NCBI RefSeq assembly: GCF_032464895.1
Contig: NZ_JAWDIC010000004.1
Span: 434,001 to 498,000 of the forward strand
DNA from: Phycicoccus sp. M110.8
Lineage (GTDB): Bacteria > Actinomycetota > Actinomycetes > Actinomycetales > Dermatophilaceae
DNA: 64,000 nucleotides
Direction: 5' to 3'
In this document: in pieces, positions 1 through 64,000 of the stretch
Layout: the number at the start of each line of letters is the position of its first letter
Numbering within the stretch: the first letter of the stretch is position 1
Translations under genes and position numbers: made by a program
Notes under the pieces: generated by a model
Databases searched by the model: none
Seen by the model: the letters and a program-made list of their open reading frames with translations, nothing else
Told to the model about the DNA's origin: nothing

Positions 1-869
1 AGCTCAACGACGCCCAGTCGGCGAACGTCCGCGACGCCCTGGCCAAGGAGTTCGACGTCCCCACCGACAAGGTGAGCGCGAGCTTCATCGGCCCGTCGTG
101 GGGTGCCTCGCTGAGCCAGCAGGCCCTGCGTGCCCTGGTCGTCTTCCTCGTGCTGACGATGCTGGTCATGGCGCTGTACTTCCGCACCTGGAAGATGGCC
201 CTGTCGGCCCTGGTCGCCCTGGTCCACGACATGATCATCACCGTCGGCATCTACGCCCTCACCGGCTTCGAGGTGTCCCCGGCGACGATGATCGGCTTCC
301 TGACCGTCCTCGGCTACTCGCTCTACGACACGGTCGTCGTCTTCGACAAGGTGCGCGAGAACACCAACGAGGCGTTCGCCGGCAAGCGGGTCACCTACGC
401 CCAGGCCGCGAACCTCGCCGTGAACCAGACCGTGGTCCGCTCGATCAACACCACCGTGGTCGCGCTCCTGCCGACCTTGGCGGTGCTGGTCGTGGGCTTC
501 GCGACCATCGGCCCGGGCACGCTGCTCGACCTCTCGCTCGTGCTGTTCATCGGCATGGCGGTGGGCGCGTACTCCTCGATCTTCATCGCCACGCCGCTGC
601 TCGTGACGCTGCGTGCCAAGGAGCCGGAGGTGCAGCAGCTCGAGAAGGCCGCCCTGCGCTACCAGCAGCGCCACGGTGCGCCGACCTCCCACGACGTCGC
701 CCCGCACGCCCACGAGGCGCCGGAGCCGGCCGACGAGGCCGGCGAGGAGGGAGCCGAGCGCGAGGGGGTCCCGGCCGGGGCCCGTCCCGCGGTCGCCCGT
801 GAGACGCACCGGTACGCCACCTCGGGCCCGCGCAACCAGCCGCGGCGTGCACCCAAGTCGCGGCGCTGA
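1..869 (+). CDS. secF: Protein translocase subunit SecF, 5'-truncated by the window edge
   Basis: SecF pairs with SecD as the RND-like accessory complex that uses the proton gradient to help Sec-dependent export at the cytoplasmic membrane. The frame is open from base 3, so the gene starts before the window. The visible part carries the last membrane helices and the SecF motif GYSLYDTVVVFDKVREN (about base 313). After the last helix comes a hydrophilic tail of about 75 residues, first acidic, then Arg-rich (ending PRRAPKSRR). It is followed 19 bases later by apt and then rsh, the usual actinobacterial secD-secF-apt-rsh order. Family assignment is firm; only the N-terminus is missing. Confidence 0.95.
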   Translation, partial: LNDAQSANVRDALAKEFDVPTDKVSASFIGPSWGASLSQQALRALVVFLVLTMLVMALYFRTWKMALSALVALVHDMIITVGIYALTGFEVSPATMIGFLTVLGYSLYDTVVVFDKVRENTNEAFAGKRVTYAQAANLAVNQTVVRSINTTVVALLPTLAVLVVGFATIGPGTLLDLSLVLFIGMAVGAYSSIFIATPLLVTLRAKEPEVQQLEKAALRYQQRHGAPTSHDVAPHAHEAPEPADEAGEEGAEREGVPAGARPAVARETHRYATSGPRNQPRRAPKSRR

Positions 870-888
870 GCCGGACGGGGACCCGCCG

Positions 889-1440
889 ATGACGACCGAC
901 GAGACCACCACGACTCTCGCCGAGCGCGTGGACCGCACCCTGCGCGACATCCCCGACTTCCCCGAGCCCGGCGTGGTCTTCAAGGACGTCACGCCGGTGC
1001 TCGCCGACGGTGCGCTGTTCGGTGACATCGTGCGCGACATGGCGCAGCGGTATGCCGGGCGCGTCGACGTCGTCGCGGGCGTGGAGGCCCGGGGCTTCAT
1101 CTTCGGTGCCGCCCTGGCCCACGAGCTCGGCCTCGGGTTCGTCCCGGTCCGCAAGGCGGGCAAGCTGCCCGGTGCCACGGTGTCGCTGTCCTACGCGCTC
1201 GAGTACGGCAACGCGACCATCGAGGTGCACGAGGACGGCTTCGAGCCCGGGGCGCGCGTGCTGGTCGTCGACGACGTGCTGGCCACCGGCGGGACGGCCG
1301 AGGCGGCCTGCCGGCTCGTCGAGCAGGTCGGGGCCACCGTGGTGGCGTTCGAGACGCTCGTCGAGCTGACCTTCCTCGGAGGTCGCGGTCGCCTGGCCGG
1401 GCGCGAGGTGCACACGACGGTCGTCGTCACGGGGGACTGA
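889..1440 (+). CDS. apt: Adenine phosphoribosyltransferase
   Basis: Converts adenine and PRPP to AMP and pyrophosphate in cytosolic purine salvage. The 183-residue product has the PRPP-binding loop VLVVDDVLATGGT (about residues 124-136), the N-terminal FPEPGVVFKDVTP segment and a GVEARGF motif, at the usual family length. The frame extends upstream to 613, but only the part after the ATG at 889 looks like Apt, and that ATG lies just after the secF stop. Only a weak GGGGA precedes it, so translation may be coupled to secF. Its place between secF and rsh is conserved in actinobacteria. Confidence 0.95.
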   Translation: MTTDETTTTLAERVDRTLRDIPDFPEPGVVFKDVTPVLADGALFGDIVRDMAQRYAGRVDVVAGVEARGFIFGAALAHELGLGFVPVRKAGKLPGATVSLSYALEYGNATIEVHEDGFEPGARVLVVDDVLATGGTAEAACRLVEQVGATVVAFETLVELTFLGGRGRLAGREVHTTVVVTGD

Positions 1441-1478
1441 GACGGCCGGACCCGCGTCGGCGGCACGGCCGCATCACG

Positions 1479-1484
1479 TAGGCT
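1479..1484 (+). promoter_or_regulatory. -10 box (TAGGCT) of a leaderless promoter for rsh
   Basis: TAGGCT lies 6 bases before the ATG at 1491, which would place the transcription start on the A of the ATG. There is no Shine-Dalgarno sequence. The -35 region is not recognisable. Confidence 0.6.
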
Positions 1485-1490
1485 CTTGTC

Positions 1491-3800
1491 ATGACTGAGG
1501 ACGTCGTCACCGGGCCCGTGCCCACGGGCGCGTCCTCGGCGAGCCGGGTCCGGGCCAGGCTGGCCCGCTTCGGGGCTCGCGGCGCCCCCGCGAACCCCGT
1601 CCTCGAGCCGCTGCTGCAGACGGTCCGGGCCACCCACCCCAAGGCCGACCTGACCGTCATCCAGCGCGCCTACGTCGTCGCCGAGGAGGCCCACCGGGGC
1701 CAGAAGCGCAAGTCCGGCGACGCGTACATCACGCACCCGCTCGCGGTCACGACCATCCTTGCCGAGCTCGGCATGACGCCGGCCACGCTGGCCGCGGCGC
1801 TGCTGCACGACACGGTCGAGGACACGGCATACGGGCTCGACCAGCTGGAGAAGGACTTCGGCCACGAGGTCGCGATGCTGGTCGACGGCGTCACCAAGCT
1901 CGACAAGGTGACCTACGGCGACGCGGCCCAGGCCGAGACGGTCCGCAAGATGGTCGTCGCGATGGCCAAGGACATCCGCGTCCTGGTCATCAAGCTGGCC
2001 GACCGGCTGCACAACGCCCGCACGTGGCGGTACGTCTCGGTCGAGTCGGCGCAGCGCAAGGCGCGCGAGACGCTCGAGATCTATGCGCCGCTGGCGCACC
2101 GGCTCGGCATGAACACCATCAAGTGGGAGCTCGAGGACCTGTCGTTCGCGACGCTCTACCCGAAGGTGTACGACGAGATCGTGCGTCTGGTCGCCGAGCG
2201 CGCCCCCGCCCGCGAGGAGTTCCTGGCCGGGGTGCGCGAGCAGGTCAGCGCCGACCTCAGGGCCGCCAAGATCAAGGCGACGGTCACCGGCCGGCCCAAG
2301 CACTACTACTCCGTGTACCAGAAGATGATCGTGCGCGGCCGCGACTTCGAGGACATCTACGACCTCGTCGCGGTGCGGGTGCTCGTGGACTCGGTGCGCG
2401 ACTGCTACGCGGCGCTCGGCGCGCTGCACGCGCGGTGGAACCCCCTGCCCGGGCGGTTCAAGGACTACATCGCGATGCCGAAGTTCAACATGTACCAGTC
2501 GTTGCACACGACGGTCATCGGTCCCGAGGGCAAGCCGGTCGAGATCCAGATCCGCACCCACACGATGCACCGCCGCGCCGAGTACGGCGTCGCCGCGCAC
2601 TGGAAGTACAAGGAGGACGCGACCGCCTCCGCCGCGGCCGCCAAGGACGGCGAGACCGGGCCGATCAGCGACATGGCGTGGCTGCGCCAGCTGCTCGACT
2701 GGCAGAAGGAGACCTCCGACCCGGGGGAGTTCCTCGACTCGCTGCGGTTCGAGATCAACGCCCGCGAGGTCTACGTCTTCACGCCCAAGGGCGAGGTCGT
2801 GGCGCTGCCCGCGGGGTCGACCCCTGTCGACTTCGCGTACGCCGTGCACACCGAGGTCGGTCACCACTGCATCGGCGGCCGGGTCAACGGCCGGCTCGTG
2901 CCGCTGGAGTCCACCCTCGAGAACGGCGACGTCGTCGAGGTGCTCACCTCCAAGGCCGACGGCGCGGGCCCCTCGCGCGACTGGCTGACGTTCGTCAAGA
3001 GCCCCCGCGCCCGCAACAAGATCAAGCAGTGGTTCTCCAAGGAGCGGCGCGAGGAGGCCATCGAGACCGGCAAGGACGCGATCGCCAAGGCGATGCGCAA
3101 GGAGGGCCTGCCGCTCCAGCGCCTGCTCACCGTCGAGACCCTGACCGGGCTCGCGTCCGAGCTGCGCTACCAGGACATCGACGCCCTGTATGCCGCGGTG
3201 GGCGAGGGCCACGTGTCCGCCCAGCACGTGGTGGGCCGGCTCGTCGCGTCGCTCGGCGGCGAGGAGGGCGCCTCGGAGGACCTCGCGGAGGCCACCACGC
3301 CGACCCGGTCCATGCGCCGCCGCACCGGGGACCCGGGCGTCGTGGTCGTCGGCACGGCCGACGTGTGGGTCAAGCTGGCCCGTTGCTGCACGCCGGTGCC
3401 GGGCGACCCGATCATGGGCTTCATCACCCGCGGCAACGGTGTCTCGGTGCACCGCACCGACTGCACCAACGCCGAGTCGCTGCTGTCCCAGCCCGACCGG
3501 ATGATCGAGGTCGAGTGGGCGCCGTCGTCGGCCTCGGTGTTCCTCGTCCAGCTCCAGGTCGAGGCCCTCGACCGCAACCGGCTGCTGTCGGACGTGACGC
3601 GGGTGCTGTCCGACCAGCACGTCAACATCCTGTCGGCGTCGGTGCAGACCTCGCGGGACCGGGTGGCGATCAGCAAGTTCACCTTCGAGATGGGCGACCC
3701 CAGCCACCTCGAGCACGTCATGAAGGCCGTCCGCAAGATCGACGGCGTCTTCGACGTCTACCGGATCACCGGCACCAAGGCGACGGCCGCCAAGGCCTGA
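1491..3800 (+). CDS. rsh: Bifunctional (p)ppGpp synthetase/hydrolase (RelA/SpoT homologue)
   Basis: Makes ppGpp/pppGpp from ATP and GDP/GTP and hydrolyses it again; the main stringent-response enzyme of actinobacteria. The 769 residues show the full long-RSH order: HD hydrolase (HDTVEDT near residue 105), synthetase ([12 protein letters not shown] near 265-277 and YQSLHT near 334), TGS (from about 425), the conserved Cys segment CCTPVPGD (near 631) and a C-terminal ACT domain (from about 686). Hydrolase and synthetase motifs both look intact, so a bifunctional enzyme is expected. The ATG sits 6 bases after a TAGGCT box, suggesting a leaderless transcript separate from secF-apt. Confidence 0.96.
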
Positions 3801-3860
3801 CCTCGCACTCGCACGTTCTGCCCGCGCGGCATACTGCGTCCCGGCACCCCGCAAAACGTC

Positions 3861-3911
3861 AGTTGCTGACGTGAAACGGCGGTCCAGAACCGCTGTTTCA
3901 CGTCAGCAACT
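3861..3911. terminator. Long hairpin between convergent genes, no U-tract
   Basis: Arm AGTTGCTGACGTGAAAC (3861-3877) is perfectly repeated in inverse at 3895-3911. After one G-T pair the stem continues with GCGGT/ACCGC around the loop CCAGA, giving about 23 paired positions. It lies between the ends of rsh (+) and the membrane-protein gene (-), so it probably ends transcription from both sides. No T-run flanks it. Confidence 0.7.
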
Positions 3912-3920
3912 GCCGTTGTG

Positions 3921-4346
3921 TCAGGGGCGCAGGCAGGCGAGGGCTGCACCGGCGAGGCAGAGCGCGGCGCCGGCGCAGCGGACGCGGTCGGCGACCAGCA
4001 GCCGCCGCACGAGGGCCGGCTCGGGACCCTCCCGCCCCAGCCGGCCGTGTAGGGGTGCGGCCACGGCTGCCGTCGTGCCCAGGGAGAGCGCGGCACCGAC
4101 GGCCGCGGTGGCGAGCCCCGTCGTGAGGGGAAGGGTCGCCAGGGCCCAGGCCCCGGCCGCCAGGAGCAGCAGGTAGACGACGCCGACGAGGGGGGTGATC
4201 GCGCGGCTGTGCCGGTCGTGGGCCTCCGCCCAGCGGGAGGCGTCCACCCGGGCCAGGGCCGGGTAGACGAGCGTGGTGACGGTCAGCTGGAAGCCGGCGT
4301 GCAGTCCCGCGGCCCCGAGCAGCGCTGCGGCCGCGGTGTCGACCAC
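3921..4346 (-). CDS. Small integral membrane protein, function unknown
   Basis: The 141-residue product has about four hydrophobic segments (for example VVYLLLLAAGAWALATLPL and the C-terminal CAGAALCLAGAALACL) separated by short basic and His-containing loops. I do not recognise a catalytic motif. The GTG at 4346 is chosen because it follows the stop of the upstream paiB-like gene by only four bases, so it is the last gene of the minus-strand run cyclophilin-DUF349-PaiB-this gene. The longer frame to 4490 would overlap paiB deeply and is unlikely. Confidence 0.7.
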   Translation of the reverse strand: MVDTAAAALLGAAGLHAGFQLTVTTLVYPALARVDASRWAEAHDRHSRAITPLVGVVYLLLLAAGAWALATLPLTTGLATAAVGAALSLGTTAAVAAPLHGRLGREGPEPALVRRLLVADRVRCAGAALCLAGAALACLRP

Positions 4347-4350
4347 GTCG

Positions 4351-4974
4351 TCAGCCGTCCAGGTCGGCCATGAGGTCGGCCACCTGGGTCGCCCCGGGGT
4401 CGCCCTCGGAGCGCAGCCCCGCGACCACGCCGGCCCGGTCCGCCTCGGACCGGTTCTGGCTGAGCTTGGCCTTGGCCTCGACGCGCTCAACCACCAGCTC
4501 GACGCCCACGATCCCGCGCAGCTGCCCGGCGACGTACGCCTCGGGCGCGTCGGAGACCGCCCAGGGGTCCTCCCGGCCGCCCTCGTGCTCCTCGGTCAGC
4601 GCGGTGACGAGGTCGCGCAGCCACTCGACGTTTTCGTGCACGCGGACCCGCCCGGTGAGGTGGACCGTCGTGTAGTTCCACGTCGGGACGACGCGCCCGT
4701 GCTCGGACTTCGACGCGTACCAGCTCGGCGACACGTAGGCCTGCGGGCCTCCCACGACGAGCAGGCCGGGGGAGCCCGGCCCGATCTGCTGCCAGTGCGG
4801 GTTCGCCCGGGCCAGGTGCGCCAGGACGCGGTCGCCACGCCAGAGCACCGGCAGCAGCGTCGCCACCGGGTAGCCGTCCGCCCCGACCGTCACGAGCTCG
4901 CCCGCACCGGCCCGGGCGACCATCAGGCGCGCGGCGTCCTCGTCGTCGACCCGGTTGAACGCCGGCGCGTACAC
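4351..4974 (-). CDS. PaiB-family FMN-binding protein (putative transcriptional regulator)
   Basis: This 207-residue protein matches the PaiB / 'FMN-binding negative transcriptional regulator' family: N-terminal MYAPAFNR, a split-barrel flavin-binding core, PSWYASKSEHGRVVPTWNY (about residues 83-101) and the VHLTG strand. PaiB of Bacillus represses sporulation and protease genes; in actinobacteria the role is mostly untested and a flavin-dependent enzyme is equally possible. It starts with GTG ten bases after the DUF349 stop, so it is co-transcribed with that gene. Assignment to the family is good, function uncertain. Confidence 0.8.
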   Translation of the reverse strand: MYAPAFNRVDDEDAARLMVARAGAGELVTVGADGYPVATLLPVLWRGDRVLAHLARANPHWQQIGPGSPGLLVVGGPQAYVSPSWYASKSEHGRVVPTWNYTTVHLTGRVRVHENVEWLRDLVTALTEEHEGGREDPWAVSDAPEAYVAGQLRGIVGVELVVERVEAKAKLSQNRSEADRAGVVAGLRSEGDPGATQVADLMADLDG

Positions 4975-4984
4975 AGGACCCCGG

Positions 4985-6355
4985 TCAGCCGGAGAACTCG
5001 TCGAGGTTGCCGCGCGCCTGGGCCAGCCACTGCTCCTGCGCCTCCAGCTTGGCCTGGGCGTCCTTGACCTTGCGCTCGTTGCCGGACGCCTGGGCCTTCT
5101 CCAGGTCCGCCCGGAGCGAGGCGACGGAGGCCTCGAGCTGGTCGACCATGCTCTGCGCCCGGGCGGCGACCTCGGGGTTGGTCTGGTTCCAGCGCTTGTC
5201 GTCGGCGTCGCGCACGGCCTGCTCGACGCGGCGCATGCCCTTCTCCATCCGGTCCACGTCGGCGCGCGGGACCCGGCCCGCGGCGTCCCACTTGTCCTGG
5301 ACGGCGCGCAGGGCGGCCTTGGCGGCGTCGAGGTCGGTGACGGGCAGGATCGCCTCGGCCTCCTTGAGGAGCTCCTCCTTGACGGCCAGGTTGGCGCGGT
5401 ACTCCTCGTCCTCCTGGGCGGCGACCGCGTCCTTGGCGGCGAAGAACGCGTCCTGCGCCGCCTTGAACCGCTCCCACAGGGCGTCGTCGTCGGCGCGGGA
5501 GGCGCGCCCCGCCTGGCGCCAGCGGTCCATGAGCCGCTTGTACGCGCCGGCCGTCGACCCCCAGTCCGTGCTGGTGGTCATGGCCTCGGCCTCGGCGACG
5601 AGGGCCTCCTTGGCCGCCTTGGCCTCGGCCTGGCTGCCCTCCAGCTGGGCGAAGTGGACCCGGCGGGCCTTGTCGAAGCTGTTGCGGGCGGCGGAGAACC
5701 GCTGCCACAGGGCGCCCTCGGTCTCGCGGTCGAGGCGGGCGCCGGAGCGCTGGTGCTTCTTCCACTCCTCGAGGAGCTCGCGCATCCGGGCCCCGCTGGC
5801 CTTCCACTGCACCTTGTTCTCGGGCTGGGCGGCGATCTTCTCGGCCTCGGACACGATCGCCTCGCGCTCGGTCGCCGCGGCGGCGCGGGCGGCGGACCGC
5901 TCGGCGGCCTCGGTGTCGCGGCGAGCCGTGACGGCCTGCTCGATCTCGGCGATCTTCGCGTCCAGCGCCGCCAGGTCGCCGACCACGTTGGCCTCGGCGC
6001 AGTGCTCGCGCAGCTTGGCCAGGCCGTCGGCGCCGTCCTTGGCCGACAGGTCGGTCGTGGTGACGCGCTGGTGGAGCAGGTCGGCCGAGGCGAACAGCTC
6101 GTCGTACTTGCGGGCGAAGTAGTGCAGCGCCTCGTCGGGGGTGGCACCCGGGTAGGCGCCGACCTCACGCTCGCCCTCGGCCGTCCGCACGAAGACGGTC
6201 CCGTCCTCGGCGACGCGACCGAAGGTCTCGGCCGGCGGGCCGCTCGGGGCCGCGGGGGTCAGGGCCGGAGCCGGTGCGTGGGCGACCTTGCGCACGGCCG
6301 CGGGGGAGGGCGGGCCCGGCTTCGGCGGGGTGGGCTTGGGCGTCTGCTCGGTCAC
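4985..6355 (-). CDS. DUF349 repeat protein
   Basis: A 456-residue, highly charged, largely alpha-helical protein with at least three DUF349 units, each marked by a Trp-containing helical motif (VQWKASGARMRELLEEWK, WGSTAGAYKRLMDRWRQAG and VQDKWDAAGRVPRADVDR). The first 70 residues are Pro/Ala-rich and probably disordered, then heptad-like Ala/Glu stretches suggest coiled coils. DUF349 proteins are common next to rsh in actinobacteria; their biochemical role is unknown to me. The GTG at 6355 follows the cyclophilin stop by one base, indicating tight co-transcription. No membrane segment or signal peptide is seen. Confidence 0.85.
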   Translation of the reverse strand: MTEQTPKPTPPKPGPPSPAAVRKVAHAPAPALTPAAPSGPPAETFGRVAEDGTVFVRTAEGEREVGAYPGATPDEALHYFARKYDELFASADLLHQRVTTTDLSAKDGADGLAKLREHCAEANVVGDLAALDAKIAEIEQAVTARRDTEAAERSAARAAAATEREAIVSEAEKIAAQPENKVQWKASGARMRELLEEWKKHQRSGARLDRETEGALWQRFSAARNSFDKARRVHFAQLEGSQAEAKAAKEALVAEAEAMTTSTDWGSTAGAYKRLMDRWRQAGRASRADDDALWERFKAAQDAFFAAKDAVAAQEDEEYRANLAVKEELLKEAEAILPVTDLDAAKAALRAVQDKWDAAGRVPRADVDRMEKGMRRVEQAVRDADDKRWNQTNPEVAARAQSMVDQLEASVASLRADLEKAQASGNERKVKDAQAKLEAQEQWLAQARGNLDEFSG

Positions 6356-6356
6356 G

Positions 6357-7184
6357 TCAGGCCTTCTTCTCGGTCACAGCAACCTTGAGGATGCTGATGG
6401 GTGCGTTCGGGGCCCCGTCACCGGTGCCACCGGCCGCACCTGCTGCGGCGATCTTCTCGACAATATCCATTCCGGACGTGACCGTGCCGAAGACGGAGTA
6501 GCCGGCCGGGACGCTGCTGAGGTCGGTGTCCTTGTAGACGATGAAGAACTGGTCGGCATTCGAGTTGGGGTCGTTCGTGCGCGCCATGGCGAGCGTGCCC
6601 TTGGGGTACTTGCCGTCCTTGGGCGTGTTCTCGAGACCGAACGTGTACCCGGGGCCGGTGCCGGTGCCCCCGAGCGGGTCGCCGCACTGCAGCACGTAGA
6701 TGCCGGAGGTCGTCACGCGGTGGCAGGGGGAGTCGGCGAAGTAGCCGTCCTTGGCGAGCGAGACGAACGAGGCCACCGTCTGGGGCGCCTTGGCGCCTTC
6801 GAGCTGGAAGGTGATGTCGCCGCAGTTCGTCGTGACGAGCGCCGTGAACGTCTTGCCGGCCGCCGTCTTCTTGTCCGGCAGCGTCTCCTTCTTCACGCTC
6901 GTGGGCGCCTTCGGGGGAGGCGTGCAGCCGGGGACGGAGGCGTTGGTGGTGGCCGAGGCGGACGGCGCCGACGTGGCGGCGGTCGAGCCTGCCGCCGGCG
7001 TCGAGGGCTGGTCGCCGGACAGCTTCCCGGCCAGCAGGACGAAGGCTGCGACGACGACGAGGACGGCAGCCACCACCCATGCGACCTGGCGGTTGCGGGC
7101 GGCCTCGCGTTCCCTGGCGGCGATCTTGGCGTCCAACTTCTCGGCCCGTCGGCGTGCGCGGGCCCGCTCCTGCTCTCTGGTCAC
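6357..7184 (-). CDS. Membrane-anchored cyclophilin-type peptidyl-prolyl isomerase
   Basis: Catalyses cis-trans isomerisation of prolyl bonds, here outside the membrane: a basic N-terminus (residues 1-32) is followed by one hydrophobic helix (VAWVVAAVLVVVAAFVLLAG), a Ser/Thr/Ala/Pro-rich linker, then the cyclophilin barrel. Barrel signs are FQLEGAKAPQTVASFVSLA, YFADSPCHRV, GTLAMARTNDPNSNADQFFI and YSVFGTV. 275 residues fits the secreted actinobacterial type. It heads the minus-strand run. Its GTG is preceded by TAGACT with a 7-base gap, so it is probably leaderless and shares a 44-base divergent promoter region with the MBL-fold gene. Confidence 0.92.
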   Translation of the reverse strand: MTREQERARARRRAEKLDAKIAAREREAARNRQVAWVVAAVLVVVAAFVLLAGKLSGDQPSTPAAGSTAATSAPSASATTNASVPGCTPPPKAPTSVKKETLPDKKTAAGKTFTALVTTNCGDITFQLEGAKAPQTVASFVSLAKDGYFADSPCHRVTTSGIYVLQCGDPLGGTGTGPGYTFGLENTPKDGKYPKGTLAMARTNDPNSNADQFFIVYKDTDLSSVPAGYSVFGTVTSGMDIVEKIAAAGAAGGTGDGAPNAPISILKVAVTEKKA

Positions 7185-7191
7185 GCGCGTC

Positions 7192-7197
7192 AGTCTA
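7192..7197 (-). promoter_or_regulatory. -10 box (TAGACT) of a leaderless promoter for the cyclophilin gene
   Basis: Read on the minus strand, TAGACT ends 7 bases before the GTG at 7184, with no Shine-Dalgarno between. It faces away from the TAGGCT box of the divergent gene at 7229. Confidence 0.55.
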
Positions 7198-7215
7198 GGC
7201 AGGACGCCCTCTGGC

Positions 7216-7221
7216 TAGGCT
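7216..7221 (+). promoter_or_regulatory. -10 box (TAGGCT) of a leaderless promoter for the MBL-fold gene
   Basis: TAGGCT ends 7 bases before the GTG at 7229, and no Shine-Dalgarno is present. Confidence 0.6.
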
Positions 7222-7228
7222 GCAGGCC

Positions 7229-7924
7229 GTGCTCACGTTCGCCTTCCCCGGCAGGGTCATCGACGCCAACTGTTACGTCCTGGCCACCGGCCCGGGCGAG
7301 GAGTGCCTCGTCGTCGACCCCGGCATCGGCATCGAGGACACGCTGCGCGAGGTCCTGCGCGAGCACCGCCTGCGCCCGGCCGCGGTGCTGCTGACCCACG
7401 GCCACCTCGACCACGTCTACTCGGTGACGCCGGTCTGCGGCGGCGACACGGCGGCATACGTCCACACCGACGACCGCTACCGCCTGGAGGACCCGCTGGC
7501 GCACATCAGCGCACCCCTGCTGGCCATGGTGGAGCAGCAGTTCGGTGCACGTGCCACGTGGCGTGAGCCCGAGCGGGTCGTCGAGGTGACGGGCGGCCAG
7601 ACGCTGGAGCTCGCCGGGCTCACGGTCGACGTCGTGCACGCGCCGGGCCACACGGAGGGCTCCGTCCTCTTCGGTGTGCCGACGGTGCCGGACGGCGTGG
7701 CCGACCAGGTGGACGTCCGCTCGACAGTCCTCAGCGGTGACGTGCTCTTCGCCGGGTCGATCGGGCGCACGGACCTGCCCGGGGGCAGCGACACCGCCAT
7801 GCAGCGCTCCCTGCGCGAGGTCGTGCTGCCGCTGCCCGACACCACCCTCGTCCTGCCAGGCCACGGACCCGCGACCACGATGGACCGCGAGCGGGCGACC
7901 AACCCGTATCTGCAAGGCTTGTGA
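7229..7924 (+). CDS. Metallo-beta-lactamase-fold hydrolase (glyoxalase II-like)
   Basis: 231-residue MBL-fold protein with the metal-binding THGHLDHV motif (about residues 55-62), a later GHTEGSV histidine, SGDVLFAGSIGRTD (metal-bridging Asp) and PGHGPATT near the C-terminus. These are the features of hydroxyacylglutathione-hydrolase-like (YcbL-type) enzymes; since actinobacteria use mycothiol, the true thiol-ester substrate is unclear. It is two bases upstream of hisS, a neighbourhood seen in many actinobacteria. Start by the leaderless TAGGCT promoter. Confidence 0.88.
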   Translation: MLTFAFPGRVIDANCYVLATGPGEECLVVDPGIGIEDTLREVLREHRLRPAAVLLTHGHLDHVYSVTPVCGGDTAAYVHTDDRYRLEDPLAHISAPLLAMVEQQFGARATWREPERVVEVTGGQTLELAGLTVDVVHAPGHTEGSVLFGVPTVPDGVADQVDVRSTVLSGDVLFAGSIGRTDLPGGSDTAMQRSLREVVLPLPDTTLVLPGHGPATTMDRERATNPYLQGL

Positions 7925-7925
7925 C

Positions 7926-9296
7926 GTGAAGATCTCCCCGATCAGCGGATTCCCCGAGTACCTCCCGGCCCAGCGCATCGTCGAGCAGCACTTCCTCGAC
8001 GTCATCCGCGAGACCTTCGAGCTGCACGGGTTCCCCTCGATCGAGACCCGCGCGGTGGAGCCGGTCGAGCGGCTGCTCGGCAAGGGCGGCGACACCGACA
8101 AGGAGATCTACGGCATCCGCCGGCTGGCGAACGCCGAGGACCCCGCCGCGGTCGCGGACGCCGAGCTCGGGCTGCACTTCGACCTCACCGTCCCGTTCGC
8201 GCGCTACGTGCTCGAGAACGCCGGACACCTCGCGTTCCCGTTCCGCCGCCACCAGATCCAGAAGGTGTGGCGCGGCGAACGGCCGCAGGAGGGCCGCTAC
8301 CGCGAGTTCACCCAGGCCGACATCGACGTCGTCGACGTGGGGGAGCTGGCGCCGCACTTCGAGGCGGAGATGCCGCTCGTCGTCGCGGAGGTGTTCCGCA
8401 AGCTGCCGATCGGGCGCATGGTCATCCAGGTCAACAACCGCAAGATCCCCGAGGGCTTCTACCGCGGCATCGGGATCGATGACGTCGCAGGCACCCTGCG
8501 CATCGTCGACAAGCTCGACAAGATCGGCCCCGCCCGCGTCAAGGACGCGCTGGTCGAGGCGGGGCGCACGCCGGAGCAGGCCGACCAGTGCCTGGCGCTG
8601 GCCTCGATCCGTACCGAGGACCTGTCGTTCGTCGAGCGGGTGCGCGAGCTCGGGGTGGAGCACCCCACCCTCGACGAGGGCCTCGAGGCGCTGGCCGCGG
8701 TCATCAGCACGGGCATGCAGAACGCGCCGGGTGCGCTCGTGGCCGAGCTCAAGATCGCCCGCGGGCTCGACTACTACACCGGCACCGTCTACGAGACCCA
8801 GCTCGAGGGGTACGAGTCGTGGGGCTCGTTCTGCTCCGGCGGCCGGTACGACTCGCTCGCCTCGGACGGGAGGACCACCTACCCCGGCGTCGGCATCTCG
8901 ATCGGCGTCTCGCGCCTGCTGGGCCTGCTGCTGTCGCAGGGGCTCGTCACGGCCACCCGCTCCACCCCGGCCGCCGTGCTCGTCGCCGTCACCGACGAGG
9001 AGTCCCGCGGGGCCTCCCAGTCGGTGGCCACCGCGCTGCGCGCGCGTGGCATCGCGTGCGAGGTCGCCCCGAAACCGGCGAAGTTCGGCAAGCAGATCCG
9101 GTACGCCGAGCGCCGCGGGATCCCGTTCGTCTGGTTCGCCGGCGCGGCCGAGGGCGGCGGCGACCAGGTGAAGGACATCCGCTCGGGAGCCCAGGTCGAC
9201 GCCGACGCCGCGGCGTGGAACCCTCCTGCGGAGGACCTGCACCCGCGCGTCCTGCGCACCGGCGACCGGGGCGCCGAGGACGCACCCCAGGAGTAG
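7926..9296 (+). CDS. hisS: Histidyl-tRNA synthetase
   Basis: Charges tRNA-His with histidine using ATP. Class II synthetase core: PISGFPEYLPAQRIVEQHF at the N-terminus, FDLTVPFARYV, the motif 2 region FRRHQIQKVWRGERPQEGRYREF, the histidine-binding ARGLDYYTG segment and a C-terminal anticodon-binding domain. 456 residues is slightly long for the family because of a hydrophilic C-terminal tail. The GTG at 7926 overlaps the end of the MBL-fold gene region (stop at 7924), so the two are co-transcribed. Upstream in-frame sequence overlaps that gene and was excluded. Confidence 0.96.
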   Translation: MKISPISGFPEYLPAQRIVEQHFLDVIRETFELHGFPSIETRAVEPVERLLGKGGDTDKEIYGIRRLANAEDPAAVADAELGLHFDLTVPFARYVLENAGHLAFPFRRHQIQKVWRGERPQEGRYREFTQADIDVVDVGELAPHFEAEMPLVVAEVFRKLPIGRMVIQVNNRKIPEGFYRGIGIDDVAGTLRIVDKLDKIGPARVKDALVEAGRTPEQADQCLALASIRTEDLSFVERVRELGVEHPTLDEGLEALAAVISTGMQNAPGALVAELKIARGLDYYTGTVYETQLEGYESWGSFCSGGRYDSLASDGRTTYPGVGISIGVSRLLGLLLSQGLVTATRSTPAAVLVAVTDEESRGASQSVATALRARGIACEVAPKPAKFGKQIRYAERRGIPFVWFAGAAEGGGDQVKDIRSGAQVDADAAAWNPPAEDLHPRVLRTGDRGAEDAPQE

Positions 9297-9300
9297 CCGA

Positions 9301-10548
9301 ATGACGGCCAGCCCGGTCACCGACCCGCGGTCCAGCGGGGTCCAGTGCCACGTCACCTCGCTGCCGGGCGGCCGCCTCGGCGACGAGGCTCGCCGGTTCG
9401 TCGACTGGCTCGCCGACGCGGGCCAGACGCTGTGGCAGGTGCTGCCCGTCTCCGTGCCCGACCGCCACGGTTCGCCGTACAAGTCCCCGTCGGCGTTCGC
9501 CGCCTCGCCGGCGCTGCTCGAGCACCCCGACGCGCCCGTCGACCCCGACGAGGCGCGGGCGTTCGCCGAGCAGCAGGCGTACTGGGTGCGCTCGTGGACC
9601 GACTACGGCGGCGACCTCGACGACCAGGTCCGGTTCGGCCGGGAGTGGTCGGCGCTGCGGGCGTATGCCGCCGAGCGCGGCGTCCGCCTCATGGGCGACG
9701 TGCCGATCTACGTGGCCCCGGACGGCGCCGACGAGCGCGCGTGGCCCGAGTTCTTCCGCACCGATGCCGTGGCCGGGGTGCCGCCGGACGCGTATGCCGC
9801 GACCGGCCAGCTGTGGGGCAACCCGCTGTACCAGTGGGACGTCCTGCGCGAGGACGGGTACCGGTGGTGGGTCGAGCGGATCCGCCGCACGTTCGCGCTG
9901 TTCGACGTCGTGCGCGTCGACCACTTCCGCGGGTTCGCGGCCTACTGGGCCGTCCCAGCGGGGGCCGAGACCGCGCTGGACGGCCGTTGGGAACCGGGGC
10001 CGGGCCGTGCGGTCTTCGACGCTGCCACGGCCGAGCTCGGGACGCTGCCCGTCCTGGCCGAGGACCTCGGTGACATCGACCAGCCGGTGGTCGACCTGCG
10101 CCGGGCGCTCGGCTACCCCGGGATGGCGGTGCTCCAGTTCGCGTTCGAGCCCGCCTACGCCGACAACGTCCACGACCCCGAGCGGCTCGGCACCAACCAG
10201 GTGGTCTACACCGGCACCCACGACAACGACACGGTGTGCGGCTGGTGGGCCGCCCTGCCAGAGGAGCGGCGCAGGATGGCGCGGGACGCCTGCCACCGGG
10301 CGGGGACGCGCGCCGGCATCGACGAGGAGCCGTCGTGGGCGCTGATCGAGCTGGCGCTCGCGGCACCCTGCGGGTTGGCGGTCATGCAAGCCCAGGACGT
10401 CCTGTCGCTCGGGTCGGACGCGCGGATGAACGCGCCCGGCATCGAGGGTGGGTGGCGCTGGCAGATGGAGCCGGGCGCGCTGACCCCGGACCTCGCGCGT
10501 CGCCTGCGCGACCTCACCGAGGCGTCAGGCCGGCTCCCCGCTCACTGA
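9301..10548 (+). CDS. malQ: 4-alpha-glucanotransferase (GH77, short form)
   Basis: Amylomaltase that transfers maltosyl units between alpha-1,4-glucans in the cytosol. GH77 markers are present: VTSLPGG, SPYKSPSAFA, the nucleophile region VVRVDHFRGF (about residue 203), acid/base AEDLGDI (about 257) and THDNDT (about 307). At 415 residues it is shorter than the usual ~500 or ~700; the missing part is mainly the helical insert between SPALLEHP and the RLMGDVPIYVA strand. Catalytic residues look complete, so it is probably functional. The ATG is four bases after hisS. The 3' end overlaps the next minus-strand gene by 24 bases. Confidence 0.9.
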   Translation: MTASPVTDPRSSGVQCHVTSLPGGRLGDEARRFVDWLADAGQTLWQVLPVSVPDRHGSPYKSPSAFAASPALLEHPDAPVDPDEARAFAEQQAYWVRSWTDYGGDLDDQVRFGREWSALRAYAAERGVRLMGDVPIYVAPDGADERAWPEFFRTDAVAGVPPDAYAATGQLWGNPLYQWDVLREDGYRWWVERIRRTFALFDVVRVDHFRGFAAYWAVPAGAETALDGRWEPGPGRAVFDAATAELGTLPVLAEDLGDIDQPVVDLRRALGYPGMAVLQFAFEPAYADNVHDPERLGTNQVVYTGTHDNDTVCGWWAALPEERRRMARDACHRAGTRAGIDEEPSWALIELALAAPCGLAVMQAQDVLSLGSDARMNAPGIEGGWRWQMEPGALTPDLARRLRDLTEASGRLPAH

Positions 10549-11172
10549 AGCAGGACGCGCGCCCAGCACAGCGGGCGGGCGCAGGCCACTGTCCTCGAGC
10601 TCGAGCAGGGCCAGGGCCCGGATCGTGGTGGCCTCGCCCCGGCGCCAGGCGCCGCTCGGGTCGCCCGAGATGGCGGCGAGCTTGTGCATCGGCTGTCGCG
10701 CCATCGCCCGCAACGCGAACAGGTCCAGGTCGGACGCGCTGTCGAGGAACCGCTGGGCCGCGCTCGCGCGGCGCACGAAGCGCCCCCGCAGCAGAGCCCA
10801 CGCGAGGCCCACGACCAGGATCGGGACGAGCGCGGTGACCCACCCCAGGATGTTCGCCAGCTTGGTGACCGCGTCGACCAGGTCGGTGCCGGCCTGCTCG
10901 ATCGTGGTCCCGGCGCCGCTGGCCTGCCGGAAGGGTGCGGCGATCCGGTCCCCGACGAGCGGCACGTCCCGCACCGTGTTGCCGGCACTGGTCATCTGCT
11001 CCCGGAAGCCGCTGCCGGCGCTCTCCAGCCGGTGGCCGGGTGCCGCGAGCTGCATCGTCGAGTCGTGCACGAACCGTCCCACCCAGGCCCACACGCACAC
11101 CCAGGCGAACATGCCGACGTCGGCGAGGATCTGCGCCGTGCGACGGCCGGGCAGGTCTGCGTAGAGCTTCAT
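10525..11172 (-). CDS. Two-helix membrane protein, function unknown
   Basis: 215-residue protein with a hydrophobic helix near residues 15-35 ([15 protein letters not shown]), an extracytoplasmic segment rich in Gly, Ala and Thr, a second strong helix ([21 protein letters not shown], about residues 107-127) and a basic cytoplasmic tail. I know similar uncharacterised proteins next to actinobacterial xerD but no function. Its ATG (11170-11172) lies within the divergent xerD promoter region, so the two share about 20 bases of control sequence. Its end overlaps malQ tail to tail. Confidence 0.7.
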
Positions 11173-11178
11173 GCCGCC

Positions 11179-11184
11179 TACACT
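11179..11184 (+). promoter_or_regulatory. -10 box (TACACT) of a leaderless promoter for xerD
   Basis: TACACT is followed by 7 bases and the GTG at 11192. It lies downstream of the alternative ATG at 11171, which therefore would not be on the transcript. Confidence 0.55.
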
Positions 11185-11191
11185 CCCATCC

Positions 11192-12121
11192 GTGCCACCT
11201 CCCAGCGCGCTCGAACGGGCCGTCCGGGGCTGGCTGGACCACCTCGACGTCGAGCGCGGTGCGAGCCCGCACACCCTGTCGTCCTACCGGCGTGACCTGG
11301 CCCGCTGGACGGCATACCTGCAGGCCAAGGGGGTCACGGAGCCGGGTGATGTGCGCGAGGGCCACGTCACCGACTTCCTCGCCTCGCTGCGCGAGGGCAG
11401 CGAGGGCCACCCGCCGCTGGCCGCGTCGTCGGCCGCCCGCACGCTGGTCGCGGTGCGCGGGTTCCACCGGTTCCTGGCGCTCGAGGGCGACGTCGCGACG
11501 GACCCGACGGCCGCCGTCAGCCCGCCGACGCCTCCCGCCCGGCTGCCGAAGGCGATCACGGTGGAGGAGGTCGAGCGGCTGCTCGCTGCCGCAGGCGTGG
11601 GCGACACCCCGGTGGCGCTGCGCGACCGGGCCCTGCTCGAGGTCCTGTACGGCGCGGGCGCGCGGATCAGCGAGGCGGTCGGCCTCGACGTCGACGACAT
11701 CGACACCGACGAGGGCGTGGTCCGGCTCTTCGGCAAGGGGCGCAAGGAGCGGATCGTCCCCCTCGGCTCGTATGCCGCGACAGCCCTGGCGGCCTACCTC
11801 GTCCGGGGCCGGCCGGCCCTGGCGACGCAGGGGAGGGGCACTGCCGCAGTGTTCCTCAACCAGCGGGGCAACCGGCTCTCGCGGCAGTCGGCGTGGGCGG
11901 CGATCCGGGCCGCCGCCGAGCGGGCCGACCTGTCCGGCCACCTGTCGCCGCACACGCTGCGCCACTCGTTCGCGACCCACCTGCTCGACGGCGGTGCGGA
12001 CGTGCGCGTCGTGCAGGAGCTGCTCGGGCACGCCTCGGTGACGACGACCCAGATCTACACGCTCGTCACGGTCCAGCGGCTGCGGGAGGTGTACGCCCAG
12101 TCGCACCCGCGGGCGCGGTGA
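11192..12121 (+). CDS. xerD: Site-specific tyrosine recombinase XerD
   Basis: XerD, with a partner recombinase, resolves chromosome dimers at dif. The N-terminal SAM-like core-binding domain ([15 protein letters not shown]) is followed by the catalytic domain with Arg in [15 protein letters not shown], Lys region [12 protein letters not shown], the [15 protein letters not shown] box, and [15 protein letters not shown] with the Tyr nucleophile. 309 residues from the GTG at 11192; an in-frame ATG at 11171 would add seven residues but lies upstream of the TACACT promoter box. Position before ParA-scpA-scpB is conserved in actinobacteria. A candidate dif site lies in this window at 56,856. Confidence 0.92.
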
Positions 12122-12201
12122 CCGCATCGGACGCCGAAGCCACCGTCGACGCGCCCGGGGTGCGGGGCCCCGATGACCGCAAGGGCCGGCATACCCGCTG
12201 A

Positions 12202-12207
12202 TAGGGT
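12202..12207 (+). promoter_or_regulatory. -10 box (TAGGGT) upstream of the parA-scpAB operon
   Basis: GATAGGGT ends 58 bases before the GTG at 12266. Initiation about 7 bases downstream would give a leader of about 50 bases containing a GGGAG Shine-Dalgarno at 12251-12255. An octamer copy CGGCATAC lies at 12187, just upstream. Confidence 0.45.
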
Positions 12208-12265
12208 CGGGGCGATCAGCGAGAGGCTGACCGACGAACGCAACCTCACCGGGAGTGAAACGCCT

Positions 12266-13222
12266 GTGGACCCTGAGGCGACCACGACGCACCACCAGCC
12301 GTCGCCGTCACCCGAGGCGGCCCCCCACACCTCCCCGTCGGCCGACGGCCGGCTCCCCGGCATCGAGGCCGCCGCTGCCGGCCAGGTGGGCCCCACCGGC
12401 CGCCCGATGCCCGACTTCCCGGAGCCCGCGCCGCTGGACGGCCACGGACCCGCCCGCATCATCGCCATGTGCAACCAGAAGGGTGGCGTCGGCAAGACGA
12501 CGACCACCATCAACCTGGGCGCCGCGCTGGCCGAGGTCGGCCGCCGCGTGCTGCTCGTCGACTTCGACCCCCAGGGCGCGCTGTCCGTGGGCCTGGGCGT
12601 GCGCGCCAACGAGCTCGACGTGACGATCTACAACCTGCTCATCGAGCGCGGCCACGACGTCCGGGACGTCATCCAGGAGACGGCCACCGAGAACCTCGAC
12701 GTCATCCCGGCGAACATCGACCTGTCGGCGGCCGAGGTCCAGCTCGTCGGCGAGGTCGCCCGCGAGCAGATCCTTGCCCGGGTCCTGCGGCCGGTGATGG
12801 ACGACTACGACGTCATCCTCATCGACTGCCAGCCCTCGCTCGGCCTGCTGACCGTCAACGCGCTGACCGCCGCCCACGGCGTGGTGATCCCGCTCGAGTG
12901 CGAGTTCTTCGCCATGCGCGGCGTCGCCCTGCTCGTGGAGACGATCGACAAGATCACCGACCGGCTCAACCCCCGCCTGCAGGTCGACGGCATCCTCGCG
13001 ACGATGTTCGACTCGCGGACCCTGCACTCCAAGGAGGTCGTGCGCAGCGTCGTCGACCACTTCGGCGACCAGGTGTTCCACACCGTCATCAGCCGCACCG
13101 TGAAGTTCCCCGACGCCACGCTGGCGGCCGAGCCGATCACGTCCTACGCCTCCACCCACGGCGCGGCCGCGGCCTACCGCCAGCTCGCCCGCGAGCTCAT
13201 CGCTCGGGGCGGTGCCGCCTGA
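12266..13222 (+). CDS. ParA-family ATPase, orphan type next to scpAB
   Basis: Deviant Walker ATPase: CNQKGGVGKTTTTINLG (about residue 71), VLLVDFDPQGALSVGLG, and VILIDCQPSLGLLTVNAL. The first 65 residues are Pro/Ser/His-rich and probably disordered. No parB or centromere-like repeat is nearby, so it is not a plasmid-type partition locus; this ParA is regularly found before scpA in actinobacteria and may act in chromosome organisation (inference). The GTG at 12266 is chosen because GGGAG precedes it and the promoter box lies after the earlier in-frame ATG at 12173. 318 residues. Confidence 0.85.
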   Translation: MDPEATTTHHQPSPSPEAAPHTSPSADGRLPGIEAAAAGQVGPTGRPMPDFPEPAPLDGHGPARIIAMCNQKGGVGKTTTTINLGAALAEVGRRVLLVDFDPQGALSVGLGVRANELDVTIYNLLIERGHDVRDVIQETATENLDVIPANIDLSAAEVQLVGEVAREQILARVLRPVMDDYDVILIDCQPSLGLLTVNALTAAHGVVIPLECEFFAMRGVALLVETIDKITDRLNPRLQVDGILATMFDSRTLHSKEVVRSVVDHFGDQVFHTVISRTVKFPDATLAAEPITSYASTHGAAAAYRQLARELIARGGAA

Positions 13223-13227
13223 CCGCC

Positions 13228-14205
13228 GTGACCCAGGAGCCGGTGGCGGCAGCCGAGGAGCCCGTGGCGGCGCCCGAGGAGCAGGCCCCCACCCCTGAGC
13301 AGGACCAGATCACGCCGGGAGGCGTCATCACCCGGCGGGGTGCCGTCACGCCGTTCGAGGTGCACCTCGACGTCTTCTCGGGTCCGTTCGACCTGCTGCT
13401 GGGCCTGATCAGCAAGCACAAGCTCGACATCACCGAGATCGCGCTCGCCAAGGTCACCGACGAGTTCATCGCCCACATCAAGGCGGCTCGTGAGGCGGAC
13501 AGGGACTGGGACCTGTCGCAGGCCTCGGAGTTCCTGCTCATCGCGGCGACGCTGCTCGACCTCAAGGCCTCGCGGCTGCTGCCGCAGACCGGGCCGCAGG
13601 ACGAGGAGGACCTCGCGCTGATCGAGGCGCGGGACCTGCTGTTCGCGCGGCTGCTGCAGTACCGCGCGTTCAAGGACATCGCCTTCACCTTCGCCGAGCG
13701 GATGGCCACCGCCGGGCGGATGACCGCGCGCCAGGCCGGGCTCGAGCCGCAGTTCGCCAAGCTGCTGCCCGAGCTCGTCATGGGCATCACCCCCGAGCAG
13801 CTGGCGATGATCGCGGCCAAGGCGATGACGCCGAAGGTGGCGCCGTCGGTGGGCCTGGACCACCTGCACGCCCCGCAGGTCAGCGTGCGCGAGCAGGCGG
13901 GCATCATCGGCAGCCGGCTGCGGTCGGAGCGCGTGTGCTCGTTCCGGGCGCTCGTCGCGGACGCCGACAGCACGCTGGTCATCGTGGCGCGGTTCCTGGC
14001 CCTGCTCGAGCTGTTCCGCGAGGCGGCGATCGCCTTCGAGCAGGCCGAGGCCCTGGGCGAGCTGACGGTGCGCTGGACCGGCACGGACGACGGGGACATC
14101 GACGTGAGCGACGAGTTCGACGAGGGCGATGCCGACGGCGGCGACCAGCCGGACGCGGAAGAGCAGCCCGACCAGACGACGCAGGAGAGCGCCGACCATG
14201 AGTGA
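13228..14205 (+). CDS. scpA: Segregation and condensation protein A (kleisin)
   Basis: Kleisin subunit that with ScpB bridges the SMC dimer during chromosome condensation. The family core begins at FEVHLDVFSGPFDLLLGLISKHKLDITEI (about residues 43-71) and continues with WDLSQASEFLLIAATLLDLKASRLLP; a C-terminal winged-helix half follows, ending in a very acidic tail (DEFDEGDADGGDQPD). 325 residues from the GTG at 13228, five bases after the parA-like stop. Overlaps scpB by eight bases. SMC itself is outside the window. Confidence 0.93.
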   Translation: MTQEPVAAAEEPVAAPEEQAPTPEQDQITPGGVITRRGAVTPFEVHLDVFSGPFDLLLGLISKHKLDITEIALAKVTDEFIAHIKAAREADRDWDLSQASEFLLIAATLLDLKASRLLPQTGPQDEEDLALIEARDLLFARLLQYRAFKDIAFTFAERMATAGRMTARQAGLEPQFAKLLPELVMGITPEQLAMIAAKAMTPKVAPSVGLDHLHAPQVSVREQAGIIGSRLRSERVCSFRALVADADSTLVIVARFLALLELFREAAIAFEQAEALGELTVRWTGTDDGDIDVSDEFDEGDADGGDQPDAEEQPDQTTQESADHE

Positions 14206-14866
14206 GCAGCAGGCCGAGACCGACCCCGTGGTCGAGGAGCCGGCGACCGAGGTGGAGCCGGCGACCGAGGCGCCCGTGGCCGAGGAGCAGTTCGCGTTCG
14301 ACGTCAACGACTTCCCGGGTGGCGCCCGGTCGGCGCTCGAGGCCGTCCTCATGGTCGTCGACGAGCCGGTCACCGAGGTCGCCCTGGCCTCCGCGCTCGA
14401 GCTGCCCGTCGACGACGTCCGCGAGCACCTCGAGGGCCTCGAGCGCGAGTATGCCGAGCAGCAGCGTGGGTTCACGCTGCGCAGCGTCGCGGGCGGCTGG
14501 CGTGTCTACAGCCGCAGCGACTACGCCGCGGTCGTCGAGAAGTTCCTGCTCGACGGGCAGCAGGCCAAGCTGACCCAGGCGTCGCTGGAGACCCTGGCCG
14601 TCATCGCCTACCGCCAGCCGATCTCCCGGTCGCGGGTCAGCGCGGTCCGCGGAGTCAACGTCGACGGCGTCGTGCGCACCCTGCTCAACCGCGGGCTCAT
14701 CGAGGAGCTCGGCGCCGAGGGCGACTCCGGTGCCGTCCTCTACGGCACCACCGACTATTTCCTGCAACGCCTCGGCCTCGGCTCGATCGATGAGCTGCCG
14801 GCCCTGGCTCCCTACCTCCCGGAGGTCGACGTGCTCGACGAGATCGCAGAGCAGGGTCGCGCATGA
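14198..14866 (+). CDS. scpB: Segregation and condensation protein B
   Basis: Partner of ScpA in the SMC condensin complex. Two winged-helix domains are visible: ALEAVLMVVDEPVTEVALASAL and LTQASLETLAVIAYRQPISRSRVSAVRGV (about residues 125-153), followed by LLNRGLIEELG and a GTTDYFLQRLGL wing. The N-terminal 35 residues are Glu/Pro/Thr repeats. The ATG at 14198 follows a CAGGAGAG Shine-Dalgarno at good spacing and lies inside the end of scpA; the stop overlaps the next start as ATGA. 222 residues. Confidence 0.93.
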   Translation: MSEQQAETDPVVEEPATEVEPATEAPVAEEQFAFDVNDFPGGARSALEAVLMVVDEPVTEVALASALELPVDDVREHLEGLEREYAEQQRGFTLRSVAGGWRVYSRSDYAAVVEKFLLDGQQAKLTQASLETLAVIAYRQPISRSRVSAVRGVNVDGVVRTLLNRGLIEELGAEGDSGAVLYGTTDYFLQRLGLGSIDELPALAPYLPEVDVLDEIAEQGRA

Positions 14867-15861
14867 CCCCGCCGAAGAACCGCGGCGGCGCCGGTGGCGG
14901 CCGTCCCCAGCGCCCGTCCCGAGGAGGATCCGGCTCCGGCGGTGGCCGTCCCGGCACGGGCGGCAGCCGTCCCGGAGCCTCCGGAGGTCGTACCCGCGGC
15001 GCCGGTGCGGGCACCGGGGGAGGCCCGGTTCCGAAGCGGTCCGACCGCCCCCAGCGCGGCAGCTCCGGCACGACCAAGCGCAGCCAGCCCACGCGCATCC
15101 CACGCGAGGCGGCCAGGCCGGACGTCGACGTCCACGACCCCGACGGCATCCGGCTGCAGAAGCTGCTCGCCGCGGCGGGGGTCGGCTCGCGCCGCGTGTG
15201 CGAGAACCTCATCGCCGAGGGGCGCGTCGAGGTCGACGGGCAGGTCGTGACCGAGCTCGGGGTGCGGATCCGTCCCGACCAGGTGGTCCACGTCGACGGG
15301 CTGCGCGTTCAGCTCGACGAGAACCGGCTGTACTTCGCGTTCAACAAGCCGCTCGGGGTCGTCACGACGATGAACGACGAGCTCGGCCGCATCAACATCG
15401 GCGACTACGTCGGCAACCGCGAGCAGCGGCTCTTCCACGTGGGCCGGCTCGACGCCGACACCGAGGGCCTGCTCATCCTGACCAACGACGGCGACCTCGC
15501 CCACCGGCTGCAGCACCCGCAGTACGGCGTGCTCAAGACCTACCTGGCGCAGATCGCCGGGCCGGTCCCGCGGGACCTCGGCCGGCGTCTGCGCGAGGGT
15601 GTCGAGCTCGACGACGGGCCCGCCAGTGTCGACTCGTTCCGTGTCGTGGACTCCCAGCCGGGCCGCGCGCTCGTCGAGGTGGTGCTGCACGAGGGGCGCA
15701 AGCACATCGTGCGCCGGCTGCTCGATGCCGTCGGTCACCCGGTGCTCTCGCTCGTGCGCACGCAGGTCGGCCCGATCCACCTCGGCGACACCAAGCCCGG
15801 CAAGATGCGCAAGCTCAACAGCGACGAGGTCGGCAAGCTCTACGCCGCCGCCGGCCTCTGA
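14863..15861 (+). CDS. RluB/RsuA-family pseudouridine synthase
   Basis: Isomerises a uridine in rRNA; the actinobacterial gene next to scpB is usually annotated as 23S rRNA pseudouridine synthase RluB. An S4 RNA-binding domain ([29 protein letters not shown]) precedes the catalytic domain with the RsuA-type motif GRLDADTEGLLILTNDGDL, the Asp being the catalytic residue, and KTYLAQIAG and HEGRKHIVRRLL. The first 85 residues are Gly/Arg/Ser/Pro-rich low complexity, probably extra RNA contacts. 332 residues, ATGA overlap with scpB. Confidence 0.92.
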   Translation: MTPPKNRGGAGGGRPQRPSRGGSGSGGGRPGTGGSRPGASGGRTRGAGAGTGGGPVPKRSDRPQRGSSGTTKRSQPTRIPREAARPDVDVHDPDGIRLQKLLAAAGVGSRRVCENLIAEGRVEVDGQVVTELGVRIRPDQVVHVDGLRVQLDENRLYFAFNKPLGVVTTMNDELGRINIGDYVGNREQRLFHVGRLDADTEGLLILTNDGDLAHRLQHPQYGVLKTYLAQIAGPVPRDLGRRLREGVELDDGPASVDSFRVVDSQPGRALVEVVLHEGRKHIVRRLLDAVGHPVLSLVRTQVGPIHLGDTKPGKMRKLNSDEVGKLYAAAGL

Positions 15862-15921
15862 CCCACGGGCCGCTGCGGCTCTCCCCGAGCGTTCCCCGTC
15901 GACGGTGGGACACCTGTCGCG

Positions 15922-15965
15922 CGTGCTACGTCACTGACCACCATCTGGATCAGTGACGTAGCACG
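15922..15965. terminator. 16-bp perfect hairpin after the pseudouridine synthase gene
   Basis: CGTGCTACGTCACTGA (15922-15937) is inverted exactly at 15950-15965 around a 12-base loop with a further CCA/TGG pairing. It sits 60 bases after the scpB-rlu operon and before the tyrA promoter; no U-tract follows. Confidence 0.65.
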
Positions 15966-16027
15966 GGCTCAATGGGTTGGTGGCCTCCGTCCGTGGGCGC
16001 ATCAGCGCCGCCCTGAGGCTGCGTCGG

Positions 16028-16033
16028 TACCCT
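16028..16033 (+). promoter_or_regulatory. -10 box (TACCCT) of a leaderless promoter for tyrA
   Basis: TACCCT ends 7 bases before the GTG at 16041, without a Shine-Dalgarno. Confidence 0.55.
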
Positions 16034-16040
16034 TCGCGTC

Positions 16041-17123
16041 GTGACTCCCTCCGTGCGGATCGTCGGCACCGGCCTCATCGGGACCAGCCTGGGCATCGCC
16101 CTGAGCCGGGCCGGGTATGCCGTGTCGCTGGCCGACCCGTCGCCGACCGCCGTGGCGCTGGCCCGTGACCTCGGCGCAGGAGCGGTGGCAGGAGCAGACG
16201 CACCCGACCCCGACGTGGTCGTGGTCGCGGCGCCGCCGGACGTGGCGGGCGCCGTGGTCGCGCTGGAGCTCACGTCGTGGCCGAACGCCGTGGTCACCGA
16301 TGTCGCCTCGGTCAAGGTCGCCGTCCTCGACGACGTCCGTGCACGGGGCGGGGACGTCACACGGTACGTCGGCTCCCACCCCATGGCGGGGCGCGAGCGG
16401 TCGGGGGCCGTGGCGGCCCGCGGCGACCTCTTCGACGGGCGGGCCTGGGTCGTGGTGCCGCACGCCGCGTCATCGGCGGCGGCCGTGCAGACCGTGCAGG
16501 AGCTGGCGCGCGCCGCCGGCGGCACCGTGTCGACCATGGACCCCGAGGCGCACGACGCAGCCGTCGCGGCGGTGTCGCACGTGCCTCAGGTCGCCGCCTC
16601 CCTGGTGGCGAGCCGGCTGCGCGACCTCGGCGAGCCCGCCGTCGCGCTCTCGGGCACCGGCATCCGCGACGTCACCCGGATCGCCGCCAGCGACCCCCAG
16701 CTCTGGACGCAGATCCTGTCCGGCAACGCGGCCGCGGTCCGCCACGTGCTCGTCGACCTCCGGGACGAGCTCGACCAGGTCGTCACCGCCCTGACCCGGC
16801 TGAGCGAGGGTGACGCCGTCGGCGCACGCGAGGTGCTGGCCCGGGTCGTCGCCCACGGGAACGCCGGCCACGCGCGGATCCCCGGCAAGCACGGCGCCGC
16901 GCCGACGGCATACGGCGTCGTGGTCGTGCTGGTCCCGGACCAGCCGGGCGAGCTCGCGCGGCTGCTGCACGACGTCGGCGACGCAGGCGTCAACCTCGAG
17001 GACCTCCACCTCGAGCACGGCCTCGGCCAGCCGTTCGGGCTCGCCGAGATCTCGGTGCTGCCCGGTGTCGTCGAGCGCCTCGGCGAGGAGCTGCGCGTCC
17101 GCGGCTGGCGGCTGCACGGCTGA
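16041..17123 (+). CDS. tyrA: Prephenate dehydrogenase with C-terminal ACT domain
   Basis: Oxidatively decarboxylates prephenate to 4-hydroxyphenylpyruvate in tyrosine synthesis. A Rossmann motif VGTGLIGTSLGIAL opens the protein, followed by SHPMAGRERSG (about residue 113) and SHVPQVAASLVASRL, both typical of the enzyme. From about residue 292 an ACT domain (VVVLVPDQPGELARLLHDVG) is present, which in this family senses aromatic amino acids. 360 residues. Starts at GTG 16041 after a leaderless promoter; cmk follows 21 bases later with its own box. Confidence 0.92.
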   Translation: MTPSVRIVGTGLIGTSLGIALSRAGYAVSLADPSPTAVALARDLGAGAVAGADAPDPDVVVVAAPPDVAGAVVALELTSWPNAVVTDVASVKVAVLDDVRARGGDVTRYVGSHPMAGRERSGAVAARGDLFDGRAWVVVPHAASSAAAVQTVQELARAAGGTVSTMDPEAHDAAVAAVSHVPQVAASLVASRLRDLGEPAVALSGTGIRDVTRIAASDPQLWTQILSGNAAAVRHVLVDLRDELDQVVTALTRLSEGDAVGAREVLARVVAHGNAGHARIPGKHGAAPTAYGVVVVLVPDQPGELARLLHDVGDAGVNLEDLHLEHGLGQPFGLAEISVLPGVVERLGEELRVRGWRLHG

Positions 17124-17130
17124 CGGGCAC

Positions 17131-17136
17131 TAGGCT
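17131..17136 (+). promoter_or_regulatory. -10 box (TAGGCT) of a near-leaderless promoter for cmk
   Basis: TAGGCT ends 8 bases before the ATG at 17145 and lies directly after the tyrA stop, so cmk can be transcribed independently. Confidence 0.5.
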
Positions 17137-17144
17137 CGACCGCC

Positions 17145-17849
17145 ATGAGCAGTGAGCACCTCGTCGTGGCCGTCGACGGGCCGTCCGGCTCGGGCAAGTC
17201 GAGCGTCTCGCGTGCGGCGGCCACCCGGCTGGGGGTCGGCTACCTCGACACCGGTGCCATGTACCGGGCGGTCACGTGGTGGTGCCTCGAGGAGGGCGTC
17301 GACCTCGACGACCGCGACGCGGTGGCACAGGCAGCCCGCGAGATCCCGCTGGTGATGGGGACCGACCCCTCGCACGCCAGCGTCCAGGTCAGCGGCCGCG
17401 AGATCGAGGACGACATCCGCACGACCCGGGTGTCCGAGGCCGTCTCGAAGGTCGCCACGAACACCCAGGTGCGCCCCGTCCTGCAGCAGCTGCAGCGCGA
17501 CCTCATGGACGAGATCGCCACGCGCACCGGGGGAGTCGTCGCCGAGGGGCGCGACATCACCACGGTCGTGGCTCCCGACGCCGACGTCCGGGTGCTGCTG
17601 ACCGCGAGCGTCGAGGCGCGCCTGCGCCGCCGCTCCCGGGAGCTGCACGGTGGTGACGACGCCGAGGCCGTCGCAGCGACCCGAGACCAGATCGTGCGCC
17701 GCGACGAGGACGACTCGACCGTGTCCGACTTCATGGAGGCCGCGGACGGTGTGACCCTGCTCGACACCTCCGACCTGGACTTCCAGCAGAGCGTTGACGC
17801 CCTCGTCGACCTCGTCCGCTCGGAGGCGCCGGCCAAGGTGCGCGGGTGA
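17145..17849 (+). CDS. cmk: Cytidylate kinase
   Basis: Phosphorylates CMP and dCMP with ATP. P-loop VAVDGPSGSGKSSVSRAAA (about residues 6-24) followed by YLDTGAMYRAVT, the catalytic GRDITTVVAPDADVRVLLTAS segment, and a lid with RLRRRSRELH and RRDEDDSTV. 234 residues, normal length. Overlaps the acyltransferase start by four bases. Order cmk-plsC-der is conserved in actinobacteria. Confidence 0.95.
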   Translation: MSSEHLVVAVDGPSGSGKSSVSRAAATRLGVGYLDTGAMYRAVTWWCLEEGVDLDDRDAVAQAAREIPLVMGTDPSHASVQVSGREIEDDIRTTRVSEAVSKVATNTQVRPVLQQLQRDLMDEIATRTGGVVAEGRDITTVVAPDADVRVLLTASVEARLRRRSRELHGGDDAEAVAATRDQIVRRDEDDSTVSDFMEAADGVTLLDTSDLDFQQSVDALVDLVRSEAPAKVRG

Positions 17850-18547
17850 CGCAGGCGCCACGCACGGCCACTGCACCCGGGGTGGTGCAGGTGCCCGCGC
17901 CCTGGCGGGTCCGGGTCAACATGGTGATCGGCTGGCCGCTGTTCCACGCGCTGTACCGGGTGTCGGTCATCGGCCGCGACCGCGTGCCGCGCAAGGGGCC
18001 GGTCGTGTTCGTCGGCAACCACGTGGGCTTCCTCGACGGCCCGATGCTGCCGGGGTTCGCGCCGCGTCCGACGTGCGTGCTCGTCAAGCGGGAGATGTTC
18101 CGAGGACTGCTCGGGCGCTTCCTGAGATTCATCGGCCACATCCCCGTGACCCGCGGCTCCGGCGACCGTGCGGCCCTGAGCGCGGCCGTCGCGATCTTGC
18201 ACTCCGGCGGTGCGGTCGGCATCTTCCCCGAGGGGACGCGCGGGCGCGGTGACGTCGCCGCCGTCCAGCAGGGCGCCGCCTGGCTGGCGCAGCAGGGCGG
18301 GGCGGTCGTCGTGCCGGTGGCCTTCCTCGGCACCCGGGTCGCTGGCGCCTCGAGGAACTCGGTTCCCCGGCTGCGCAGCAGGGTCGTGGTCGAGTTCGGC
18401 CATCCCGTCACGCTGTCGGCGGACCCGTCCCTGACCGGCCGCCAACGGCTCGTCGCCGCGACCGAGCAGGTGCGCGACGCCCTCGCCACGCACGTCCGGG
18501 AATCCCAGGCGAGGCACCAGGTGTTCCTCCCCGGGGACGAGGGCTGA
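17846..18547 (+). CDS. 1-acyl-sn-glycerol-3-phosphate acyltransferase (PlsC family)
   Basis: Membrane-associated acyltransferase of phospholipid synthesis, expected to acylate lysophosphatidate. The catalytic HX4D box is NHVGFLD (about residues 52-58) and the acyl-acceptor box [10 protein letters not shown] follows (about 130). A hydrophobic stretch near the N-terminus ([13 protein letters not shown]) could be the membrane contact. 233 residues; the GTG start overlaps the cmk stop. Exact acyl-acceptor is inferred from the family. Confidence 0.9.
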
Positions 18548-18674
18548 CCGCCCGTCCCTGCGCCCGCCCGGGCCGACCTGTCCGGGGCACCCGCCGAGAT
18601 GCGAGACAATGGGCGCCGGCCCCACGGCATACCTGCGCCGCGGCGGCCCCACCACGACTCCCCGAGGACCTGCT

Positions 18675-20132
18675 GTGACCGAGCACCTGACCGACGACTC
18701 CACCGTCGAGCGCGCCCTGCGCGCCGGCCTGGAGGAGTTCGACCTGAGCGACGAGGACCGCGCCCTCGTCGACGGCGAGCTCGACGACGACGGGTATGCC
18801 CGTGAGGAGGGTCCGCGGCCGGTCGTCGCCGTCGTCGGCCGCCCGAACGTCGGCAAGTCCACCCTCGTCAACCGCATCCTCGGACGCCGCGAAGCCGTCG
18901 TCGAGGACGTCCCCGGCGTGACCCGTGACCGCGTCGCGTACGACGCGGACTGGGCCGGGCGCCGGTTCACCCTCGTCGACACCGGCGGCTGGGAGATCGA
19001 CGCGACCGGCATCCACCTGCGGGTCGCCGAGCAGGCCGAGGTGGCGGTCGAGCTGGCCGACGTCGTCATGTTCGTCGTCGACGCCACGGTCGGTGCCACC
19101 GATGACGACGAGGCCGTCGTCAAGCTGCTGCGCCGCTCCGGCAAGCCCGTCGTCCTCGTCGCCAACAAGGTCGACGACCAGCGCACCGAGGCCGACGCCG
19201 CCGCCCTGTGGAACCTCGGCCTCGGCCAGCCGTGGCCGGTGTCCGCGCTGCACGGGCGGGGGAGCGGTGACGCCCTCGACGCGGTCCTCGAGGTGCTGCC
19301 GGCGGTCTCGGGCGTGGGCGGGGCGTACGAGCGCGGCGGTCCGCGGCGCGTGGCCCTCATCGGCCGCCCGAACGTGGGCAAGTCCTCGCTGCTCAACAAG
19401 CTGGCCGGGTCCGAGCGGGTCGTCGTCGACAACGTCGCCGGCACCACCCGCGACCCGGTCGACGAGCTGATCGAGCTCGGCGGCAAGACCTGGCGCTTCG
19501 TCGACACCGCCGGCATCCGCCGCCGCGTGCACCAGACCCGCGGCGCCGACTTCTACGCCTCGCTGCGCACCCAGACGGCGCTGGAGAAGGCCGAGGTCGC
19601 CGTCGTCCTCATCGACGCCGAGCAGAGCATCGCCGAGCAGGACATCCGTGTCGTGCAGCAGGTCATCGACGCCGGTCGTGCCCTCGTCGTCGCCTACAAC
19701 AAGTGGGACCTGCTCGACGAGGAGCGCCGCTACTACCTCGAGCGCGAGATCGAGCGCGAGCTCGTGCAGATCCCGTGGGCACCGCGGGTCAACATCTCCG
19801 CCAAGACCGGCCGCGCCGTCGAGCGGCTCGTCCCGGCGATCGAGAAGGCGCTGGACTCCTGGGACACCCGCGTCCCCACCGGACGGCTCAACGCCTTCCT
19901 CGGCGAGGTCGTGGCCGCCCACCCGCACCCGGTGCGGGGTGGCAAGCAGCCGCGCATCCTGTTCGCGACGCAGGCCTCGACCCGCCCGCCGCGGTTCGTG
20001 CTGTTCGCGTCCGGGTTCATCGAGGCCGGCTACCGGCGCTTCGTCGAGCGCCGGCTGCGTGAGGAGTTCGGCTTCGAGGGCACGCCGATCGAGGTGTCCG
20101 TGCGCGTCCGCGAGAAGCGCAAGCGCCGGTAG
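18675..20132 (+). CDS. der: Ribosome biogenesis GTPase Der (EngA)
   Basis: Tandem GTPase needed for 50S subunit maturation. Two G domains: [16 protein letters not shown] (about residue 55) and [16 protein letters not shown] (about 230), each with DTGG/DTAG switch II and NKVD/NKWD G4 motifs, then a KH-like C-terminal domain ([18 protein letters not shown]). 485 residues, with an acidic 45-residue N-terminal extension common in actinobacteria. The GTG at 18675 is chosen because GAGGA precedes it by 6 bases; an in-frame ATG at 18609 would add 22 low-complexity residues. Confidence 0.95.
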
Positions 20133-20199
20133 CGCGGGCGGTCCGCGACATCGGGCTCGCGTGCGGCACACCGATTTCAAGCGGCGGTATGCCGTGCGC

Positions 20200-20205
20200 T
20201 AAGGT
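20200..20205 (+). promoter_or_regulatory. -10 box (TAAGGT) for tRNA-Pro
   Basis: TAAGGT lies 29 bases before the mature tRNA 5' end. A weak TTCAAG (20176-20181) is at -35 distance with 18-base spacing. An octamer copy GTATGCCG (20187) occupies the spacer. Confidence 0.5.
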
Positions 20206-20234
20206 TTCGTTCGCTCCGCAAGGGGCGAATGCCA

Positions 20235-20311
<77 letters not shown>

Positions 20312-20314
20312 ACC

Positions 20315-20346
20315 GGGGCCTGACCTGTCACCACAGGTCAGGCCCC
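20315..20346 (+). terminator. Intrinsic terminator of tRNA-Pro
   Basis: GGGGCCTGACCTGT (20315-20328) pairs perfectly with 20333-20346 around a CACC loop and is followed by GTTTTC. It is the only hairpin in the window with a recognisable T-run. Confidence 0.9.
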
Positions 20347-20529
20347 GTTTTCATGCCCCACCCCGGCCGCCGTTGACGACACCCAGCCGAGGCTTCTCCG
20401 GACCAGTTCCGGACCACCAGGCCGAGAACGCGGTCCCGGCGTCGAGTACGGCCTGGGTTTCGGGGTGCCGGGCCACCAGGTGGTGCCACAGCCTTTACCG
20501 AGGCGCGCCACCGGGGCCATAGTTCGGGC

Positions 20530-21135
20530 ATGTGGGCCATGGGGGGCGGTGACGATGACGCGCAGGAGGAGTGGCGTCGTCGAATGAAACCTCACAACGA
20601 GTTGCCCGCATCCCTGGTACTCGACGTGGTGCTGGCCGAGACGCCGGTCGTGGTCATCTCGTTGGCCACCGCGCAGGTCTACCGGAACGGCGTCGACCTG
20701 GAGATCGACATCCGAGCTCGCGAGAACATCGGCAGCAACGGGTTCATCGGTGAAGATGTCCTTGTCGGTGTCGAGTTCTCCGACGGACGACGCGCCACCA
20801 ACCTCCCGATGGTGCACGGCCGGACCCCACCATCGAGCGATGACGCCGTCCTGGCCATGGGTGGAGGTGGAGGCGGGCAACGGTCCGCTTCGATGCGCCT
20901 GTTCCTCACGCCACTACCTTCGCCGGGGGAGCTGAAGCTCTTCTGCGCGTCTCCGCGTAGGAACGTGCAAGAGGCGGCGACCTTGTTGGATGCCGATGCA
21001 ATCCGCGTGGCATCCAGTCGTGCGCGCGAGTTGTGGCCGTGGGAACCGTACGGCGAGTACCAGCCGCCCGATCCACCACCTCCGCCCCCCGGGGGATGGT
21101 TCGAAGCGACGCAGGGCAGGGCGGATGCCCCCTGA
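20530..21135 (+). CDS. Hypothetical protein in the tRNA-adjacent islet
   Basis: 201 residues with no catalytic motif I recognise. The middle holds beta-rich segments (VVLAETPVVVISLATAQVYRN, LEIDIRAR, LVGVEFSDGRRATNL), then a Gly-rich linker MGGGGGGQRSASMRLFLTPL, a segment LKLFCASPRRNVQEAATLLDADAI, and a Pro-rich tail (PPDPPPPPPGGWF). No signal peptide. I have a memory of similar uncharacterised actinobacterial proteins, without function. Codons such as AAA, CCT, TTG and GTA are more frequent than in neighbours, suggesting transfer. The ATG at 20530 follows CATAGT by 6 bases. The stop overlaps the next gene. Confidence 0.7.
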   Translation: MWAMGGGDDDAQEEWRRRMKPHNELPASLVLDVVLAETPVVVISLATAQVYRNGVDLEIDIRARENIGSNGFIGEDVLVGVEFSDGRRATNLPMVHGRTPPSSDDAVLAMGGGGGGQRSASMRLFLTPLPSPGELKLFCASPRRNVQEAATLLDADAIRVASSRARELWPWEPYGEYQPPDPPPPPPGGWFEATQGRADAP

Positions 21136-21556
21136 CGCGAGCAGGCTCCTGCGCCCTCCGACGGACGGTCCGAGCACGCATGATCGTCCAGTCCACGGCA
21201 CGGCAGCGCGTGGGGCCTTGCTCGGCCTCCTTGCGGTGTCTGCGGTGAGCTGTGGCGCAGGGTCGCCTACCGACGTTCACCTACAGAGCGCGACCGTCAC
21301 CCGTGCCGATCACCGGCTCCTCAGGATCGACGTTGCGGCGTGCAACAGCCAGCCCTACGAGGTCCACGCGACCGAGAGCGCCGTGGCCGTCAAGGTGAGG
21401 ATCACGACGACCCAGCCACAGGGGCAGGCAGCGGCACCGTCATGCAGCGACGGGATAACCCTGCGGCTTGCTCAGCCCATCGGATCTCGTGTCCTCATCG
21501 ACCTGACCACCGGGCACCAGGTACCGCTCGGGCCGCTTCCGACAGCCCGTCCGTAG
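21125..21556 (+). CDS. Putative lipoprotein in the tRNA-adjacent islet
   Basis: 143 residues from the ATG at 21125, which overlaps the upstream stop by 11 bases. A signal-like segment GALLGLLAVSAVSC ends in a possible lipobox (AVSC, with Ala rather than Leu at -3), followed by a beta-rich domain (VHLQSATVTRADHRLLRIDVAAC and VAVKVRITTTQPQ). One further Cys pair (AACN and PSCSD) may form a disulfide. No family recognised. The overlap with the preceding gene suggests that the two act together, possibly with the first product as a cytoplasmic partner. Confidence 0.6.
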   Translation: MPPDASRLLRPPTDGPSTHDRPVHGTAARGALLGLLAVSAVSCGAGSPTDVHLQSATVTRADHRLLRIDVAACNSQPYEVHATESAVAVKVRITTTQPQGQAAAPSCSDGITLRLAQPIGSRVLIDLTTGHQVPLGPLPTARP

Positions 21557-21675
21557 CGCCGACCGCGCTCGACAGCACGGGCCGGCGCCGCAACGGGGGT
21601 CCGCCGGACCGAATTCGTACGCCAGTTGACGCTTCCGCTGGTGCCGCCGCGCCATATGTCGCGGCATACCGGCCC

Positions 21676-22194
21676 TCAGCCCTCGTAGCGGGCGAGCCAG
21701 GCGGTGAGGATGCGCTCGAGGTCGTCCCGGTCGGCGGGGGAGAGCGCCTCCAGGATGCGCCGCTCGTTGGCAAGGTGCGCGGCGATCGCGTCGTCCACGA
21801 GCGCGCGGCCGCGTTCGGTGAGGGCGACGACGCGGCCCCGGCGGTCGCCGGTCGCTGCGCGCCGCGTCACGAGTCCGGCTTCCTCGAGGCGGTCGAGCCG
21901 CTTGGTCATGCCGCCGGTCGTCACCATCGTGTGCCGGGCGAGATCGCCGGGGGCCAGCTCGTACGGCTGGCCCGCCCGCCGGAGGGAAGCCAGGACGTCG
22001 AAGTCGCCCTCGCCCAGGCCGAACCGCCGGTAGACGGGGACGAGCTCGCCGGTGAGGTGGGCCGCGAGCCGGTGCAGGCGACCGATGACGCCGACGGGCG
22101 AGGTGTCGAGGTCCGGTCGCTCGCGCCGCCACTGCTCCTGGATGTGCGCGACCCGGTCGGTTGCGGTGCCCTCCCCGGACTGCTGCTGGCCCAT
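21676..22194 (-). CDS. MarR-family transcriptional regulator
   Basis: 172-residue winged-helix repressor: GRLHRLAAHLTGELVPVYRRFGLGEGDFDVLASLRRAG, the recognition region LARHTMVTTGGMTKRLDRLEEAGLVTRR and wing GDRRGRVVALTERGRALV, then a dimerisation helix. The ATG at 22194 follows TATATT by 6 bases on the minus strand, so it is leaderless; the longer frame to 22314 would run into the EamA gene. The palindrome in the shared promoter overlaps its -10 box, so it probably represses itself and the divergent EamA exporter. Ligand unknown. Confidence 0.9.
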   Translation of the reverse strand: MGQQQSGEGTATDRVAHIQEQWRRERPDLDTSPVGVIGRLHRLAAHLTGELVPVYRRFGLGEGDFDVLASLRRAGQPYELAPGDLARHTMVTTGGMTKRLDRLEEAGLVTRRAATGDRRGRVVALTERGRALVDDAIAAHLANERRILEALSPADRDDLERILTAWLARYEG

Positions 22195-22200
22195 CCGCGG

Positions 22201-22223
22201 AATATACCTTCCTCGGAAGGCAT
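22201..22223. promoter_or_regulatory. Divergent promoter and candidate MarR operator
   Basis: CCTTCC-TC-GGAAGG (22207-22220) is a perfect palindrome, extended by outer AT/AT pairs at 22204-22205 and 22222-22223. On the minus strand it abuts and partly overlaps TATATT (22201-22206), the -10 of the marR gene; it ends 10 bases before the EamA GTG. Binding would block both genes. Confidence 0.65.
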
Positions 22224-22233
22224 TGAGGGACTC

Positions 22234-23145
22234 GTGGAGTCGAACCTGCGCGTGGTCCTCACGACCGCCCTCGCCCCGATCGCCTGGGGCGCCAACTACT
22301 ACGTCATCCGGCACACGCTGCCCGCCGACAGCCCGTTGTGGGGCTCGTCGCTGCGCGCCCTGCCGGCGGCGCTCGTCCTGCTGCTGGTCGCCCGCCGGCT
22401 GCCGCGCGGCGCCTGGTGGTGGCGTTCGGCCGTTCTCGGCACGCTCACAGTCGGCGGCTTCTTCCTCCTCGTCTACCTCGCTGCCCAGATGCTGCCGAGC
22501 AGCGTGGCGGCCTCGATCATGGCGGCCTCACCGCTCGTCCTGGCCGGCTTCGCCTGGCTGCTCGCCTCCGAACGGCCCACCGCCCGGGTCCTGGCCGGCG
22601 CCGTCGTCGGCATCCTCGGCGTCCTGCTCGTCGTGGCGGCCGGGTCGGGCGCCGTGTCCGGCTGGGGCGTCGCCGCCTCGGCCACGGCGATGGCGATGTC
22701 CTCGTTCGGTTTCGTGCTGGCCAAGCGCTGGTCGGACGACACCCCCGTCGTCGCCACGACCGCGTGGCAGATGCTCTTCGGCGGCGTGCTCCTCACCGTG
22801 GTGGCCGCTGTGGCCGAGGGCGCCCCGCCCGCGCTCGACGCCAAGGGGGTTGCCGGTGCGGCCTTCGTCAGCCTCATCGGGACTGCCCTGGCCTTCGTCG
22901 TCTGGTACGACGGCCTGCGGCGCCTGTCGGCCGGCACGGTCGGCGTCATCGGCCTGCTGAACCCGGTGACCGGCGTGCTGCTCGGCGCGCTCGTGGCGGG
23001 GGAGCACCTGACCGCGTGGCAGGTGCTCGGGATCGTCCTGGTCCTCGGCGGCATCGTCGTCGGCCAGCAGCGATCGGGTGCCAAGGCCGGGAGGGCGGCG
23101 GCCGAACAGGCACGCTCGCGCGAGCCGGAGCGCGTCCCCGCCTGA
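22234..23145 (+). CDS. EamA-family (DMT) transporter
   Basis: Inner-membrane permease of 303 residues with about ten hydrophobic helices arranged as two EamA repeats: the first from LRVVLTTALAPIAWGANYYVI, the second from AASATAMAMSSFGFVLAKRW, ending LLGALVAGEHLTAWQVLG. Members export amino acids, metabolites or drugs; the substrate cannot be read from sequence. The GTG at 22234 follows a GAGGGA Shine-Dalgarno. It is divergent from the MarR gene and controlled by the shared palindrome, a typical exporter-repressor pair. The C-terminus is Arg/Ala-rich. Confidence 0.88.
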   Translation: MESNLRVVLTTALAPIAWGANYYVIRHTLPADSPLWGSSLRALPAALVLLLVARRLPRGAWWWRSAVLGTLTVGGFFLLVYLAAQMLPSSVAASIMAASPLVLAGFAWLLASERPTARVLAGAVVGILGVLLVVAAGSGAVSGWGVAASATAMAMSSFGFVLAKRWSDDTPVVATTAWQMLFGGVLLTVVAAVAEGAPPALDAKGVAGAAFVSLIGTALAFVVWYDGLRRLSAGTVGVIGLLNPVTGVLLGALVAGEHLTAWQVLGIVLVLGGIVVGQQRSGAKAGRAAAEQARSREPERVPA

Positions 23146-23221
23146 CCCGTTCGGGGGAGCACCGTCCACGAGTGCCCGCACGGGCGCCGCGTCCCGGGCG
23201 TGGTGGACTGACGGGTCAGGC
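23140..23221. terminator. Long-range inverted repeat between convergent genes
   Basis: GCCTGACCCGT (23140-23150, containing the EamA stop) is inverted at 23211-23221 (reaching the methyltransferase stop), with an inner GTCCAC/GTGGAC pair (23164-23169 and 23203-23208). It may act as a bidirectional terminator. Confidence 0.5.
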
Positions 23222-23980
23222 GGTGCCCACGGCACACCACGCCTCGGCGTGGACCTCGAAGGGGGCCGCCGGGAGGCGCTGCTGCGCCAGCGCGCGCAGG
23301 GCCTCCCGGCGCCCGTCGTCGAGCGCAGTGACGTAGGCGCCGGCCGGGCCAACCCCGAAGGTGTACGGCTCCCACCAGTCCTCGAAGGAGTCGAAGCGGG
23401 TGGTGACCGCGAGGGATGACTCTCGCACGTCGGCCAGCCCGGCCTCCCGGAGGAGCTCACCGAGCTGTCCCCGCTCCGTCCCCGCGAGCAGGCCCTCACC
23501 CTCCTCGCCGGGGTCGAACTCGCGGACCACGTCCCAGAACGCCGACACCGGCCCCTGCCGTCCGGCGTGGTCCCACACGCACGCCGCCACGACGCCACCG
23601 GGCCGGGTCACCCGCGCCATCTCACGCAGGCCGGCCACCGGGTCGCGCATGAAGTGCACGACCAGCTGCGCCAGGGCCGCGTCGAAGCGGTCGTCGTCGT
23701 ACGGCAGGTCCTCCGCAGCCGCGGCGACCACGTCGACCCCGGGCAGCCGGCCTCGCGCCGCCTCCACGAACGACTGCGAGGGGTCGCAGGCGTGCACCTG
23801 CCCGGACCCGAGCCGTTCGACCAGGACCGAGGTCAACGCCCCCGGACCGCAACCCACGTCCAGCACCGCCTGGTCGCCGCCCGGCACCACGCCCGCCGCG
23901 TCGGCGAACACCGCCCCGAGGGGCTCGGAGAAGCGGCCCATGAACTGCCCGTACGCCTGCGCGGTCACCTCGAATCCCAC
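23216..23980 (-). CDS. SAM-dependent class I methyltransferase
   Basis: 254 residues with a Methyltransf_11-type Rossmann core: AVLDVGCGPGALTSVL (motif I, about residue 38), HACDPSQSFVEAAR (motif II) and LPYDDDRFDAALAQLVVHFM (motif IV), then REMARVTRPGGVVAACVWDH. The N-terminus FEVTAQAYGQFMGRFSEPLG resembles ubiquinone/menaquinone-type C-methyltransferase relatives, but the substrate is unknown. The GTG at 23980 is chosen because the frame upstream is low-complexity. Stands alone, convergent with the EamA gene. Confidence 0.85.
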   Translation of the reverse strand: MGFEVTAQAYGQFMGRFSEPLGAVFADAAGVVPGGDQAVLDVGCGPGALTSVLVERLGSGQVHACDPSQSFVEAARGRLPGVDVVAAAAEDLPYDDDRFDAALAQLVVHFMRDPVAGLREMARVTRPGGVVAACVWDHAGRQGPVSAFWDVVREFDPGEEGEGLLAGTERGQLGELLREAGLADVRESSLAVTTRFDSFEDWWEPYTFGVGPAGAYVTALDDGRREALRALAQQRLPAAPFEVHAEAWCAVGTA

Positions 23981-24164
23981 GGACCCGAGCGTCCGCCGCC
24001 TGCGAGCGCTCGTCAATGGCCCACCCGAGGCGCCCCCGGGTCCGGACCCACCAGGCGGCAACGCACCGTCCCGCAAACGGTCACAAACCGACGAAGGCGG
24101 ACCCCGCGACGCGCTGCGGGGGGTGGATTCCCGCAAACGCCCTCCACGTGGTCTGCTGCAGCGC

Positions 24165-24170
24165 TACAGT
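24165..24170 (+). promoter_or_regulatory. Candidate -10 box (TACAGT) for the repeat-bearing exported protein
   Basis: TACAGT lies 37 bases before the ATG at 24208, with CAGGAGA as Shine-Dalgarno between; no convincing -35. Confidence 0.35.
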
Positions 24171-24207
24171 TCGGCCGTCGGTCACGGCTTCGGCAGGAGA
24201 ACCCCCC

Positions 24208-24834
24208 ATGCGTCCCACGGTCATCGGCGTCAAGCTCGGCGCTGCCCTCGTCATCGCCCTCGGGATCGCCGGAGGAGGCACGGTCGCCTACGCGCTGACG
24301 TCCTCGCCGGTCGACACCACCACGTCGTCCGCGACCGCGTCGAGCGACCCCACCGCGACGGAGACGGCCGACCCCACGGAGACCGAGACGGCCGACCCGA
24401 CCGAGACCGAGACCGCGGACCCCACGGAGACCGAGACGGCCGACCCGACCGAGACCGCGGACCCGACGGAGACGGAGACGGCCGACCCCACCGCGACCGG
24501 CGCCAAGGGCCCCGACGCCACCGGTCCGGCCGCCCGCGGCCTGTGCACCGCGTGGATCCACCACCAGGGCCGCACCACCGGCAAGTCCGCCGACTCGACC
24601 GCGTTCCGCGCCCTCGCGACCGCCGCGGGCGGCCAGGACCAGGTCGGCGCGTACTGCGCGACTGTCCTGGGGACGGCCACGCAGCCCCAGCCCTCGGCGA
24701 CCGAGGACCAGGGCAGCACGCCCAGCGCCACCGCCTCGGGCTCCGCGACGGGCCACGGCAAGTCCGGGGGCTCGGACCACTCCTCCACGGGCAAGGGCGG
24801 CAAGCACGGCAAGGGCCACGGCAAGGGTCACTGA
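24208..24834 (+). CDS. Exported protein with DPTETETA repeats
   Basis: 208 residues: an N-terminal hydrophobic signal/anchor (VKLGAALVIALGIAGGGTVAYAL), a Ser/Thr linker, about seven copies of DPTETETA-like octapeptides, a small domain with two Cys (LCTAWIHHQG to QDQVGAYCATVL), and a Gly/His/Lys tail (GKGGKHGKGHGKGH). The two-Cys segment recurs in exported actinobacterial proteins of unknown role (from memory). Acidic Thr repeats look like a wall-spanning stalk, possibly O-mannosylated, and the His-rich tail could bind metal; both are inference. The ATG has a good CAGGAGA. Sits alone between two convergent genes. Confidence 0.75.
   Translation: MRPTVIGVKLGAALVIALGIAGGGTVAYALTSSPVDTTTSSATASSDPTATETADPTETETADPTETETADPTETETADPTETADPTETETADPTATGAKGPDATGPAARGLCTAWIHHQGRTTGKSADSTAFRALATAAGGQDQVGAYCATVLGTATQPQPSATEDQGSTPSATASGSATGHGKSGGSDHSSTGKGGKHGKGHGKGH
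24346..24498 (+). repeat. Tandem repeat encoding (DPTETETA)n
   Basis: 24-base units, variants of GACCCSACSGAGACSGAGAC plus GGCC, repeated about seven times; one unit is shortened to 18 bases (DPTETA). Units differ in synonymous positions, so recent slippage is unlikely to explain all copies. Confidence 0.85.
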
Positions 24835-24923
24835 CCCCTCGCCCATCGCCCGGCGACCCCTCGGCCCATCACCCGGCGACCCCCGGGCCGGGCCCCCGGC
24901 ATACCGCCCACCGACCGCTCCCA

Positions 24924-24969
24924 CGCAACGGGCGGCGCCGGCCGCCGCGAAGGCCTCCGGCGCGTTGCG
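24924..24969. terminator. Inverted repeat between convergent genes
   Basis: CGCAACG (24924-24930) and CGTTGCG (24963-24969) enclose a very G+C-rich segment that can pair further. A near-duplicate CCCATC(G/A)CCCGGCGACCCC lies just upstream (24842-24882). No T-run. Confidence 0.45.
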
Positions 24970-24980
24970 GCGCCCCGGCC

Positions 24981-26123
24981 CTAGAGGGCAGCCGCGATCC
25001 GCGAGACCGCCTCGCGCAGGATGTCCGGCGAGGTCCCGAAGTTCAGCCGTGCGTGCCCCTTCCCGCCGGTCCCGAAGCCGGGGCCGGGATGCAGGGCCAC
25101 CTTGGCGCGCTCGCGCAGCACGGCGCTGGGGTCGTCGCCGAGCCCGACGGCGCTGAAGTCCAGCCATGCCAGGAAGGTCCCCTCGGGCACCCGGTATCCG
25201 ACACCCGGCAGCTGCTCGGCCACGAGGTCGGCGAGCAGCCGGCGGTTCTCGTCCAGGCCGGCGAGCAGGGCGTCGAGCCACGCCCCGCCGTGCAGGTAGG
25301 CGGCGCGGTGGGCGATGACCCCGACGTGGCTCGCGCCGTGCGAGACCTCCTCCGGGATGCGGGCGAGCTCGGCCGCGGCCTCGGGTCCGGGCACGGCGAG
25401 CGCGGCCTTGAGCCCGGCCAGGTTGAACGCCTTGGACGCAGACATCAGGGCGACCGCCCGCGCCCCGGCCGGCAGCGACGCCACTGGCGTGAAGGTCGCG
25501 CCGTGCGGCACGAGGGGCGCGTGGATCTCGTCGGCGACCACCCGCGCGCCGTGCTGCTCGGCGAGCTCGATCGCGGCGGTCAGCTCCTCGGGCGTGTGCA
25601 CCGTCCCGGTCGGGTTCTGCGGGTTGCACAGGAGGTATGCCGCGTGGCCGCCGTCGCGCGTGGCCTCAGTGAGGGCGCGCTCGAGCGACTCCAGGTCGAT
25701 CCGCCCGGTGTCGCCTAGCGGTGCCTCGACGACCCGCCGCCCGAGGTGCTCGACGAACTGGAAGAACGGGGGGTAGACGGGGGTGTTGACCACGACGGCG
25801 TCGCCGTCGCCGGTGAGGAGCTTCAGCACCTCCACCACCCCGAGCATCACGTCGGGGACGATCTGCATGTCACCGGGGTCCGGGTGCCACCCCCACCGCT
25901 CGCCGGCAAAGCTCGCGAGCGCCTCGGCGTAGTCCTCGGGCCACGGGTACCCGGTGTCGCCCGACTCGAGTGCCTCGTGCACGGCGCGTCGCACCGGCTC
26001 GGCCGGGACGACGTCCATCTCGGCCACCCACAACGGCAGCACGTCCGGCCCGTACAGCCGCCACTTGACGCTGCGCCGCTCGCGCAGCCGCTCCAGACCC
26101 GGTCCGAGCAGCGGGTTGTCCAT
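24981..26123 (-). CDS. PLP-dependent aminotransferase / cystathionine beta-lyase-like (MalY/PatB type)
   Basis: 380-residue fold-type I PLP enzyme. MalY/PatB-like signs are RSVKWRLYGPDVLPLWVAEMD at the N-terminus, LLCNPQNPTGTVHTPEEL, the DEIHAPLV Asp and SASKAFNLAGLK with the PLP-binding Lys (about residue 225), and a C-terminal RLNFGTSPDIL with the carboxylate-binding Arg. These enzymes often cleave C-S bonds (cystathionine) or act as aminotransferases; which applies here is not clear. ATG at 26123; divergent from the CDP-alcohol transferase gene 42 bases away. Confidence 0.88.
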   Translation of the reverse strand: MDNPLLGPGLERLRERRSVKWRLYGPDVLPLWVAEMDVVPAEPVRRAVHEALESGDTGYPWPEDYAEALASFAGERWGWHPDPGDMQIVPDVMLGVVEVLKLLTGDGDAVVVNTPVYPPFFQFVEHLGRRVVEAPLGDTGRIDLESLERALTEATRDGGHAAYLLCNPQNPTGTVHTPEELTAAIELAEQHGARVVADEIHAPLVPHGATFTPVASLPAGARAVALMSASKAFNLAGLKAALAVPGPEAAAELARIPEEVSHGASHVGVIAHRAAYLHGGAWLDALLAGLDENRRLLADLVAEQLPGVGYRVPEGTFLAWLDFSAVGLGDDPSAVLRERAKVALHPGPGFGTGGKGHARLNFGTSPDILREAVSRIAAAL

Positions 26124-26153
26124 GCCTGCGAACTCTACGCAGCACCAGCCGGT

Positions 26154-26159
26154 TAGGCT
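26154..26159 (+). promoter_or_regulatory. -10 box (TAGGCT) of a leaderless promoter for the CDP-alcohol transferase gene
   Basis: GGTTAGGCT ends 6 bases before the GTG at 26166. No Shine-Dalgarno. It opens the large DUF881-garA cluster. Confidence 0.6.
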
Positions 26160-26165
26160 TCGGAC

Positions 26166-26795
26166 GTGGTCGGACGAACGGAGCGGGGGAGCGCTGTCGA
26201 CGCGCCGTCGCGACCCGTCGCCGCCTCCGGGCAGGTGCTCAACGTCCCCAACGCCCTGTCGGCCCTGCGCCTCGTGGGCGTGCCGGTGTTCCTCTGGGCG
26301 ATCCTCTCGCGGCACGACGCGGTGGCCCTGCTCACCCTGATGGTGTCCGGCGTCAGCGACTACCTCGACGGCAAGATCGCCCGGCGGTTCGGGCTGGTCT
26401 CCCGGCTGGGGGAGCTGCTCGACCCGCTGGCCGACCGCCTCTACATCGCGACGACACTGCTCGGGCTCGCCTGGCGCGAGATCATCCCCTGGTGGCTGGT
26501 CGGCGCGCTCGTCGGCCGCGAGGTGCTGCTCGCCGCGGTCCTGTGGTGGATCCGCCGCTACGGCCAGGTCGGCCTGCCGGTGCACTTCGTCGGCAAGGCC
26601 GCGACGTTCAACCTGCTCTACGCGTTCCCGCTGCTGCTCCTCGGCCAGGGCACGAGCGGCTTCGCCCGGTGGGCCGAGCCGATCGGGTGGGCGTTCGCCT
26701 GGTGGGGCACCGTCCTGTACTGGGTGGCCGGCGTCATGTACATCGTCCAGGCGCGGCAGGTGGCGGTCGCGCACCGCGCCGTGCCGGCCCGGTAG
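26166..26795 (+). CDS. CDP-alcohol phosphatidyltransferase family protein (PgsA-like)
   Basis: Integral membrane enzyme of 209 residues that transfers a phosphatidyl group from CDP-diacylglycerol to an alcohol. The signature DG-x2-AR-x8-G-x3-D-x3-D is intact in DYLDGKIARRFGLVSRLGEL and LLDPLADR (about residues 66-92), and about six hydrophobic helices follow. In Mycobacterium the gene at this place (Rv1822) is called pgsA2; whether the acceptor is glycerol phosphate or another alcohol is unknown. First gene of a run conserved from Mycobacterium to Micrococcales. Confidence 0.88.
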   Translation: MVGRTERGSAVDAPSRPVAASGQVLNVPNALSALRLVGVPVFLWAILSRHDAVALLTLMVSGVSDYLDGKIARRFGLVSRLGELLDPLADRLYIATTLLGLAWREIIPWWLVGALVGREVLLAAVLWWIRRYGQVGLPVHFVGKAATFNLLYAFPLLLLGQGTSGFARWAEPIGWAFAWWGTVLYWVAGVMYIVQARQVAVAHRAVPAR

Positions 26796-26804
26796 GGCGG
26801 CGTC

Positions 26805-27800
26805 GTGGTCCCCACCTCGCACCGCTCGGAGGCGCCACCGCCGACCCCCACGGGGCGGCGCGTCGACGAGTCCATGACGCTGCTCACCTCGATGATGGAG
26901 CGTCCGCTCGACCCCGGGTATGCCGCGGCGGCCGAACGTCGCGTGGCGGCCGGGCTGCCCGCCAGCACCGGGTTCGGCACCCCGGTGGTCGTCGTGGCGT
27001 CAGCGGTGGTCGGACTGCTGCTCACGTTCGGGGCCCTCGCGCTGCGCGCGCCCTCCACCGCAGCGGCCAAGGCGAAGGCCGACCTCGTGTCGCAGATCGA
27101 GACGCGCCGGGCCGCCTCCGACCGCCAGGAGGCCACCCTGCGCTCGAGGCAGGCCGACATCGACCGGCTGCAGAAGGAGGCGCTGGGCGGCCAGCAGGCC
27201 GCGCTCCAGGCGCGGCTCGACACGCTGAGCCTGGTGTCCGGGTCGGAGGCCGTCACGGGCAAGGGCGTCGTCCTCACCCTCGACAACGCGGCCGGGAGCG
27301 ACAGCAACAGCGCCGACGGCAACCCGCGGACGGGCACGGGCACGGACGAGGGGAAGGTCTTCTCCAAGGACCTGCAGATCGTGGTGAACGGTCTGTGGGA
27401 GGCCGGGGCAGAGGCCATCGCGGTCAACGGGCAGCGGCTCACGTCCCGGTCGGCCATCCGGTTCGCGGGCGAGGCCATCCTCGTCAACTACCGCCCGCTC
27501 ACCCGGCCGTACCGCATCAGCGCGATCGGCGACCCCAGCGGGCTGCAGACGGGTTTCGCCGAGAACGACGGCGGCTCGTACGCGCGCGCCCTGCACGACA
27601 ACTACGGCATCCGTGTTTCCATGGATACCGCCGACTCGCTGACCCTGCCTGCCGCGGCGTCGCTGACGGTCACCGAGGCGACCGTCCCGCGACCGAGGAC
27701 AGGCGCCACGGCCACCCCCACCCGCTCGCGCACGAACTCCCCGGCCCCGACCCAGGCCACGTCCACCGCGACCCCGTCACCCTCGGAGACCTCACCGTGA
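26805..27800 (+). CDS. DUF881 membrane-anchored protein (first copy)
   Basis: 331 residues: a cytoplasmic N-terminus of about 60 residues, one helix (VVVVASAVVGLLLTFGALAL), a coiled-coil segment (KAKADLVSQIETRRAASDRQ), then the DUF881 domain with GKGVVLTLDNA, VFSKDLQIVVNGLWEAGAEAIAVNGQRL and INY-like VNYRPLTRPYRISAIGD. A Thr/Pro-rich tail closes it. Function unknown; DUF881 genes always flank DUF1290 in actinobacterial genomes I recall, so they likely form one membrane complex. Overlaps the next start (GTGA). Homologous position to Rv1823. Confidence 0.88.
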   Translation: MVPTSHRSEAPPPTPTGRRVDESMTLLTSMMERPLDPGYAAAAERRVAAGLPASTGFGTPVVVVASAVVGLLLTFGALALRAPSTAAAKAKADLVSQIETRRAASDRQEATLRSRQADIDRLQKEALGGQQAALQARLDTLSLVSGSEAVTGKGVVLTLDNAAGSDSNSADGNPRTGTGTDEGKVFSKDLQIVVNGLWEAGAEAIAVNGQRLTSRSAIRFAGEAILVNYRPLTRPYRISAIGDPSGLQTGFAENDGGSYARALHDNYGIRVSMDTADSLTLPAAASLTVTEATVPRPRTGATATPTRSRTNSPAPTQATSTATPSPSETSP

Positions 27801-28129
27801 TCCCCCTGCTCGGCCTCATCGGCGGCGTCGTCATCGGTCTCGTCTGGGGCCCCGACGTGCCCGTGGCCCTCCAGCCGTACCTGCCCATCGCCGTCATCGC
27901 CGCCCTCGACGCGGTGTTCGGGGCCGTGCGGGCAGTGCTCGACGGGATCTTCAACGACAAGGTCTTCGTCGTCTCGTTCCTCGCCAACGTCGTCGTCGCC
28001 GCGTTCATCGTCTTCCTCGGCGACCAGCTCGGTGTCGGCTCCCAGCTGTCCACCGGTGTCGTCGTCGTCCTCGGCGTGCGGATCTTCTCCAACGTCGCCT
28101 CGATCCGGCGGCACCTGTTCAAGGCCTGA
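27797..28129 (+). CDS. DUF1290 small membrane protein (Sbp-like)
   Basis: 110 residues with three hydrophobic segments (LLGLIGGVVIGLVWG, YLPIAVIAALDAVFGAVRAVL, VVSFLANVVVAAFIVFLGDQL) and the family-typical FNDKVFVVSFL and RIFSNVASIRRHLF. Family members (Bacillus Sbp, Rv1824) are uncharacterised. The GTG overlaps the stop of the first DUF881 gene by two bases and the next gene begins two bases after its stop, so the three are strictly coupled. Confidence 0.88.
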   Translation: MIPLLGLIGGVVIGLVWGPDVPVALQPYLPIAVIAALDAVFGAVRAVLDGIFNDKVFVVSFLANVVVAAFIVFLGDQLGVGSQLSTGVVVVLGVRIFSNVASIRRHLFKA

Positions 28130-28131
28130 CG

Positions 28132-28977
28132 ATGAGCAGCACGCCCCCGCCCACCGGTCCCGACCGTCCGAGCCCGTCCACGCCGCAGGCTCCGGCGCAG
28201 GCTCCGACGTCGCCGCAGGCTCCGACGTCGCCGCAGGCTCCGTCCACGCCGCAGGACGGCGCCTGGCACCGGCTGCTGCGCATGGCGCGGCCGCGCGCCA
28301 CCCGGGCCAACGCCTTCGCGGCCCTCCTCGCGATCGGGCTCGGCTTCGCCATCGCCACCCAGGTGCAGCAGACCAACCAGAACGGGCTGGAGCAGCTGCG
28401 CGAGGACGAGCTGGTCCGCATCCTCGACGACGTCAGCTCGGAGCAGGACCGCCTCTCCGCGGACGTCCGCACGCTCGAGCTGCGCCGCGACCGCCTGCTC
28501 TCCGGCGCCGACGGCAGCGAGGAGGCCCTGAAGTCGGCGCAGGAGCGGGTGGACACCCTCGGCATCCTCACCGGCACGGCCCCGGCCACCGGCCCCGGTG
28601 TCGTCATCACGATCAGCGACCCCGACCACAAGGTCACCGCGGCCCGGCTCCTCGACGCCCTGCAGGAGCTGCGGGACGCCGGGGCGGAGGCGGTGCAGAT
28701 CAACGACGTGCGCGTCGTGGCCGACACCTGGTTCACCGACAGCGACGGCGCCGTGGAGGTCAGCGGCCACCAGATCCAGCCGCCGTACACCATCCGGGCC
28801 ATCGGTGACAGCGCCACCATGGCCTCCGCGATGGACATCCCCGGCGGCGTCACCGAGTCGGTCCGGCGCGACGGCGCGACGTCGACCGTGCGCCAGGCCG
28901 ACACGGTCGAGGTGACCGCATTGCACAGCCTGACGGAGCCTCGTTACGCTCGGCCCGTCCCGGCGCCCTCCAAGTGA
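28132..28977 (+). CDS. DUF881 membrane-anchored protein (second copy)
   Basis: 281 residues, paralogue of the gene two places upstream: Pro-rich cytoplasmic tail with tandem APTSPQ/PSTPQ units, one helix (FAALLAIGLGFAIATQV), a heptad-like region (QEN-type, EQDRLSADVRTLELRRDRLL) and the DUF881 domain (GPGVVITISDPDHKV, LLDALQELRDAGAEAVQIND, IQPPYTIRAIGDSATMASAM). The two DUF881 proteins differ in linker and tail, suggesting a heteromeric complex with the DUF1290 protein. Equivalent to Rv1825. Function unknown. Confidence 0.88.
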   Translation: MSSTPPPTGPDRPSPSTPQAPAQAPTSPQAPTSPQAPSTPQDGAWHRLLRMARPRATRANAFAALLAIGLGFAIATQVQQTNQNGLEQLREDELVRILDDVSSEQDRLSADVRTLELRRDRLLSGADGSEEALKSAQERVDTLGILTGTAPATGPGVVITISDPDHKVTAARLLDALQELRDAGAEAVQINDVRVVADTWFTDSDGAVEVSGHQIQPPYTIRAIGDSATMASAMDIPGGVTESVRRDGATSTVRQADTVEVTALHSLTEPRYARPVPAPSK

Positions 28978-29035
28978 CACCCCGCGTGCCACCGCGGCGC
29001 CCCGTCGACCTCCGCACACCCGAGCAAGGAGCAGC

Positions 29036-29425
29036 ATGAGCGAGCTGGAGTACCCCGAGGACCTGCGCTACACCGCTGAGCACGAGTGGGTGCGCGCCGG
29101 GGACGACGGGACCGTCCGGATCGGCATCACCTCCTTCGCCCAGGACTCCCTCGGCGACGTCGTGTACGTGAGCCTCCCGGGTGTCGGTGACACCGTCGCG
29201 GCCGGCGACGCGTGCGGCGAGGTCGAGTCGACCAAGTCCGTGAGCGACCTGTACGCGCCGCTCGCCGGTGAGGTCACGGCCGTCAACTCCGCGCTCGACG
29301 CCACCCCCGAGCTCGTCAACACCGACCCGTACGGCGAGGGCTGGATGTACGAGCTGCGGCCGTCCGACGAGGGTGCCCTCGACGCACTGATGGACCAGGC
29401 CGCCTACAAGGACCAGCTGGGCTGA
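29036..29425 (+). CDS. gcvH: Glycine cleavage system H protein
   Basis: Carries the aminomethyl group of glycine on lipoyl-lysine between the P, T and L proteins. The lipoylation site is Lys67 in GEVESTKSVSDLYAP; EHEWVR and ITSFAQDSLGDVVYVSLP are typical. 129 residues, full length. A clear AAGGAG lies before the ATG. gcvP is nearby at 32,228 but gcvT is not in the window; in Mycobacterium gcvH and gcvB also flank garA, which regulates central nitrogen and carbon metabolism. Confidence 0.95.
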   Translation: MSELEYPEDLRYTAEHEWVRAGDDGTVRIGITSFAQDSLGDVVYVSLPGVGDTVAAGDACGEVESTKSVSDLYAPLAGEVTAVNSALDATPELVNTDPYGEGWMYELRPSDEGALDALMDQAAYKDQLG

Positions 29426-29475
29426 CCCGCCACCGCCTCCGGGCGATTCCGCTGCACCGTGTCGGCGGCGTCGCC

Positions 29476-29481
29476 TAGGGT
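29476..29481 (+). promoter_or_regulatory. Candidate -10 box (TAGGGT) upstream of garA
   Basis: TAGGGT lies 52 bases before the garA ATG; a GAGGGAG Shine-Dalgarno sits between, so this would be a leadered promoter internal to the cluster. Confidence 0.35.
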
Positions 29482-29533
29482 GTGTGCTTTGCTAGGGCCG
29501 GGACAGTCGAACACGACGAGGGAGCGCGCAGTC

Positions 29534-29989
29534 ATGAACGGCAGCGAGAGGGACGACCAGGCGTCGCGGCCGCAGGAGCCGACGACCATGCGGCTGCCCG
29601 GCATTCACGACCTCGAGCAGGTCGACACGACGGCCGAGCCGGAGGTCGCACTCAGCAAAGCCGACCAAGCCACCGTCGACGCCCTGCGCCCGGGGACGGC
29701 CCTGCTCGTCGTCCTGCGCGGCCCCAACACCGGGGCGCGCTTCCTGCTCGACGACGACGAGGTCCACTCGGGGCGCCACCCCGACAGCGACATCTTCCTG
29801 GACGACGTCACGGTATCGCGCAAGCACGCCACGTTCCGCCGCGAGGGTGACACCTTCGTGGTGCGCGACGTCGGCTCCCTCAACGGCACCTACGTCAACC
29901 GCGAGCGCATCGACGAGGTGGCGCTGCACACCGGCGACGAGGTGCAGATCGGCAAGTTCCGGCTCGTCTTCTACGCCGGCAAGGCCTGA
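29534..29989 (+). CDS. garA: FHA-domain regulator, GarA/OdhI type
   Basis: In Mycobacterium and Corynebacterium this protein binds and inhibits 2-oxoglutarate dehydrogenase and glutamate dehydrogenase unless a Ser/Thr kinase phosphorylates its N-terminus. 151 residues: a flexible N-terminus (about 1-55) with a TT pair in QEPTTMRLPG, then the FHA fold with LDDDEVHSGRHPDSDIFLDD, VSRKHATF and RDVGSLNGTYVNRERI (phosphothreonine pocket intact). The usual ETTS motif is replaced by EPTTM, see findings. ATG at 29534 preceded by GAGGGAG. Position equals Rv1827. Confidence 0.9.
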   Translation: MNGSERDDQASRPQEPTTMRLPGIHDLEQVDTTAEPEVALSKADQATVDALRPGTALLVVLRGPNTGARFLLDDDEVHSGRHPDSDIFLDDVTVSRKHATFRREGDTFVVRDVGSLNGTYVNRERIDEVALHTGDEVQIGKFRLVFYAGKA

Positions 29990-29998
29990 CCCGGCCCG

Positions 29999-30694
29999 GT
30001 GTCCGCCCGCCCGCCACGCCGGTCCATGACGATCGGCGCCGTGCTCGCGACGCTCCAGCAGGACTTCCCGGACGTCACGATCTCCAAGATCCGCTTCCTC
30101 GAGGCCGAGGGACTCGTGACGCCAGCCCGGACGGCCTCGGGCTACCGCACCTACTCGGACACCGACGTGCAGCGGCTGCACTACGTGCTGACCGCCCAGC
30201 GCGACCACTTCTGGCCGCTGAAGGTGATCCGTGAGGCGCTCGACGCGCTCGACCGGGGCCTGACCCCGCCGCGCGGGGACCAGCCGGGTATGCCGCGGCC
30301 GGTGGTGCCGGCCGCCGGCGCCGACCCGGACGTGCCGACGGCCGAGGAGCTCACCGCCGCCCCGACGCTGCGCCTGACCCGGTCCGAGCTGCTCTCGGCC
30401 AGCGGCGCCGACGAGCCCCTGCTCCGCGACCTCGAGACCTTCGGGCTGGTGCGTCCCGACGGCGAGGGCCACTACGGCGACGCAGCGCTGTCGGTGGCGA
30501 CGACCGCCGCCGGGCTCGCGGCATACGGCATCGAGGCCCGGCACCTGCGGCCGTTCCGGACCGCCGCCGACCGTGAGGTGGGCCTGGTCCAGGCGGTCGC
30601 CTCGGGTCGCGCCGACGACTCCACCGGCGAGGTACTGCGCCTGTGCATCGCCCTGCACACGGCACTCGTGAAGGACGGGCTGGGACGGGCCTGA
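29999..30694 (+). CDS. ftsR: FtsR-type MerR regulator
   Basis: 231 residues with an N-terminal MerR-like winged helix (SMTIGAVLATLQQDFPDVTISKIRFLEAEGLVTPARTASGYRTY) and a second HTH-like segment in the C-terminal half (LTRSELLSASGADEPLLRDLETFGLV). This is the Rv1828/FtsR family; in Corynebacterium FtsR activates ftsZ transcription. No metal-binding Cys are present, so it is not a metal sensor. The GTG at 29999 is nine bases after garA. The symbol rests on family and position. Confidence 0.85.
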   Translation: MSARPPRRSMTIGAVLATLQQDFPDVTISKIRFLEAEGLVTPARTASGYRTYSDTDVQRLHYVLTAQRDHFWPLKVIREALDALDRGLTPPRGDQPGMPRPVVPAAGADPDVPTAEELTAAPTLRLTRSELLSASGADEPLLRDLETFGLVRPDGEGHYGDAALSVATTAAGLAAYGIEARHLRPFRTAADREVGLVQAVASGRADDSTGEVLRLCIALHTALVKDGLGRA

Positions 30695-30715
30695 CCCCAC
30701 GGTGGGGCGCGGGGG

Positions 30716-30721
30716 TACGGT
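30716..30721 (+). promoter_or_regulatory. -10 box (TACGGT) of a leaderless promoter for the DUF151 gene
   Basis: TACGGT ends 6 bases before the GTG at 30728; no Shine-Dalgarno. Confidence 0.5.
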
Positions 30722-30727
30722 GGGATC

Positions 30728-31225
30728 GTGAAGGTCCTCGATGTCCTGGGCGTGCGGGTGGAGATGCCCACCAACCACCCGATCGTGCTGCTGCGTGAGC
30801 GCGACGGCGACCGCTACCTGCCGATCTGGATCGGTGCCGCGGAGGCGACGGCGATCGCGTACGCCCAGCAGGGCATCGAGCCGCCGCGCCCGCTGACCCA
30901 CGACCTGATGAAGAACGTCATCGAGGGGCTCGGGCACCGGCTCACCGAGGTCCGCATCGTCGAGATCAAGGACGGCGTGTTCCACGCCGCGCTGGTCTTC
31001 GACGGCACGGTCGAGATCTCCTCCCGGTCCTCCGACGCGATCGCCCTGGCCCTGCGCACGGGGACCACGATCGTGACCGGGGAGACCCTGCTCGAGGAGG
31101 CCGGCGTGTCCATGTCGGCCGAGGAGGACAAGGACGACGAGGTCGAGCGGTTCAAGGAGTTCCTCGACCACGTGTCCGCGGAGGACTTCGAGACCAAGCC
31201 GGGGGAGAGCGGCACCGAGGCTTAG
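30728..31225 (+). CDS. Bifunctional nuclease family protein (DUF151)
   Basis: 165 residues of the BFN/DUF151 family: VLDVLGVRVEMPTNHPIVLLRE, YLPIWIGAAEATAIAYAQQGIEPPRPLTHDLM and the second half SRSSDAIALALRTGTTIVTGETLLEEAG; the C-terminus is acidic. Plant BFN has RNase and DNase activity and Rv1829 holds the same place in Mycobacterium; the bacterial role is unclear. Starts at GTG 30728 after a leaderless-type box. Confidence 0.9.
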   Translation: MKVLDVLGVRVEMPTNHPIVLLRERDGDRYLPIWIGAAEATAIAYAQQGIEPPRPLTHDLMKNVIEGLGHRLTEVRIVEIKDGVFHAALVFDGTVEISSRSSDAIALALRTGTTIVTGETLLEEAGVSMSAEEDKDDEVERFKEFLDHVSAEDFETKPGESGTEA

Positions 31226-31336
31226 CGCCCGACCCTGACCCTCAACTACACATCGAGACATGGCCCTCGCGGCGCGACACGCCGACGCGCGAAGGTCCAG
31301 TGGTTGTTGACCTGCCCTTACGCCCCGCCGTACCGT

Positions 31337-31350
31337 CAGGTCAAGACCTG
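31337..31350. promoter_or_regulatory. Palindrome CAGGTC-AA-GACCTG, candidate operator of the downstream merR gene
   Basis: Perfect 6+2+6 palindrome 39 bases before the start of the MerR gene, immediately followed by TAATGC (31351) and TAGTTA (31365), either of which could serve as -10. MerR-type proteins usually bind a palindrome in the promoter spacer, so autoregulation is plausible. Confidence 0.5.
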
Positions 31351-31389
31351 TAATGCGACCGATGTAGTTACACCCGGGAGGTGAGCGCT

Positions 31390-31971
31390 GTGACCCCGAG
31401 CGAAGAGGCTCAGCACGGCCACAGGAGCGTGCCCGCTGTGGCCCAGGGGCTGCTGTTCACGGACGACCTCCCGGAGCTCAGCGAGGACATCGGCTACCGC
31501 GGCCCGACGGCCTGCAAGGCCGCCGGCATCACCTACCGCCAGCTCGACTACTGGGCCCGCACCGGGCTCGTGGAGCCCTCGGTCCGTGGTGCGACCGGCT
31601 CGGGCACGCAGCGGCTGTACGGCTTCCGCGACATCCTCGTGCTCAAGGTGGTCAAGCGACTGCTCGACACCGGTGTCTCGCTGCAGCAGATCCGGGTCGC
31701 CATCCAGCACCTGCGTGAGCGCGGGGTCGAGGACCTCGCCCAGATCACGCTGATGAGCGACGGCGCCTCCGTCTACGAGTGCACCTCCGCCGACGAGGTC
31801 ATCGACCTCGTCCAGGGCGGCCAGGGCGTCTTCGGCATCGCCGTCGGGCGCGTGTGGCGCGAGGTCGAGGGCACCCTCGCCGAGCTGCCCAGCGAGCGCA
31901 CCGAGGACGAGGCCCCCGCGGCCCACCCGGACGACGAGCTGAGCGCCCGTCGCGCTGCCCGCCTGGCCTGA
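31390..31971 (+). CDS. MerR-family regulator (Rv1830-like)
   Basis: 193 residues with a MerR winged helix (GYRGPTACKAAGITYRQLDYWARTGLVEPSVR to GTQRLYGFRDILVLKVVKRLLDTGVSLQQI) and a C-terminal segment SVYECTSADEVIDLVQGGQGVFGIAVGRVWREV typical of the Rv1830 family. No metal-site Cys cluster. The GTG at 31390 is preferred over 31381 because the GGGAGG Shine-Dalgarno covers 31376-31381 and would overlap the earlier GTG, while it is ideally spaced for 31390. An acidic tail ends the protein. Target genes unknown; autoregulation is suggested by the upstream palindrome. Confidence 0.88.
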   Translation: MTPSEEAQHGHRSVPAVAQGLLFTDDLPELSEDIGYRGPTACKAAGITYRQLDYWARTGLVEPSVRGATGSGTQRLYGFRDILVLKVVKRLLDTGVSLQQIRVAIQHLRERGVEDLAQITLMSDGASVYECTSADEVIDLVQGGQGVFGIAVGRVWREVEGTLAELPSERTEDEAPAAHPDDELSARRAARLA

Positions 31972-32000
31972 GCCGCGCCACCACGGCTCCACCGTCCACC

Positions 32001-32029
32001 GGCCCGTCGTCCCTTCGGGGAGGCGGGCC
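32001..32029 (+). terminator. UUCG-capped hairpin after the merR gene
   Basis: GGCCCG (32001-32006) pairs with CGGGCC (32024-32029); inside, TCCC-TTCG-GGGA closes with a UUCG tetraloop. No T-run. It separates the regulator from the riboswitch-controlled gcvP. Confidence 0.6.
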
Positions 32030-32035
32030 GCGGTG

Positions 32036-32041
32036 TTAGAT
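32036..32041 (+). promoter_or_regulatory. Candidate -10 box (TTAGAT) for gcvP
   Basis: TTAGAT ends 17 bases before the riboswitch P1 stem at 32059, which would place the transcript start just before the aptamer. Confidence 0.45.
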
Positions 32042-32058
32042 TGGGGCTGCTGAACATC

Positions 32059-32200
32059 CCGCGTGGGAGAGTCCCCGCGTGCACCGGTCGGTGTGCGGCG
32101 GGGCGCCGAAGGGGCAAACTCCCCGGAACCTCTCAGGCGCCAGGACCGCGCGGGACAGGCACCTCTGGAGCGGCATCGCCGTGACAGAAGGGGAGGCGAT
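32059..32200 (+). promoter_or_regulatory. Glycine riboswitch (single aptamer) with possible ghost aptamer
   Basis: The aptamer consensus is clear: P1 CCGC (32059-32062) with GCGG (32170-32173), GGGAGAG (32065-32071), GCGCCGAAGGGGCAA (32103-32117), CCTCTCAGGCGCCAGGACCG (32130-32149) and ACCTCTGGAG (32161-32170). Only one full aptamer is present. A short stem ATCGCC/GGCGAT (32175-32180 and 32195-32200) right after it could be the ghost aptamer that stabilises single-aptamer versions. It precedes gcvP by 28 bases after the stem and presumably switches expression on when glycine is abundant. Confidence 0.92.
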
Positions 32201-32227
32201 CCGAGCACCCACCCGTTCAGGAGCCTC

Positions 32228-35110
<2,883 letters not shown>

Positions 35111-35140
35111 CGGTCTGGCTGCCTGACGGGCTGGCTGACT

Positions 35141-35198
35141 GCCTGACGCGCCTGCTGTGCCGACGCCACGCTGTGGCGTCGGCACAGCGTTGTCAGGC
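35141..35198. terminator. 16-bp hairpin with outer 7-bp stem between gcvP and sbcC
   Basis: GCTGTGCCGACGCCAC (35154-35169) pairs perfectly with 35173-35188 around a GCT loop; GCCTGAC (35141-35147) pairs with 35192-35198, reaching the sbcC stop. Repeats of CTGAC/GGCTG upstream add structure. Likely bidirectional. Confidence 0.7.
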
Positions 35199-38100
35199 GA
35201 CGGCGGCGGAGTCGGCCGTGCCGCGCAGCCGCACGGTCGACCCGCGCTCGGTCTTGACGACCTCCACCTGGCTGGCGATGCGGGTGCGCAGCTCGGCCAC
35301 GTGGCTCACGACCCCGACCGCACGGCCGCCCTCGCGCAGGCCGTCGAGCACGTCCATGACCTGCTCGAGGCTGTCGTCGTCCAGCGTCCCGAAACCCTCG
35401 TCGACGAACAGCGTCTGGAGCTCGAACCCGCCGGACTCCTCGCGCACGGCGTCGGCGAGCCCCAGGGCCAGCGCGAGCGAGGCCATGAAGGACTCGCCGC
35501 CCGACAGCGAGGTGGTGGCCCGGGCCTGGCCGGTCCACTGGTCGAGGACCTCCAGGCCGAGGCCGCTGCGAGCACCCCTGGCGGCCAGCCCGTCGGTGTG
35601 CCGCAGGAGGTAGCGGCCGTCACCCATGGAACGCAGTCGCTCGTTGGCCAGCGCGGCGACCTTCTCGAGGCGGGCGGCCAGGACGAAGGCGGACAGGCGC
35701 ATCCGCAGGGCGTTGTTGGGCCCGAGTCCGGCCACGGTGTCGGCGAGGTCGCGCAGCACGTCGTGACGGACCACGGCCTCACCGAGCTGCTCGCTGTGCG
35801 CGGTCACGGTGGCTCGGGCCCGACGCACGTTCGCCAGCATGGCACGGGCCAGGGTGTCGGCCGACGTGGCCGCCGACAGGGCCTCCGCGGCCGCCGTCCG
35901 GGCCTCTTCGAGGGCCACGAGGTCGGGTGCGGGCTGCTCCAGCGCGGCAGCGACCTCGGGCTCGGCCAGCGTGGCGGTGGCGACCGCGAGCCGGCGCTCG
36001 TGGGTGCGGGTTGCCTGCGTGAGCTCGGCCACCGTGCCCGCGTCGAGCAGGGCGCCCCTTGCCTCGGCGGCATCGGCGAAGCCGTGCTCCGAGAGCGCTG
36101 CCGCCGTGGACGCGGTGACCTCCGAGTGCTCGGCGGCCCGCTCGTGCAACCGTGCCGCCGCGTCGACGTGGGCCACGAGGTCGTCGACCGCTCGACGGTG
36201 CGCCGTCGCGGTGGCGGTGAGGGCCGCGCGGTCCGGGCCCGGGGTCGCCGAGCCGTCGCTCCCGACCGGTGTCGCGCACGGGCAGAGCTGGTCGTGGCCG
36301 CCAACAGCCTCGAGGTAGCGGGTGAGGCCCTCGGACAGCCGTCGGTCGAGGTCGGTGAGGGAGGCCTTCGCCGCGGACACCGTCTCGCGCAGCCACCCCT
36401 CCTGGTCGGCCAGCGCGGTGCCCTCCTCCTCGAGCGTCATGACCTGCTGCCGGGCGCCCTCGAGCTCGGCCGCGCGGGCCTGCAGGACGGACACCGCCTC
36501 CGCGGCGCGGTCCGCCTCCGCAGCGAGCTCCTCGGCCGTGCCGGGGTGCCCCGCGAGTGCCTCGGTGTGCTGGGCCACGACGGCCTCCACCGACGCGATC
36601 CGGACCTGGAGGGCCGTGGACGCCTGCTGCGCCTCTCGCCAGCGGGACTCGGCCGTCTCGACGTCGTCGGCACTGACCGGGTCCGCCGACCTGGCCGGGG
36701 CGGGGTGCTCCACGGACCCGCAGACCGGACAGCGAGCCCCGTCGGCGAGGCGGGCGGCGAGCTCGGCCGCCATGCCGTCGAGCCGCGCCTCACGCCGCTG
36801 CTGGTAGGTGTCGCGCAGCGCCTGCTCGTGGTCGCGTGCTGCGCGCAGGTCGTCTTGGAGGGCGGTGAGCTGCGTGGTGGCGGCGTCGCACGCCCTGCGG
36901 CGGCGCAGGGCGTCCCCGGCGGCGTCGAGCACCGCCCGCGCCGGGCCGAGGTCCTCGCGCGCCTGCTCGAGCTCTGTGACGCGTTCGCGCGCCGTGGCCA
37001 CACCCGTGGCGAGGCGGGCGCGCTTCCCGGCCAGCTCGGCCAGTCGTGCCGTACTGCGCTGGAGCCGCGAGTCGACCTCGGCGCGCTCGGACCGGGCCTG
37101 CTCAAGGTCGTCCGCGAGGTGCATAGCGTCGACCAGGTGGTCGCCGCAGGTCCCGAGCTGCTCCAGCGCGCGCCGCAGGGCGTCCTCCGACCGGTCGGCA
37201 AGCCCGAGCGCTGCCACCGGCACCGCGGTCGTGTCCAGCACGGCACGCGCGTCGGCGACTGTCGCGGCCGCTCGGGCCAGGGCGGTGAGGTCGCCGGACA
37301 CCGCCCGCGCACGCAGGGCACGGTCGAGGGCAACGGTGTCCCGGTCGTGGGCGCCTGCCTCGTCCTCGAGGGCGGCGAGCTCGCACCGCGCCGCCTCGCC
37401 ACGCTGCTGCAGCCTGGCCAGGTCCTGGGCCGAGGTGTGCGCCGCCACGGCTCGGGAGCCGGCGATGCGTGCGGCGTCGAGGTCGGCCATCGAGGCGGCC
37501 ACCCACCCCTCGACCGCCGCCTCGAGCGCCTGCAGGGCCTCCTCCAGCTCGCGCGGTGACAGCGCACCCCAGTCCGGGAGGTCGGCCGTGATGTCGGACG
37601 GCGCGCCGACGAGGTGCTCGCCCAGCACGGTCAGCGCGGCCGAGAGGGCGGACCGTGCTGTCTCGACGGTGCCGGCAGCAGCCTTGCGCTGGTCGGCGAA
37701 CCAGTCCTCGATGCCGACGTACCCGGTGACGTCGAACAGCCGCTCCAGCAGCGCGCGACGCTCCTCCGGGGAGGCGCGCAGGAAGGCGGCGAAGTCGCCC
37801 TGGGGGAGCAGCACGACCTTGCTGAACTGCTCCAGCCCCATGCCCAGCACGTCCGCCACGACCTCGGCGATCTCGTCGTGGCGGGAGCTGAGCGCCTCCC
37901 AGGAGCCGTCGCGCAGCTCGTGCAGGGTCGCCTTGGCCGGCACCGAGACCTCACCCCGGCCACGGGCCTTCGGCCGGCGGAACTCCGGCGAGCGCTCGAT
38001 GCGCAGGCGTCGGCCGCCCGCCGTCAGCTCGAGCGAGACGAGCGGCACGGCGCCCCGCTCGGCGTGGTCGCTGTGCAGCCCCTTCTTCGTCCGGGCCCCC

Positions 38101-38270
38101 GGCACGTCGGCATACAGCGCGAAGGCGATGGCGTCGAGAAGGCTGGTCTTGCCTGCACCGGTGGCCCCGCGGATCAGGAACAGGCCGCCCTCGGACACGG
38201 CGTCCAGGTCGACCTCGACGGTGCCCGCGAAGGGGCCGAACGCCGTGACCGACAGGCGGTGCAGCCTCAT
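35193..38270 (-). CDS. sbcC: Exonuclease SbcC (Rad50-like SMC ATPase)
   Basis: Large subunit of the SbcCD nuclease that opens hairpins and trims DNA ends. 1025 residues: N-terminal Walker A IRGATGAGKTSLLDAI (about 33-48), VVLLPQGDFAAFL Q-loop, long Ala/Glu/Arg coiled coils, the zinc hook CPVCGS near residues 513-518, and the C-terminal signature LSGGESFMASLALALGLAD with Walker B LFVDEGFGTLDDDSLE. The ATG overlaps the sbcD stop by four bases. Complete by length and motifs. Confidence 0.96.
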   Translation of the reverse strand: MRLHRLSVTAFGPFAGTVEVDLDAVSEGGLFLIRGATGAGKTSLLDAIAFALYADVPGARTKKGLHSDHAERGAVPLVSLELTAGGRRLRIERSPEFRRPKARGRGEVSVPAKATLHELRDGSWEALSSRHDEIAEVVADVLGMGLEQFSKVVLLPQGDFAAFLRASPEERRALLERLFDVTGYVGIEDWFADQRKAAAGTVETARSALSAALTVLGEHLVGAPSDITADLPDWGALSPRELEEALQALEAAVEGWVAASMADLDAARIAGSRAVAAHTSAQDLARLQQRGEAARCELAALEDEAGAHDRDTVALDRALRARAVSGDLTALARAAATVADARAVLDTTAVPVAALGLADRSEDALRRALEQLGTCGDHLVDAMHLADDLEQARSERAEVDSRLQRSTARLAELAGKRARLATGVATARERVTELEQAREDLGPARAVLDAAGDALRRRRACDAATTQLTALQDDLRAARDHEQALRDTYQQRREARLDGMAAELAARLADGARCPVCGSVEHPAPARSADPVSADDVETAESRWREAQQASTALQVRIASVEAVVAQHTEALAGHPGTAEELAAEADRAAEAVSVLQARAAELEGARQQVMTLEEEGTALADQEGWLRETVSAAKASLTDLDRRLSEGLTRYLEAVGGHDQLCPCATPVGSDGSATPGPDRAALTATATAHRRAVDDLVAHVDAAARLHERAAEHSEVTASTAAALSEHGFADAAEARGALLDAGTVAELTQATRTHERRLAVATATLAEPEVAAALEQPAPDLVALEEARTAAAEALSAATSADTLARAMLANVRRARATVTAHSEQLGEAVVRHDVLRDLADTVAGLGPNNALRMRLSAFVLAARLEKVAALANERLRSMGDGRYLLRHTDGLAARGARSGLGLEVLDQWTGQARATTSLSGGESFMASLALALGLADAVREESGGFELQTLFVDEGFGTLDDDSLEQVMDVLDGLREGGRAVGVVSHVAELRTRIASQVEVVKTERGSTVRLRGTADSAAVA

Positions 38271-39478
38271 GCCGCCCCCGCCCGGCGGCCGGCGGGTCCC
38301 TCGGCCGACCGCTCAGCACCGACGTCGGCGCGGCCCTCGTCCTCGCGCAGGCCCCGGTCGAGGCGGACGGCCTCGACCGCCTCGAGCAGCAGCGCCCGCT
38401 CGTCCTCGCTCGCGGCCGCCCCGGCACGGACGTGGCCGAGGAAGTCGCAGCACACGTCGACGGGGTCCTCGGCGGCGGTGCGCTCGGTGTAGCTGCGGAC
38501 CGGAACCGCCGCGCCCTGCGGGTCGAACTGCAGGACCAGGGTGTGCGGGAACCGGCGGCGCAGCTGCTCCATCGCGCCGAGGGGCCGCACCGGGTCGGTG
38601 AGCGTCACCTGGCACCAGGCACGCTCGGCGGGGGTGAGGCGCGGGTCGAGCAGCAGCTCGTCGAGGTCGCCGCGCAGCACGGCCAGCTCGCGGTGGACGG
38701 GTGCCTCCACGTGCTCGACCTCGACGGCACCCGTGGCCGTGTCGAGGTCGACGAGCCACGAACCCTTGGCGTGCCGCCACTCGCTGAACGACAGCGCCAC
38801 CGGCGAGCCGCTGTACCGGACGGTCTCGGCCACCTGCTGGCGTCCGTGGAGGTGACCCAGCGCGGCATACGCGGCACCGTCGAAGACGGACGGCGGCACT
38901 GCGCTGACGCCGCCCACGGAGATGTCGCGCTCGGAGTCGCTGGTCGCGCCGCCGCTGACGAACGCGTGCGCCATCACCACACCCGGCAGCCCACGGGACT
39001 CGAGGTCGGCACGGACCCGGGCCATCGCCGACCCGAGCACCCCCGCGTGGGTGCGGTCGGACGCGCCCAGCGGCTCTGCCGCGACGGACGGCTCGAGGTA
39101 GGGGAGCGGGTAGACCGCGACGCCGTCGACGACCACGGGGGTGCCGACCGACGCCAGCGAGGAGCCGATGTGCAGCCCGGCGCGCGCGAGCAGGTCGCTG
39201 GCGAAGCCGAGGCGGATCGCGGAGTCGTGGTTGCCGCTCGACAGCACCACCTGGGCGCCGGCGTCGACGAGGCGGGTGACTGCCTCGGACAGCAGGCGCA
39301 CCGTGTCGGGGGAGGGCATGGCGCGGTCGTACACGTCGCCCGAGACGAGCACCGCGTCGACGGACTCGGTGCGCACGACCTCGACGAGGGAGTCGACGAA
39401 CCCCGCCTGGGCGTCGAGCAGCCCCACCTGGTGGAACGAGCGCCCCAGGTGCCAGTCGGAGGTGTGGAGGAACCGCAC
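38267..39478 (-). CDS. sbcD: Exonuclease SbcD (Mre11-like nuclease)
   Basis: Metallophosphoesterase subunit of SbcCD. 403 residues from GTG 39478: FLHTSDWHLGRSFH (motif I), VLVSGDVYDRAMPS (II), VVLSSGNHDSAIRL (III), MAHAFVSGG (IV) and ALGHLHGRQ (V), followed by the capping domain. The start is supported by TACCCT, a leaderless-type box 6 bases upstream, and by the HTSDWHLG motif starting at residue 5 as in homologues; the in-frame extension to 39607 is unlikely. Operon sbcD-sbcC. Confidence 0.95.
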   Translation of the reverse strand: MRFLHTSDWHLGRSFHQVGLLDAQAGFVDSLVEVVRTESVDAVLVSGDVYDRAMPSPDTVRLLSEAVTRLVDAGAQVVLSSGNHDSAIRLGFASDLLARAGLHIGSSLASVGTPVVVDGVAVYPLPYLEPSVAAEPLGASDRTHAGVLGSAMARVRADLESRGLPGVVMAHAFVSGGATSDSERDISVGGVSAVPPSVFDGAAYAALGHLHGRQQVAETVRYSGSPVALSFSEWRHAKGSWLVDLDTATGAVEVEHVEAPVHRELAVLRGDLDELLLDPRLTPAERAWCQVTLTDPVRPLGAMEQLRRRFPHTLVLQFDPQGAAVPVRSYTERTAAEDPVDVCCDFLGHVRAGAAASEDERALLLEAVEAVRLDRGLREDEGRADVGAERSAEGPAGRRAGAA

Positions 39479-39484
39479 ACCAGC

Positions 39485-39490
39485 AGGGTA
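39485..39490 (-). promoter_or_regulatory. -10 box (TACCCT) of a leaderless promoter for sbcDC
   Basis: On the minus strand TACCCT ends 6 bases before the GTG at 39478; no Shine-Dalgarno. Confidence 0.55.
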
Positions 39491-39653
39491 GGAGGGCGCG
39501 CCGACACCGTCGGTGAGGTGCCTCGGCGTGCCTCGCCCGGGGATCGTGAGGCGGTGGTGGCAGGGCCGCTCCGCCTGTGGTTGGGTCGTGTCAGCAGAGG
39601 GCGACACGCCGCATCCGCACGCACCGCGTGCCGCACCGCACAGGAGGTCAGCA

Positions 39654-41135
39654 GTGGGCGAAGAGGTGACGGCGCAGAGCTACAGCCGCGAGCAGCGCCA
39701 GCGCTACCGCGAGAAGGTTCGCCAGAACCTCGATGTGTTCGAGCGGATGCTCGCGCAGAGCGTCTTCGAGTTCGAGCGCCCGATGACCGGCATGGAGATC
39801 GAGCTCAACCTCGTCGACGGCGACTACCGGCCCAAGTTCGCCAACGCCGAGGTCCTCGAGGAGATCGCCGACCCGGGCTACCAGACCGAGCTCGCGCGCT
39901 ACAACATCGAGCTCAACGTCCCGCCCCGCCCGCTGCCCGGCGACTCGGCCATCGAGCTCGAGGAGGAGATGCGGTCCTCGCTCAACGCCGCCAGCGCGGC
40001 CGCGGAGAAGCGCGGGGCGCACATCGTCGCCGTCGGCATCTTGCCGACGATCATGCCCGAGCACTTCGAGGGCGAGTGGATCAGCGCCAACAACCGCTAC
40101 ACCGCGCTGAACGACTCGATCTTCTACGCCCGGGGCGAGGACATCTACCTCGACATCGAGGGGCCGACGGGGGAGCGGGTCGCGACCTACTGCGACTCGA
40201 TCGCGCCGGAGTCCGCGTGCACCAGCGTGCAGCTGCACCTCCAGGTCTCGCCGCAGGACTTCGCCGCGCACTGGAACGCCGCGCAGGCGCTCGTCGCCCC
40301 GCAGATCGCCCTCGCCGCGAACAGCCCGTTCTTCTTCGGGCAGCGGCTGCACGCCGAGACCCGCATCGAGCTGTTCAGCCAGGCCACCGACACGCGCAGC
40401 ATCGAGCTGAAGAACCAGGGTGTGCGGCCTCGGGTCTTCTTCGGCGAGCGCTGGATCACCTCGATCTTCGACCTGTTCGAGGAGAACGTGCGGTACTTCC
40501 CGGCGCTGCTGGCGGAGGTCTCCGACGAGGACCCGGTCGCCAAGCTCGAGGCGGGGGAGGCGCCCGCGCTGGCCGAGCTGCGGCTGCACAACGGCACGGT
40601 CTACCGCTGGAACCGCCCGATCTACGACATCGTCGACGGCACGCCGCACCTGCGGGTCGAGAACCGCGTGCTGCCGGCCGGTCCGACCCTCGTCGACGTC
40701 CTCGCGAACGCGGCTTTCTACTACGGCGTGATGCGCAAGCTCGCCTCGGACGACCGCCCGGTGTGGACGAAGATGAGCTTCGCCGCTGCAGAGCAGAACT
40801 TCCACAGCGCCGCCCGTGACGGCATCGAGTCCCGGCTCTACTGGCCGGGGTTCGGCGAGGTCCGCGCCGAGGAGCTCGTCCTGCGCCACCTGCTGCCGAT
40901 GGCCCACGAGGGGCTCGCCGAGTGGGGGGTCTCGCAGAAGGTCCGCGACCGGTACCTGTCGGTCATCGAGGGCCGGTGCACGACCTCGACCAACGGCGCC
41001 ACATGGCAGACCGACGCCGTGGCGCGCCTGCAGGAGCGGGGGATGGACCGCCAGAGCGCGCTCGCCGAGATGCTGCGGGTGTATGCCGGGCACATGCACA
41101 GCAACGACCCGGTCCACACCTGGCCGCTGCCCTGA
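39654..41135 (+). CDS. Glutamate-cysteine ligase family (GCS2) protein
   Basis: 493-residue ATP-dependent carboxylate-amine ligase fold: MTGMEIELNLVDGDY (Mg/ATP-binding acidic residues, about residues 44-58), YQTELARYNIELNVPPRPLPG, CTSVQLHLQVSP, ANSPFFFGQRLHAETRIELF and a C-terminal LVLRHLLPMAHEGLAEWGV. The GCS2 family includes gamma-glutamyl-cysteine ligases and other gamma-glutamyl ligases. Since actinobacteria use mycothiol, the product may not be glutathione; ergothioneine-related or an unknown gamma-glutamyl compound is possible (inference). CAGGAGG (39641-39647) fixes the GTG at 39654. Monocistronic, ending in a hairpin. Confidence 0.85.
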   Translation: MGEEVTAQSYSREQRQRYREKVRQNLDVFERMLAQSVFEFERPMTGMEIELNLVDGDYRPKFANAEVLEEIADPGYQTELARYNIELNVPPRPLPGDSAIELEEEMRSSLNAASAAAEKRGAHIVAVGILPTIMPEHFEGEWISANNRYTALNDSIFYARGEDIYLDIEGPTGERVATYCDSIAPESACTSVQLHLQVSPQDFAAHWNAAQALVAPQIALAANSPFFFGQRLHAETRIELFSQATDTRSIELKNQGVRPRVFFGERWITSIFDLFEENVRYFPALLAEVSDEDPVAKLEAGEAPALAELRLHNGTVYRWNRPIYDIVDGTPHLRVENRVLPAGPTLVDVLANAAFYYGVMRKLASDDRPVWTKMSFAAAEQNFHSAARDGIESRLYWPGFGEVRAEELVLRHLLPMAHEGLAEWGVSQKVRDRYLSVIEGRCTTSTNGATWQTDAVARLQERGMDRQSALAEMLRVYAGHMHSNDPVHTWPLP

Positions 41136-41179
41136 GACCTCGGGGCCGGCCGTTGCCTTGAGGCCTCAGGGCAGCGGCC
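41122..41179 (+). terminator. Hairpin overlapping the stop codon of the GCS2 gene
   Basis: GGCCGCTGCCCTGAG (41122-41136), which includes the stop codon, is exactly inverted at 41165-41179; the 28-base interior pairs further (CCTCGGGGC with GCCTTGAGG, mismatched). No T-run. Confidence 0.6.
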
Positions 41180-41248
41180 GACGCCCTGGCACCTCGTGGC
41201 GTGTCCGCTGCCCCGACCCGTCGGTCCCCGCTCGGGGGTTCGTGCCCC

Positions 41249-41254
41249 TAGGAT
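41249..41254 (+). promoter_or_regulatory. -10 box (TAGGAT) of a near-leaderless promoter
   Basis: TAGGAT ends 8 bases before the GTG at 41263; no Shine-Dalgarno. Confidence 0.5.
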
Positions 41255-41262
41255 CGTGCGCC

Positions 41263-42618
41263 GTGAGGGGGAGACTCGCAGGGGCGCTCGGGGACACCGG
41301 CGCCGTCCTGGTCCGCGCCGCGGTGCTGCTCGCACGGCACTGGCCGGTGCTCGTCCTGACCTACCTGCTCGGTGCGGCGGCGCACAACGGCATCCTGTGG
41401 TTCTGCGTCTGGCTGAGCGAGAAGCACTCGACCAGTGCCGCGTTCGTGCTGCCGCTGGTCCCGCTGGCCACCCTCACCGCACTCATCCTCATGCTGCGCT
41501 CGCTCACCCCGTCGCTGGCGCACATCCAGCCGCCGCGGATGGGTCGGCTGACACTGCTCGCGAGCACCCTGGTGCCCTTCCTCACCGTCTACGTGTCCCA
41601 GCAGTACCTCGCGGAGGACACCCGCGCCTTCCTCAACGCGGCGACGAGCGACGAGCTGCTCGAGCGGGCCGGAGGCCTGGGCGGGGCCGCCTTCAACGTC
41701 GACCGCACCAACATCGCCAGCGGCGCGGCCCTGGCGGGGATCGTGGCGGGGGCACTGCTCGTGCGCTGGCTGCTCGACCGGTTCGACCTTCCGCAGAAGG
41801 CTGTCGGCTGGGGACTGTTCGCCGCCTACGTCGAGGTCCTCTGGGTCTGGCTGCTCGCCAAGCGGCTGGGCAACTTCACCAGCGGCGTCGAGGAGTGGGT
41901 GCGCACGCGCGCCCTCACCGGCTGGCTGCTCGACCGGTGGGCCGACCTCGTCGCGGCACTGGGACCGGTGGGCCACCCCGTGGACGCGACGGCGCAGTGG
42001 CTCTGGGGCGCCCTCGGCAAGGCCGACGCCATCATCGTCGTGCCGATCGCCTGGCTCACCGTCGGCGCGGTGGTCTACGGCCGGTCCCTGGACAGGAGGA
42101 AGCCGGTCGCGGCGCCGACCGTGCCCGCGGCCGGCTCGGGCCCCGCGGGCTCCTCGGCGACACCGGTCGCGCCAGGTGCACCCCGACCGTGGCAGCGCGG
42201 CGTGCAGCGGCTCCCCGCGCCCGTGCGGCGGGCCGGCCGCGAGGCGACTGCGAACTTCCGGGGACGTTTCTCCGCCCTCACCAACGGGATCCGGCTGCTG
42301 GCCCTGGCCGGCCTGGCGCCGATGCTGCTGTTCTGCCTCGTCTTCCTGCTGAGCCGCCAGGTCGAGGTCGGGGTCGCCGAGCTGCTGCGCCTCGTCGTGG
42401 GACCCCGTGACTTCCGGGACGCCCTCACCCTGTCGCCATACCTCTCGGTGGTGAGCCGGGGGGCGTACACGGTCGTCCTCGTCGTGCTCCTCGGTGCCGC
42501 CGTGGACCGCATCCTCGGCCACCTCGAGGACGAGCAGGAGGTCGATCCAGCGGCGCCGCCGGCGACGACCGCGCCGGCCGGCGTGGCTCAGGAGCCGGTG
42601 ACGGGGAACTCGGCGTAG
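41263..42618 (+). CDS. Polytopic membrane protein, function unknown
   Basis: 451 residues, about eight to nine hydrophobic helices (for example WPVLVLTYLLGAAAHNGILW, AAFVLPLVPLATLTALILML, AGIVAGALLVRWLL, LFAAYVEVLWVWLLA, LLALAGLAPMLLFCLVFLL, AYTVVLVVLLGAAVD) with a Pro/Ala-rich cytoplasmic loop (about residues 285-320) in the middle and another tail. A VYVSQQYLAEDTRAFLNAAT segment is probably extracytoplasmic. No family recognised. Its 3' end overlaps the convergent exported-protein gene by 31 bases, which hints at an established neighbourhood. Confidence 0.75.
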   Translation: MRGRLAGALGDTGAVLVRAAVLLARHWPVLVLTYLLGAAAHNGILWFCVWLSEKHSTSAAFVLPLVPLATLTALILMLRSLTPSLAHIQPPRMGRLTLLASTLVPFLTVYVSQQYLAEDTRAFLNAATSDELLERAGGLGGAAFNVDRTNIASGAALAGIVAGALLVRWLLDRFDLPQKAVGWGLFAAYVEVLWVWLLAKRLGNFTSGVEEWVRTRALTGWLLDRWADLVAALGPVGHPVDATAQWLWGALGKADAIIVVPIAWLTVGAVVYGRSLDRRKPVAAPTVPAAGSGPAGSSATPVAPGAPRPWQRGVQRLPAPVRRAGREATANFRGRFSALTNGIRLLALAGLAPMLLFCLVFLLSRQVEVGVAELLRLVVGPRDFRDALTLSPYLSVVSRGAYTVVLVVLLGAAVDRILGHLEDEQEVDPAAPPATTAPAGVAQEPVTGNSA

Positions 42619-43226
42619 CGCGGCGTGTCGAACCACACGCGCACCGCGGTGGGGCGCACGCCCGAGGGCATGATCACCGGGTACCAGCGGTCGTACTCGG
42701 CCGGCCGGGCCGGGTCCGCCGGTGTGGCGGGCTCGTCCCTGGACAGCGCCGGCATCGGCCCGGGGGCGCCCGGCGGCGTGCAGCTGGTGTACGCCAGCAC
42801 GTCCTTGACCGCGCGTGCGACGCCGGGGACGTACTCGCGTCCGGCGCCGTCCCGGACCCTGACGAAGCAGGCGCCCAGGACCGTGTCGGGGTCGGCCGCG
42901 AAGTGCACCGACAGGCGCCACATCTGCTGACCTGGCGGCAGGGTGACGGGCTGGGACTTCGCGCCCGGGCCCTCGCGGTAGTCCGTCACCGGTTCGAGCG
43001 ACACCAGCCGCATGGTCACCTCACGCGGGTGCGCCCCCTTGGCGTCGGTCAGGGTGTCCCGCAGGTGGACCGAGCCGTCGGCGGCCGCGGGGAGGCGCTC
43101 GTGCGGGAAGCTCGGCCACCAGCGGTCCACCGCCCGCTGGCTGGTGGCGCCGAGGGCGGCCACGAGGGCGACCGGGATGGCTGCGACGGTGAGGACCGTG
43201 CGCCGGCGGGGCGCCAGGCGGCTCAT
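42588..43226 (-). CDS. Single-pass exported protein, third gene of the minus-strand trio
   Basis: 212 residues: basic N-terminus MSRLAPRRR, one helix (TVLTVAAIPVALVAALGA), then an extracytoplasmic beta-rich domain (VTMRLVSLEPVTDYREGPG, MWRLSVHFAADPDTVLGACFVRVRDGAGREYVPG). Two Cys (GACFV and YTSCTPP) may pair. No known family. ATGA overlap with the upstream gene; tail-to-tail overlap with the polytopic membrane protein gene. The general plan (one helix, small beta domain with a conserved 'LRDG/VRDG.GR' hairpin) is shared with the next two genes. Confidence 0.7.
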   Translation of the reverse strand: MSRLAPRRRTVLTVAAIPVALVAALGATSQRAVDRWWPSFPHERLPAAADGSVHLRDTLTDAKGAHPREVTMRLVSLEPVTDYREGPGAKSQPVTLPPGQQMWRLSVHFAADPDTVLGACFVRVRDGAGREYVPGVARAVKDVLAYTSCTPPGAPGPMPALSRDEPATPADPARPAEYDRWYPVIMPSGVRPTAVRVWFDTPRYAEFPVTGS

Positions 43227-43807
43227 CGGGCGTCCTCCTCGGGCAGGGCGAGCTCGACGGGGGTGGTGCGGGCCCGCCACTGCGCCACGTCCGCACGCGT
43301 GATGCCGAGGTCGACCACCGCCTGGTCGTCGCCGCGCTGGTCGTCCGCGGAGCGGCCGAGGACCAGGTGTGACCCGGGCAGCGCGTCGTGGTCCACCTCG
43401 AACGCGGTGATGCAGTGGCCGGGTATGCCGGGGTTGGTCAGCTCGCAGCGCAGCACGTTGCGGGTGCCGAGGCTGACGACGCGGCCGCGGCCGTCCCGCA
43501 GCTCGGCCCAGCCGAACGCCGTGTTGTCCAGGGTCGGGGTCACCTCCGCCTCGACCGTCACCCAGAGGTCGGGGGAGAGCATCGCCTCGGTCGTGGTGGA
43601 CAGCTGCCGACCGCCGTCGACGCGCGAGACGACGACGTCGGCATACCGCAGGTGGGCGGGGTGACCCACGGTGGTGGCGCGCTCGAACGGTCGCACCGGG
43701 GACGGGCCCTCCGGGAGCCACTCGGTGACGACGCGTCCCAGGGACAGCGCGGCGAGGACGAGGGCGCCGGCGCCCAGCTGGGCCCTGCTCGGGCGGGGCA
43801 GCCTCAT
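43223..43807 (-). CDS. Single-pass exported protein, second gene of the trio
   Basis: 194 residues: helix AQLGAGALVLAALSLGRVV near the N-terminus, then a domain with LRYADVVVSRVDGGRQL, LWVTVEAEVTPTLDNTAFGWAELRDGRGRVVSLG, and two Cys (LRCELTNPGIPGHCITAF) likely forming a disulfide. The WAELRDGRGR turn resembles FVRVRDGAGR of the downstream gene, so the two may be distant paralogues. No function recognised. Four-base overlaps on both sides show translational coupling. Confidence 0.7.
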   Translation of the reverse strand: MRLPRPSRAQLGAGALVLAALSLGRVVTEWLPEGPSPVRPFERATTVGHPAHLRYADVVVSRVDGGRQLSTTTEAMLSPDLWVTVEAEVTPTLDNTAFGWAELRDGRGRVVSLGTRNVLRCELTNPGIPGHCITAFEVDHDALPGSHLVLGRSADDQRGDDQAVVDLGITRADVAQWRARTTPVELALPEEDAR

Positions 43808-44502
43808 GACGCCGCCTTCTGGTACGGCAGGACCGGGAAGGTGCCCACGGCGGCACGGGTGGGGTCGCGCCAGTCGACCGTGTCGTCGATCGAGGCCTGG
43901 CGGTAGGTGTGGCGGTAGGCCGCGACCCGCAGCGTGGCGGGGAGCGGCTGCCCGGGGGCCTGGCGCCACACGAACGCCAGCCGGTACGTGAGGCCGGGGG
44001 CCAGGTCGCCCATGGGCTGGGCGTCGTCGGCGACGAGGATCGTGTCGGGCTCGAGGTCGTCGCTCACGGCCTCGGGCCGGGAGCCGTAGGCGCGCGTCAC
44101 GCCCGGGACACCCTCGATCCGCAGCAGCTCGCGCAGGGCGGAGAACTGGGGCACCGAGCGCTCGCCGTCGGTGCTCGAGACGGTCGCGAAGACGACGAGG
44201 TAGCGCCCGTCGATCTTCGGGGCCTGGGCCACGCCGAGGTCGTTCCCCTCGCGGACCTTGGTCACCGTGAAGCGGAAGGGCTCGACGGCCGCCGCCTTCC
44301 CGAGCTCCAGCGCGGGGGTGGCCTCGGCCCGCTGGGCCCGCAGCCCCCCGAACGGGGTGGAGGCGAGCAGGACCACGAGGAAGGCGCCGAGCAGCCACTG
44401 CCGGACCGTCACCGTCGCCAGCCACCGACGTGCCGCACCCCACCGGTCCGGGCGCGTGGGCGCACCCGGGTCCTGTTCCCCCTCGATCCCCACGGGCGCC
44501 AT
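43804..44502 (-). CDS. Single-pass exported protein, first gene of the trio (DUF4352-like pattern)
   Basis: 232 residues: cytoplasmic N-terminus, helix WLLGAFLVVLLASTPFGGL (about residues 36-54), then an exported beta-sandwich with FRFTVTKVREGNDLG followed by RYLVVFATVSSTDGERS, a pattern reminiscent of DUF4352 immunoprotective-like domains, and YRLAFVWRQAPGQPLP. Family assignment is tentative. Heads the three-gene overlapping operon, divergent from the RES toxin-antitoxin pair. The ATG at 44502 is the first in-frame start next to the intergenic region. Confidence 0.7.
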   Translation of the reverse strand: MAPVGIEGEQDPGAPTRPDRWGAARRWLATVTVRQWLLGAFLVVLLASTPFGGLRAQRAEATPALELGKAAAVEPFRFTVTKVREGNDLGVAQAPKIDGRYLVVFATVSSTDGERSVPQFSALRELLRIEGVPGVTRAYGSRPEAVSDDLEPDTILVADDAQPMGDLAPGLTYRLAFVWRQAPGQPLPATLRVAAYRHTYRQASIDDTVDWRDPTRAAVGTFPVLPYQKAAS

Positions 44503-44526
44503 GCTAGCGACGTCGGAGCGGCGGGG

Positions 44527-44570
44527 TAGGCTTGACCTCATACCTTGACACCCTTGACGCACGAGGTGAG
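44527..44570 (+). promoter_or_regulatory. Promoter region of the toxin-antitoxin pair with three CTTGAC repeats
   Basis: TAGGCT (44527-44532) could be a -10; CTTGAC occurs at 44531, 44544 and 44553, spaced 13 and 9 bases, and a Shine-Dalgarno (GAGGTGAGG, 44562-44570) precedes the ATG at 44577. Direct repeats at this place suggest an autoregulatory operator. Confidence 0.45.
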
Positions 44571-44576
44571 GCACAC

Positions 44577-45203
44577 ATGGCCAGGACGACCACCCGATCG
44601 ACCTCGGGCCCGGCGGCGGCCCCGACCACGGCGTCGACGGACCAGCCCACGCCCGCGACGGCGGGGGAGGCCGTCGACGCCGACTCCGTCGACGTGCTCC
44701 TCGCCGAGGTGCGCCGCCGGGTGGAGGAGCGGGCCCGTGGCCTCGTCGCGCAGGGACGCCGCCTGGACCTCGCCCAGGTCGAGGACCTCGCCGACCGCAT
44801 GGTCGCGGCACTGCCGACGGTGCACCCCCTGGACCAGCCGCTCGCGCCGTTCTACGACACGACGGGGCTCGTCTCGTGGCTCGGCATCTCGCGGCAGGCG
44901 CTCTTCGACCGCGTGCGCCGCGGCACCGTGCTCGCCTGCCGCACCGCCGACGGTCACCTCGTCTACCCCTCGTTGCAGTTCGGCCGCACCGGCCAGGTGC
45001 GACCGGGGGTGCAGGAGGCGGTCGGAGCCTTCACCAGGGCGGGGCTCGACGGCTGGGTGACCGGCACGTGGCTCACCACCCCGAGCGAGGTGTTCGACGG
45101 CGAGAGCGCAGTCGACTACCTGGTGGTCCACCGGTCGTCCGCCGCAGCGGTCGCGCGGGTCGCCTCCGCGGCGGCCGCGGACGCCGCCCGGTGGGCCGCC
45201 TGA
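44577..45203 (+). CDS. Putative antitoxin of a RES-type toxin-antitoxin pair
   Basis: 208 residues. After an Ala/Thr/Pro-rich N-terminus (about 1-40) a helical region (VDVLLAEVRRRVEERARGLV), a possible HTH (FYDTTGLVSWLGISRQALFDRVRRGTVLACRTADGHLVYP) and a C-terminal segment GWVTGTWLTTPSEVFDGESAVDYLV follow. The last part resembles the toxin-binding end of Xre/MbcA (DUF2384) antitoxins, where a conserved Trp-Leu-x-Pro and a Gly close the toxin active site. It is one base upstream of the RES-domain gene, the standard order. Confidence 0.7.
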   Translation: MARTTTRSTSGPAAAPTTASTDQPTPATAGEAVDADSVDVLLAEVRRRVEERARGLVAQGRRLDLAQVEDLADRMVAALPTVHPLDQPLAPFYDTTGLVSWLGISRQALFDRVRRGTVLACRTADGHLVYPSLQFGRTGQVRPGVQEAVGAFTRAGLDGWVTGTWLTTPSEVFDGESAVDYLVVHRSSAAAVARVASAAAADAARWAA

Positions 45204-45204
45204 C

Positions 45205-45855
45205 GTGGCGGACCGGCAGCGATCGGCCCAGGGACGCCCGTCGGGATCGCTCGACGGCTTCCCCACCCGGCGCCTGACGCGGGCGACGGACCTCTTCCGC
45301 GCCCACCGGGCCGACCGCGGTCCGTGGTGGTTCGGCAACGACGGGGGAGGGCGGTTCGACCTGACCGCCCCGCGCGGCACCTGCTACCTCGCGCTCGACC
45401 CCTGCAGCGCCGTGCGCGAGCGGCTCGGCCCCGTCCTCGGCGGTCGGCGGGAGGTGCCGGCGTCGCTGCTCGAGGAGGTGCTCGTGTCGACCCTGCACGT
45501 CCCCGCGCCGACCGAGGTCGCCGACGTGCAGTCCCGCGAGGCCGGCGACTTCGGGGTCACCCGCGAGCTCGAGAGCATGGTCCCGTATGCCGTGCCCCAG
45601 GCGTGGGCGCGAGCGTTCGACGACGCGGGCCTGGGCGGGGTGGCCTACGGGCCGAGGTTCACGCCCGGGGAGGCGAGCGCGGTGGGGCTGTTCGGTCCGG
45701 CCGGCGCCGCCGACCGGCCGGTCGACCCCGCGCCGGTGCAGGCCGTCGCGGTCGAGGGGGTGCCCGTGTCGCTGGCCCCGCCACGGCTGGCGGACCTCAC
45801 CGTGGTGCGGCCGCCCAGGACCCGCACGACGCGGCTTGGCCAGGCTGACGACTAA
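45205..45855 (+). CDS. RES-domain protein, putative NAD-consuming toxin
   Basis: 216 residues with the RES fold: FRAHRADRGPWWFG, GGRFDLTAPRGTCYLALDPCSAVRERLG and RFTPGEASAVGLFG. The three name-giving residues can be placed as Arg32 (or Arg35), Glu72 and Ser158. RES toxins such as MbcT of Mycobacterium degrade NAD+ and are held by the upstream antitoxin. This protein is longer at both ends than MbcT. Starts with GTG one base after the antitoxin stop. Family assignment is good; toxic activity is inferred. Confidence 0.78.
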   Translation: MADRQRSAQGRPSGSLDGFPTRRLTRATDLFRAHRADRGPWWFGNDGGGRFDLTAPRGTCYLALDPCSAVRERLGPVLGGRREVPASLLEEVLVSTLHVPAPTEVADVQSREAGDFGVTRELESMVPYAVPQAWARAFDDAGLGGVAYGPRFTPGEASAVGLFGPAGAADRPVDPAPVQAVAVEGVPVSLAPPRLADLTVVRPPRTRTTRLGQADD

Positions 45856-45860
45856 CGCGG

Positions 45861-46499
45861 TCAGGACGGGTGCTGAGCCCGGACGGCCGGTCCGTGGTTC
45901 CAGACCCGGATCGCCGGCTGCTCGCGCTCGTACTCCAGGACGCTGACCGACCCCGCGTCGAGCAGCAGCTGGGCCCCCATCCGGGGCTCGCGCCGCAGGA
46001 ACACCGTGGCGAGGACCCGCAGGCAGTGGCCGTGCCCGACGAGCGCGACGTCGCCCTCGTGCAGGGCTCCGACGGCGCGCCGGACGACGCGCGAGGCGCG
46101 GGCGGCGACCTCCTCGACCGTCTCGCCCGGGGTGTCCCCGCTCACCACGCCGTCCTCGAAGATGCTCCAGTCGTAGCCGAGCTGCTCGCGGATCTGAGGC
46201 GTGGTGAGGCCCTCGTAGGCCCCGTAGTCCCACTCGAGCAGGTCGTCGTCGACCTCGGGGCTCAGGCCGGCGAGCTCCGCCGTCCGGCGCGCCCGCTCCA
46301 GCGGCGAGCTCAGGGCGAGCACGAACCGGTAGCCGGTCAGCAGCCGCCCCGAGGCCTGCGCCAGCTCCTCACCGTGCCCCGTCAGGGGGATGTCGGTGCG
46401 CCCGGTGTGCTGGCCGGACCTCGACCACTCGGTCTCCCCGTGGCGCAGCAGGACGAGCCGGCCCTCGGGAGTCGGCGGGTTCAACGGTCGCGTGGTCAC
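45861..46499 (-). CDS. Histidine phosphatase superfamily protein (phosphoglycerate mutase-like)
   Basis: 212 residues with the catalytic LVLLRHGETEWSRSGQHTGRTDIPLT at the N-terminus (RHG box about residue 18), SSPLERARRTAEL, LLEWDYGAYEGLT with the acid Glu, and GDVALVGHGHCLRVLA with the second His. Substrate range in this superfamily is broad (phosphosugars, nucleotides, phosphoproteins); cannot be decided. GTG at 46499, 30 bases from the divergent phzF-like gene; it ends five bases from the RES gene, convergent. Confidence 0.88.
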   Translation of the reverse strand: MTTRPLNPPTPEGRLVLLRHGETEWSRSGQHTGRTDIPLTGHGEELAQASGRLLTGYRFVLALSSPLERARRTAELAGLSPEVDDDLLEWDYGAYEGLTTPQIREQLGYDWSIFEDGVVSGDTPGETVEEVAARASRVVRRAVGALHEGDVALVGHGHCLRVLATVFLRREPRMGAQLLLDAGSVSVLEYEREQPAIRVWNHGPAVRAQHPS

Positions 46500-46529
46500 A
46501 CCGCGCAGTCTCTCTGACACAGTGGCCCC

Positions 46530-47372
46530 ATGCGACTGCGGTACCGCCTGCTCAACGTGTTCGCCCGGGAGGGAGACCCGTTCTCGGGCAACCCGCTGTG
46601 CGTCTTCGAGGACGGATCCGGGCTGTCGGACGACCAGATGCTCGCCCTGGCCCGCCAGTTCAACCTCTCGGAGACGACCTTCGTCGTGCCGCCTGCCGAC
46701 GGTGCCGACGCGGGGGTGCGGATCTTCACCACGGCCTACGAGATGCCCTTCGCCGGGCACCCGACGCTCGGCACGGCGCACGTGGCCCGGGCGCTGGGCC
46801 TCGGCGGCGACCGCCTCGGTCTGTCGATGCCGGCCGGCGTCATCCCCGTCCAGGCGTCCGGCGACACCTGGACGCTGACGGCCAACCCCGGCCGGGTCGA
46901 GGCCGACCTCGACCTCGCCGACCTCGCCGCTGCGCTGTCGCTCGAACCCGGGGACCTGGTCGCGCCGGCGCAGCAGGTGTCGGTGGGCACGACCCAGGTC
47001 ATCGCCCCCGTCGCCGACGCGGACGCCGTGCGGCGTGCGCGGGTGGTCCCCACCGCGTTCCCCAGGTATGCCGGGATGGGCCGCAGCGGGGAGGCCCTCG
47101 TCTACGTGTGGGCGCGGACCGGCCCGGGGACGATCCTCGCCCGGGCGCTGCTCAGCGACGGCTCCTCGCTGGCGGAGGATCCCGCGACGGGGTCGGCGTG
47201 CTCCAACCTCGGGGCCTGGTTCGCCGCCCAGGGCACCACGGGGTCGTGGGAGGTCAGCCAGGGCGAGCAGGTGTCCCGTCCCTCCACTCTGCGGCTGGGC
47301 GTCGACGAGGTCGGCACGGTGCGTGTCGGAGGGCTGGTGCACGAGGTCGGCGGGGGAGAGGTGGTCCTCTGA
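46530..47372 (+). CDS. PhzF-family isomerase
   Basis: 280 residues of the PhzF/DapF-like fold: LNVFAREGDPFSGNPLCVFED, ARQFNLSETTFVVPP with the catalytic Glu (about residue 50), MPFAGHPTLGTAHVA, and in the second half LAEDPATGSACSNLGAWFA. PhzF of phenazine synthesis is one member; most bacterial homologues are uncharacterised isomerases and no other phenazine gene is present here. Start ATG 46530 with CACAGT 6 bases upstream. Overlaps the DUF1697 gene by one base; first of three coupled genes. Confidence 0.9.
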   Translation: MRLRYRLLNVFAREGDPFSGNPLCVFEDGSGLSDDQMLALARQFNLSETTFVVPPADGADAGVRIFTTAYEMPFAGHPTLGTAHVARALGLGGDRLGLSMPAGVIPVQASGDTWTLTANPGRVEADLDLADLAAALSLEPGDLVAPAQQVSVGTTQVIAPVADADAVRRARVVPTAFPRYAGMGRSGEALVYVWARTGPGTILARALLSDGSSLAEDPATGSACSNLGAWFAAQGTTGSWEVSQGEQVSRPSTLRLGVDEVGTVRVGGLVHEVGGGEVVL

Positions 47373-47908
47373 TGCCCGAGTTCGTCGTCTTCCTGCGCGC
47401 CGTCAACGTCGGCAAGCGCAAGCTCACCATGGCGGAGGCCCGGGACGCGTTGTCCGACAGCGGGTTCGCGGACGTCGAGTCGCACATCCAGACCGGCAAC
47501 TTCCTGCTCGGGACGAACATGCGCAGCGCGGCCAAGGTGGAGGCCGCGGTCAGCACGTGCCTCAGCGCCCACGCCGGCTTTGACATCGTGTCGATGGCGC
47601 GCACCCGCACGCAGGTCCGCGCCCTCGTCGAGGAGGTCGACGGCATACCGGCGGTGTGGGAGGGGTCGTCGCGCTATGTCTCCTTCCTCGCCGACGCCCC
47701 TGCCGCTGCGGCGCGCAGGCGGCTGGAGGAGTGGGACGAGAGCAAGGAGCGTGCGTTCGTCCTCGGCAAGGAGGTGCTGCTCGAGATCGGTGGCCCCTTC
47801 CACGAGGCCAGGCTCGGGAATGCCCTGCTGGAGAAGATCGCTGGAGTGGACGGAACGGCCCGCAACATGACCGTGGTGCGGGCGATCGCTGAGAAATGGG
47901 GTGCCTGA
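47372..47908 (+). CDS. DUF1697 family protein
   Basis: 178 residues with the DUF1697 pattern: FVVFLRAVNVGKRKLTMAEARDALSDSGFADVESHIQTGNFLL at the N-terminus and ARNMTVVRAIAEKW at the end. The family is widespread, cytosolic and functionally uncharacterised. The ATG overlaps the phzF stop (TGATG) and its TGA overlaps the osmC ATG (CTGATG), so the three genes are translated together. Confidence 0.88.
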   Translation: MPEFVVFLRAVNVGKRKLTMAEARDALSDSGFADVESHIQTGNFLLGTNMRSAAKVEAAVSTCLSAHAGFDIVSMARTRTQVRALVEEVDGIPAVWEGSSRYVSFLADAPAAAARRRLEEWDESKERAFVLGKEVLLEIGGPFHEARLGNALLEKIAGVDGTARNMTVVRAIAEKWGA

Positions 47909-48369
47909 TGGCGCAGGAGACGAGTGAGAAGACCGGCGGCACCGGTCTGGGCCACCGCAGCGTGAGCATGGAGCGCGTGTCCAAGGGCGTGTTCGACGTG
48001 ACCAACGTGCGCGGCGGCACGATGCGGATCGGTGGTGGCGACACCGCGGACTTCACACCGGTCGAGCTGCTCCTGACCGCGATCGCCGGCTGCTCGGCCG
48101 TCGACGTCGACTTCATCACGGCCAAGCGGGCCGAGCCCGTCACCTTCACCGTGACGTCCGAGGGAGACAAGATCCGCGACGAGCAGGGGACCAACCGGAT
48201 GGAGGGCCTGACGGTCCGCTTCTCCGTGACGTTCCCCGAGGGGCCGGACGGAGACCGGGCCCGCGAGATGCTGCCCAAGGCGATCCAGATGTCCGAGGAG
48301 CGGTTGTGCACGGTCAGCCGCACCGTCGCGCACGGCACGCCCATCGACGCCGGTCTGGCAGACTCCTAG
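47908..48369 (+). CDS. OsmC family protein
   Basis: 153 residues. OsmC/Ohr proteins reduce organic hydroperoxides through two Cys: here AIAGCSAVDV and ERLCTVSRTVA hold the expected pair (about residues 58 and 133). ELLLTAIAGC and VRFSVTFPEG are family features. Whether it is a true peroxidase or the YhfA-like branch is unclear. ATG at 47908 is preferred to 47896 because it overlaps the upstream stop in the usual coupling arrangement. Ends in a hairpin. Confidence 0.88.
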   Translation: MAQETSEKTGGTGLGHRSVSMERVSKGVFDVTNVRGGTMRIGGGDTADFTPVELLLTAIAGCSAVDVDFITAKRAEPVTFTVTSEGDKIRDEQGTNRMEGLTVRFSVTFPEGPDGDRAREMLPKAIQMSEERLCTVSRTVAHGTPIDAGLADS

Positions 48370-48380
48370 CTGGTCGGTAT

Positions 48381-48403
48381 CCGGCTGGCCGGGGGCCGGC
48401 CGG
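48381..48403. terminator. Hairpin between convergent osmC-like and reductase genes
   Basis: CCGGCTGGCC (48381-48390) pairs with GGCCGGCCGG (48394-48403), one G-U, loop GGG. No T-run. Confidence 0.6.
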
Positions 48404-48411
48404 TGCGCTGG

Positions 48412-48975
48412 TCAGTGCCGCACCCAGTGGCGGGTGAAGACGACGCCGCTGGAGAAGGTGCGCACCTCCGCGAGCTCGAGGTCGAGCCGCTGCCCGGCGG
48501 GCAGGGCGGCTGTGCCACCACCCACGCAGACCGGGTGGCGGTACAGCCCCACCTCGTCGACCAGCCCCGCGGCGAACGCGCGGGCCGCGAGGGTCGGTCC
48601 GCCCACGCTCACGTCTGCCGGTGACTCGTCCAGGAGCCGGCGTACCGCCCCGACGTCGAAGGTCGCCTCGAAACGCGTGCGGGGCGCCGTGTGGGATTGA
48701 CCGTCGACCGTCGTGGAGTACACCACCTTGTCCGCGCCCTGCCACAGCCGTCGGTAGTCCCGGGTGACCGGCTCGCGGTCGTCCTCGTCGTGGCCGTCCC
48801 AGTACCGCAGGACCTCCCACATCCTCCGGCCCAGCAGGTACGTGCCGATGCTCGCCGCCCCGTCGTTGACGTGCGCGTGCACCTCGGCGTCCGGCGCCGC
48901 CCAGTCGAAGCTGCCGTCGGCGTCGACGACGTAGCCGTCGAGCGAGCAGATGGCGGTGAAGACCAGGCGGCCCAT
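48412..48975 (-). CDS. RibD C-terminal / dihydrofolate-reductase-like protein
   Basis: 187 residues: MGRLVFTAICSLDGYVVDADGSFDW, TYLLGRRMWEVLRYWDG, ADKVVYSTTV, and VSVGGPTLAARAFAAGLVDEVGLYRHPVCVGGGT, the pattern of the YyaP/YwjB-like reductases of the RibD_C family. NADPH-dependent reduction of an unknown substrate is expected. It lies 11 bases beyond the kbl end on the same strand, so it may be read from the tdh-kbl transcript. Confidence 0.88.
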   Translation of the reverse strand: MGRLVFTAICSLDGYVVDADGSFDWAAPDAEVHAHVNDGAASIGTYLLGRRMWEVLRYWDGHDEDDREPVTRDYRRLWQGADKVVYSTTVDGQSHTAPRTRFEATFDVGAVRRLLDESPADVSVGGPTLAARAFAAGLVDEVGLYRHPVCVGGGTAALPAGQRLDLELAEVRTFSSGVVFTRHWVRH

Positions 48976-48986
48976 GGCGCGCTGCC

Positions 48987-50219
<1,233 letters not shown>

Positions 50220-50230
50220 GGGGGTTCCTT

Positions 50231-51268
50231 TCAGCTCCAGTCCATGATGACCTTGCCGCACTGCCCGGATCGGGCTGCGGCGAACGCGTCCGCCCACGCC
50301 TCGGCGGGGAAGCGGTGCGTGATGACCGACGCCACCCGCTCGCGCAGGACCTGGCTGCTGCCCAGCATCGAGCTCATCGCGTACCAGGTGTCGTACATCT
50401 CCCGGCCGTAGATGCCCTTGATCGTGATCATGTGCGTGATCACCCGGCCCCAGTCGATCGCGAACGGGTCCTTCGGCAGCCCCAGCATCGCCACCCGCCC
50501 GCCGTGGTTCATGTTCGCCAGCATGTCCTCCACCGCGCTGGGCACCCCGGACATCTCCAGGCCCACGTCGAACCCCTCGCGCATACCGAGCTCGCCCATC
50601 GCCTCGCGCAGATTGCTGCTGGCGGCGTTGACGACCAGGTCGGCGCCGGCGTCCCGGGCCAGCCCCAGCCGGTAGTCGCTCACATCGGTCACGACCACGT
50701 GCCGGGCCCCCACGTGCCGGGCCAGCGCCGCCGCCATGACCCCGATCGGGCCCGCCCCGGTGATCACCACGTCCTCACCGGCCATCGGGAACTGCAGCGC
50801 CGTGTGCACCGCGTTGCCGAACGGGTCGAACACCGCCCCCAGGTCCGGGTCCAGGTCATCAGGCTGCACCCACACGTTCGAGGCCGGGATCACCACGAAG
50901 TCCGCGAACGCGCCGTCCCGGTTCACCCCCACCCCCTGCGTGTGGATGCACATGTGCCGGCGCCCGGCCCGGCAGTTGCGGCACGTGCCGCACACGATGT
51001 GCCCCTCACCGGAGGCGCGCTGACCCACCCGCACCGACGTGACGTCCTCACCGACCTCCACGACCTCGCCGTAGAACTCGTGCCCGATCGTCATCGGCGC
51101 CTTCACCGTGGAGGCCGCCCAGTCATCCCACGCCTCCAGGTGCAGGTCCGTCCCGCACAACCCCGCCCGCAACACCCTGATCTTCACGTCCATCGGCCCC
51201 ACCACCGGCTCAGGGACGTCCAACAGCTCCAGACCAGGACCCGCATGGGTCTTCACGAGTGCGCGCAC
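50231..51268 (-). CDS. tdh: L-threonine 3-dehydrogenase
   Basis: Zinc- and NAD-dependent oxidation of threonine to 2-amino-3-oxobutyrate. 345 residues: [19 protein letters not shown] (catalytic zinc Cys), [16 protein letters not shown], the structural zinc cluster [15 protein letters not shown] (about residues 94-108), Rossmann motif [20 protein letters not shown] and [14 protein letters not shown], which is specific to Tdh. GTG at 51268 after TAGGGT with a 6-base gap. First gene of tdh-kbl; divergent from the YciO gene across a palindromic region. Confidence 0.95.
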
Positions 51269-51274
51269 GCGCCC

Positions 51275-51280
51275 ACCCTA
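51275..51280 (-). promoter_or_regulatory. -10 box (TAGGGT) of a leaderless promoter for tdh-kbl
   Basis: On the minus strand TAGGGT ends 6 bases before the GTG at 51268. The 16-bp palindrome (51300-51334) lies at the -30 region. Confidence 0.6.
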
Positions 51281-51299
51281 GTGACCCCCGCGGGAGCTC

Positions 51300-51334
51300 C
51301 TGTATGCCGCGGTGCCCGGCACCGCGGCATACAG
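51300..51334. promoter_or_regulatory. Perfect 16-bp inverted repeat in the divergent tdh/yciO promoter region
   Basis: CTGTATGCCGCGGTGC (51300-51315) is exactly inverted at 51319-51334 with spacer CCG. Each arm contains the octamer GTATGCCG. The right arm covers five of the six bases of the yciO -10 box TACAGT (51330-51335). It could be an operator for both genes or a paired form of the genome-wide octamer. Confidence 0.6.
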
Positions 51335-51335
51335 T
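51330..51335 (+). promoter_or_regulatory. -10 box (TACAGT) of a leaderless promoter for the YciO gene
   Basis: TACAGT ends 6 bases before the ATG at 51342; no Shine-Dalgarno. Confidence 0.6.
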
Positions 51336-51341
51336 TCGGCC

Positions 51342-51962
51342 ATGGCCCGCTACCTCGACGTCCACCCGGTCGACCCCCAGCCCCGGGCCATCGGCCAGGC
51401 GGTCGCCCTCATCCGCGAGGGTGGCCTCGTTGCCTACCCGACGGACTCCGGCTACGCGCTCGGCTGCGCCCTGGGCAACCAGGAGGGCAAGGAGCGGATC
51501 CTGCGCATCCGGCACCTCGACGACCGGCACCACTTCACGCTCGTGTGCCGTGACTTCGCCCAGCTGGGACAGCTCGCGCACATCGACAACGCGGTGTTCC
51601 GGGCGGTCAAGGCCGCGACACCGGGGCCGTACACGTTCATCCTGCCCGGCACCAAGGAGGTGCCCCGCAGGCTGCTGCACCCGAAGAAGAAGACGGTCGG
51701 CGTGCGCATCCCCGACTCGCGCGTCGTGCAGGCGCTCCTCGACGAGCTGGGGGAGCCGCTGCTGTCCAGCACCCTGATCCTGCCCGGGCACGAGGAGCCG
51801 ATGACCGAGGGCTGGGTCGTCAAGGACGAGCTGGACCACCTCGTCGACGCGGTCATCGACTCGGGGGAGTGCGGCACCGAGCCGACGACCGTCGTCGACT
51901 ACTCCGACGGGACGCCGGTCGTCACCCGGGTCGGCGCAGGGGACCCCACCCCGTTCGAGTGA
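51342..51962 (+). CDS. YciO-type Sua5/YrdC family protein
   Basis: 206 residues of the YrdC-like dsRNA-binding fold: AIGQAVALIREGGLVAYPTDSGYALGCALGN, RILRIRHLDDRHHFTLVCRDF, ATPGPYTFILPGTKEVPRRLLHPKKKTVGVRIPD and SSTLILPG. The PKKKT segment and short length point to the YciO branch rather than the tRNA-threonylcarbamoyladenosine synthase TsaC/Sua5 proper; function of YciO is not settled. ATG 51342 by the leaderless TACAGT; an in-frame start at 51312 would lie inside the palindrome. Confidence 0.88.
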   Translation: MARYLDVHPVDPQPRAIGQAVALIREGGLVAYPTDSGYALGCALGNQEGKERILRIRHLDDRHHFTLVCRDFAQLGQLAHIDNAVFRAVKAATPGPYTFILPGTKEVPRRLLHPKKKTVGVRIPDSRVVQALLDELGEPLLSSTLILPGHEEPMTEGWVVKDELDHLVDAVIDSGECGTEPTTVVDYSDGTPVVTRVGAGDPTPFE

Positions 51963-51969
51963 GGCGGTC

Positions 51970-52362
51970 GTGGCGGCGCGCGGGCAGGAGCTTCCCGGAG
52001 GGGCGGAGGAGCTGTTCGCGGGACACCCGGAGTCGCTCGAGGTGTACCGGGCCGTGCGCCGCGTGGTCGACGACCTCGGCGGCGCGCGCGAGCGGGTCAC
52101 ACGCAGCCAGGTGGCGTGGTCGCGGCACCGCGGCTTCGCGTACGTGTGGCGGCCCGGGCAGTACGTCGGGGGCACCGTTCCCGCGGTGCTCTCCGTCGCG
52201 CTGCCCCGCGAGGTCCGCAGCCCCCGCGTGAAGGAGGTGGCCCACCCCTCGCCCGGGACCTGGATGCACCACCTGGAGCTGGCGGGGCCCGGCGAGGTGG
52301 ACGAGGAGGTGGTCGACCTGCTGCGTCAGGCCGCCGGCGCGGCCGGGCCGCCGGCTCCCTAG
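51970..52362 (+). CDS. DUF5655-like protein
   Basis: 130 residues: ELFAGHPESLEVYRAVRRVVDDLGG, RVTRSQVAWSRHRGFAYVWRPGQYV, VLSVALPREV and WMHHLELAGPGEVDEEVVDLLRQA. This order matches the DUF5655 / 'transport-associated' small-protein pattern known from actinobacteria; function unknown. GTG at 51970, seven bases after the YciO stop, so co-transcribed. The stop is inside a 24-bp tandem duplication that continues into the convergent DUF72 gene end. Confidence 0.75.
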   Translation: MAARGQELPGGAEELFAGHPESLEVYRAVRRVVDDLGGARERVTRSQVAWSRHRGFAYVWRPGQYVGGTVPAVLSVALPREVRSPRVKEVAHPSPGTWMHHLELAGPGEVDEEVVDLLRQAAGAAGPPAP

Positions 52363-52392
52363 GTGCCCGGGCCGCCGGCTCTCTAGGTGCCC
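52345..52392. repeat. 24-bp tandem duplication at the meeting point of two gene ends
   Basis: The unit beginning GGGCCGCCGGCTC and running through CTAGGTGCCC is present at 52345-52368 and 52369-52392 with one base difference (C/T). Each copy has a CTAG that is a stop in both directions: the plus gene ends in the first, the minus gene in the second. Confidence 0.8.
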
Positions 52393-53234
52393 GGGGCGTC
52401 CGCGTCCCCCACGCCCAGCAGGCCGATGAGGCGCACGGCGTCGTACGGCGCGCGGCCGTCGGCGTCGTTGTCGAAGTAGATGTACGCGTCCTCGCCCGCG
52501 GCCGTCCACCGCTGGAGCTGCTCGGCCCAGGACGAGAGGGTCGCGTCCGAGTAGCCGCCGCCGTAGAGCCGTTGCTCGCCGTGGAGCCGCACGTAGTGGA
52601 ACGAGGCCGTGCCGTCGCCCATCGTCGGGAACCGGCCGGCGGTGTCGGCGTGCACCATGGCCACGTCCTTTTCCCGCAGCAGGGCCCGGGCCTCATCGGT
52701 GTCGAAGGAGGCGTGCCGTGGCTCGAGTGCGTGCCGCACGGGACGGTGCGTCCCCGGCTTGGTCAGGACCCGGTCGTCGGCCAGCTTGTCGTCATGCCGG
52801 CGGGCGAGGGCGGCCATGGCCGTCGTGGTGCGGGGGAGCAGGTCGAGGAAGTCCCGCACGACCGCCGCGTCGAACTCGACCCGTTCCGGCAGCTGCCACA
52901 GCACCGGGCCGAGGCTCGGACCGAGCGCCAGCGGCCCCGAGGCGAAGAAGTTCGCCAGGCCCGTCTCCACCCCACGCAGCCGCTTGAGGTGGGTGATGAA
53001 GCGGCCTCCCTTGACCGCCAAGGGGTAGCCCTCGGGCACCGCGCTGCGCCACCCGGCATACGTGCTGGGGCGGCGCAGCGAGTAGAACGAGGCGTTCACC
53101 TCGATCGAGGTGACGCGGCCGGCGAGGTACGCGAGCTCGTCCCGCTGGCGCAGGCCCTTGGGGTAGAAGTCGCCGCGCCACCGCGGGTACAGCCACCCGG
53201 ACGTCCCCACCCAGGCCTGACCCTGCCGGTCCAC
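52383..53234 (-). CDS. DUF72 (YecE-like) protein
   Basis: 283 residues with the DUF72 TIM-barrel-like signs: AWVGTSGWLYPRWRGDFYPKGL, RVTSIEVNASFYSLRRPSTYAGW, PLAVKGGRFITHLKRL, LGPVLWQLPERVEFD, SFHYVRLHGEQRLYGGGYSD and a C-terminal AYIYFDNDADGRAPYDAVRL. The family is widespread and its activity is unknown. GTG at 53234, five bases after the aldo-keto reductase stop, so it is the last gene of the CarH-like/AKR/DUF72 run. Confidence 0.9.
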   Translation of the reverse strand: MDRQGQAWVGTSGWLYPRWRGDFYPKGLRQRDELAYLAGRVTSIEVNASFYSLRRPSTYAGWRSAVPEGYPLAVKGGRFITHLKRLRGVETGLANFFASGPLALGPSLGPVLWQLPERVEFDAAVVRDFLDLLPRTTTAMAALARRHDDKLADDRVLTKPGTHRPVRHALEPRHASFDTDEARALLREKDVAMVHADTAGRFPTMGDGTASFHYVRLHGEQRLYGGGYSDATLSSWAEQLQRWTAAGEDAYIYFDNDADGRAPYDAVRLIGLLGVGDADAPGT

Positions 53235-53239
53235 CGGCG

Positions 53240-54082
53240 CTACATCTCCTCGTGCGTGTCCGGGTCGCCGCCGAAGCGCCGCCCGTCGGCCCGCTCGAGG
53301 GCGCTGATCGCGCCCATCTCGGCCTCGGAGAGCTCGAACCCGAGGACGTCGAGGTTCTCCGCCTGGCGGGCCCGCGTGCCGGACTTCGGCAGCGGCATGG
53401 ACCCGAGCTGGACGTGCCAGCGCAGCACCACCTGTGCCGGGCTGACCCCGTGCGCCTGCGCCGCGTCGGCCACGGCCGGCTCGTGGAACGGGGTGGGGTT
53501 CTTGCCCAGCGGGCTCCACGCCTGCGTGCGGATCCCCAGCTCCTCGTGGGTCTCCCGCAGCCGCTCCTGGGGGAAGTAGGGGTGCAGCTCGACCTGGTTC
53601 AGGGCCGGGGTGACGCCGGTGTCGTCGATGATCCGCTCGAGGTGCTCGCGGGTGAAGTTGCTGACGCCGATGGTGCGGACCAGGCCGTCCCGCTGCGCCT
53701 GGACCAGCGCCTGCCACGCCTGCGGGTAGAGGTCCCGGCTGGGGTTGGGCCAGTGGATCAGGGCGACGTCGATCTGCTCGATCCCCAGGCGCTCGGCGGA
53801 GTCGGCGAGGGAGCGCCGCGCCAGGTCCTTCTCGTGGAACCGCCCGGGGACCTTGGTGGCCAGCCTGACCTCGCCACGTGGGATGCCGCTGCGGCGCAGG
53901 GCCTCGCCGACCTCGTGCTCGTTCTCGTAGTTGACCGCGGTGTCGAGGTAGCGGTAGCCCTCCTCGAGCGCGCTCGTCATCGCCGCGATGCCCTCCTCGC
54001 CGCGCAGCGGGTACGTGCCGAAGCCGATGAAGGGCACCGAGGTGCCGTCGTTGAGCCGGTAGGTGAGGTCCTGGGTCGCCAT
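53240..54082 (-). CDS. Aldo-keto reductase
   Basis: NADPH-dependent reductase of the AKR superfamily, 280 residues: GFGTYPLRGEEG, the tetrad Asp and Tyr in YRYLDTAVNYENEHEVGEAL, Lys in RLATKVPG, His in VALIHWPNP, then IGVSNFTREHLERI, NQVELHPYFPQ and PLPKSGTRARQAENL (cofactor site). Closest to 2,5-diketo-D-gluconate-reductase-like AKR5 enzymes; real substrate unknown. ATG at 54082 follows TACGGT by 6 bases on the minus strand, so it can be transcribed without the upstream regulator gene. Confidence 0.92.
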   Translation of the reverse strand: MATQDLTYRLNDGTSVPFIGFGTYPLRGEEGIAAMTSALEEGYRYLDTAVNYENEHEVGEALRRSGIPRGEVRLATKVPGRFHEKDLARRSLADSAERLGIEQIDVALIHWPNPSRDLYPQAWQALVQAQRDGLVRTIGVSNFTREHLERIIDDTGVTPALNQVELHPYFPQERLRETHEELGIRTQAWSPLGKNPTPFHEPAVADAAQAHGVSPAQVVLRWHVQLGSMPLPKSGTRARQAENLDVLGFELSEAEMGAISALERADGRRFGGDPDTHEEM

Positions 54083-54088
54083 GGACAC

Positions 54089-54094
54089 ACCGTA
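54089..54094 (-). promoter_or_regulatory. -10 box (TACGGT) of a leaderless promoter for the aldo-keto reductase
   Basis: On the minus strand TACGGT ends 6 bases before the ATG at 54082. Confidence 0.5.
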
Positions 54095-54104
54095 CGAGGA
54101 CGGC

Positions 54105-55091
54105 TCAGGCGCGCGACTCGGGAGGGTGCATGAGCAGGTTCGCCGCCGTGGCGAGGTCGTGGGCGCGGGCGACCGTGACGTGCGGCGAGACCGGGGGAGT
54201 GGTGTCGGGCCAGCCCGGGCCGCCGATGACGAGGAGCATCGGGTGGTCGATCACGTTGAGCGTCTGCCAGATGGGCTCGTTGCTGGCCCGCGACAGTGAG
54301 GCCCACAGGAACACCCGGTCGGGGCGCCGGGTGCGCATGACCGTGCTCAGCGCGTGGGTGGGCATGCGCGGCCCGAGGTAGGACACGCCCAGGCCCTGTC
54401 GGGCCAGCTCCGCCTGGAGCGCCAGGAGCGGCAGGTAGTGCTGCTCCTCGTCCGCGCTGGCCAGGATGACGTCCGAGTGGACCCGTTGCGGTCGGCTGGC
54501 GGAGACCACGGCGCGCAGCTCGGTCACGAGCATCTCGCTGGCGAGGTGCTCGGACTCCACGCCGAGCGTGCCGGTGCCCCACTGCTCGCCGATCTCGCGC
54601 ATGGCCGGCGCGAAGACGTCGGTCCACGCACTCACCAGGTCCCGCTCGCGCAGGGTGGTCTGGTACAGGCGCGCCAGGGACTCGGGGTCGAGCGCCAGCG
54701 CTGCGCTCGTGATGGCGGCGACCCGCCCACGGTCGCCCGCGATGTTGACCGGGTGGTCCTCGGCCGTCTCGATCTGCAGGCGGGTGGTGTCCATCGCGGA
54801 CGCGACCCGCGCAGCAGACTGGGCGGGGACGCCCTTGTCGATGAAGCGGGACATGACCCGGACCCGGCGGATGTCCTCCTCGGAGTAGCGCCGGTGCCCG
54901 CCGGCGGTGCGCTGGGAAGGACCCACGCCGTAGCGCCGGTCCCACGTGCGCAGCGTCGCCGTCGGTATGCCCAGACGGTCTGCGACGCGGCCCACCGACC
55001 AGTCGAGGTCGGCAGGGTCCGCGGTGCTGGGGGTCGGTTCCGACACCGGGCGCACGGCAGCGTCCGGGTTGCGGTCGGTTCCGGAGGTCAC
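54105..55091 (-). CDS. MerR-type regulator with B12-binding domain (CarH/LitR-like)
   Basis: 328 residues. After a 30-residue tail comes a MerR winged helix (WSVGRVADRLGIPTATLRTWDRRYG and GGHRRYSEEDIRRV, about 31-80), then a helical bundle with W171-x9-E181-H182, and a cobalamin-binding Rossmann-like domain. W-x9-EH is the adenosylcobalamin signature of CarH photoreceptors. The lower-ligand motif E-x-H-x-x-G appears as EQHYLP (His218 kept, Gly replaced by Pro221). In CarH/LitR, dark B12-bound tetramers repress, and light releases DNA. Divergent from whiB; the aldo-keto reductase and DUF72 genes follow. GAGGAG precedes the GTG. Confidence 0.85.
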   Translation of the reverse strand: MTSGTDRNPDAAVRPVSEPTPSTADPADLDWSVGRVADRLGIPTATLRTWDRRYGVGPSQRTAGGHRRYSEEDIRRVRVMSRFIDKGVPAQSAARVASAMDTTRLQIETAEDHPVNIAGDRGRVAAITSAALALDPESLARLYQTTLRERDLVSAWTDVFAPAMREIGEQWGTGTLGVESEHLASEMLVTELRAVVSASRPQRVHSDVILASADEEQHYLPLLALQAELARQGLGVSYLGPRMPTHALSTVMRTRRPDRVFLWASLSRASNEPIWQTLNVIDHPMLLVIGGPGWPDTTPPVSPHVTVARAHDLATAANLLMHPPESRA

Positions 55092-55176
55092 GCGGTACCA
55101 CTCCTCACAGTTAGCGCCCGGGGTCCTTGTCGACGGGTTCCTGTCACCGCCACCACGGTCGTCCGGGCACCTCCCA

Positions 55177-55265
55177 CTCTAGAACTTATTCGAGGGTCTT
55201 GCATAGTGAAGCGGTTTTGCATAAGTTGCTGACACACACCTGAACAGGTTGTGCCAAGATTTTTT
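55177..55265. promoter_or_regulatory. AT-rich control region between the CarH-like gene and whiB
   Basis: The 218-base divergent gap holds: TAGAGT on the minus strand (55177-55182), a possible -10 for the regulator gene; TTGCATA twice (55199 and 55217, 18 bases apart); the palindrome ACCTG-AA-CAGGT (55238-55249); and a run of seven T (55259-55265). Its A+T content is far above the surroundings. The palindrome is a plausible operator for either regulator. Confidence 0.5.
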
Positions 55266-55309
55266 TGCACCGACGAAGTTCTCCACCAGCGAACAGGACG
55301 GGACACCCA

Positions 55310-55600
55310 ATGGACGTGGGCAACATCAAGCGGCTGCCGAAGCCCCTCATGGACAACTACGACTGGCAGCTGGAGGGGGCGTGCCGGAGCAGCAGCCCGG
55401 ACCAGTTCTTCTTCGGTGAGGCCGAGCGCGGCAAGCGCCGGATGGCGCGCGAGGCTGCGGCCAAGGCGCTGTGCGCCACGTGCCCGGTCGTGCAGGCCTG
55501 CCTGGCACACGCGCTCAAGGTGCGCGAGCCGTACGGCGTCTGGGGCGGGACCACGCCGGAGGAGCGCGAGGTCATGGTCCGTCGCCAGGCTGCTGTCTGA
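55310..55600 (+). CDS. WhiB-family iron-sulfur regulator (WhiB4/WblA-like)
   Basis: 96 residues with the four Cys of the [4Fe-4S] cluster (LEGACRSS, LCATCPVVQACLAH), the helix FFFGEAERGKRRMAREAAAK and the GVWGG turn in REPYGVWGGTTPEER. The EAERGKRRMARE and HALKVREPYGVWGG segments are closest, from memory, to the WhiB4/WblA branch, linked to redox sensing and differentiation. WhiB proteins act by binding the sigma factor. ATG at 55310; a weak GGACGGGA lies before it. Divergent from the CarH-like regulator. Confidence 0.88.
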   Translation: MDVGNIKRLPKPLMDNYDWQLEGACRSSSPDQFFFGEAERGKRRMAREAAAKALCATCPVVQACLAHALKVREPYGVWGGTTPEEREVMVRRQAAV

Positions 55601-55615
55601 GGGTCCGGCCACGGT

Positions 55616-56797
55616 TCACACCCGCTCGAGCAGGACCGCCACCTCGTGGTGGGCGCTCTGCGGGAACATGTCGAAGAGCCGTGCCGAGCGCACGCGCAGC
55701 GACGGCATGGCGGCAAGGTCGCGCGAGAGTGACGTGACGTTGCAGCTGGAGTAGATGACGTGGCGCAGCTCGGGCGAGTGCTCGATGCGCCACGCGAGGT
55801 CGGCCCCGATGCCACGGCGTGGGGGGTTGACGACGAGGACCTCGGGGGAGCCCGGTGTGGTTCCCGCCGGCTCGCTGGACGCGTCCGCGTCCCGGGCCGG
55901 CCCGAGGCCCTGGGTGGCATCACCCGCTTCGAAGACGGCGGTCCCGGGCGTGGCGCCCATCTCGGTGGCCGTGCGGTTGGCGCTGTCGACGGCGGCGGGG
56001 GAGACCTCGACACCCCGGACGGCCCGCACGGCGCCGGCGCGCAGGGCGTGCAGGGCGAAGCCACCCACCCCGCAGTAGAGGTCCAGCAGGACCCTCGGGT
56101 CCAGGGTGGACATCCACTCGGTCGCCTGTCGGTAGAGGCCGGTGGCGACCGCTGTGTTCGTCTGGAAGAAGCTCTGCGGACGCAGGTGCAGCGCCACGTC
56201 GTCCACGCGCATCGTCAGGGAGTCGGCCTCGGTGAGGACGACCTCCTCGGCACCCTCGAGCACGGCCTTGTGCTCCGGCAGCAGGTTCGCCGTGACGACC
56301 GTGGCGGCAGGGAGCGTCGTCCGGAGGTCGTCGAGCGCCTCGCGCAGACGGGGCAGCTGGCCGGGTGAGCGCAGCACGAACCGGAGCATGAGCTCGCCGT
56401 CGGGGGAGGCGGTCACCAGGATGTTCTTGAGCTCGCCCGAGCGCTGTCCGACGTCGTAGGGCGTCAGGCCGCTCCGTGAGACCAGGCCCGGCAAGGCCCG
56501 CACCGCGTCGGCCAGGGCCGGCTCGTAGAGGCCGCACCCCGTCAGGTCCGCGACGCCACCACCACCGTCGAGGATGCCCAGGACGGTGGCGCCGCGGCGT
56601 CCGCCGACCACCAGCTTGGCCTTGTTGCGGAACCCGGACTCCGGGCCGGAGAACGGCGCGAGCCAGACGGCTTCGTCGACGTGCGCGGCGAGTGCGGACC
56701 GGACCGATGTGTCCTTGTCGGCGAGCTGCACGGCATACGGCACTCCCATGAACGTGCACGAGCGGCACACGCCGGCATCGAAGTAGTCGCACTGCAC
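55616..56797 (-). CDS. rlmC: 23S rRNA (uracil-C5)-methyltransferase, RlmC-like
   Basis: SAM-dependent RNA methyltransferase of the TrmA/RumB group, 393 residues. The N-terminal QCDYFDAGVCRSCTFM carries the cluster-binding Cys as in RlmC; then GFRNKAKLVVGG, SFFQTNTAVATGLYRQA, the SAM motif VLLDLYCGVGGFALHAL, VLVVNPPRRGIG and the catalytic Cys in YSSCNVTSLSRDL. GTG 56797 is supported by TACCCT 6 bases upstream and by Cys positions. Modification of U747 is inferred from the family. Ends 15 bases from whiB, convergent. Confidence 0.88.
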   Translation of the reverse strand: MQCDYFDAGVCRSCTFMGVPYAVQLADKDTSVRSALAAHVDEAVWLAPFSGPESGFRNKAKLVVGGRRGATVLGILDGGGGVADLTGCGLYEPALADAVRALPGLVSRSGLTPYDVGQRSGELKNILVTASPDGELMLRFVLRSPGQLPRLREALDDLRTTLPAATVVTANLLPEHKAVLEGAEEVVLTEADSLTMRVDDVALHLRPQSFFQTNTAVATGLYRQATEWMSTLDPRVLLDLYCGVGGFALHALRAGAVRAVRGVEVSPAAVDSANRTATEMGATPGTAVFEAGDATQGLGPARDADASSEPAGTTPGSPEVLVVNPPRRGIGADLAWRIEHSPELRHVIYSSCNVTSLSRDLAAMPSLRVRSARLFDMFPQSAHHEVAVLLERV

Positions 56798-56803
56798 CGG
56801 AGC

Positions 56804-56809
56804 AGGGTA
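56804..56809 (-). promoter_or_regulatory. -10 box (TACCCT) of a leaderless promoter for rlmC
   Basis: On the minus strand TACCCT ends 6 bases before the GTG at 56797; no Shine-Dalgarno. Confidence 0.5.
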
Positions 56810-56855
56810 GCGGCGGTCCCGTGCGTCGCCGGGCAACCCGCTCTCCGAAACGCAG

Positions 56856-56883
56856 TAATGACATAATGTCGATTATCGGCGCA
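56856..56883 (-). other. dif: Candidate dif site (XerC/XerD recombination site)
   Basis: Read on the minus strand, the 28 bases contain CCGATAATCGACATTATGTC. The actinobacterial dif consensus as I remember it has CCGATAAT-V-N-ACATTATGTCA at the same places; outer arm bases differ at about four positions (TGCG instead of TTCR, and TTA instead of AGT at the end). It lies in the 90-base gap between rlmC and the SSB-like gene, is the most A+T-rich spot nearby, and shows two abutting short palindromes (GACATAATGTC and CGATTATCG), as expected for two 11-bp recombinase arms around a 6-bp centre. Confidence 0.8.
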
Positions 56884-56887
56884 ATAG

Positions 56888-57223
56888 TCAGGTGCGCACC
56901 CGTCGCACCGTGGTCGCCTCCACCTCGTACCGGCTGGCGGCGCCCGACCTGGCACGGAAGAACCGGCGCCGCAGCGCGCCCTCGACCTGCACCACGTCGC
57001 CGTCGGCCAGGCTCAGCGCGGTCCGGCGCACCCGCGTCGTCCAGCACGCGACGTCGATCGTGTCGACGCTGGCCGCCGACTTCCGCGCCCGCCGGCCCGT
57101 CCTCGGGACGACGATGCGCAGCGACACCACCTCGTCCCCGCTGGGCAGCTCGCGCTCCTGGCCGCTGCCGCTCACCCTGCCCACGAGGCGCACCTCGTTG
57201 GCCCACTCCCCTGTCTCGATCAT
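56888..57223 (-). CDS. Single-stranded DNA-binding protein (short, OB-fold)
   Basis: 111 residues of the SSB family: ETGEWANEVRLVGRVSGSGQERELPSGDEVVSLRIVV, DTIDVACWTTRVRRTALSLADGDVVQVEGALRRRFF. It stops after the OB fold, without the acidic C-terminal tip (DDDIPF type) that recruits partners in the main SSB; so it is a secondary SSB or a related OB protein. The Arg-rich end supports nucleic-acid binding. ATG 57223. Its stop is five bases from the dif candidate. Confidence 0.85.
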   Translation of the reverse strand: MIETGEWANEVRLVGRVSGSGQERELPSGDEVVSLRIVVPRTGRRARKSAASVDTIDVACWTTRVRRTALSLADGDVVQVEGALRRRFFRARSGAASRYEVEATTVRRVRT

Positions 57224-57257
57224 GTGTTCGATGGTGCTTCGGGGGCCGGGACGACAC

Positions 57258-57330
57258 CAGCCGCGGCCGGTACCCCTGTGGACGGGTGCCGGCCGCGGCT
57301 GGGCCTGTGGACGACTGCCTCACGGCAGTC
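57258..57330 (-). terminator. Two hairpins after the acid phosphatase gene
   Basis: CAGCCGCGGCCGG (57258-57270) pairs with 57289-57301, extended inward by TACCC/GGGTG, giving an 18-bp stem with an 8-base loop. GACTGCC (57313-57319) pairs with GGCAGTC (57324-57330) around TCAC. Neither has a T-run. Confidence 0.7.
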
Positions 57331-57339
57331 GGCTGCCGG

Positions 57340-59040
57340 TCAGGGCAGGTAGTACATGGGGTTCGGCAGCTTGACCGCGCGGTCGGCGTGGCCGCCGATG
57401 AGGTCGCTGAACTGGTCGCCGAAGTTGGCCACCACGTCGTAGCCGAGGTCCTCCTCGACGTGCTTGCGCACGGTCGACTTGTACTCGATGGTGGTGCAGC
57501 TCGGGTACGCGACGCAGTCCGACGCCGTCACGTACGACGGCGGGGTCGAGCCGCTGACCCACTTCGTGAAGTAGGTCTCCGGCGTGAAGCCCTGGTACCC
57601 GACCTTGGCGAGGTTGGCCAGCGTCGCGTCCTTCTGGGTGTCGTTGCGTCCGGTGAGGCCGACGAGGGTGCAGCCGGCCTGCGCGGCCGCGTTGACGAGG
57701 TCGACCATGCCGGGCGTCGCCGGGAACTTGCCCTCGTTCACCCAGGGCGCCTGCGCGGCCGGGGTGAAGACGAACTTCATGTCACCGACCTCCATGTTGT
57801 AGCCCCAGAGGGTGGTGTCGTCGGCGTCGAGCACGACCGCCGGCTTGCGGCCCTCCTGGGCCTCGGTGGCGCAGGTCTGCAGCAGCCGCGTGCGCTGCTG
57901 CTTCTCGATCGTGGCCATCTCGGAGATGTAGCGCGAGGAGGTCGTGGCCGCGGTGCCGGTGCCCTTGGGGTCGCCGTAGTAGGCGTAGATGGTCTTCTTC
58001 ACCGAGTCGATGTTAGGGATCCCCTCGCCACCCTGGGTCAGGCCGCTCGAGCCGTCCGGCTCCATGGTGAAGTGCGTCCGCGGCGCGAGCCACGGCTCCT
58101 TCACGCCGGGCAGGTTCGGCGACGGCAGGTAGTACGTCGGGTTGGGCAGCTTGAGCCAGTGGTCGGCGTACCCGCCCTGGAGGTCGGAGAACTGGTCGCC
58201 GACGTTGAGGGCGATGTCGTAGCCGAGGTCCTGCTCGATGTGCTTGCGCGTGCCCGCCTTGTACTCGACCGTCGTGCACGTCGTGACCGCCGCGCAGGTG
58301 AGGTATGCCGGCGGCGTGGTCCCGGAGTTGAACTTCGTGAAGTAGCGGTCCGCGGTGAATGCCGTGTAGCCGACCTTCGCGAGGTTGCCGAGCGTGTGCG
58401 CCTTCTGGCTGTCGCTGCGGCCGGTGAGTCCGAACACGGTGAAGCCCATGGCCTGGGCGTCGTTGACGAAGTCGACCATTCCGGGCACGGCGGGCATCTT
58501 CTCCCCGTCGATCCACGGCGCCTGCGCCTGGGGGGTGAACACGAACTTCATGTCCCCCACCTCCATCTGGTAGGTCCACAGCGTCGTGTCGTCGGCGTCG
58601 AAGACGATGGCCGGCTTCTCGTGGTGGCGCCTGGCGTCGGCGAGCAGGCGCGGCAGCTGCTGGCGCTCCCGGGCCAGGATCCCGGCCATCTCGCGGACGT
58701 ACGGCGAGTCGGTCGGGTTGGCGGCGCCCGTGCCCTTGGGGTCTCCGTAGTAGGCGTAGATGGTCTTCTTGACCGAGTCGATGTTGGGGATGCCCTCGCC
58801 GCTGGCCGTGTAGCCGCTGGACCCGTCGTCCTTCATCGTGAAGTGGGTGCGGGGCGCGAGCCGCTGGTCGCGCCGGTCCTGCCGACCATGGTGGTCGTCG
58901 GTGCCGTGGGCGCTCGCGGGGGCCGCGACCGAGACGGCGGCTGCGGCCAGGGACAGGGTCGCCAACCCGGCGACCACCGCCGCTCGCCGGGTGCGGGGGG
59001 CGGTCGAGCCGACCCCTTCGTGCTGGGTGGGTCGACTCAT
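57340..59040 (-). CDS. Secreted acid phosphatase (HAD class B/plant-type), tandem duplicated
   Basis: 566 residues: Sec signal (AAVVAGLATLSLAAAAVSVAAPASA), then two homologous modules (about 61-316 and 318-566). Each has LAPRTHFTM, GEGIPNIDSVKKTIYAYYGD, the HAD nucleophile loop FDADDTTLW or LDADDTTLW, EVGDMKFVFTP, FGLTGRSD or VGLTGRND and GDQFSDL. Both active sites look intact. Four to six Cys are scattered in the second half of each module. Exported phosphomonoesterase for phosphate scavenging is the family expectation. AGGAGCT precedes the ATG. Confidence 0.88.
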   Translation of the reverse strand: MSRPTQHEGVGSTAPRTRRAAVVAGLATLSLAAAAVSVAAPASAHGTDDHHGRQDRRDQRLAPRTHFTMKDDGSSGYTASGEGIPNIDSVKKTIYAYYGDPKGTGAANPTDSPYVREMAGILARERQQLPRLLADARRHHEKPAIVFDADDTTLWTYQMEVGDMKFVFTPQAQAPWIDGEKMPAVPGMVDFVNDAQAMGFTVFGLTGRSDSQKAHTLGNLAKVGYTAFTADRYFTKFNSGTTPPAYLTCAAVTTCTTVEYKAGTRKHIEQDLGYDIALNVGDQFSDLQGGYADHWLKLPNPTYYLPSPNLPGVKEPWLAPRTHFTMEPDGSSGLTQGGEGIPNIDSVKKTIYAYYGDPKGTGTAATTSSRYISEMATIEKQQRTRLLQTCATEAQEGRKPAVVLDADDTTLWGYNMEVGDMKFVFTPAAQAPWVNEGKFPATPGMVDLVNAAAQAGCTLVGLTGRNDTQKDATLANLAKVGYQGFTPETYFTKWVSGSTPPSYVTASDCVAYPSCTTIEYKSTVRKHVEEDLGYDVVANFGDQFSDLIGGHADRAVKLPNPMYYLP

Positions 59041-59113
59041 GTGACGAGCTCCTGACGGTCGCGCGGTAGGGGTGACCGGCGGAGGCTACGCAACCCGCTG
59101 ACGTGGGCGGAAG

Positions 59114-59125
59114 TGACATTTGTCA
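59114..59125. promoter_or_regulatory. Palindrome TGACA-TT-TGTCA in the divergent phosphatase/GNAT gap
   Basis: Perfect 5+2+5 palindrome 20 bases before the GNAT ATG and 73 bases before the phosphatase ATG; candidate operator for one or both genes. Confidence 0.4.
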
Positions 59126-59145
59126 TGGGTGGCACACTCGCTCCC

Positions 59146-59667
59146 ATGGCACCCGCTCCCCCGCTCCCCTCCCCCGTCGACGGCATCCTGCGCCCCCTCA
59201 CGGAGGCCGACGTCCCGGCCGTGCTGCACCTCAACGCCACCCACGTCGAGCTGTTGTCACCGCTCGACGAGGAGCGGCTGCAGCGGCTGGTCGCGTGGAG
59301 CGAGCGAGCCGACGTCATCACCGCCGACGAGCAGGTGGCCGGCTTCGTCCTCACCTTCGGCCCGGGCAGCGACTACGACTCGGAGAACTACCGCTGGTTC
59401 GCTCAGCGGTACGGCACCGGCTTCCTCTACCTCGACCGCATCGTCGTCGACGACCGGTTCCGCCGTCGCGGCCTGGCCTCGCACGTCTACGAGCTCGTCG
59501 AGGCGCGCGCCGCCGGGGCGGGACGGCTGGCCTTGGAGGTCAACGTCGATCCTCCGAACGAGCCGTCCCTGGCGTTCCACCGGGCGCGCGGCTTCGTGGA
59601 GGTCGGCACGCTCGGGCCACAGGGGCACCAGGTCGCGCTGATGGTCAAGGAGCTCGACCGGGGCTGA
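59146..59667 (+). CDS. GNAT-family N-acetyltransferase
   Basis: 173 residues: GILRPLTEADVPAVLHLNA at the N-terminus, AGFVLTFGPGSDYDSENYRWF, LDRIVVDDRFRRRGLASHVYELVEARA (acetyl-CoA loop, R-R-R-G-L-A) and ALEVNVDPPNEPSLAFHRARGFVEVG. Acceptor unknown. The ATG at 59146 is preferred to the in-frame start at 59113, because CACACT lies 7 bases upstream and the family fold begins soon after. Confidence 0.88.
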   Translation: MAPAPPLPSPVDGILRPLTEADVPAVLHLNATHVELLSPLDEERLQRLVAWSERADVITADEQVAGFVLTFGPGSDYDSENYRWFAQRYGTGFLYLDRIVVDDRFRRRGLASHVYELVEARAAGAGRLALEVNVDPPNEPSLAFHRARGFVEVGTLGPQGHQVALMVKELDRG

Positions 59668-59771
59668 GCCCGGTCCCCCCACCGCGCCGGTGACATGGCC
59701 GGCCGATGGGTGGCCGACCGGTCGACCCGGTCTCGACCAAACGCAGGAGACGCCATCCGTGCGGGTCGGGT

Positions 59772-59777
59772 TAGGGT
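59772..59777 (+). promoter_or_regulatory. -10 box (TAGGGT) of a near-leaderless promoter for the VanY-type gene
   Basis: TTAGGGT ends 8 bases before the ATG at 59786. Confidence 0.5.
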
Positions 59778-59785
59778 CGTGCAGG

Positions 59786-61219
59786 ATGGCAGTTCGTCCG
59801 CCGGCGGGTCCGGCGGCAGGGGTGGAGACAGGACGAGACGTGGCGCGGTTGGGTGGACGCGCCGGCCTCGCGGCAGCAGTACTCGCGGCCGTGGCGCTGG
59901 CAGGGGCAGCACCCGCACACGCCGCGACAGCCTCCCCATCCGCCCCCTCCGTCACACCCGTCACACCTCCCACCAGCGCGACCGGCCCGACGCCCGGCCC
60001 GACCGGCACGGCCGCGTCGCCGGGCTCGGGTGCGACGTCGGGCACGGGCGACGTCACCGGCAAGGCGACCGCCACACCCGGTGCCGGCGGTGAGCGGACC
60101 CTGAGCCCGGCGGACGTCGCCGCCCAGATCGCCAAGGCCGACGCGCTCACCGCGGACCTCGGCCGCACCAACGCCGGGATCGCGGCCGCGGCCGAGAAGC
60201 TGTCACGCCTGGCCGTGCAGGCCAACGCCCTGCTCCAGCAGTACTCCGAGGCCAGCACGCAGGAGCGCGCTGCGCGCGACGAGGCCGCCCGCGACGTCGC
60301 GCTGTACCAGCGGCTGAGCAGCCAGATGGGACAGGACCGCCGGGCACTCGCGCAGTGGGCCTACCTCGCGTATGCCGGTACCGGCGGCACCATCACGGAC
60401 GTGGGCGCACTGCTCGACACCCTGGGCAAGCCGGCGGCCGAGGCCAGCGACAGCGCGGCCCAGCTGTCCTACCTGAGCGACCTCAGGGCGGGCGCGTTCG
60501 CGCGCGTGCAGAATCAGACCGAGCTGCAACGCTCGGTCGCCGTCCGCGCGGTCGAGGCCAGCACGCGGGCCACGGAGGCCGCTGCGGCAGCCAAGGCCGC
60601 CAAGGACCAGCTCGACGTCGTCATCGCCGAGCAGAAGTCCCAGCTCGAGACGACCCGCGCCCTGCACGCCGCGCAGGTGTCCAAGGCGGGCCCCGTCGCC
60701 GGGCTGCTGCTCGGCAGCGGCGACCCCGCCGCGGTCGACGCGTTCAAGCGGCTGCGCAAGGCCCTCGTCGTCCCCGGGGTGTCGGCGGACGGGTCGGTCA
60801 AGCCGTGCAGCACCAACGAGAACGACTACCCCAACGGCCAGATCCCCGCCGCCGGGCTGTGCCCGCTCGTGGGCGATCCCAGCCAGAGCCTGCGCCCGAG
60901 CGCGGCCGCCGCGTTCAACGAGATGAGCCTGGCGTACCAGAAGGACACGGGGAAGCCGCTGTGCATCACCGACTCCTACCGCTCGTACGCCGAGCAGGTG
61001 GCGGTCAAGGCGAGCCGTGGGAAGTGGGCGGCCGAGCCGGGCACGAGCGAGCACGGTCTGGGCCACGCCGTGGACCTGTGCGGCGGGGTCGAGGACTTCG
61101 GCAACCCGGCCCACCTGTGGATGGTGCAGAACGCCCCCCTGTACGGCTGGTTCCACCCCGACTGGGCCGAGCCGCAGGGCGCTCTGCCCGAGCCGTGGCA
61201 CTGGGAGTTCGCCGGCTGA
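59786..61219 (+). CDS. Exported D-alanyl-D-alanine carboxypeptidase (VanY/M15B family) with coiled coil
   Basis: 477 residues: signal peptide (GLAAAVLAAVALAGAAPAHA, about residues 27-46), a Thr/Pro/Gly linker, a long helical coiled-coil region (about 110-300, rich in Ala, Gln, Glu), then the M15B peptidase with CITDSYRSYAEQV, SEHGLGHAVDLCGG (zinc ligands His and Asp) and EPWHWEF (third His). It trims peptidoglycan stems; the coiled coil resembles that of NlpC/P60 RipA-type wall hydrolases, which keeps activity controlled (inference). Start at ATG 59786 after TAGGGT. Confidence 0.9.
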   Translation: MAVRPPAGPAAGVETGRDVARLGGRAGLAAAVLAAVALAGAAPAHAATASPSAPSVTPVTPPTSATGPTPGPTGTAASPGSGATSGTGDVTGKATATPGAGGERTLSPADVAAQIAKADALTADLGRTNAGIAAAAEKLSRLAVQANALLQQYSEASTQERAARDEAARDVALYQRLSSQMGQDRRALAQWAYLAYAGTGGTITDVGALLDTLGKPAAEASDSAAQLSYLSDLRAGAFARVQNQTELQRSVAVRAVEASTRATEAAAAAKAAKDQLDVVIAEQKSQLETTRALHAAQVSKAGPVAGLLLGSGDPAAVDAFKRLRKALVVPGVSADGSVKPCSTNENDYPNGQIPAAGLCPLVGDPSQSLRPSAAAAFNEMSLAYQKDTGKPLCITDSYRSYAEQVAVKASRGKWAAEPGTSEHGLGHAVDLCGGVEDFGNPAHLWMVQNAPLYGWFHPDWAEPQGALPEPWHWEFAG

Positions 61220-61298
61220 CCGACCCGGGGCGACGCGCCCGCGGGGTCTGGGTACCAATACGCATGGTGGCGCCGACCCGCTGTGCCACCCTTCACGC

Positions 61299-62861
61299 AT
61301 GACGACACAGGCGTCCGCCCCGGACGCGCTCTACGCGGACACCGACCGGTACAAGCGCCCGTGGTACTGGTACGACTGGGCCAACTCCGCGTTCGTCACG
61401 ACCGTCGGCACGGTGCTGTTCGGGCCCTACCTGACCACCGTCGCGAAGAAGGCCGCGTGCCCCGACCAGGACACCGACCTGCGGTGCGCGGTCGACCTCC
61501 ACGTGGTCCCCGGCGCCGCCGGCCTGCCGGGCTGGGTCTGGCGCGGGGCGCTGGTCCTGACGGTCCTGGGCCTGCTACTCCTGGTCGCCGGTGTCGTGCA
61601 GCTCGTCCGGGACCGCCCCGCTCCCCTGCCGTTCGGCGTCCCCCTCGGGGCTGCCGGGCTCGGAGCGGTGCTCCTGGTGCTCACCGCACCGCTCGACCCG
61701 GGCTCGGTGGCCTCCTACACCGTGACCCTGTCGACCATCCTGTCCGCCGTCCTGCTGGTCCTCGTCGGCGCCATCGCCGACCGGACGCCCCGCCCCGCGC
61801 GGCTCCTCGGCGGGTTCGCCTGGACCGGCGCGCTGGCCGCCTCGCTGCTGTTCTTCCTCAACGGCCAGAACTGGCGCTTCGGCGCCGGCATGATGATCCT
61901 GGCGACGATCGCCCTCGGGTCCTCGCTCGTCGTCTACGACGCGATCCTGTGCCGCATCGCGAGCCCGGACGACCGTGACACGGTCTCCTCCAAGGGGTGG
62001 GCCTTGGGCTACCTCGGCGGCGGCCTGCTGCTCGCCCTGAACCTGCTCATCGTCTCCGCACCCGGTCTCATCGGCGTGGACAAGGGCACCGCCGTGCGGA
62101 TCAGCCTGCTGTCCGCGGGCCTGTGGTGGGGCCTGTTCACGATCATCCCGGTCAAGGGCCTGTGGGACCTGCGCGGTGCCGGGATCCGCGGGAACGACGC
62201 GCCGGCGGCGGGCATCGTCCGCGGCAGCTGGGTGCAGCTCGGCCACACGTTCCGCGACATGCGGGCCTTCCCGCAGACGCTGCTGTTCCTGGCGGCCTAC
62301 CTCTTCTTCAACGACGGGATCCAGACCGTCATCACCTCGAGCAGCCTGTACGGCGCCGAGCAGCTCAAGTTCGAGCAGAGCCAGCTGATCGCCCTCATCC
62401 TGCTCGTGCAGTTCGTCGCGTTCGGCGGGGCCCTGCTCTTCGGGCGGCTGGCGCGCCGCTACGGCGCGTGGCGGACCGTCCTGGGGTCGCTCGTCGCCTG
62501 GTCGGTCATCGTGGTGGCCGCGTTCTTCCTCCCCGCCAAGGCGTTCGTCCCCTTCATCGCCCTCGGCGTGCTCATCGGCATCGTCCTGGGCGGCAGCCAG
62601 GCGCTGAGCCGCTCCCTGTTCAGCCAGCTGGTGCCCAAGGCGCGCGAGGCCGAGTTCTTCGCCTTCTACCAGGCGATGGAGCGCGGGACGTCGTGGTTCG
62701 GGACGCTGCTGTTCGGCCTCGTCCACCAGGTCACCGGCTCCTACCGGCCGGCGATCGTGGCGCTCATCGTCTTCTTCGTGGCGGGCTTCGTGCTGCTGCG
62801 CCGGGTCGACGTGCGCCAGGGCATCCTCGACGCGGGCAACGAGGTGCCGCAGGTGGTGTGA
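61299..62861 (+). CDS. UMF1-family MFS transporter
   Basis: 520 residues with about twelve helices. The N-terminal RPWYWYDWANSAFVTTVGTVLFGPYLT is diagnostic of the UMF1/Atg22-like branch, followed by SSLVVYDAILCRIASPDDRDTVSSKGWALGYLGG and GGSQALSRSLFSQLVPKAREAEFFAFYQ. A non-conserved loop with two Cys (CPDQDTDLRC) lies after the first helix. Substrates of bacterial members are mostly unknown. ATG 61299 after CACCCT with a 6-base gap. Upstream of rbpA, same strand. Confidence 0.92.
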   Translation: MTTQASAPDALYADTDRYKRPWYWYDWANSAFVTTVGTVLFGPYLTTVAKKAACPDQDTDLRCAVDLHVVPGAAGLPGWVWRGALVLTVLGLLLLVAGVVQLVRDRPAPLPFGVPLGAAGLGAVLLVLTAPLDPGSVASYTVTLSTILSAVLLVLVGAIADRTPRPARLLGGFAWTGALAASLLFFLNGQNWRFGAGMMILATIALGSSLVVYDAILCRIASPDDRDTVSSKGWALGYLGGGLLLALNLLIVSAPGLIGVDKGTAVRISLLSAGLWWGLFTIIPVKGLWDLRGAGIRGNDAPAAGIVRGSWVQLGHTFRDMRAFPQTLLFLAAYLFFNDGIQTVITSSSLYGAEQLKFEQSQLIALILLVQFVAFGGALLFGRLARRYGAWRTVLGSLVAWSVIVVAAFFLPAKAFVPFIALGVLIGIVLGGSQALSRSLFSQLVPKAREAEFFAFYQAMERGTSWFGTLLFGLVHQVTGSYRPAIVALIVFFVAGFVLLRRVDVRQGILDAGNEVPQVV

Positions 62862-62921
62862 TCTGCGTCACAACAGCCAACGTGCAGGCGTCCCGGACCG
62901 TCCCCAGGGGTAGACGACGCC

Positions 62922-62947
62922 GGAACATTCGGCCGATCCGCGGCGTT
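62922..62947 (+). promoter_or_regulatory. SigR-type promoter candidate for rbpA
   Basis: GGAAC (62922-62926) and GTT (62945-62947) are separated by 18 bases, fitting the GGAAY-N18-GTT consensus of the thiol-stress sigma factor SigR/SigH. The rbpA ATG is 73 bases downstream. rbpA is a known SigR target in Streptomyces. Confidence 0.55.
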
Positions 62948-63019
62948 GACGACAACGAATCCCGGGAGCCCCGACCGAATCCGAGCGGGCAGGGACACCA
63001 TACGTTGGGAGAACCCCTC

Positions 63020-63379
63020 ATGGCAGAACGCACCCTCCGCGGCAGCCGGATGGTCTCGCACAGCCTGGAGACCGACGAGCACGTCGTGCCGAGCGAACGG
63101 CAGATCACCGCGTACGTGTGCCCCCAGGGGCACCGCACCGAGCTCCCCTTCTCGATCGAGGCCGAGATCCCGCCCACCTGGGAGTGCCGGTGCGGCGAGG
63201 AGGCCCGGCTGGTCGACGGCCCGGAGCCCGAGCACAAGCCGGTCAAGCACCAGCGCACGCACTGGGACATGCTCCTGGAGCGCCGCAGCATCCCCGAGCT
63301 CGAGGAGCTCCTCGAGGAGCGGCTGACCCTGCTGCGTGAGTCGCGCGGCGAGAAGCCGCGCCGCAAGCGCACCGCCTGA
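63020..63379 (+). CDS. rbpA: RNA polymerase-binding protein RbpA
   Basis: Actinobacteria-specific protein that binds RNA polymerase and principal sigma factors and stabilises the open complex. 119 residues: basic N-terminus MAERTLRGSRMVSHSLETD, a zinc-binding or zinc-like core with CPQGHR and WECRCGEEA, then the sigma-interaction domain KHQRTHWDMLLERRSIPELEELLEERL and a basic tail. ATG 63020 with GGGAGA upstream. Promoter of the SigR type is likely. Confidence 0.95.
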   Translation: MAERTLRGSRMVSHSLETDEHVVPSERQITAYVCPQGHRTELPFSIEAEIPPTWECRCGEEARLVDGPEPEHKPVKHQRTHWDMLLERRSIPELEELLEERLTLLRESRGEKPRRKRTA

Positions 63380-63391
63380 CCTGCGACAACC

Positions 63392-63427
63392 ACGAAGGCC
63401 GCGTTCCCACCGGGGCGCGGCCTTCGT
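63392..63427. terminator. 12-bp hairpin between rbpA and fxsA
   Basis: ACGAAGGCCGCG (63392-63403) pairs perfectly with CGCGGCCTTCGT (63416-63427). Serves both convergent genes; no T-run. Confidence 0.7.
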
Positions 63428-63458
63428 CGTGCCTGCGTGGGCTTCGTCGCGCCGGACC

Positions 63459-63941
63459 TCAGAGCACCTGGCCCTCGATGACGTCCGGCGGCCCTCCGCC
63501 GGGCCCACGGCCACCGAAGAAGCCGCGCAGCAGCCGTCGCGCCACGACGGCCTCCAGCGCCCGCCGGGCGAGCGGGCGGGTCACCGGGAGGATCAGGACG
63601 AAGCCGACGACGTCGGTGAGGAACCCCGGCGACAGCAGCAGCGTGCCCCCGACCAGCACGAGGGCCGCGTCGGACAGCTGGCGGCTGGGCATCTGGCCGG
63701 TGTTCAGCGCGGTGACCAGGGCCCGCCACGCGCGGGCGCCCTCGCGACGGACCAGCCACGCGCCCAGCGCCGACTCCAGCAGGAGCAGGACGAGGGTCTG
63801 CCATCCCCCGATGACCTTGCCGACCGCGATGATCGTGGCGATCTCCAGGATGGGCACGACCAGCAGCAGGACGAACACCACGGCCAGCCACCGCGGGCGG
63901 CGACGGCGGGCGCGCGGGGCGGGTCCTACAGCTGGTGCCAC
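63459..63941 (-). CDS. fxsA: FxsA family membrane protein
   Basis: 160 residues with about three hydrophobic helices: WLAVVFVLLLVVPILEIATIIAVGKVIGGWQTLVLLLLESALGAWL, then LSDAALVLVGGTLLLSPGFLTDVVGFVLILPVTRPL. E. coli FxsA (YtxA family) is an inner-membrane protein that modulates phage T7 exclusion; its general role is unknown. The GTG at 63941 follows GGGAGG at short spacing and overlaps the end of the upstream gene; a longer frame to 63998 exists but would lie inside that gene. Confidence 0.85.
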   Translation of the reverse strand: MAPAVGPAPRARRRRPRWLAVVFVLLLVVPILEIATIIAVGKVIGGWQTLVLLLLESALGAWLVRREGARAWRALVTALNTGQMPSRQLSDAALVLVGGTLLLSPGFLTDVVGFVLILPVTRPLARRALEAVVARRLLRGFFGGRGPGGGPPDVIEGQVL

Positions 63942-64000
63942 GTGGCCTCCCTGCGGCGCAGCCGGCGCAGCTGGTCGGCCCGGTGGTGGACGCCCCACAC
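63926..64000 (-). CDS. C-terminal end of a gene continuing past the window
   Basis: On the minus strand an open frame runs from the window edge to TAG at 63926-63928, encoding VWGVHHRADQLRRLRRREAT and then WHQL. The basic Arg-rich end overlaps the FxsA start by 16 bases, as in translationally coupled genes. In Mycobacterium a polyprenol-phosphate mannosyltransferase is in this neighbourhood, but 24 residues are too few to claim identity. Confidence 0.5.
   Translation of the reverse strand: MWGVHHRADQLRRLRRREATWHQL

What the first reader, a model, noticed from the sequence alone, without database searches (positions are those of the whole stretch)
1050..60377. Octamer GTATGCCG strongly over-represented on both strands
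I count at least 38 exact copies of GTATGCCG/CGGCATAC (for example 1050, 1826, 3188, 7452, 9663, 9792, 11310, 16115, 21662, 24897, 33183, 47641, 51302, 60370), about one per 1.7 kb. With 72 % GC and independent bases, about two are expected. Copies occur in all reading frames, forcing rare codons (TAT, GCA before TAC, and ATA in GGC-ATA-CCG), and in intergenic sites (3827, 12187, 20187, 24897), so selection is at DNA level, not protein level. Most TAT trinucleotides of the window belong to it. The two strands are about equally used, also on both sides of the dif candidate. Candidate roles: DNA uptake signal, Chi-like or nucleoid-protein site, or protected methylation target.
Basis: partly seen in the sequence, partly recalled or inferred. 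Interest (0 to 1): 0.82.

Follow-up and report, generated by a model that had tools for sequence, protein, structure and literature searches.

The report
Probable self-DNA tag in actinobacteria
Thousands of copies of one eight-letter DNA word mark the chromosome of this bacterium and of many relatives in its family, while some other relatives use different words, much like the tags by which two unrelated bacterial families recognise and import DNA of their own kind; whether it really serves that purpose still has to be tested.

Summary
The octamer is real. The window holds 38 exact GTATGCCG/CGGCATAC (about 1 expected); the genome, a Knoellia (Dermatophilaceae), holds 2,476 (reversed control 135). 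Selection acts on DNA: tyrosine is TAT in 117 of 140 codons where TAT completes the octamer, but in 24 of 2,005 elsewhere. Strands are balanced, spacing is more even than random, and sites are conserved between genera above control octamers. Of 149 family genomes, 83 (31 of 53 genera) are enriched; of 289 outside the family, none exceeds 0.052/kb. Some motif-poor relatives carry their own unskewed word: GGATGCCG (g17, g27, g44), GTATGCGG (g21), CGATGCGG (one genome), CGAAGGGG (Janibacter, g38). Genus g44 holds two words in inverse proportion, as if switching. This is the pattern of DNA uptake sequences with dialects, as in Neisseriaceae. ComEA, ComEC and Flp/Tad pilus genes are present; RecC is absent and strand skew nil, against Chi and KOPS. 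Not shown: uptake, receptor, or transformation in this family. Competence genes also occur in motif-poor relatives, at least nine of which gave no convincing word, and in this genome one pilus ATPase gene is split by about 58 kb.

The parts
1050..1057 (+). octamer GTATGCCG
1825..1832 (-). octamer
3188..3195 (+). octamer
3827..3834 (-). octamer, intergenic by my gene calls
7452..7459 (-). octamer
9663..9670 (+). octamer
9792..9799 (+). octamer
11310..11317 (-). octamer
11770..11777 (+). octamer
12187..12194 (-). octamer, intergenic by my gene calls
14449..14456 (+). octamer
16115..16122 (+). octamer
16906..16913 (-). octamer
18625..18632 (-). octamer, intergenic by my gene calls
20187..20194 (+). 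octamer, intergenic by my gene calls
21662..21669 (-). octamer, intergenic by my gene calls
24897..24904 (-). octamer, intergenic by my gene calls
25635..25642 (+). octamer
26918..26925 (+). octamer
30288..30295 (+). octamer
30519..30526 (-). octamer
33183..33190 (-). octamer
33289..33296 (+). octamer
34636..34643 (+). octamer
38108..38115 (-). octamer
38863..38870 (-). octamer
41081..41088 (+). octamer
43423..43430 (+). octamer
43639..43646 (-). octamer
45585..45592 (+). octamer
47066..47073 (+). octamer
47641..47648 (-). octamer
51302..51309 (+). octamer, left arm of an inverted pair between divergent genes (intergenic by my gene calls)
51325..51332 (-). octamer, right arm of the same inverted pair
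53054..53061 (-). octamer
56731..56738 (-). octamer
58303..58310 (+). octamer, right of the dif-like site
60370..60377 (+). octamer, right of the dif-like site

Best explanation
GTATGCCG is the DNA uptake sequence of this Knoellia and most likely the ancestral one of its family, the Dermatophilaceae. A surface receptor, probably part of or associated with the Flp/Tad competence pilus and the ComEA-ComEC channel, binds double-stranded DNA that carries the octamer and imports it preferentially; homologous recombination then puts it into the chromosome. Because fragments with the word are imported and recombined more often, alleles that complete it spread (biased transmission, 'molecular drive'). 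This builds about one copy per 1.7 kb on both strands, in genes mostly where the protein tolerates it (Tyr-Ala, Ala-Tyr, Gly-Ile) and between genes. When receptor specificity changes, the genome is gradually rewritten to a new word, which gives the genus-specific dialects. Shown: the enrichment, DNA-level selection, strand symmetry, positional conservation, restriction to the family within the class sampled, the dialects, and the presence of competence and pilus genes. Inferred: that the word is read during uptake, the receptor, the recombination step, the drive, and that the cells are or were transformable.
For: 2,476 copies against 135 for the reversed octamer. Synonymous test: TAT 117/140 in context against 24/2,005 elsewhere; GCA 61/87 in CGGCxTAC against 3/184; Ile ATA 16/78 in C-GGC-ATx-C against 7/3,181. 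Strands: chi2 6.9, 17 df, p 0.98 in this genome; over the 83 enriched family genomes 84,630 against 84,776, none of 83 with p<0.01. Spacing CV 0.775 against 0.989 +/- 0.070 for random placement. Intergenic or gene-edge density 0.68/kb, coding 0.57/kb. Orthologous sites stay exact in 42 of 47 at about 85% identity (nearby control octamers 91/273), 297 of 521 at 80% (566/2,984) and 747 of 2,017 at 75% (1,524/11,773); pairs of genomes overlap and are not independent. Enriched in 83 of 149 family genomes, 31 of 53 genera; the 289 genomes outside the family reach at most 0.052/kb (G175, 386 copies, control 176). Dialects: found by a synonymous-codon scan of 40 genomes, 14.8 to 340 kb held per genome, by a frame-aware octamer scan of 21 of them, and by family-wide counts: GGATGCCG 2,099-4,480 in 7 of 7 genomes of g17, g27, g44 against 241-1,336 in the other 142; CGAAGGGG 1,746-3,180 in 11 of 11 genomes of g37, g38 against 87-396 in the other 138; GTATGCGG 511-1,204 in 4 of 4 genomes of g21, the other 145 at most 476. 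ComEC domain in 145 of 149 genomes; ComEA and ComEC ORFs side by side in this genome; a Tad/Flp cluster without visible break at L203. In M. luteus tad genes of two clusters are required for transformation (PMC4322843, abstract and passages). The sampled first 9.3 kb behind the break in tadA hold no copy, about 5.4 expected.
Against: No uptake or transformation data exist here, and no gene was found that tracks the motif: ComEC, T2SSE ATPases and the com and tad-2 loci occur in motif-poor relatives too. Nine motif-poor genomes with 80-100 kb held (G010, G041, G045, G049, G058, G061, G083, G084, G125) gave no convincing word; some hits there were not followed (G045 AATCCAGA 1e-8.3 and AGCCGCAG 1e-8.0, G125 GGTCTACG 23 against 5.7, G041 weak). 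So if all are competent, many lack a tag. In one search the octamer, or a word overlapping it, tops the list in 14 of 20 enriched genomes; the other 6 had only 14.8-20 kb held (G051 gave no testable context). In the window's own genome the second tad cluster is split by about 58 kb within tadA, so it may not be transformable now. GTATGCGG is also above background, 364-476 copies, in five genomes outside g21 (G011, G018, G089, G104, G109), so dialect borders are not sharp. A low enrichment of GTATGCCG in a few genomes of another family, f29 (170, 97, 78 and 74 copies against 27, 17, 18 and 28 for the control) is unexplained. Close inverted pairs, which in Neisseria can serve as terminators, are few: 4 of 217 gaps under 60 bp.
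Confidence: 0.75

Rival explanations
1. An epigenetic or protected methylation site, comparable in abundance to the cyanobacterial HIP1 octamer: a methyltransferase reads the octamer and selection or mutation bias keeps it frequent.
For: Thousands of unskewed copies with positional conservation. Specificity changes of a methyltransferase could also give dialects.
Against: The word is not palindromic, and enzymes with non-palindromic 8-bp sites are unusual (recalled). Restriction would deplete rather than enrich it. Even spacing and a complete change of word in Janibacter need extra assumptions. No methylation data and no search for methyltransferases were made.
Confidence: 0.1
2. A Chi-like recombination hotspot read by RecBCD, AdnAB or another end-processing nuclease.
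For: A non-palindromic octamer of the right length and density; DNA-level selection.
Against: RecC (PF04257) is absent from the window's genome and from 19 of the 27 enriched genomes searched; it is present in 8 of those 27 and in 18 of the other 33, the opposite of what is needed. No strand skew, unlike E. coli Chi (recalled). AdnAB was not searched for.
Confidence: 0.06
3. A binding site of a nucleoid or chromosome-segregation protein (KOPS-, matS- or Noc-like).
For: Genome-wide, conserved, more evenly spaced than random; 7-16 copies in each of 16 stretches of 20 kb and 5 in the one with the insertion.
Against: KOPS-like sites are strand-skewed (recalled), this is not. Switching of the word between genera is hard to reconcile with a conserved segregation protein. 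No test for macrodomains was made.
Confidence: 0.06
4. A by-product of codon or dipeptide usage (Tyr-Ala).
For: 178 of 200 coding copies encode Tyr-Ala or Ala-Tyr.
Against: TAT before GCC is used when both flanking bases complete the octamer (117/140), but in 1/30, 1/37 and 1/43 when one or both differ. Intergenic density is as high.
Confidence: 0.01

Closest known systems
DNA uptake sequence (DUS) of Neisseriaceae and its dialects (Frye et al. 2013, PMC3630211; abstract and section list read)
   Same: Thousands of copies, a family-restricted word, distinct dialects in different species and genera.
   Different: Here a Gram-positive family with Flp/Tad pili; 8-bp core instead of 10-12; no receptor such as ComP known; no uptake or barrier effect shown; one clade uses an apparently unrelated word.
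Uptake signal sequence (USS) of Pasteurellaceae (AAGTGCGGT; passages of PMC5031613)
   Same: A short core word, hundreds to several thousands of copies per genome.
   Different: Unrelated sequence and lineage; Gram-negative uptake.
Flp/Tad-pilus-dependent natural transformation of Micrococcus luteus (PMC4322843; abstract and passages)
   Same: Same phylum and kinds of genes: two tad clusters, comEA, comEC.
   Different: No uptake sequence for M. luteus seen: 'uptake sequence' has no occurrence in the main text of PMC4322843, PMC8467076 or PMC12849477. M. luteus itself was not searched for the octamer.
HIP1 (GCGATCGC) of cyanobacteria (recalled)
   Same: A highly iterated octamer in and between genes.
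   Different: HIP1 is palindromic; GTATGCCG is not and has dialects.

Membership tests
DNA uptake sequences (DUS/USS) | Hundreds to thousands of copies, far above expectation | tested here: met
   2,476 against 135 control; 219 against 10.2, order 3
DNA uptake sequences (DUS/USS) | Both strands about equally, no replication skew | tested here: met
DNA uptake sequences (DUS/USS) | Selection on the DNA word, in genes and between them | tested here: met
DNA uptake sequences (DUS/USS) | Restricted to a clade, with dialects | tested here: met
   only the class was sampled
DNA uptake sequences (DUS/USS) | Host carries a natural-transformation machine | tested here: inconclusive
   ComEA, ComEC and one tad cluster without visible break present; second tad cluster split in tadA in this genome; competence itself unknown
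DNA uptake sequences (DUS/USS) | Foreign, mobile DNA lacks the word | tested here: inconclusive
   0 in the sampled 9.3 kb of one presumed insertion, about 5.4 expected; 20 kb of a phage hold 2 copies, GC 57%, host dialect unknown
DNA uptake sequences (DUS/USS) | The word raises DNA binding or uptake | not testable with these tools
   needs an uptake assay
DNA uptake sequences (DUS/USS) | A cognate receptor | tested here: inconclusive
   none found; only ComEC, T2SSE ATPases, RecC and the genes of two loci were compared between rich and poor genomes
Chi (RecBCD) | RecBCD in the genome | tested here: not met
   RecC absent from G000
Chi (RecBCD) | Strand skew with replication | tested here: not met
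KOPS | Strand skew toward dif | tested here: not met
   18+/18- left of the dif-like site
HIP1 | Palindrome | tested here: not met
   the sequence itself

The most novel reading that the evidence does not exclude
A family-wide self-DNA recognition code in Gram-positive bacteria, probably as old as the Dermatophilaceae, with at least four words (GTATGCCG, GGATGCCG, GTATGCGG, CGAAGGGG; CGATGCGG seen in one genome) that replaced one another along the tree, and with one genus (g44) caught while its genomes are rewritten from GTATGCCG to GGATGCCG. The receptor would be a new kind, attached to Flp/Tad pili.
Probability: 0.6. Interest if true: 0.92.

Novelty: new variant of a known kind. Interest (0 to 1): 0.86.

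Why it matters
In the review passages read (PMC5031613) uptake sequences are described from two families, Neisseriaceae and Pasteurellaceae. A third, independent case in the Actinobacteria, with a different pilus and no outer membrane, would show that self-DNA recognition evolves repeatedly, would open the search for a new sequence-reading receptor, and would give, in g44 and Janibacter, natural experiments on how such a code changes. It could also explain barriers to gene exchange between genera and help to transform these bacteria in the laboratory.

Tried and rejected
Chi/RecBCD: disfavoured by RecC absence and no skew. KOPS: disfavoured by no skew. Protein-level cause: rejected. ComEC presence as the switch for the motif: rejected, 145 of 149. 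Secretion ATPases as the switch: all 60 genomes searched have a match (59 above the cut-off) and the types seen occur in enriched and poor genomes. Gene content of the com and tad-2 loci in 10 rich and 10 poor genomes: no gene is in all rich and no poor genome; the strongest leanings were 5 to 0, 7 to 2 and 7 to 3 (gene calling failed in part for one locus of G084). GTACGCCG-like words in g24, g25, g40 and GTACGGCG in G069: enriched and partly supported by rare GTA codons (G024 1e-11, G023 1e-8.7, G040 1e-5.6, G069 1e-5.5), but GTACGCCG is also the commonest replacement at lost GTATGCCG sites (152 cases) and CGTACG is a palindrome; left open. Phage TJE1, 20 of 49 kb: GTATGCCG 2, GGATGCCG 3, CGATGCGG 5; GC 57%, host dialect unknown, uninformative. 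The first tree script failed on two names and was repeated; 4 of 40 G genomes (G007, G039, G049, G083) had no usable LeuS and are not in the tree. Named-record motif counts rest on one locus each. G019 gave no testable octamer.

Literature: ten searches. In the listings (titles and starts of abstracts; partial lists) I saw no report of an uptake sequence in Actinobacteria or of this octamer's abundance. 'DNA uptake sequence' + Actinobacteria + overrepresented gave 0 papers, Intrasporangiaceae + natural transformation 0. One search (the octamer as letters) gave 643 papers, 25 listed. The library lacks most subscription papers and, by its own statement, bioRxiv preprints, so this is weak evidence of absence. 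Papers opened: PMC6370729, PMC12236230, PMC5031613, PMC4322843, PMC8467076, PMC12849477 (passages by term only) and PMC3630211 (abstract and section list).

Full report
WHAT WAS CLAIMED AND WHAT IS THERE. The window holds 38 exact copies of GTATGCCG/CGGCATAC, 20 on the plus and 18 on the minus strand; about 1 is expected under an order-2 model. The genome of 4.117 Mb holds 2,476; the octamer read backwards occurs 135 times. In 364 kb sampled from this genome 219 copies stand against 10.2 expected at order 3; orders 5 and 6 give 147 and 216, because nearly all TATGCCG heptamers (222) lie in the octamer (219), so a high-order model has absorbed the signal. Beyond the eight core bases there are weak preferences: A is avoided just before the core (4 of 117 against 187 of 688 in matched codons) and G is favoured two bases after it (77 of 117 against 2,604 of 6,704).

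DNA-LEVEL SELECTION. A simple gene finder of my own was used for codon frames. Over 404 kb with 235 copies, 117 lie in the frame nnG-TAT-GCC-Gnn, 61 in antisense Ala-Tyr, 16 in Gly-Ile, 6 in three other frames, and 35 between or at the edge of genes; density is 0.57/kb in genes and 0.68/kb outside. The decisive control is codon choice at fixed amino acids: in nnG-TAy-GCC-Gnn tyrosine is TAT in 117 of 140 cases, elsewhere in 24 of 2,005; with one or both flanking bases changed TAT nearly vanishes (1 of 30, 1 of 37, 1 of 43). The same holds for alanine GCA (61 of 87 against 3 of 184) and isoleucine ATA (16 of 78 against 7 of 3,181). The fifth of genes with the strongest codon bias carries fewest copies (0.31/kb; the others 0.46-0.84).

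GEOMETRY. Strand use is even over 18 stretches (chi2 6.9, 17 df, p 0.98), gaps are more regular than random (CV 0.775 against 0.989 +/- 0.070), and gaps under 100 bp are rarer than expected (2.8% against 5.9 +/- 1.5%). A dif-like site sits at 56858-56876; left of it copies are 18+/18-, right of it 2+/0-.

WHO HAS IT. LeuS is 89-90% identical to Knoellia remsis and K. koreensis, so the organism is taken as a Knoellia, family Dermatophilaceae. Of 149 family genomes, 83 in 31 of 53 genera have at least 0.1 copy per kb, 13 are intermediate, 53 are poor (median of the poor 0.010/kb); over the 83, strands are 84,630 to 84,776. In a class-wide sample of 296 genomes, 7 belong to the family and 289 do not; those 289 reach at most 0.052/kb (G175, 386 copies, reversed control 176). 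A LeuS tree of 53 rows puts GTATGCCG genomes in several separate parts of the family, with at least 9 changes of that label forced by well-supported branches; its root is a midpoint, and some placements are doubtful (G011 with Arachnia, three outgroups inside). This suggests an ancestral word, lost or changed repeatedly, but the tree is one gene.

POSITIONAL CONSERVATION. Sites tend to stay put. In ordered pairs of 26 enriched genomes or named loci (pairs with under 1,500 aligned bases dropped), orthologous octamers are exact in 30 of 34 (about 90% identity), 42 of 47 (85%), 297 of 521 (80%), 747 of 2,017 (75%) and 6 of 35 (70%); shifted control octamers give 81/185, 91/273, 566/2,984, 1,524/11,773 and 27/243 (pairs overlap, so these are not independent). 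A first check with K. koreensis gave 7 of 9 against a background of 0.26. In Janibacter 0 of 3 aligned sites survive.

DIALECTS. The poor genomes are not all silent. An octamer scan with frame information (21 genomes) and a scan for rare synonymous codons in fixed contexts (40 genomes) agree: G026 GGATGCCG (81 in 80 kb, 7.8 expected; codon p 1e-21.6), G057 CGATGCGG (62 against 14.2; 1e-21), G037 Janibacter CGAAGGGG (77 against 9.4; 1e-18.8), G020 GTATGCGG (20 against 1.4; 1e-7.5). As a positive control, the codon scan puts GTATGCCG or a word overlapping it first in 14 of 20 enriched genomes; the 6 misses had 14.8-20 kb each. The dialect words show no strand skew in the stretches held. Family-wide counts show genus-wide use: GGATGCCG 3,816-3,949 in the three genomes of g17 and g27 and 2,099-4,480 in the four of g44, others 241-1,336; CGAAGGGG 1,746-3,180 in all 11 genomes of g37 and g38, others 87-396; GTATGCGG 511-1,204 in all 4 of g21, others up to 476. 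CGATGCGG was not counted family-wide. In g44 the two words coexist in inverse proportion: GTATGCCG/GGATGCCG 1,217/2,195, 1,189/2,099, 288/3,619, 361/4,480, as in a genome-wide switch. In G020 14 of 60 aligned GTATGCCG sites of enriched genomes read GTATGCGG, an in-place change; in G026 only 6 of 139 aligned GGATGCCG sites stand where an enriched genome has GTATGCCG, so there the new word mostly arises elsewhere. Nine poor genomes with 80-100 kb held show no convincing word, with a few hits not followed (G045, G125, G041); GTACGCCG-like words in g24, g25 and g40 remain ambiguous because GTACGCCG is also the usual replacement at lost sites.

MACHINERY. ComEC domains occur in 145 of 149 family genomes. 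This genome has ComEA (SLBB plus helix-hairpin-helix) and ComEC side by side near leuS and a Tad/Flp cluster at L203 (ATPase, T2SSF protein, a 65-aa Flp-like ORF without a Pfam match, one TadE-like protein above and one below Pfam's cut-off). A second Tad cluster has its tadA in 20 of 20 rich and poor genomes compared and the next genes in 18 of 20. In this genome it is split: tadA breaks off and the next gene lies about 58 kb further on. In Micrococcus luteus tad genes of both clusters are required for transformation (PMC4322843, abstract and passages). The sampled 9.3 kb behind the break carry no octamer, about 5.4 expected. The word persists in this genome, so the break would be recent if this pilus is the uptake machine; I cannot tell whether the element excises.

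INTERPRETATION. Abundance, symmetry, DNA-level selection, conservation, family restriction and dialects together are the pattern of DNA uptake sequences; I know no other class with all of them. Chi is disfavoured (RecC absent from this genome and from 19 of 27 enriched genomes searched; no skew), KOPS too (no skew). Methylation or a chromosome-binding protein cannot be excluded. Function as an uptake sequence is inferred, the receptor is unknown, and in my searches I saw no test of transformation in this family. Hence 'works like a DUS' is put at 0.75, while membership waits for an uptake assay.

Noticed in passing
L164:9764-10687 (G000:C1:2162263-2163186) and G000:C1:2221498-2222172: tadA of the second Flp/Tad pilus cluster is split, the next gene lying about 58 kb away; the sampled start of the presumed insert is lower in GC and free of the octamer. 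Probably a mobile element in a likely competence gene.
   Followed up: partly
G037, G126 stretches (L232-L235, L174, L193, L208, L209): Janibacter and g38 carry thousands of unskewed CGAAGGGG with further preference for G at -2 and +1, an unrelated word in the same role or another abundant motif.
   Followed up: partly
g44 genomes G044, G079, G103, G118: Two related words coexist in inverse proportion, as in a dialect change under way.
   Followed up: partly
G423, G442, G440, G444 (family f29, genus g94): GTATGCCG mildly enriched (170, 97, 74, 78 copies against 27, 17, 28, 18 for the control) in a few of 59 genomes of a genus in another family.
   Followed up: partly
G000 sample, 364 kb: CGGGGGAG/CTCCCCCG is also enriched (97 against 23.8, order 3); strand skew not tested, possibly a segregation or other motif.
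   Followed up: no
G045 stretches (L248-L251, L271): Rare-codon contexts AATCCAGA and AGCCGCAG stand out (1e-8), perhaps one repeated gene, not examined.
   Followed up: no
window 51302-51332: Two octamers form a perfect inverted repeat between divergently oriented genes, so not an ordinary terminator.
   Followed up: no
window 56858-56876: dif-like site, one mismatch to the pattern used.
   Followed up: partly
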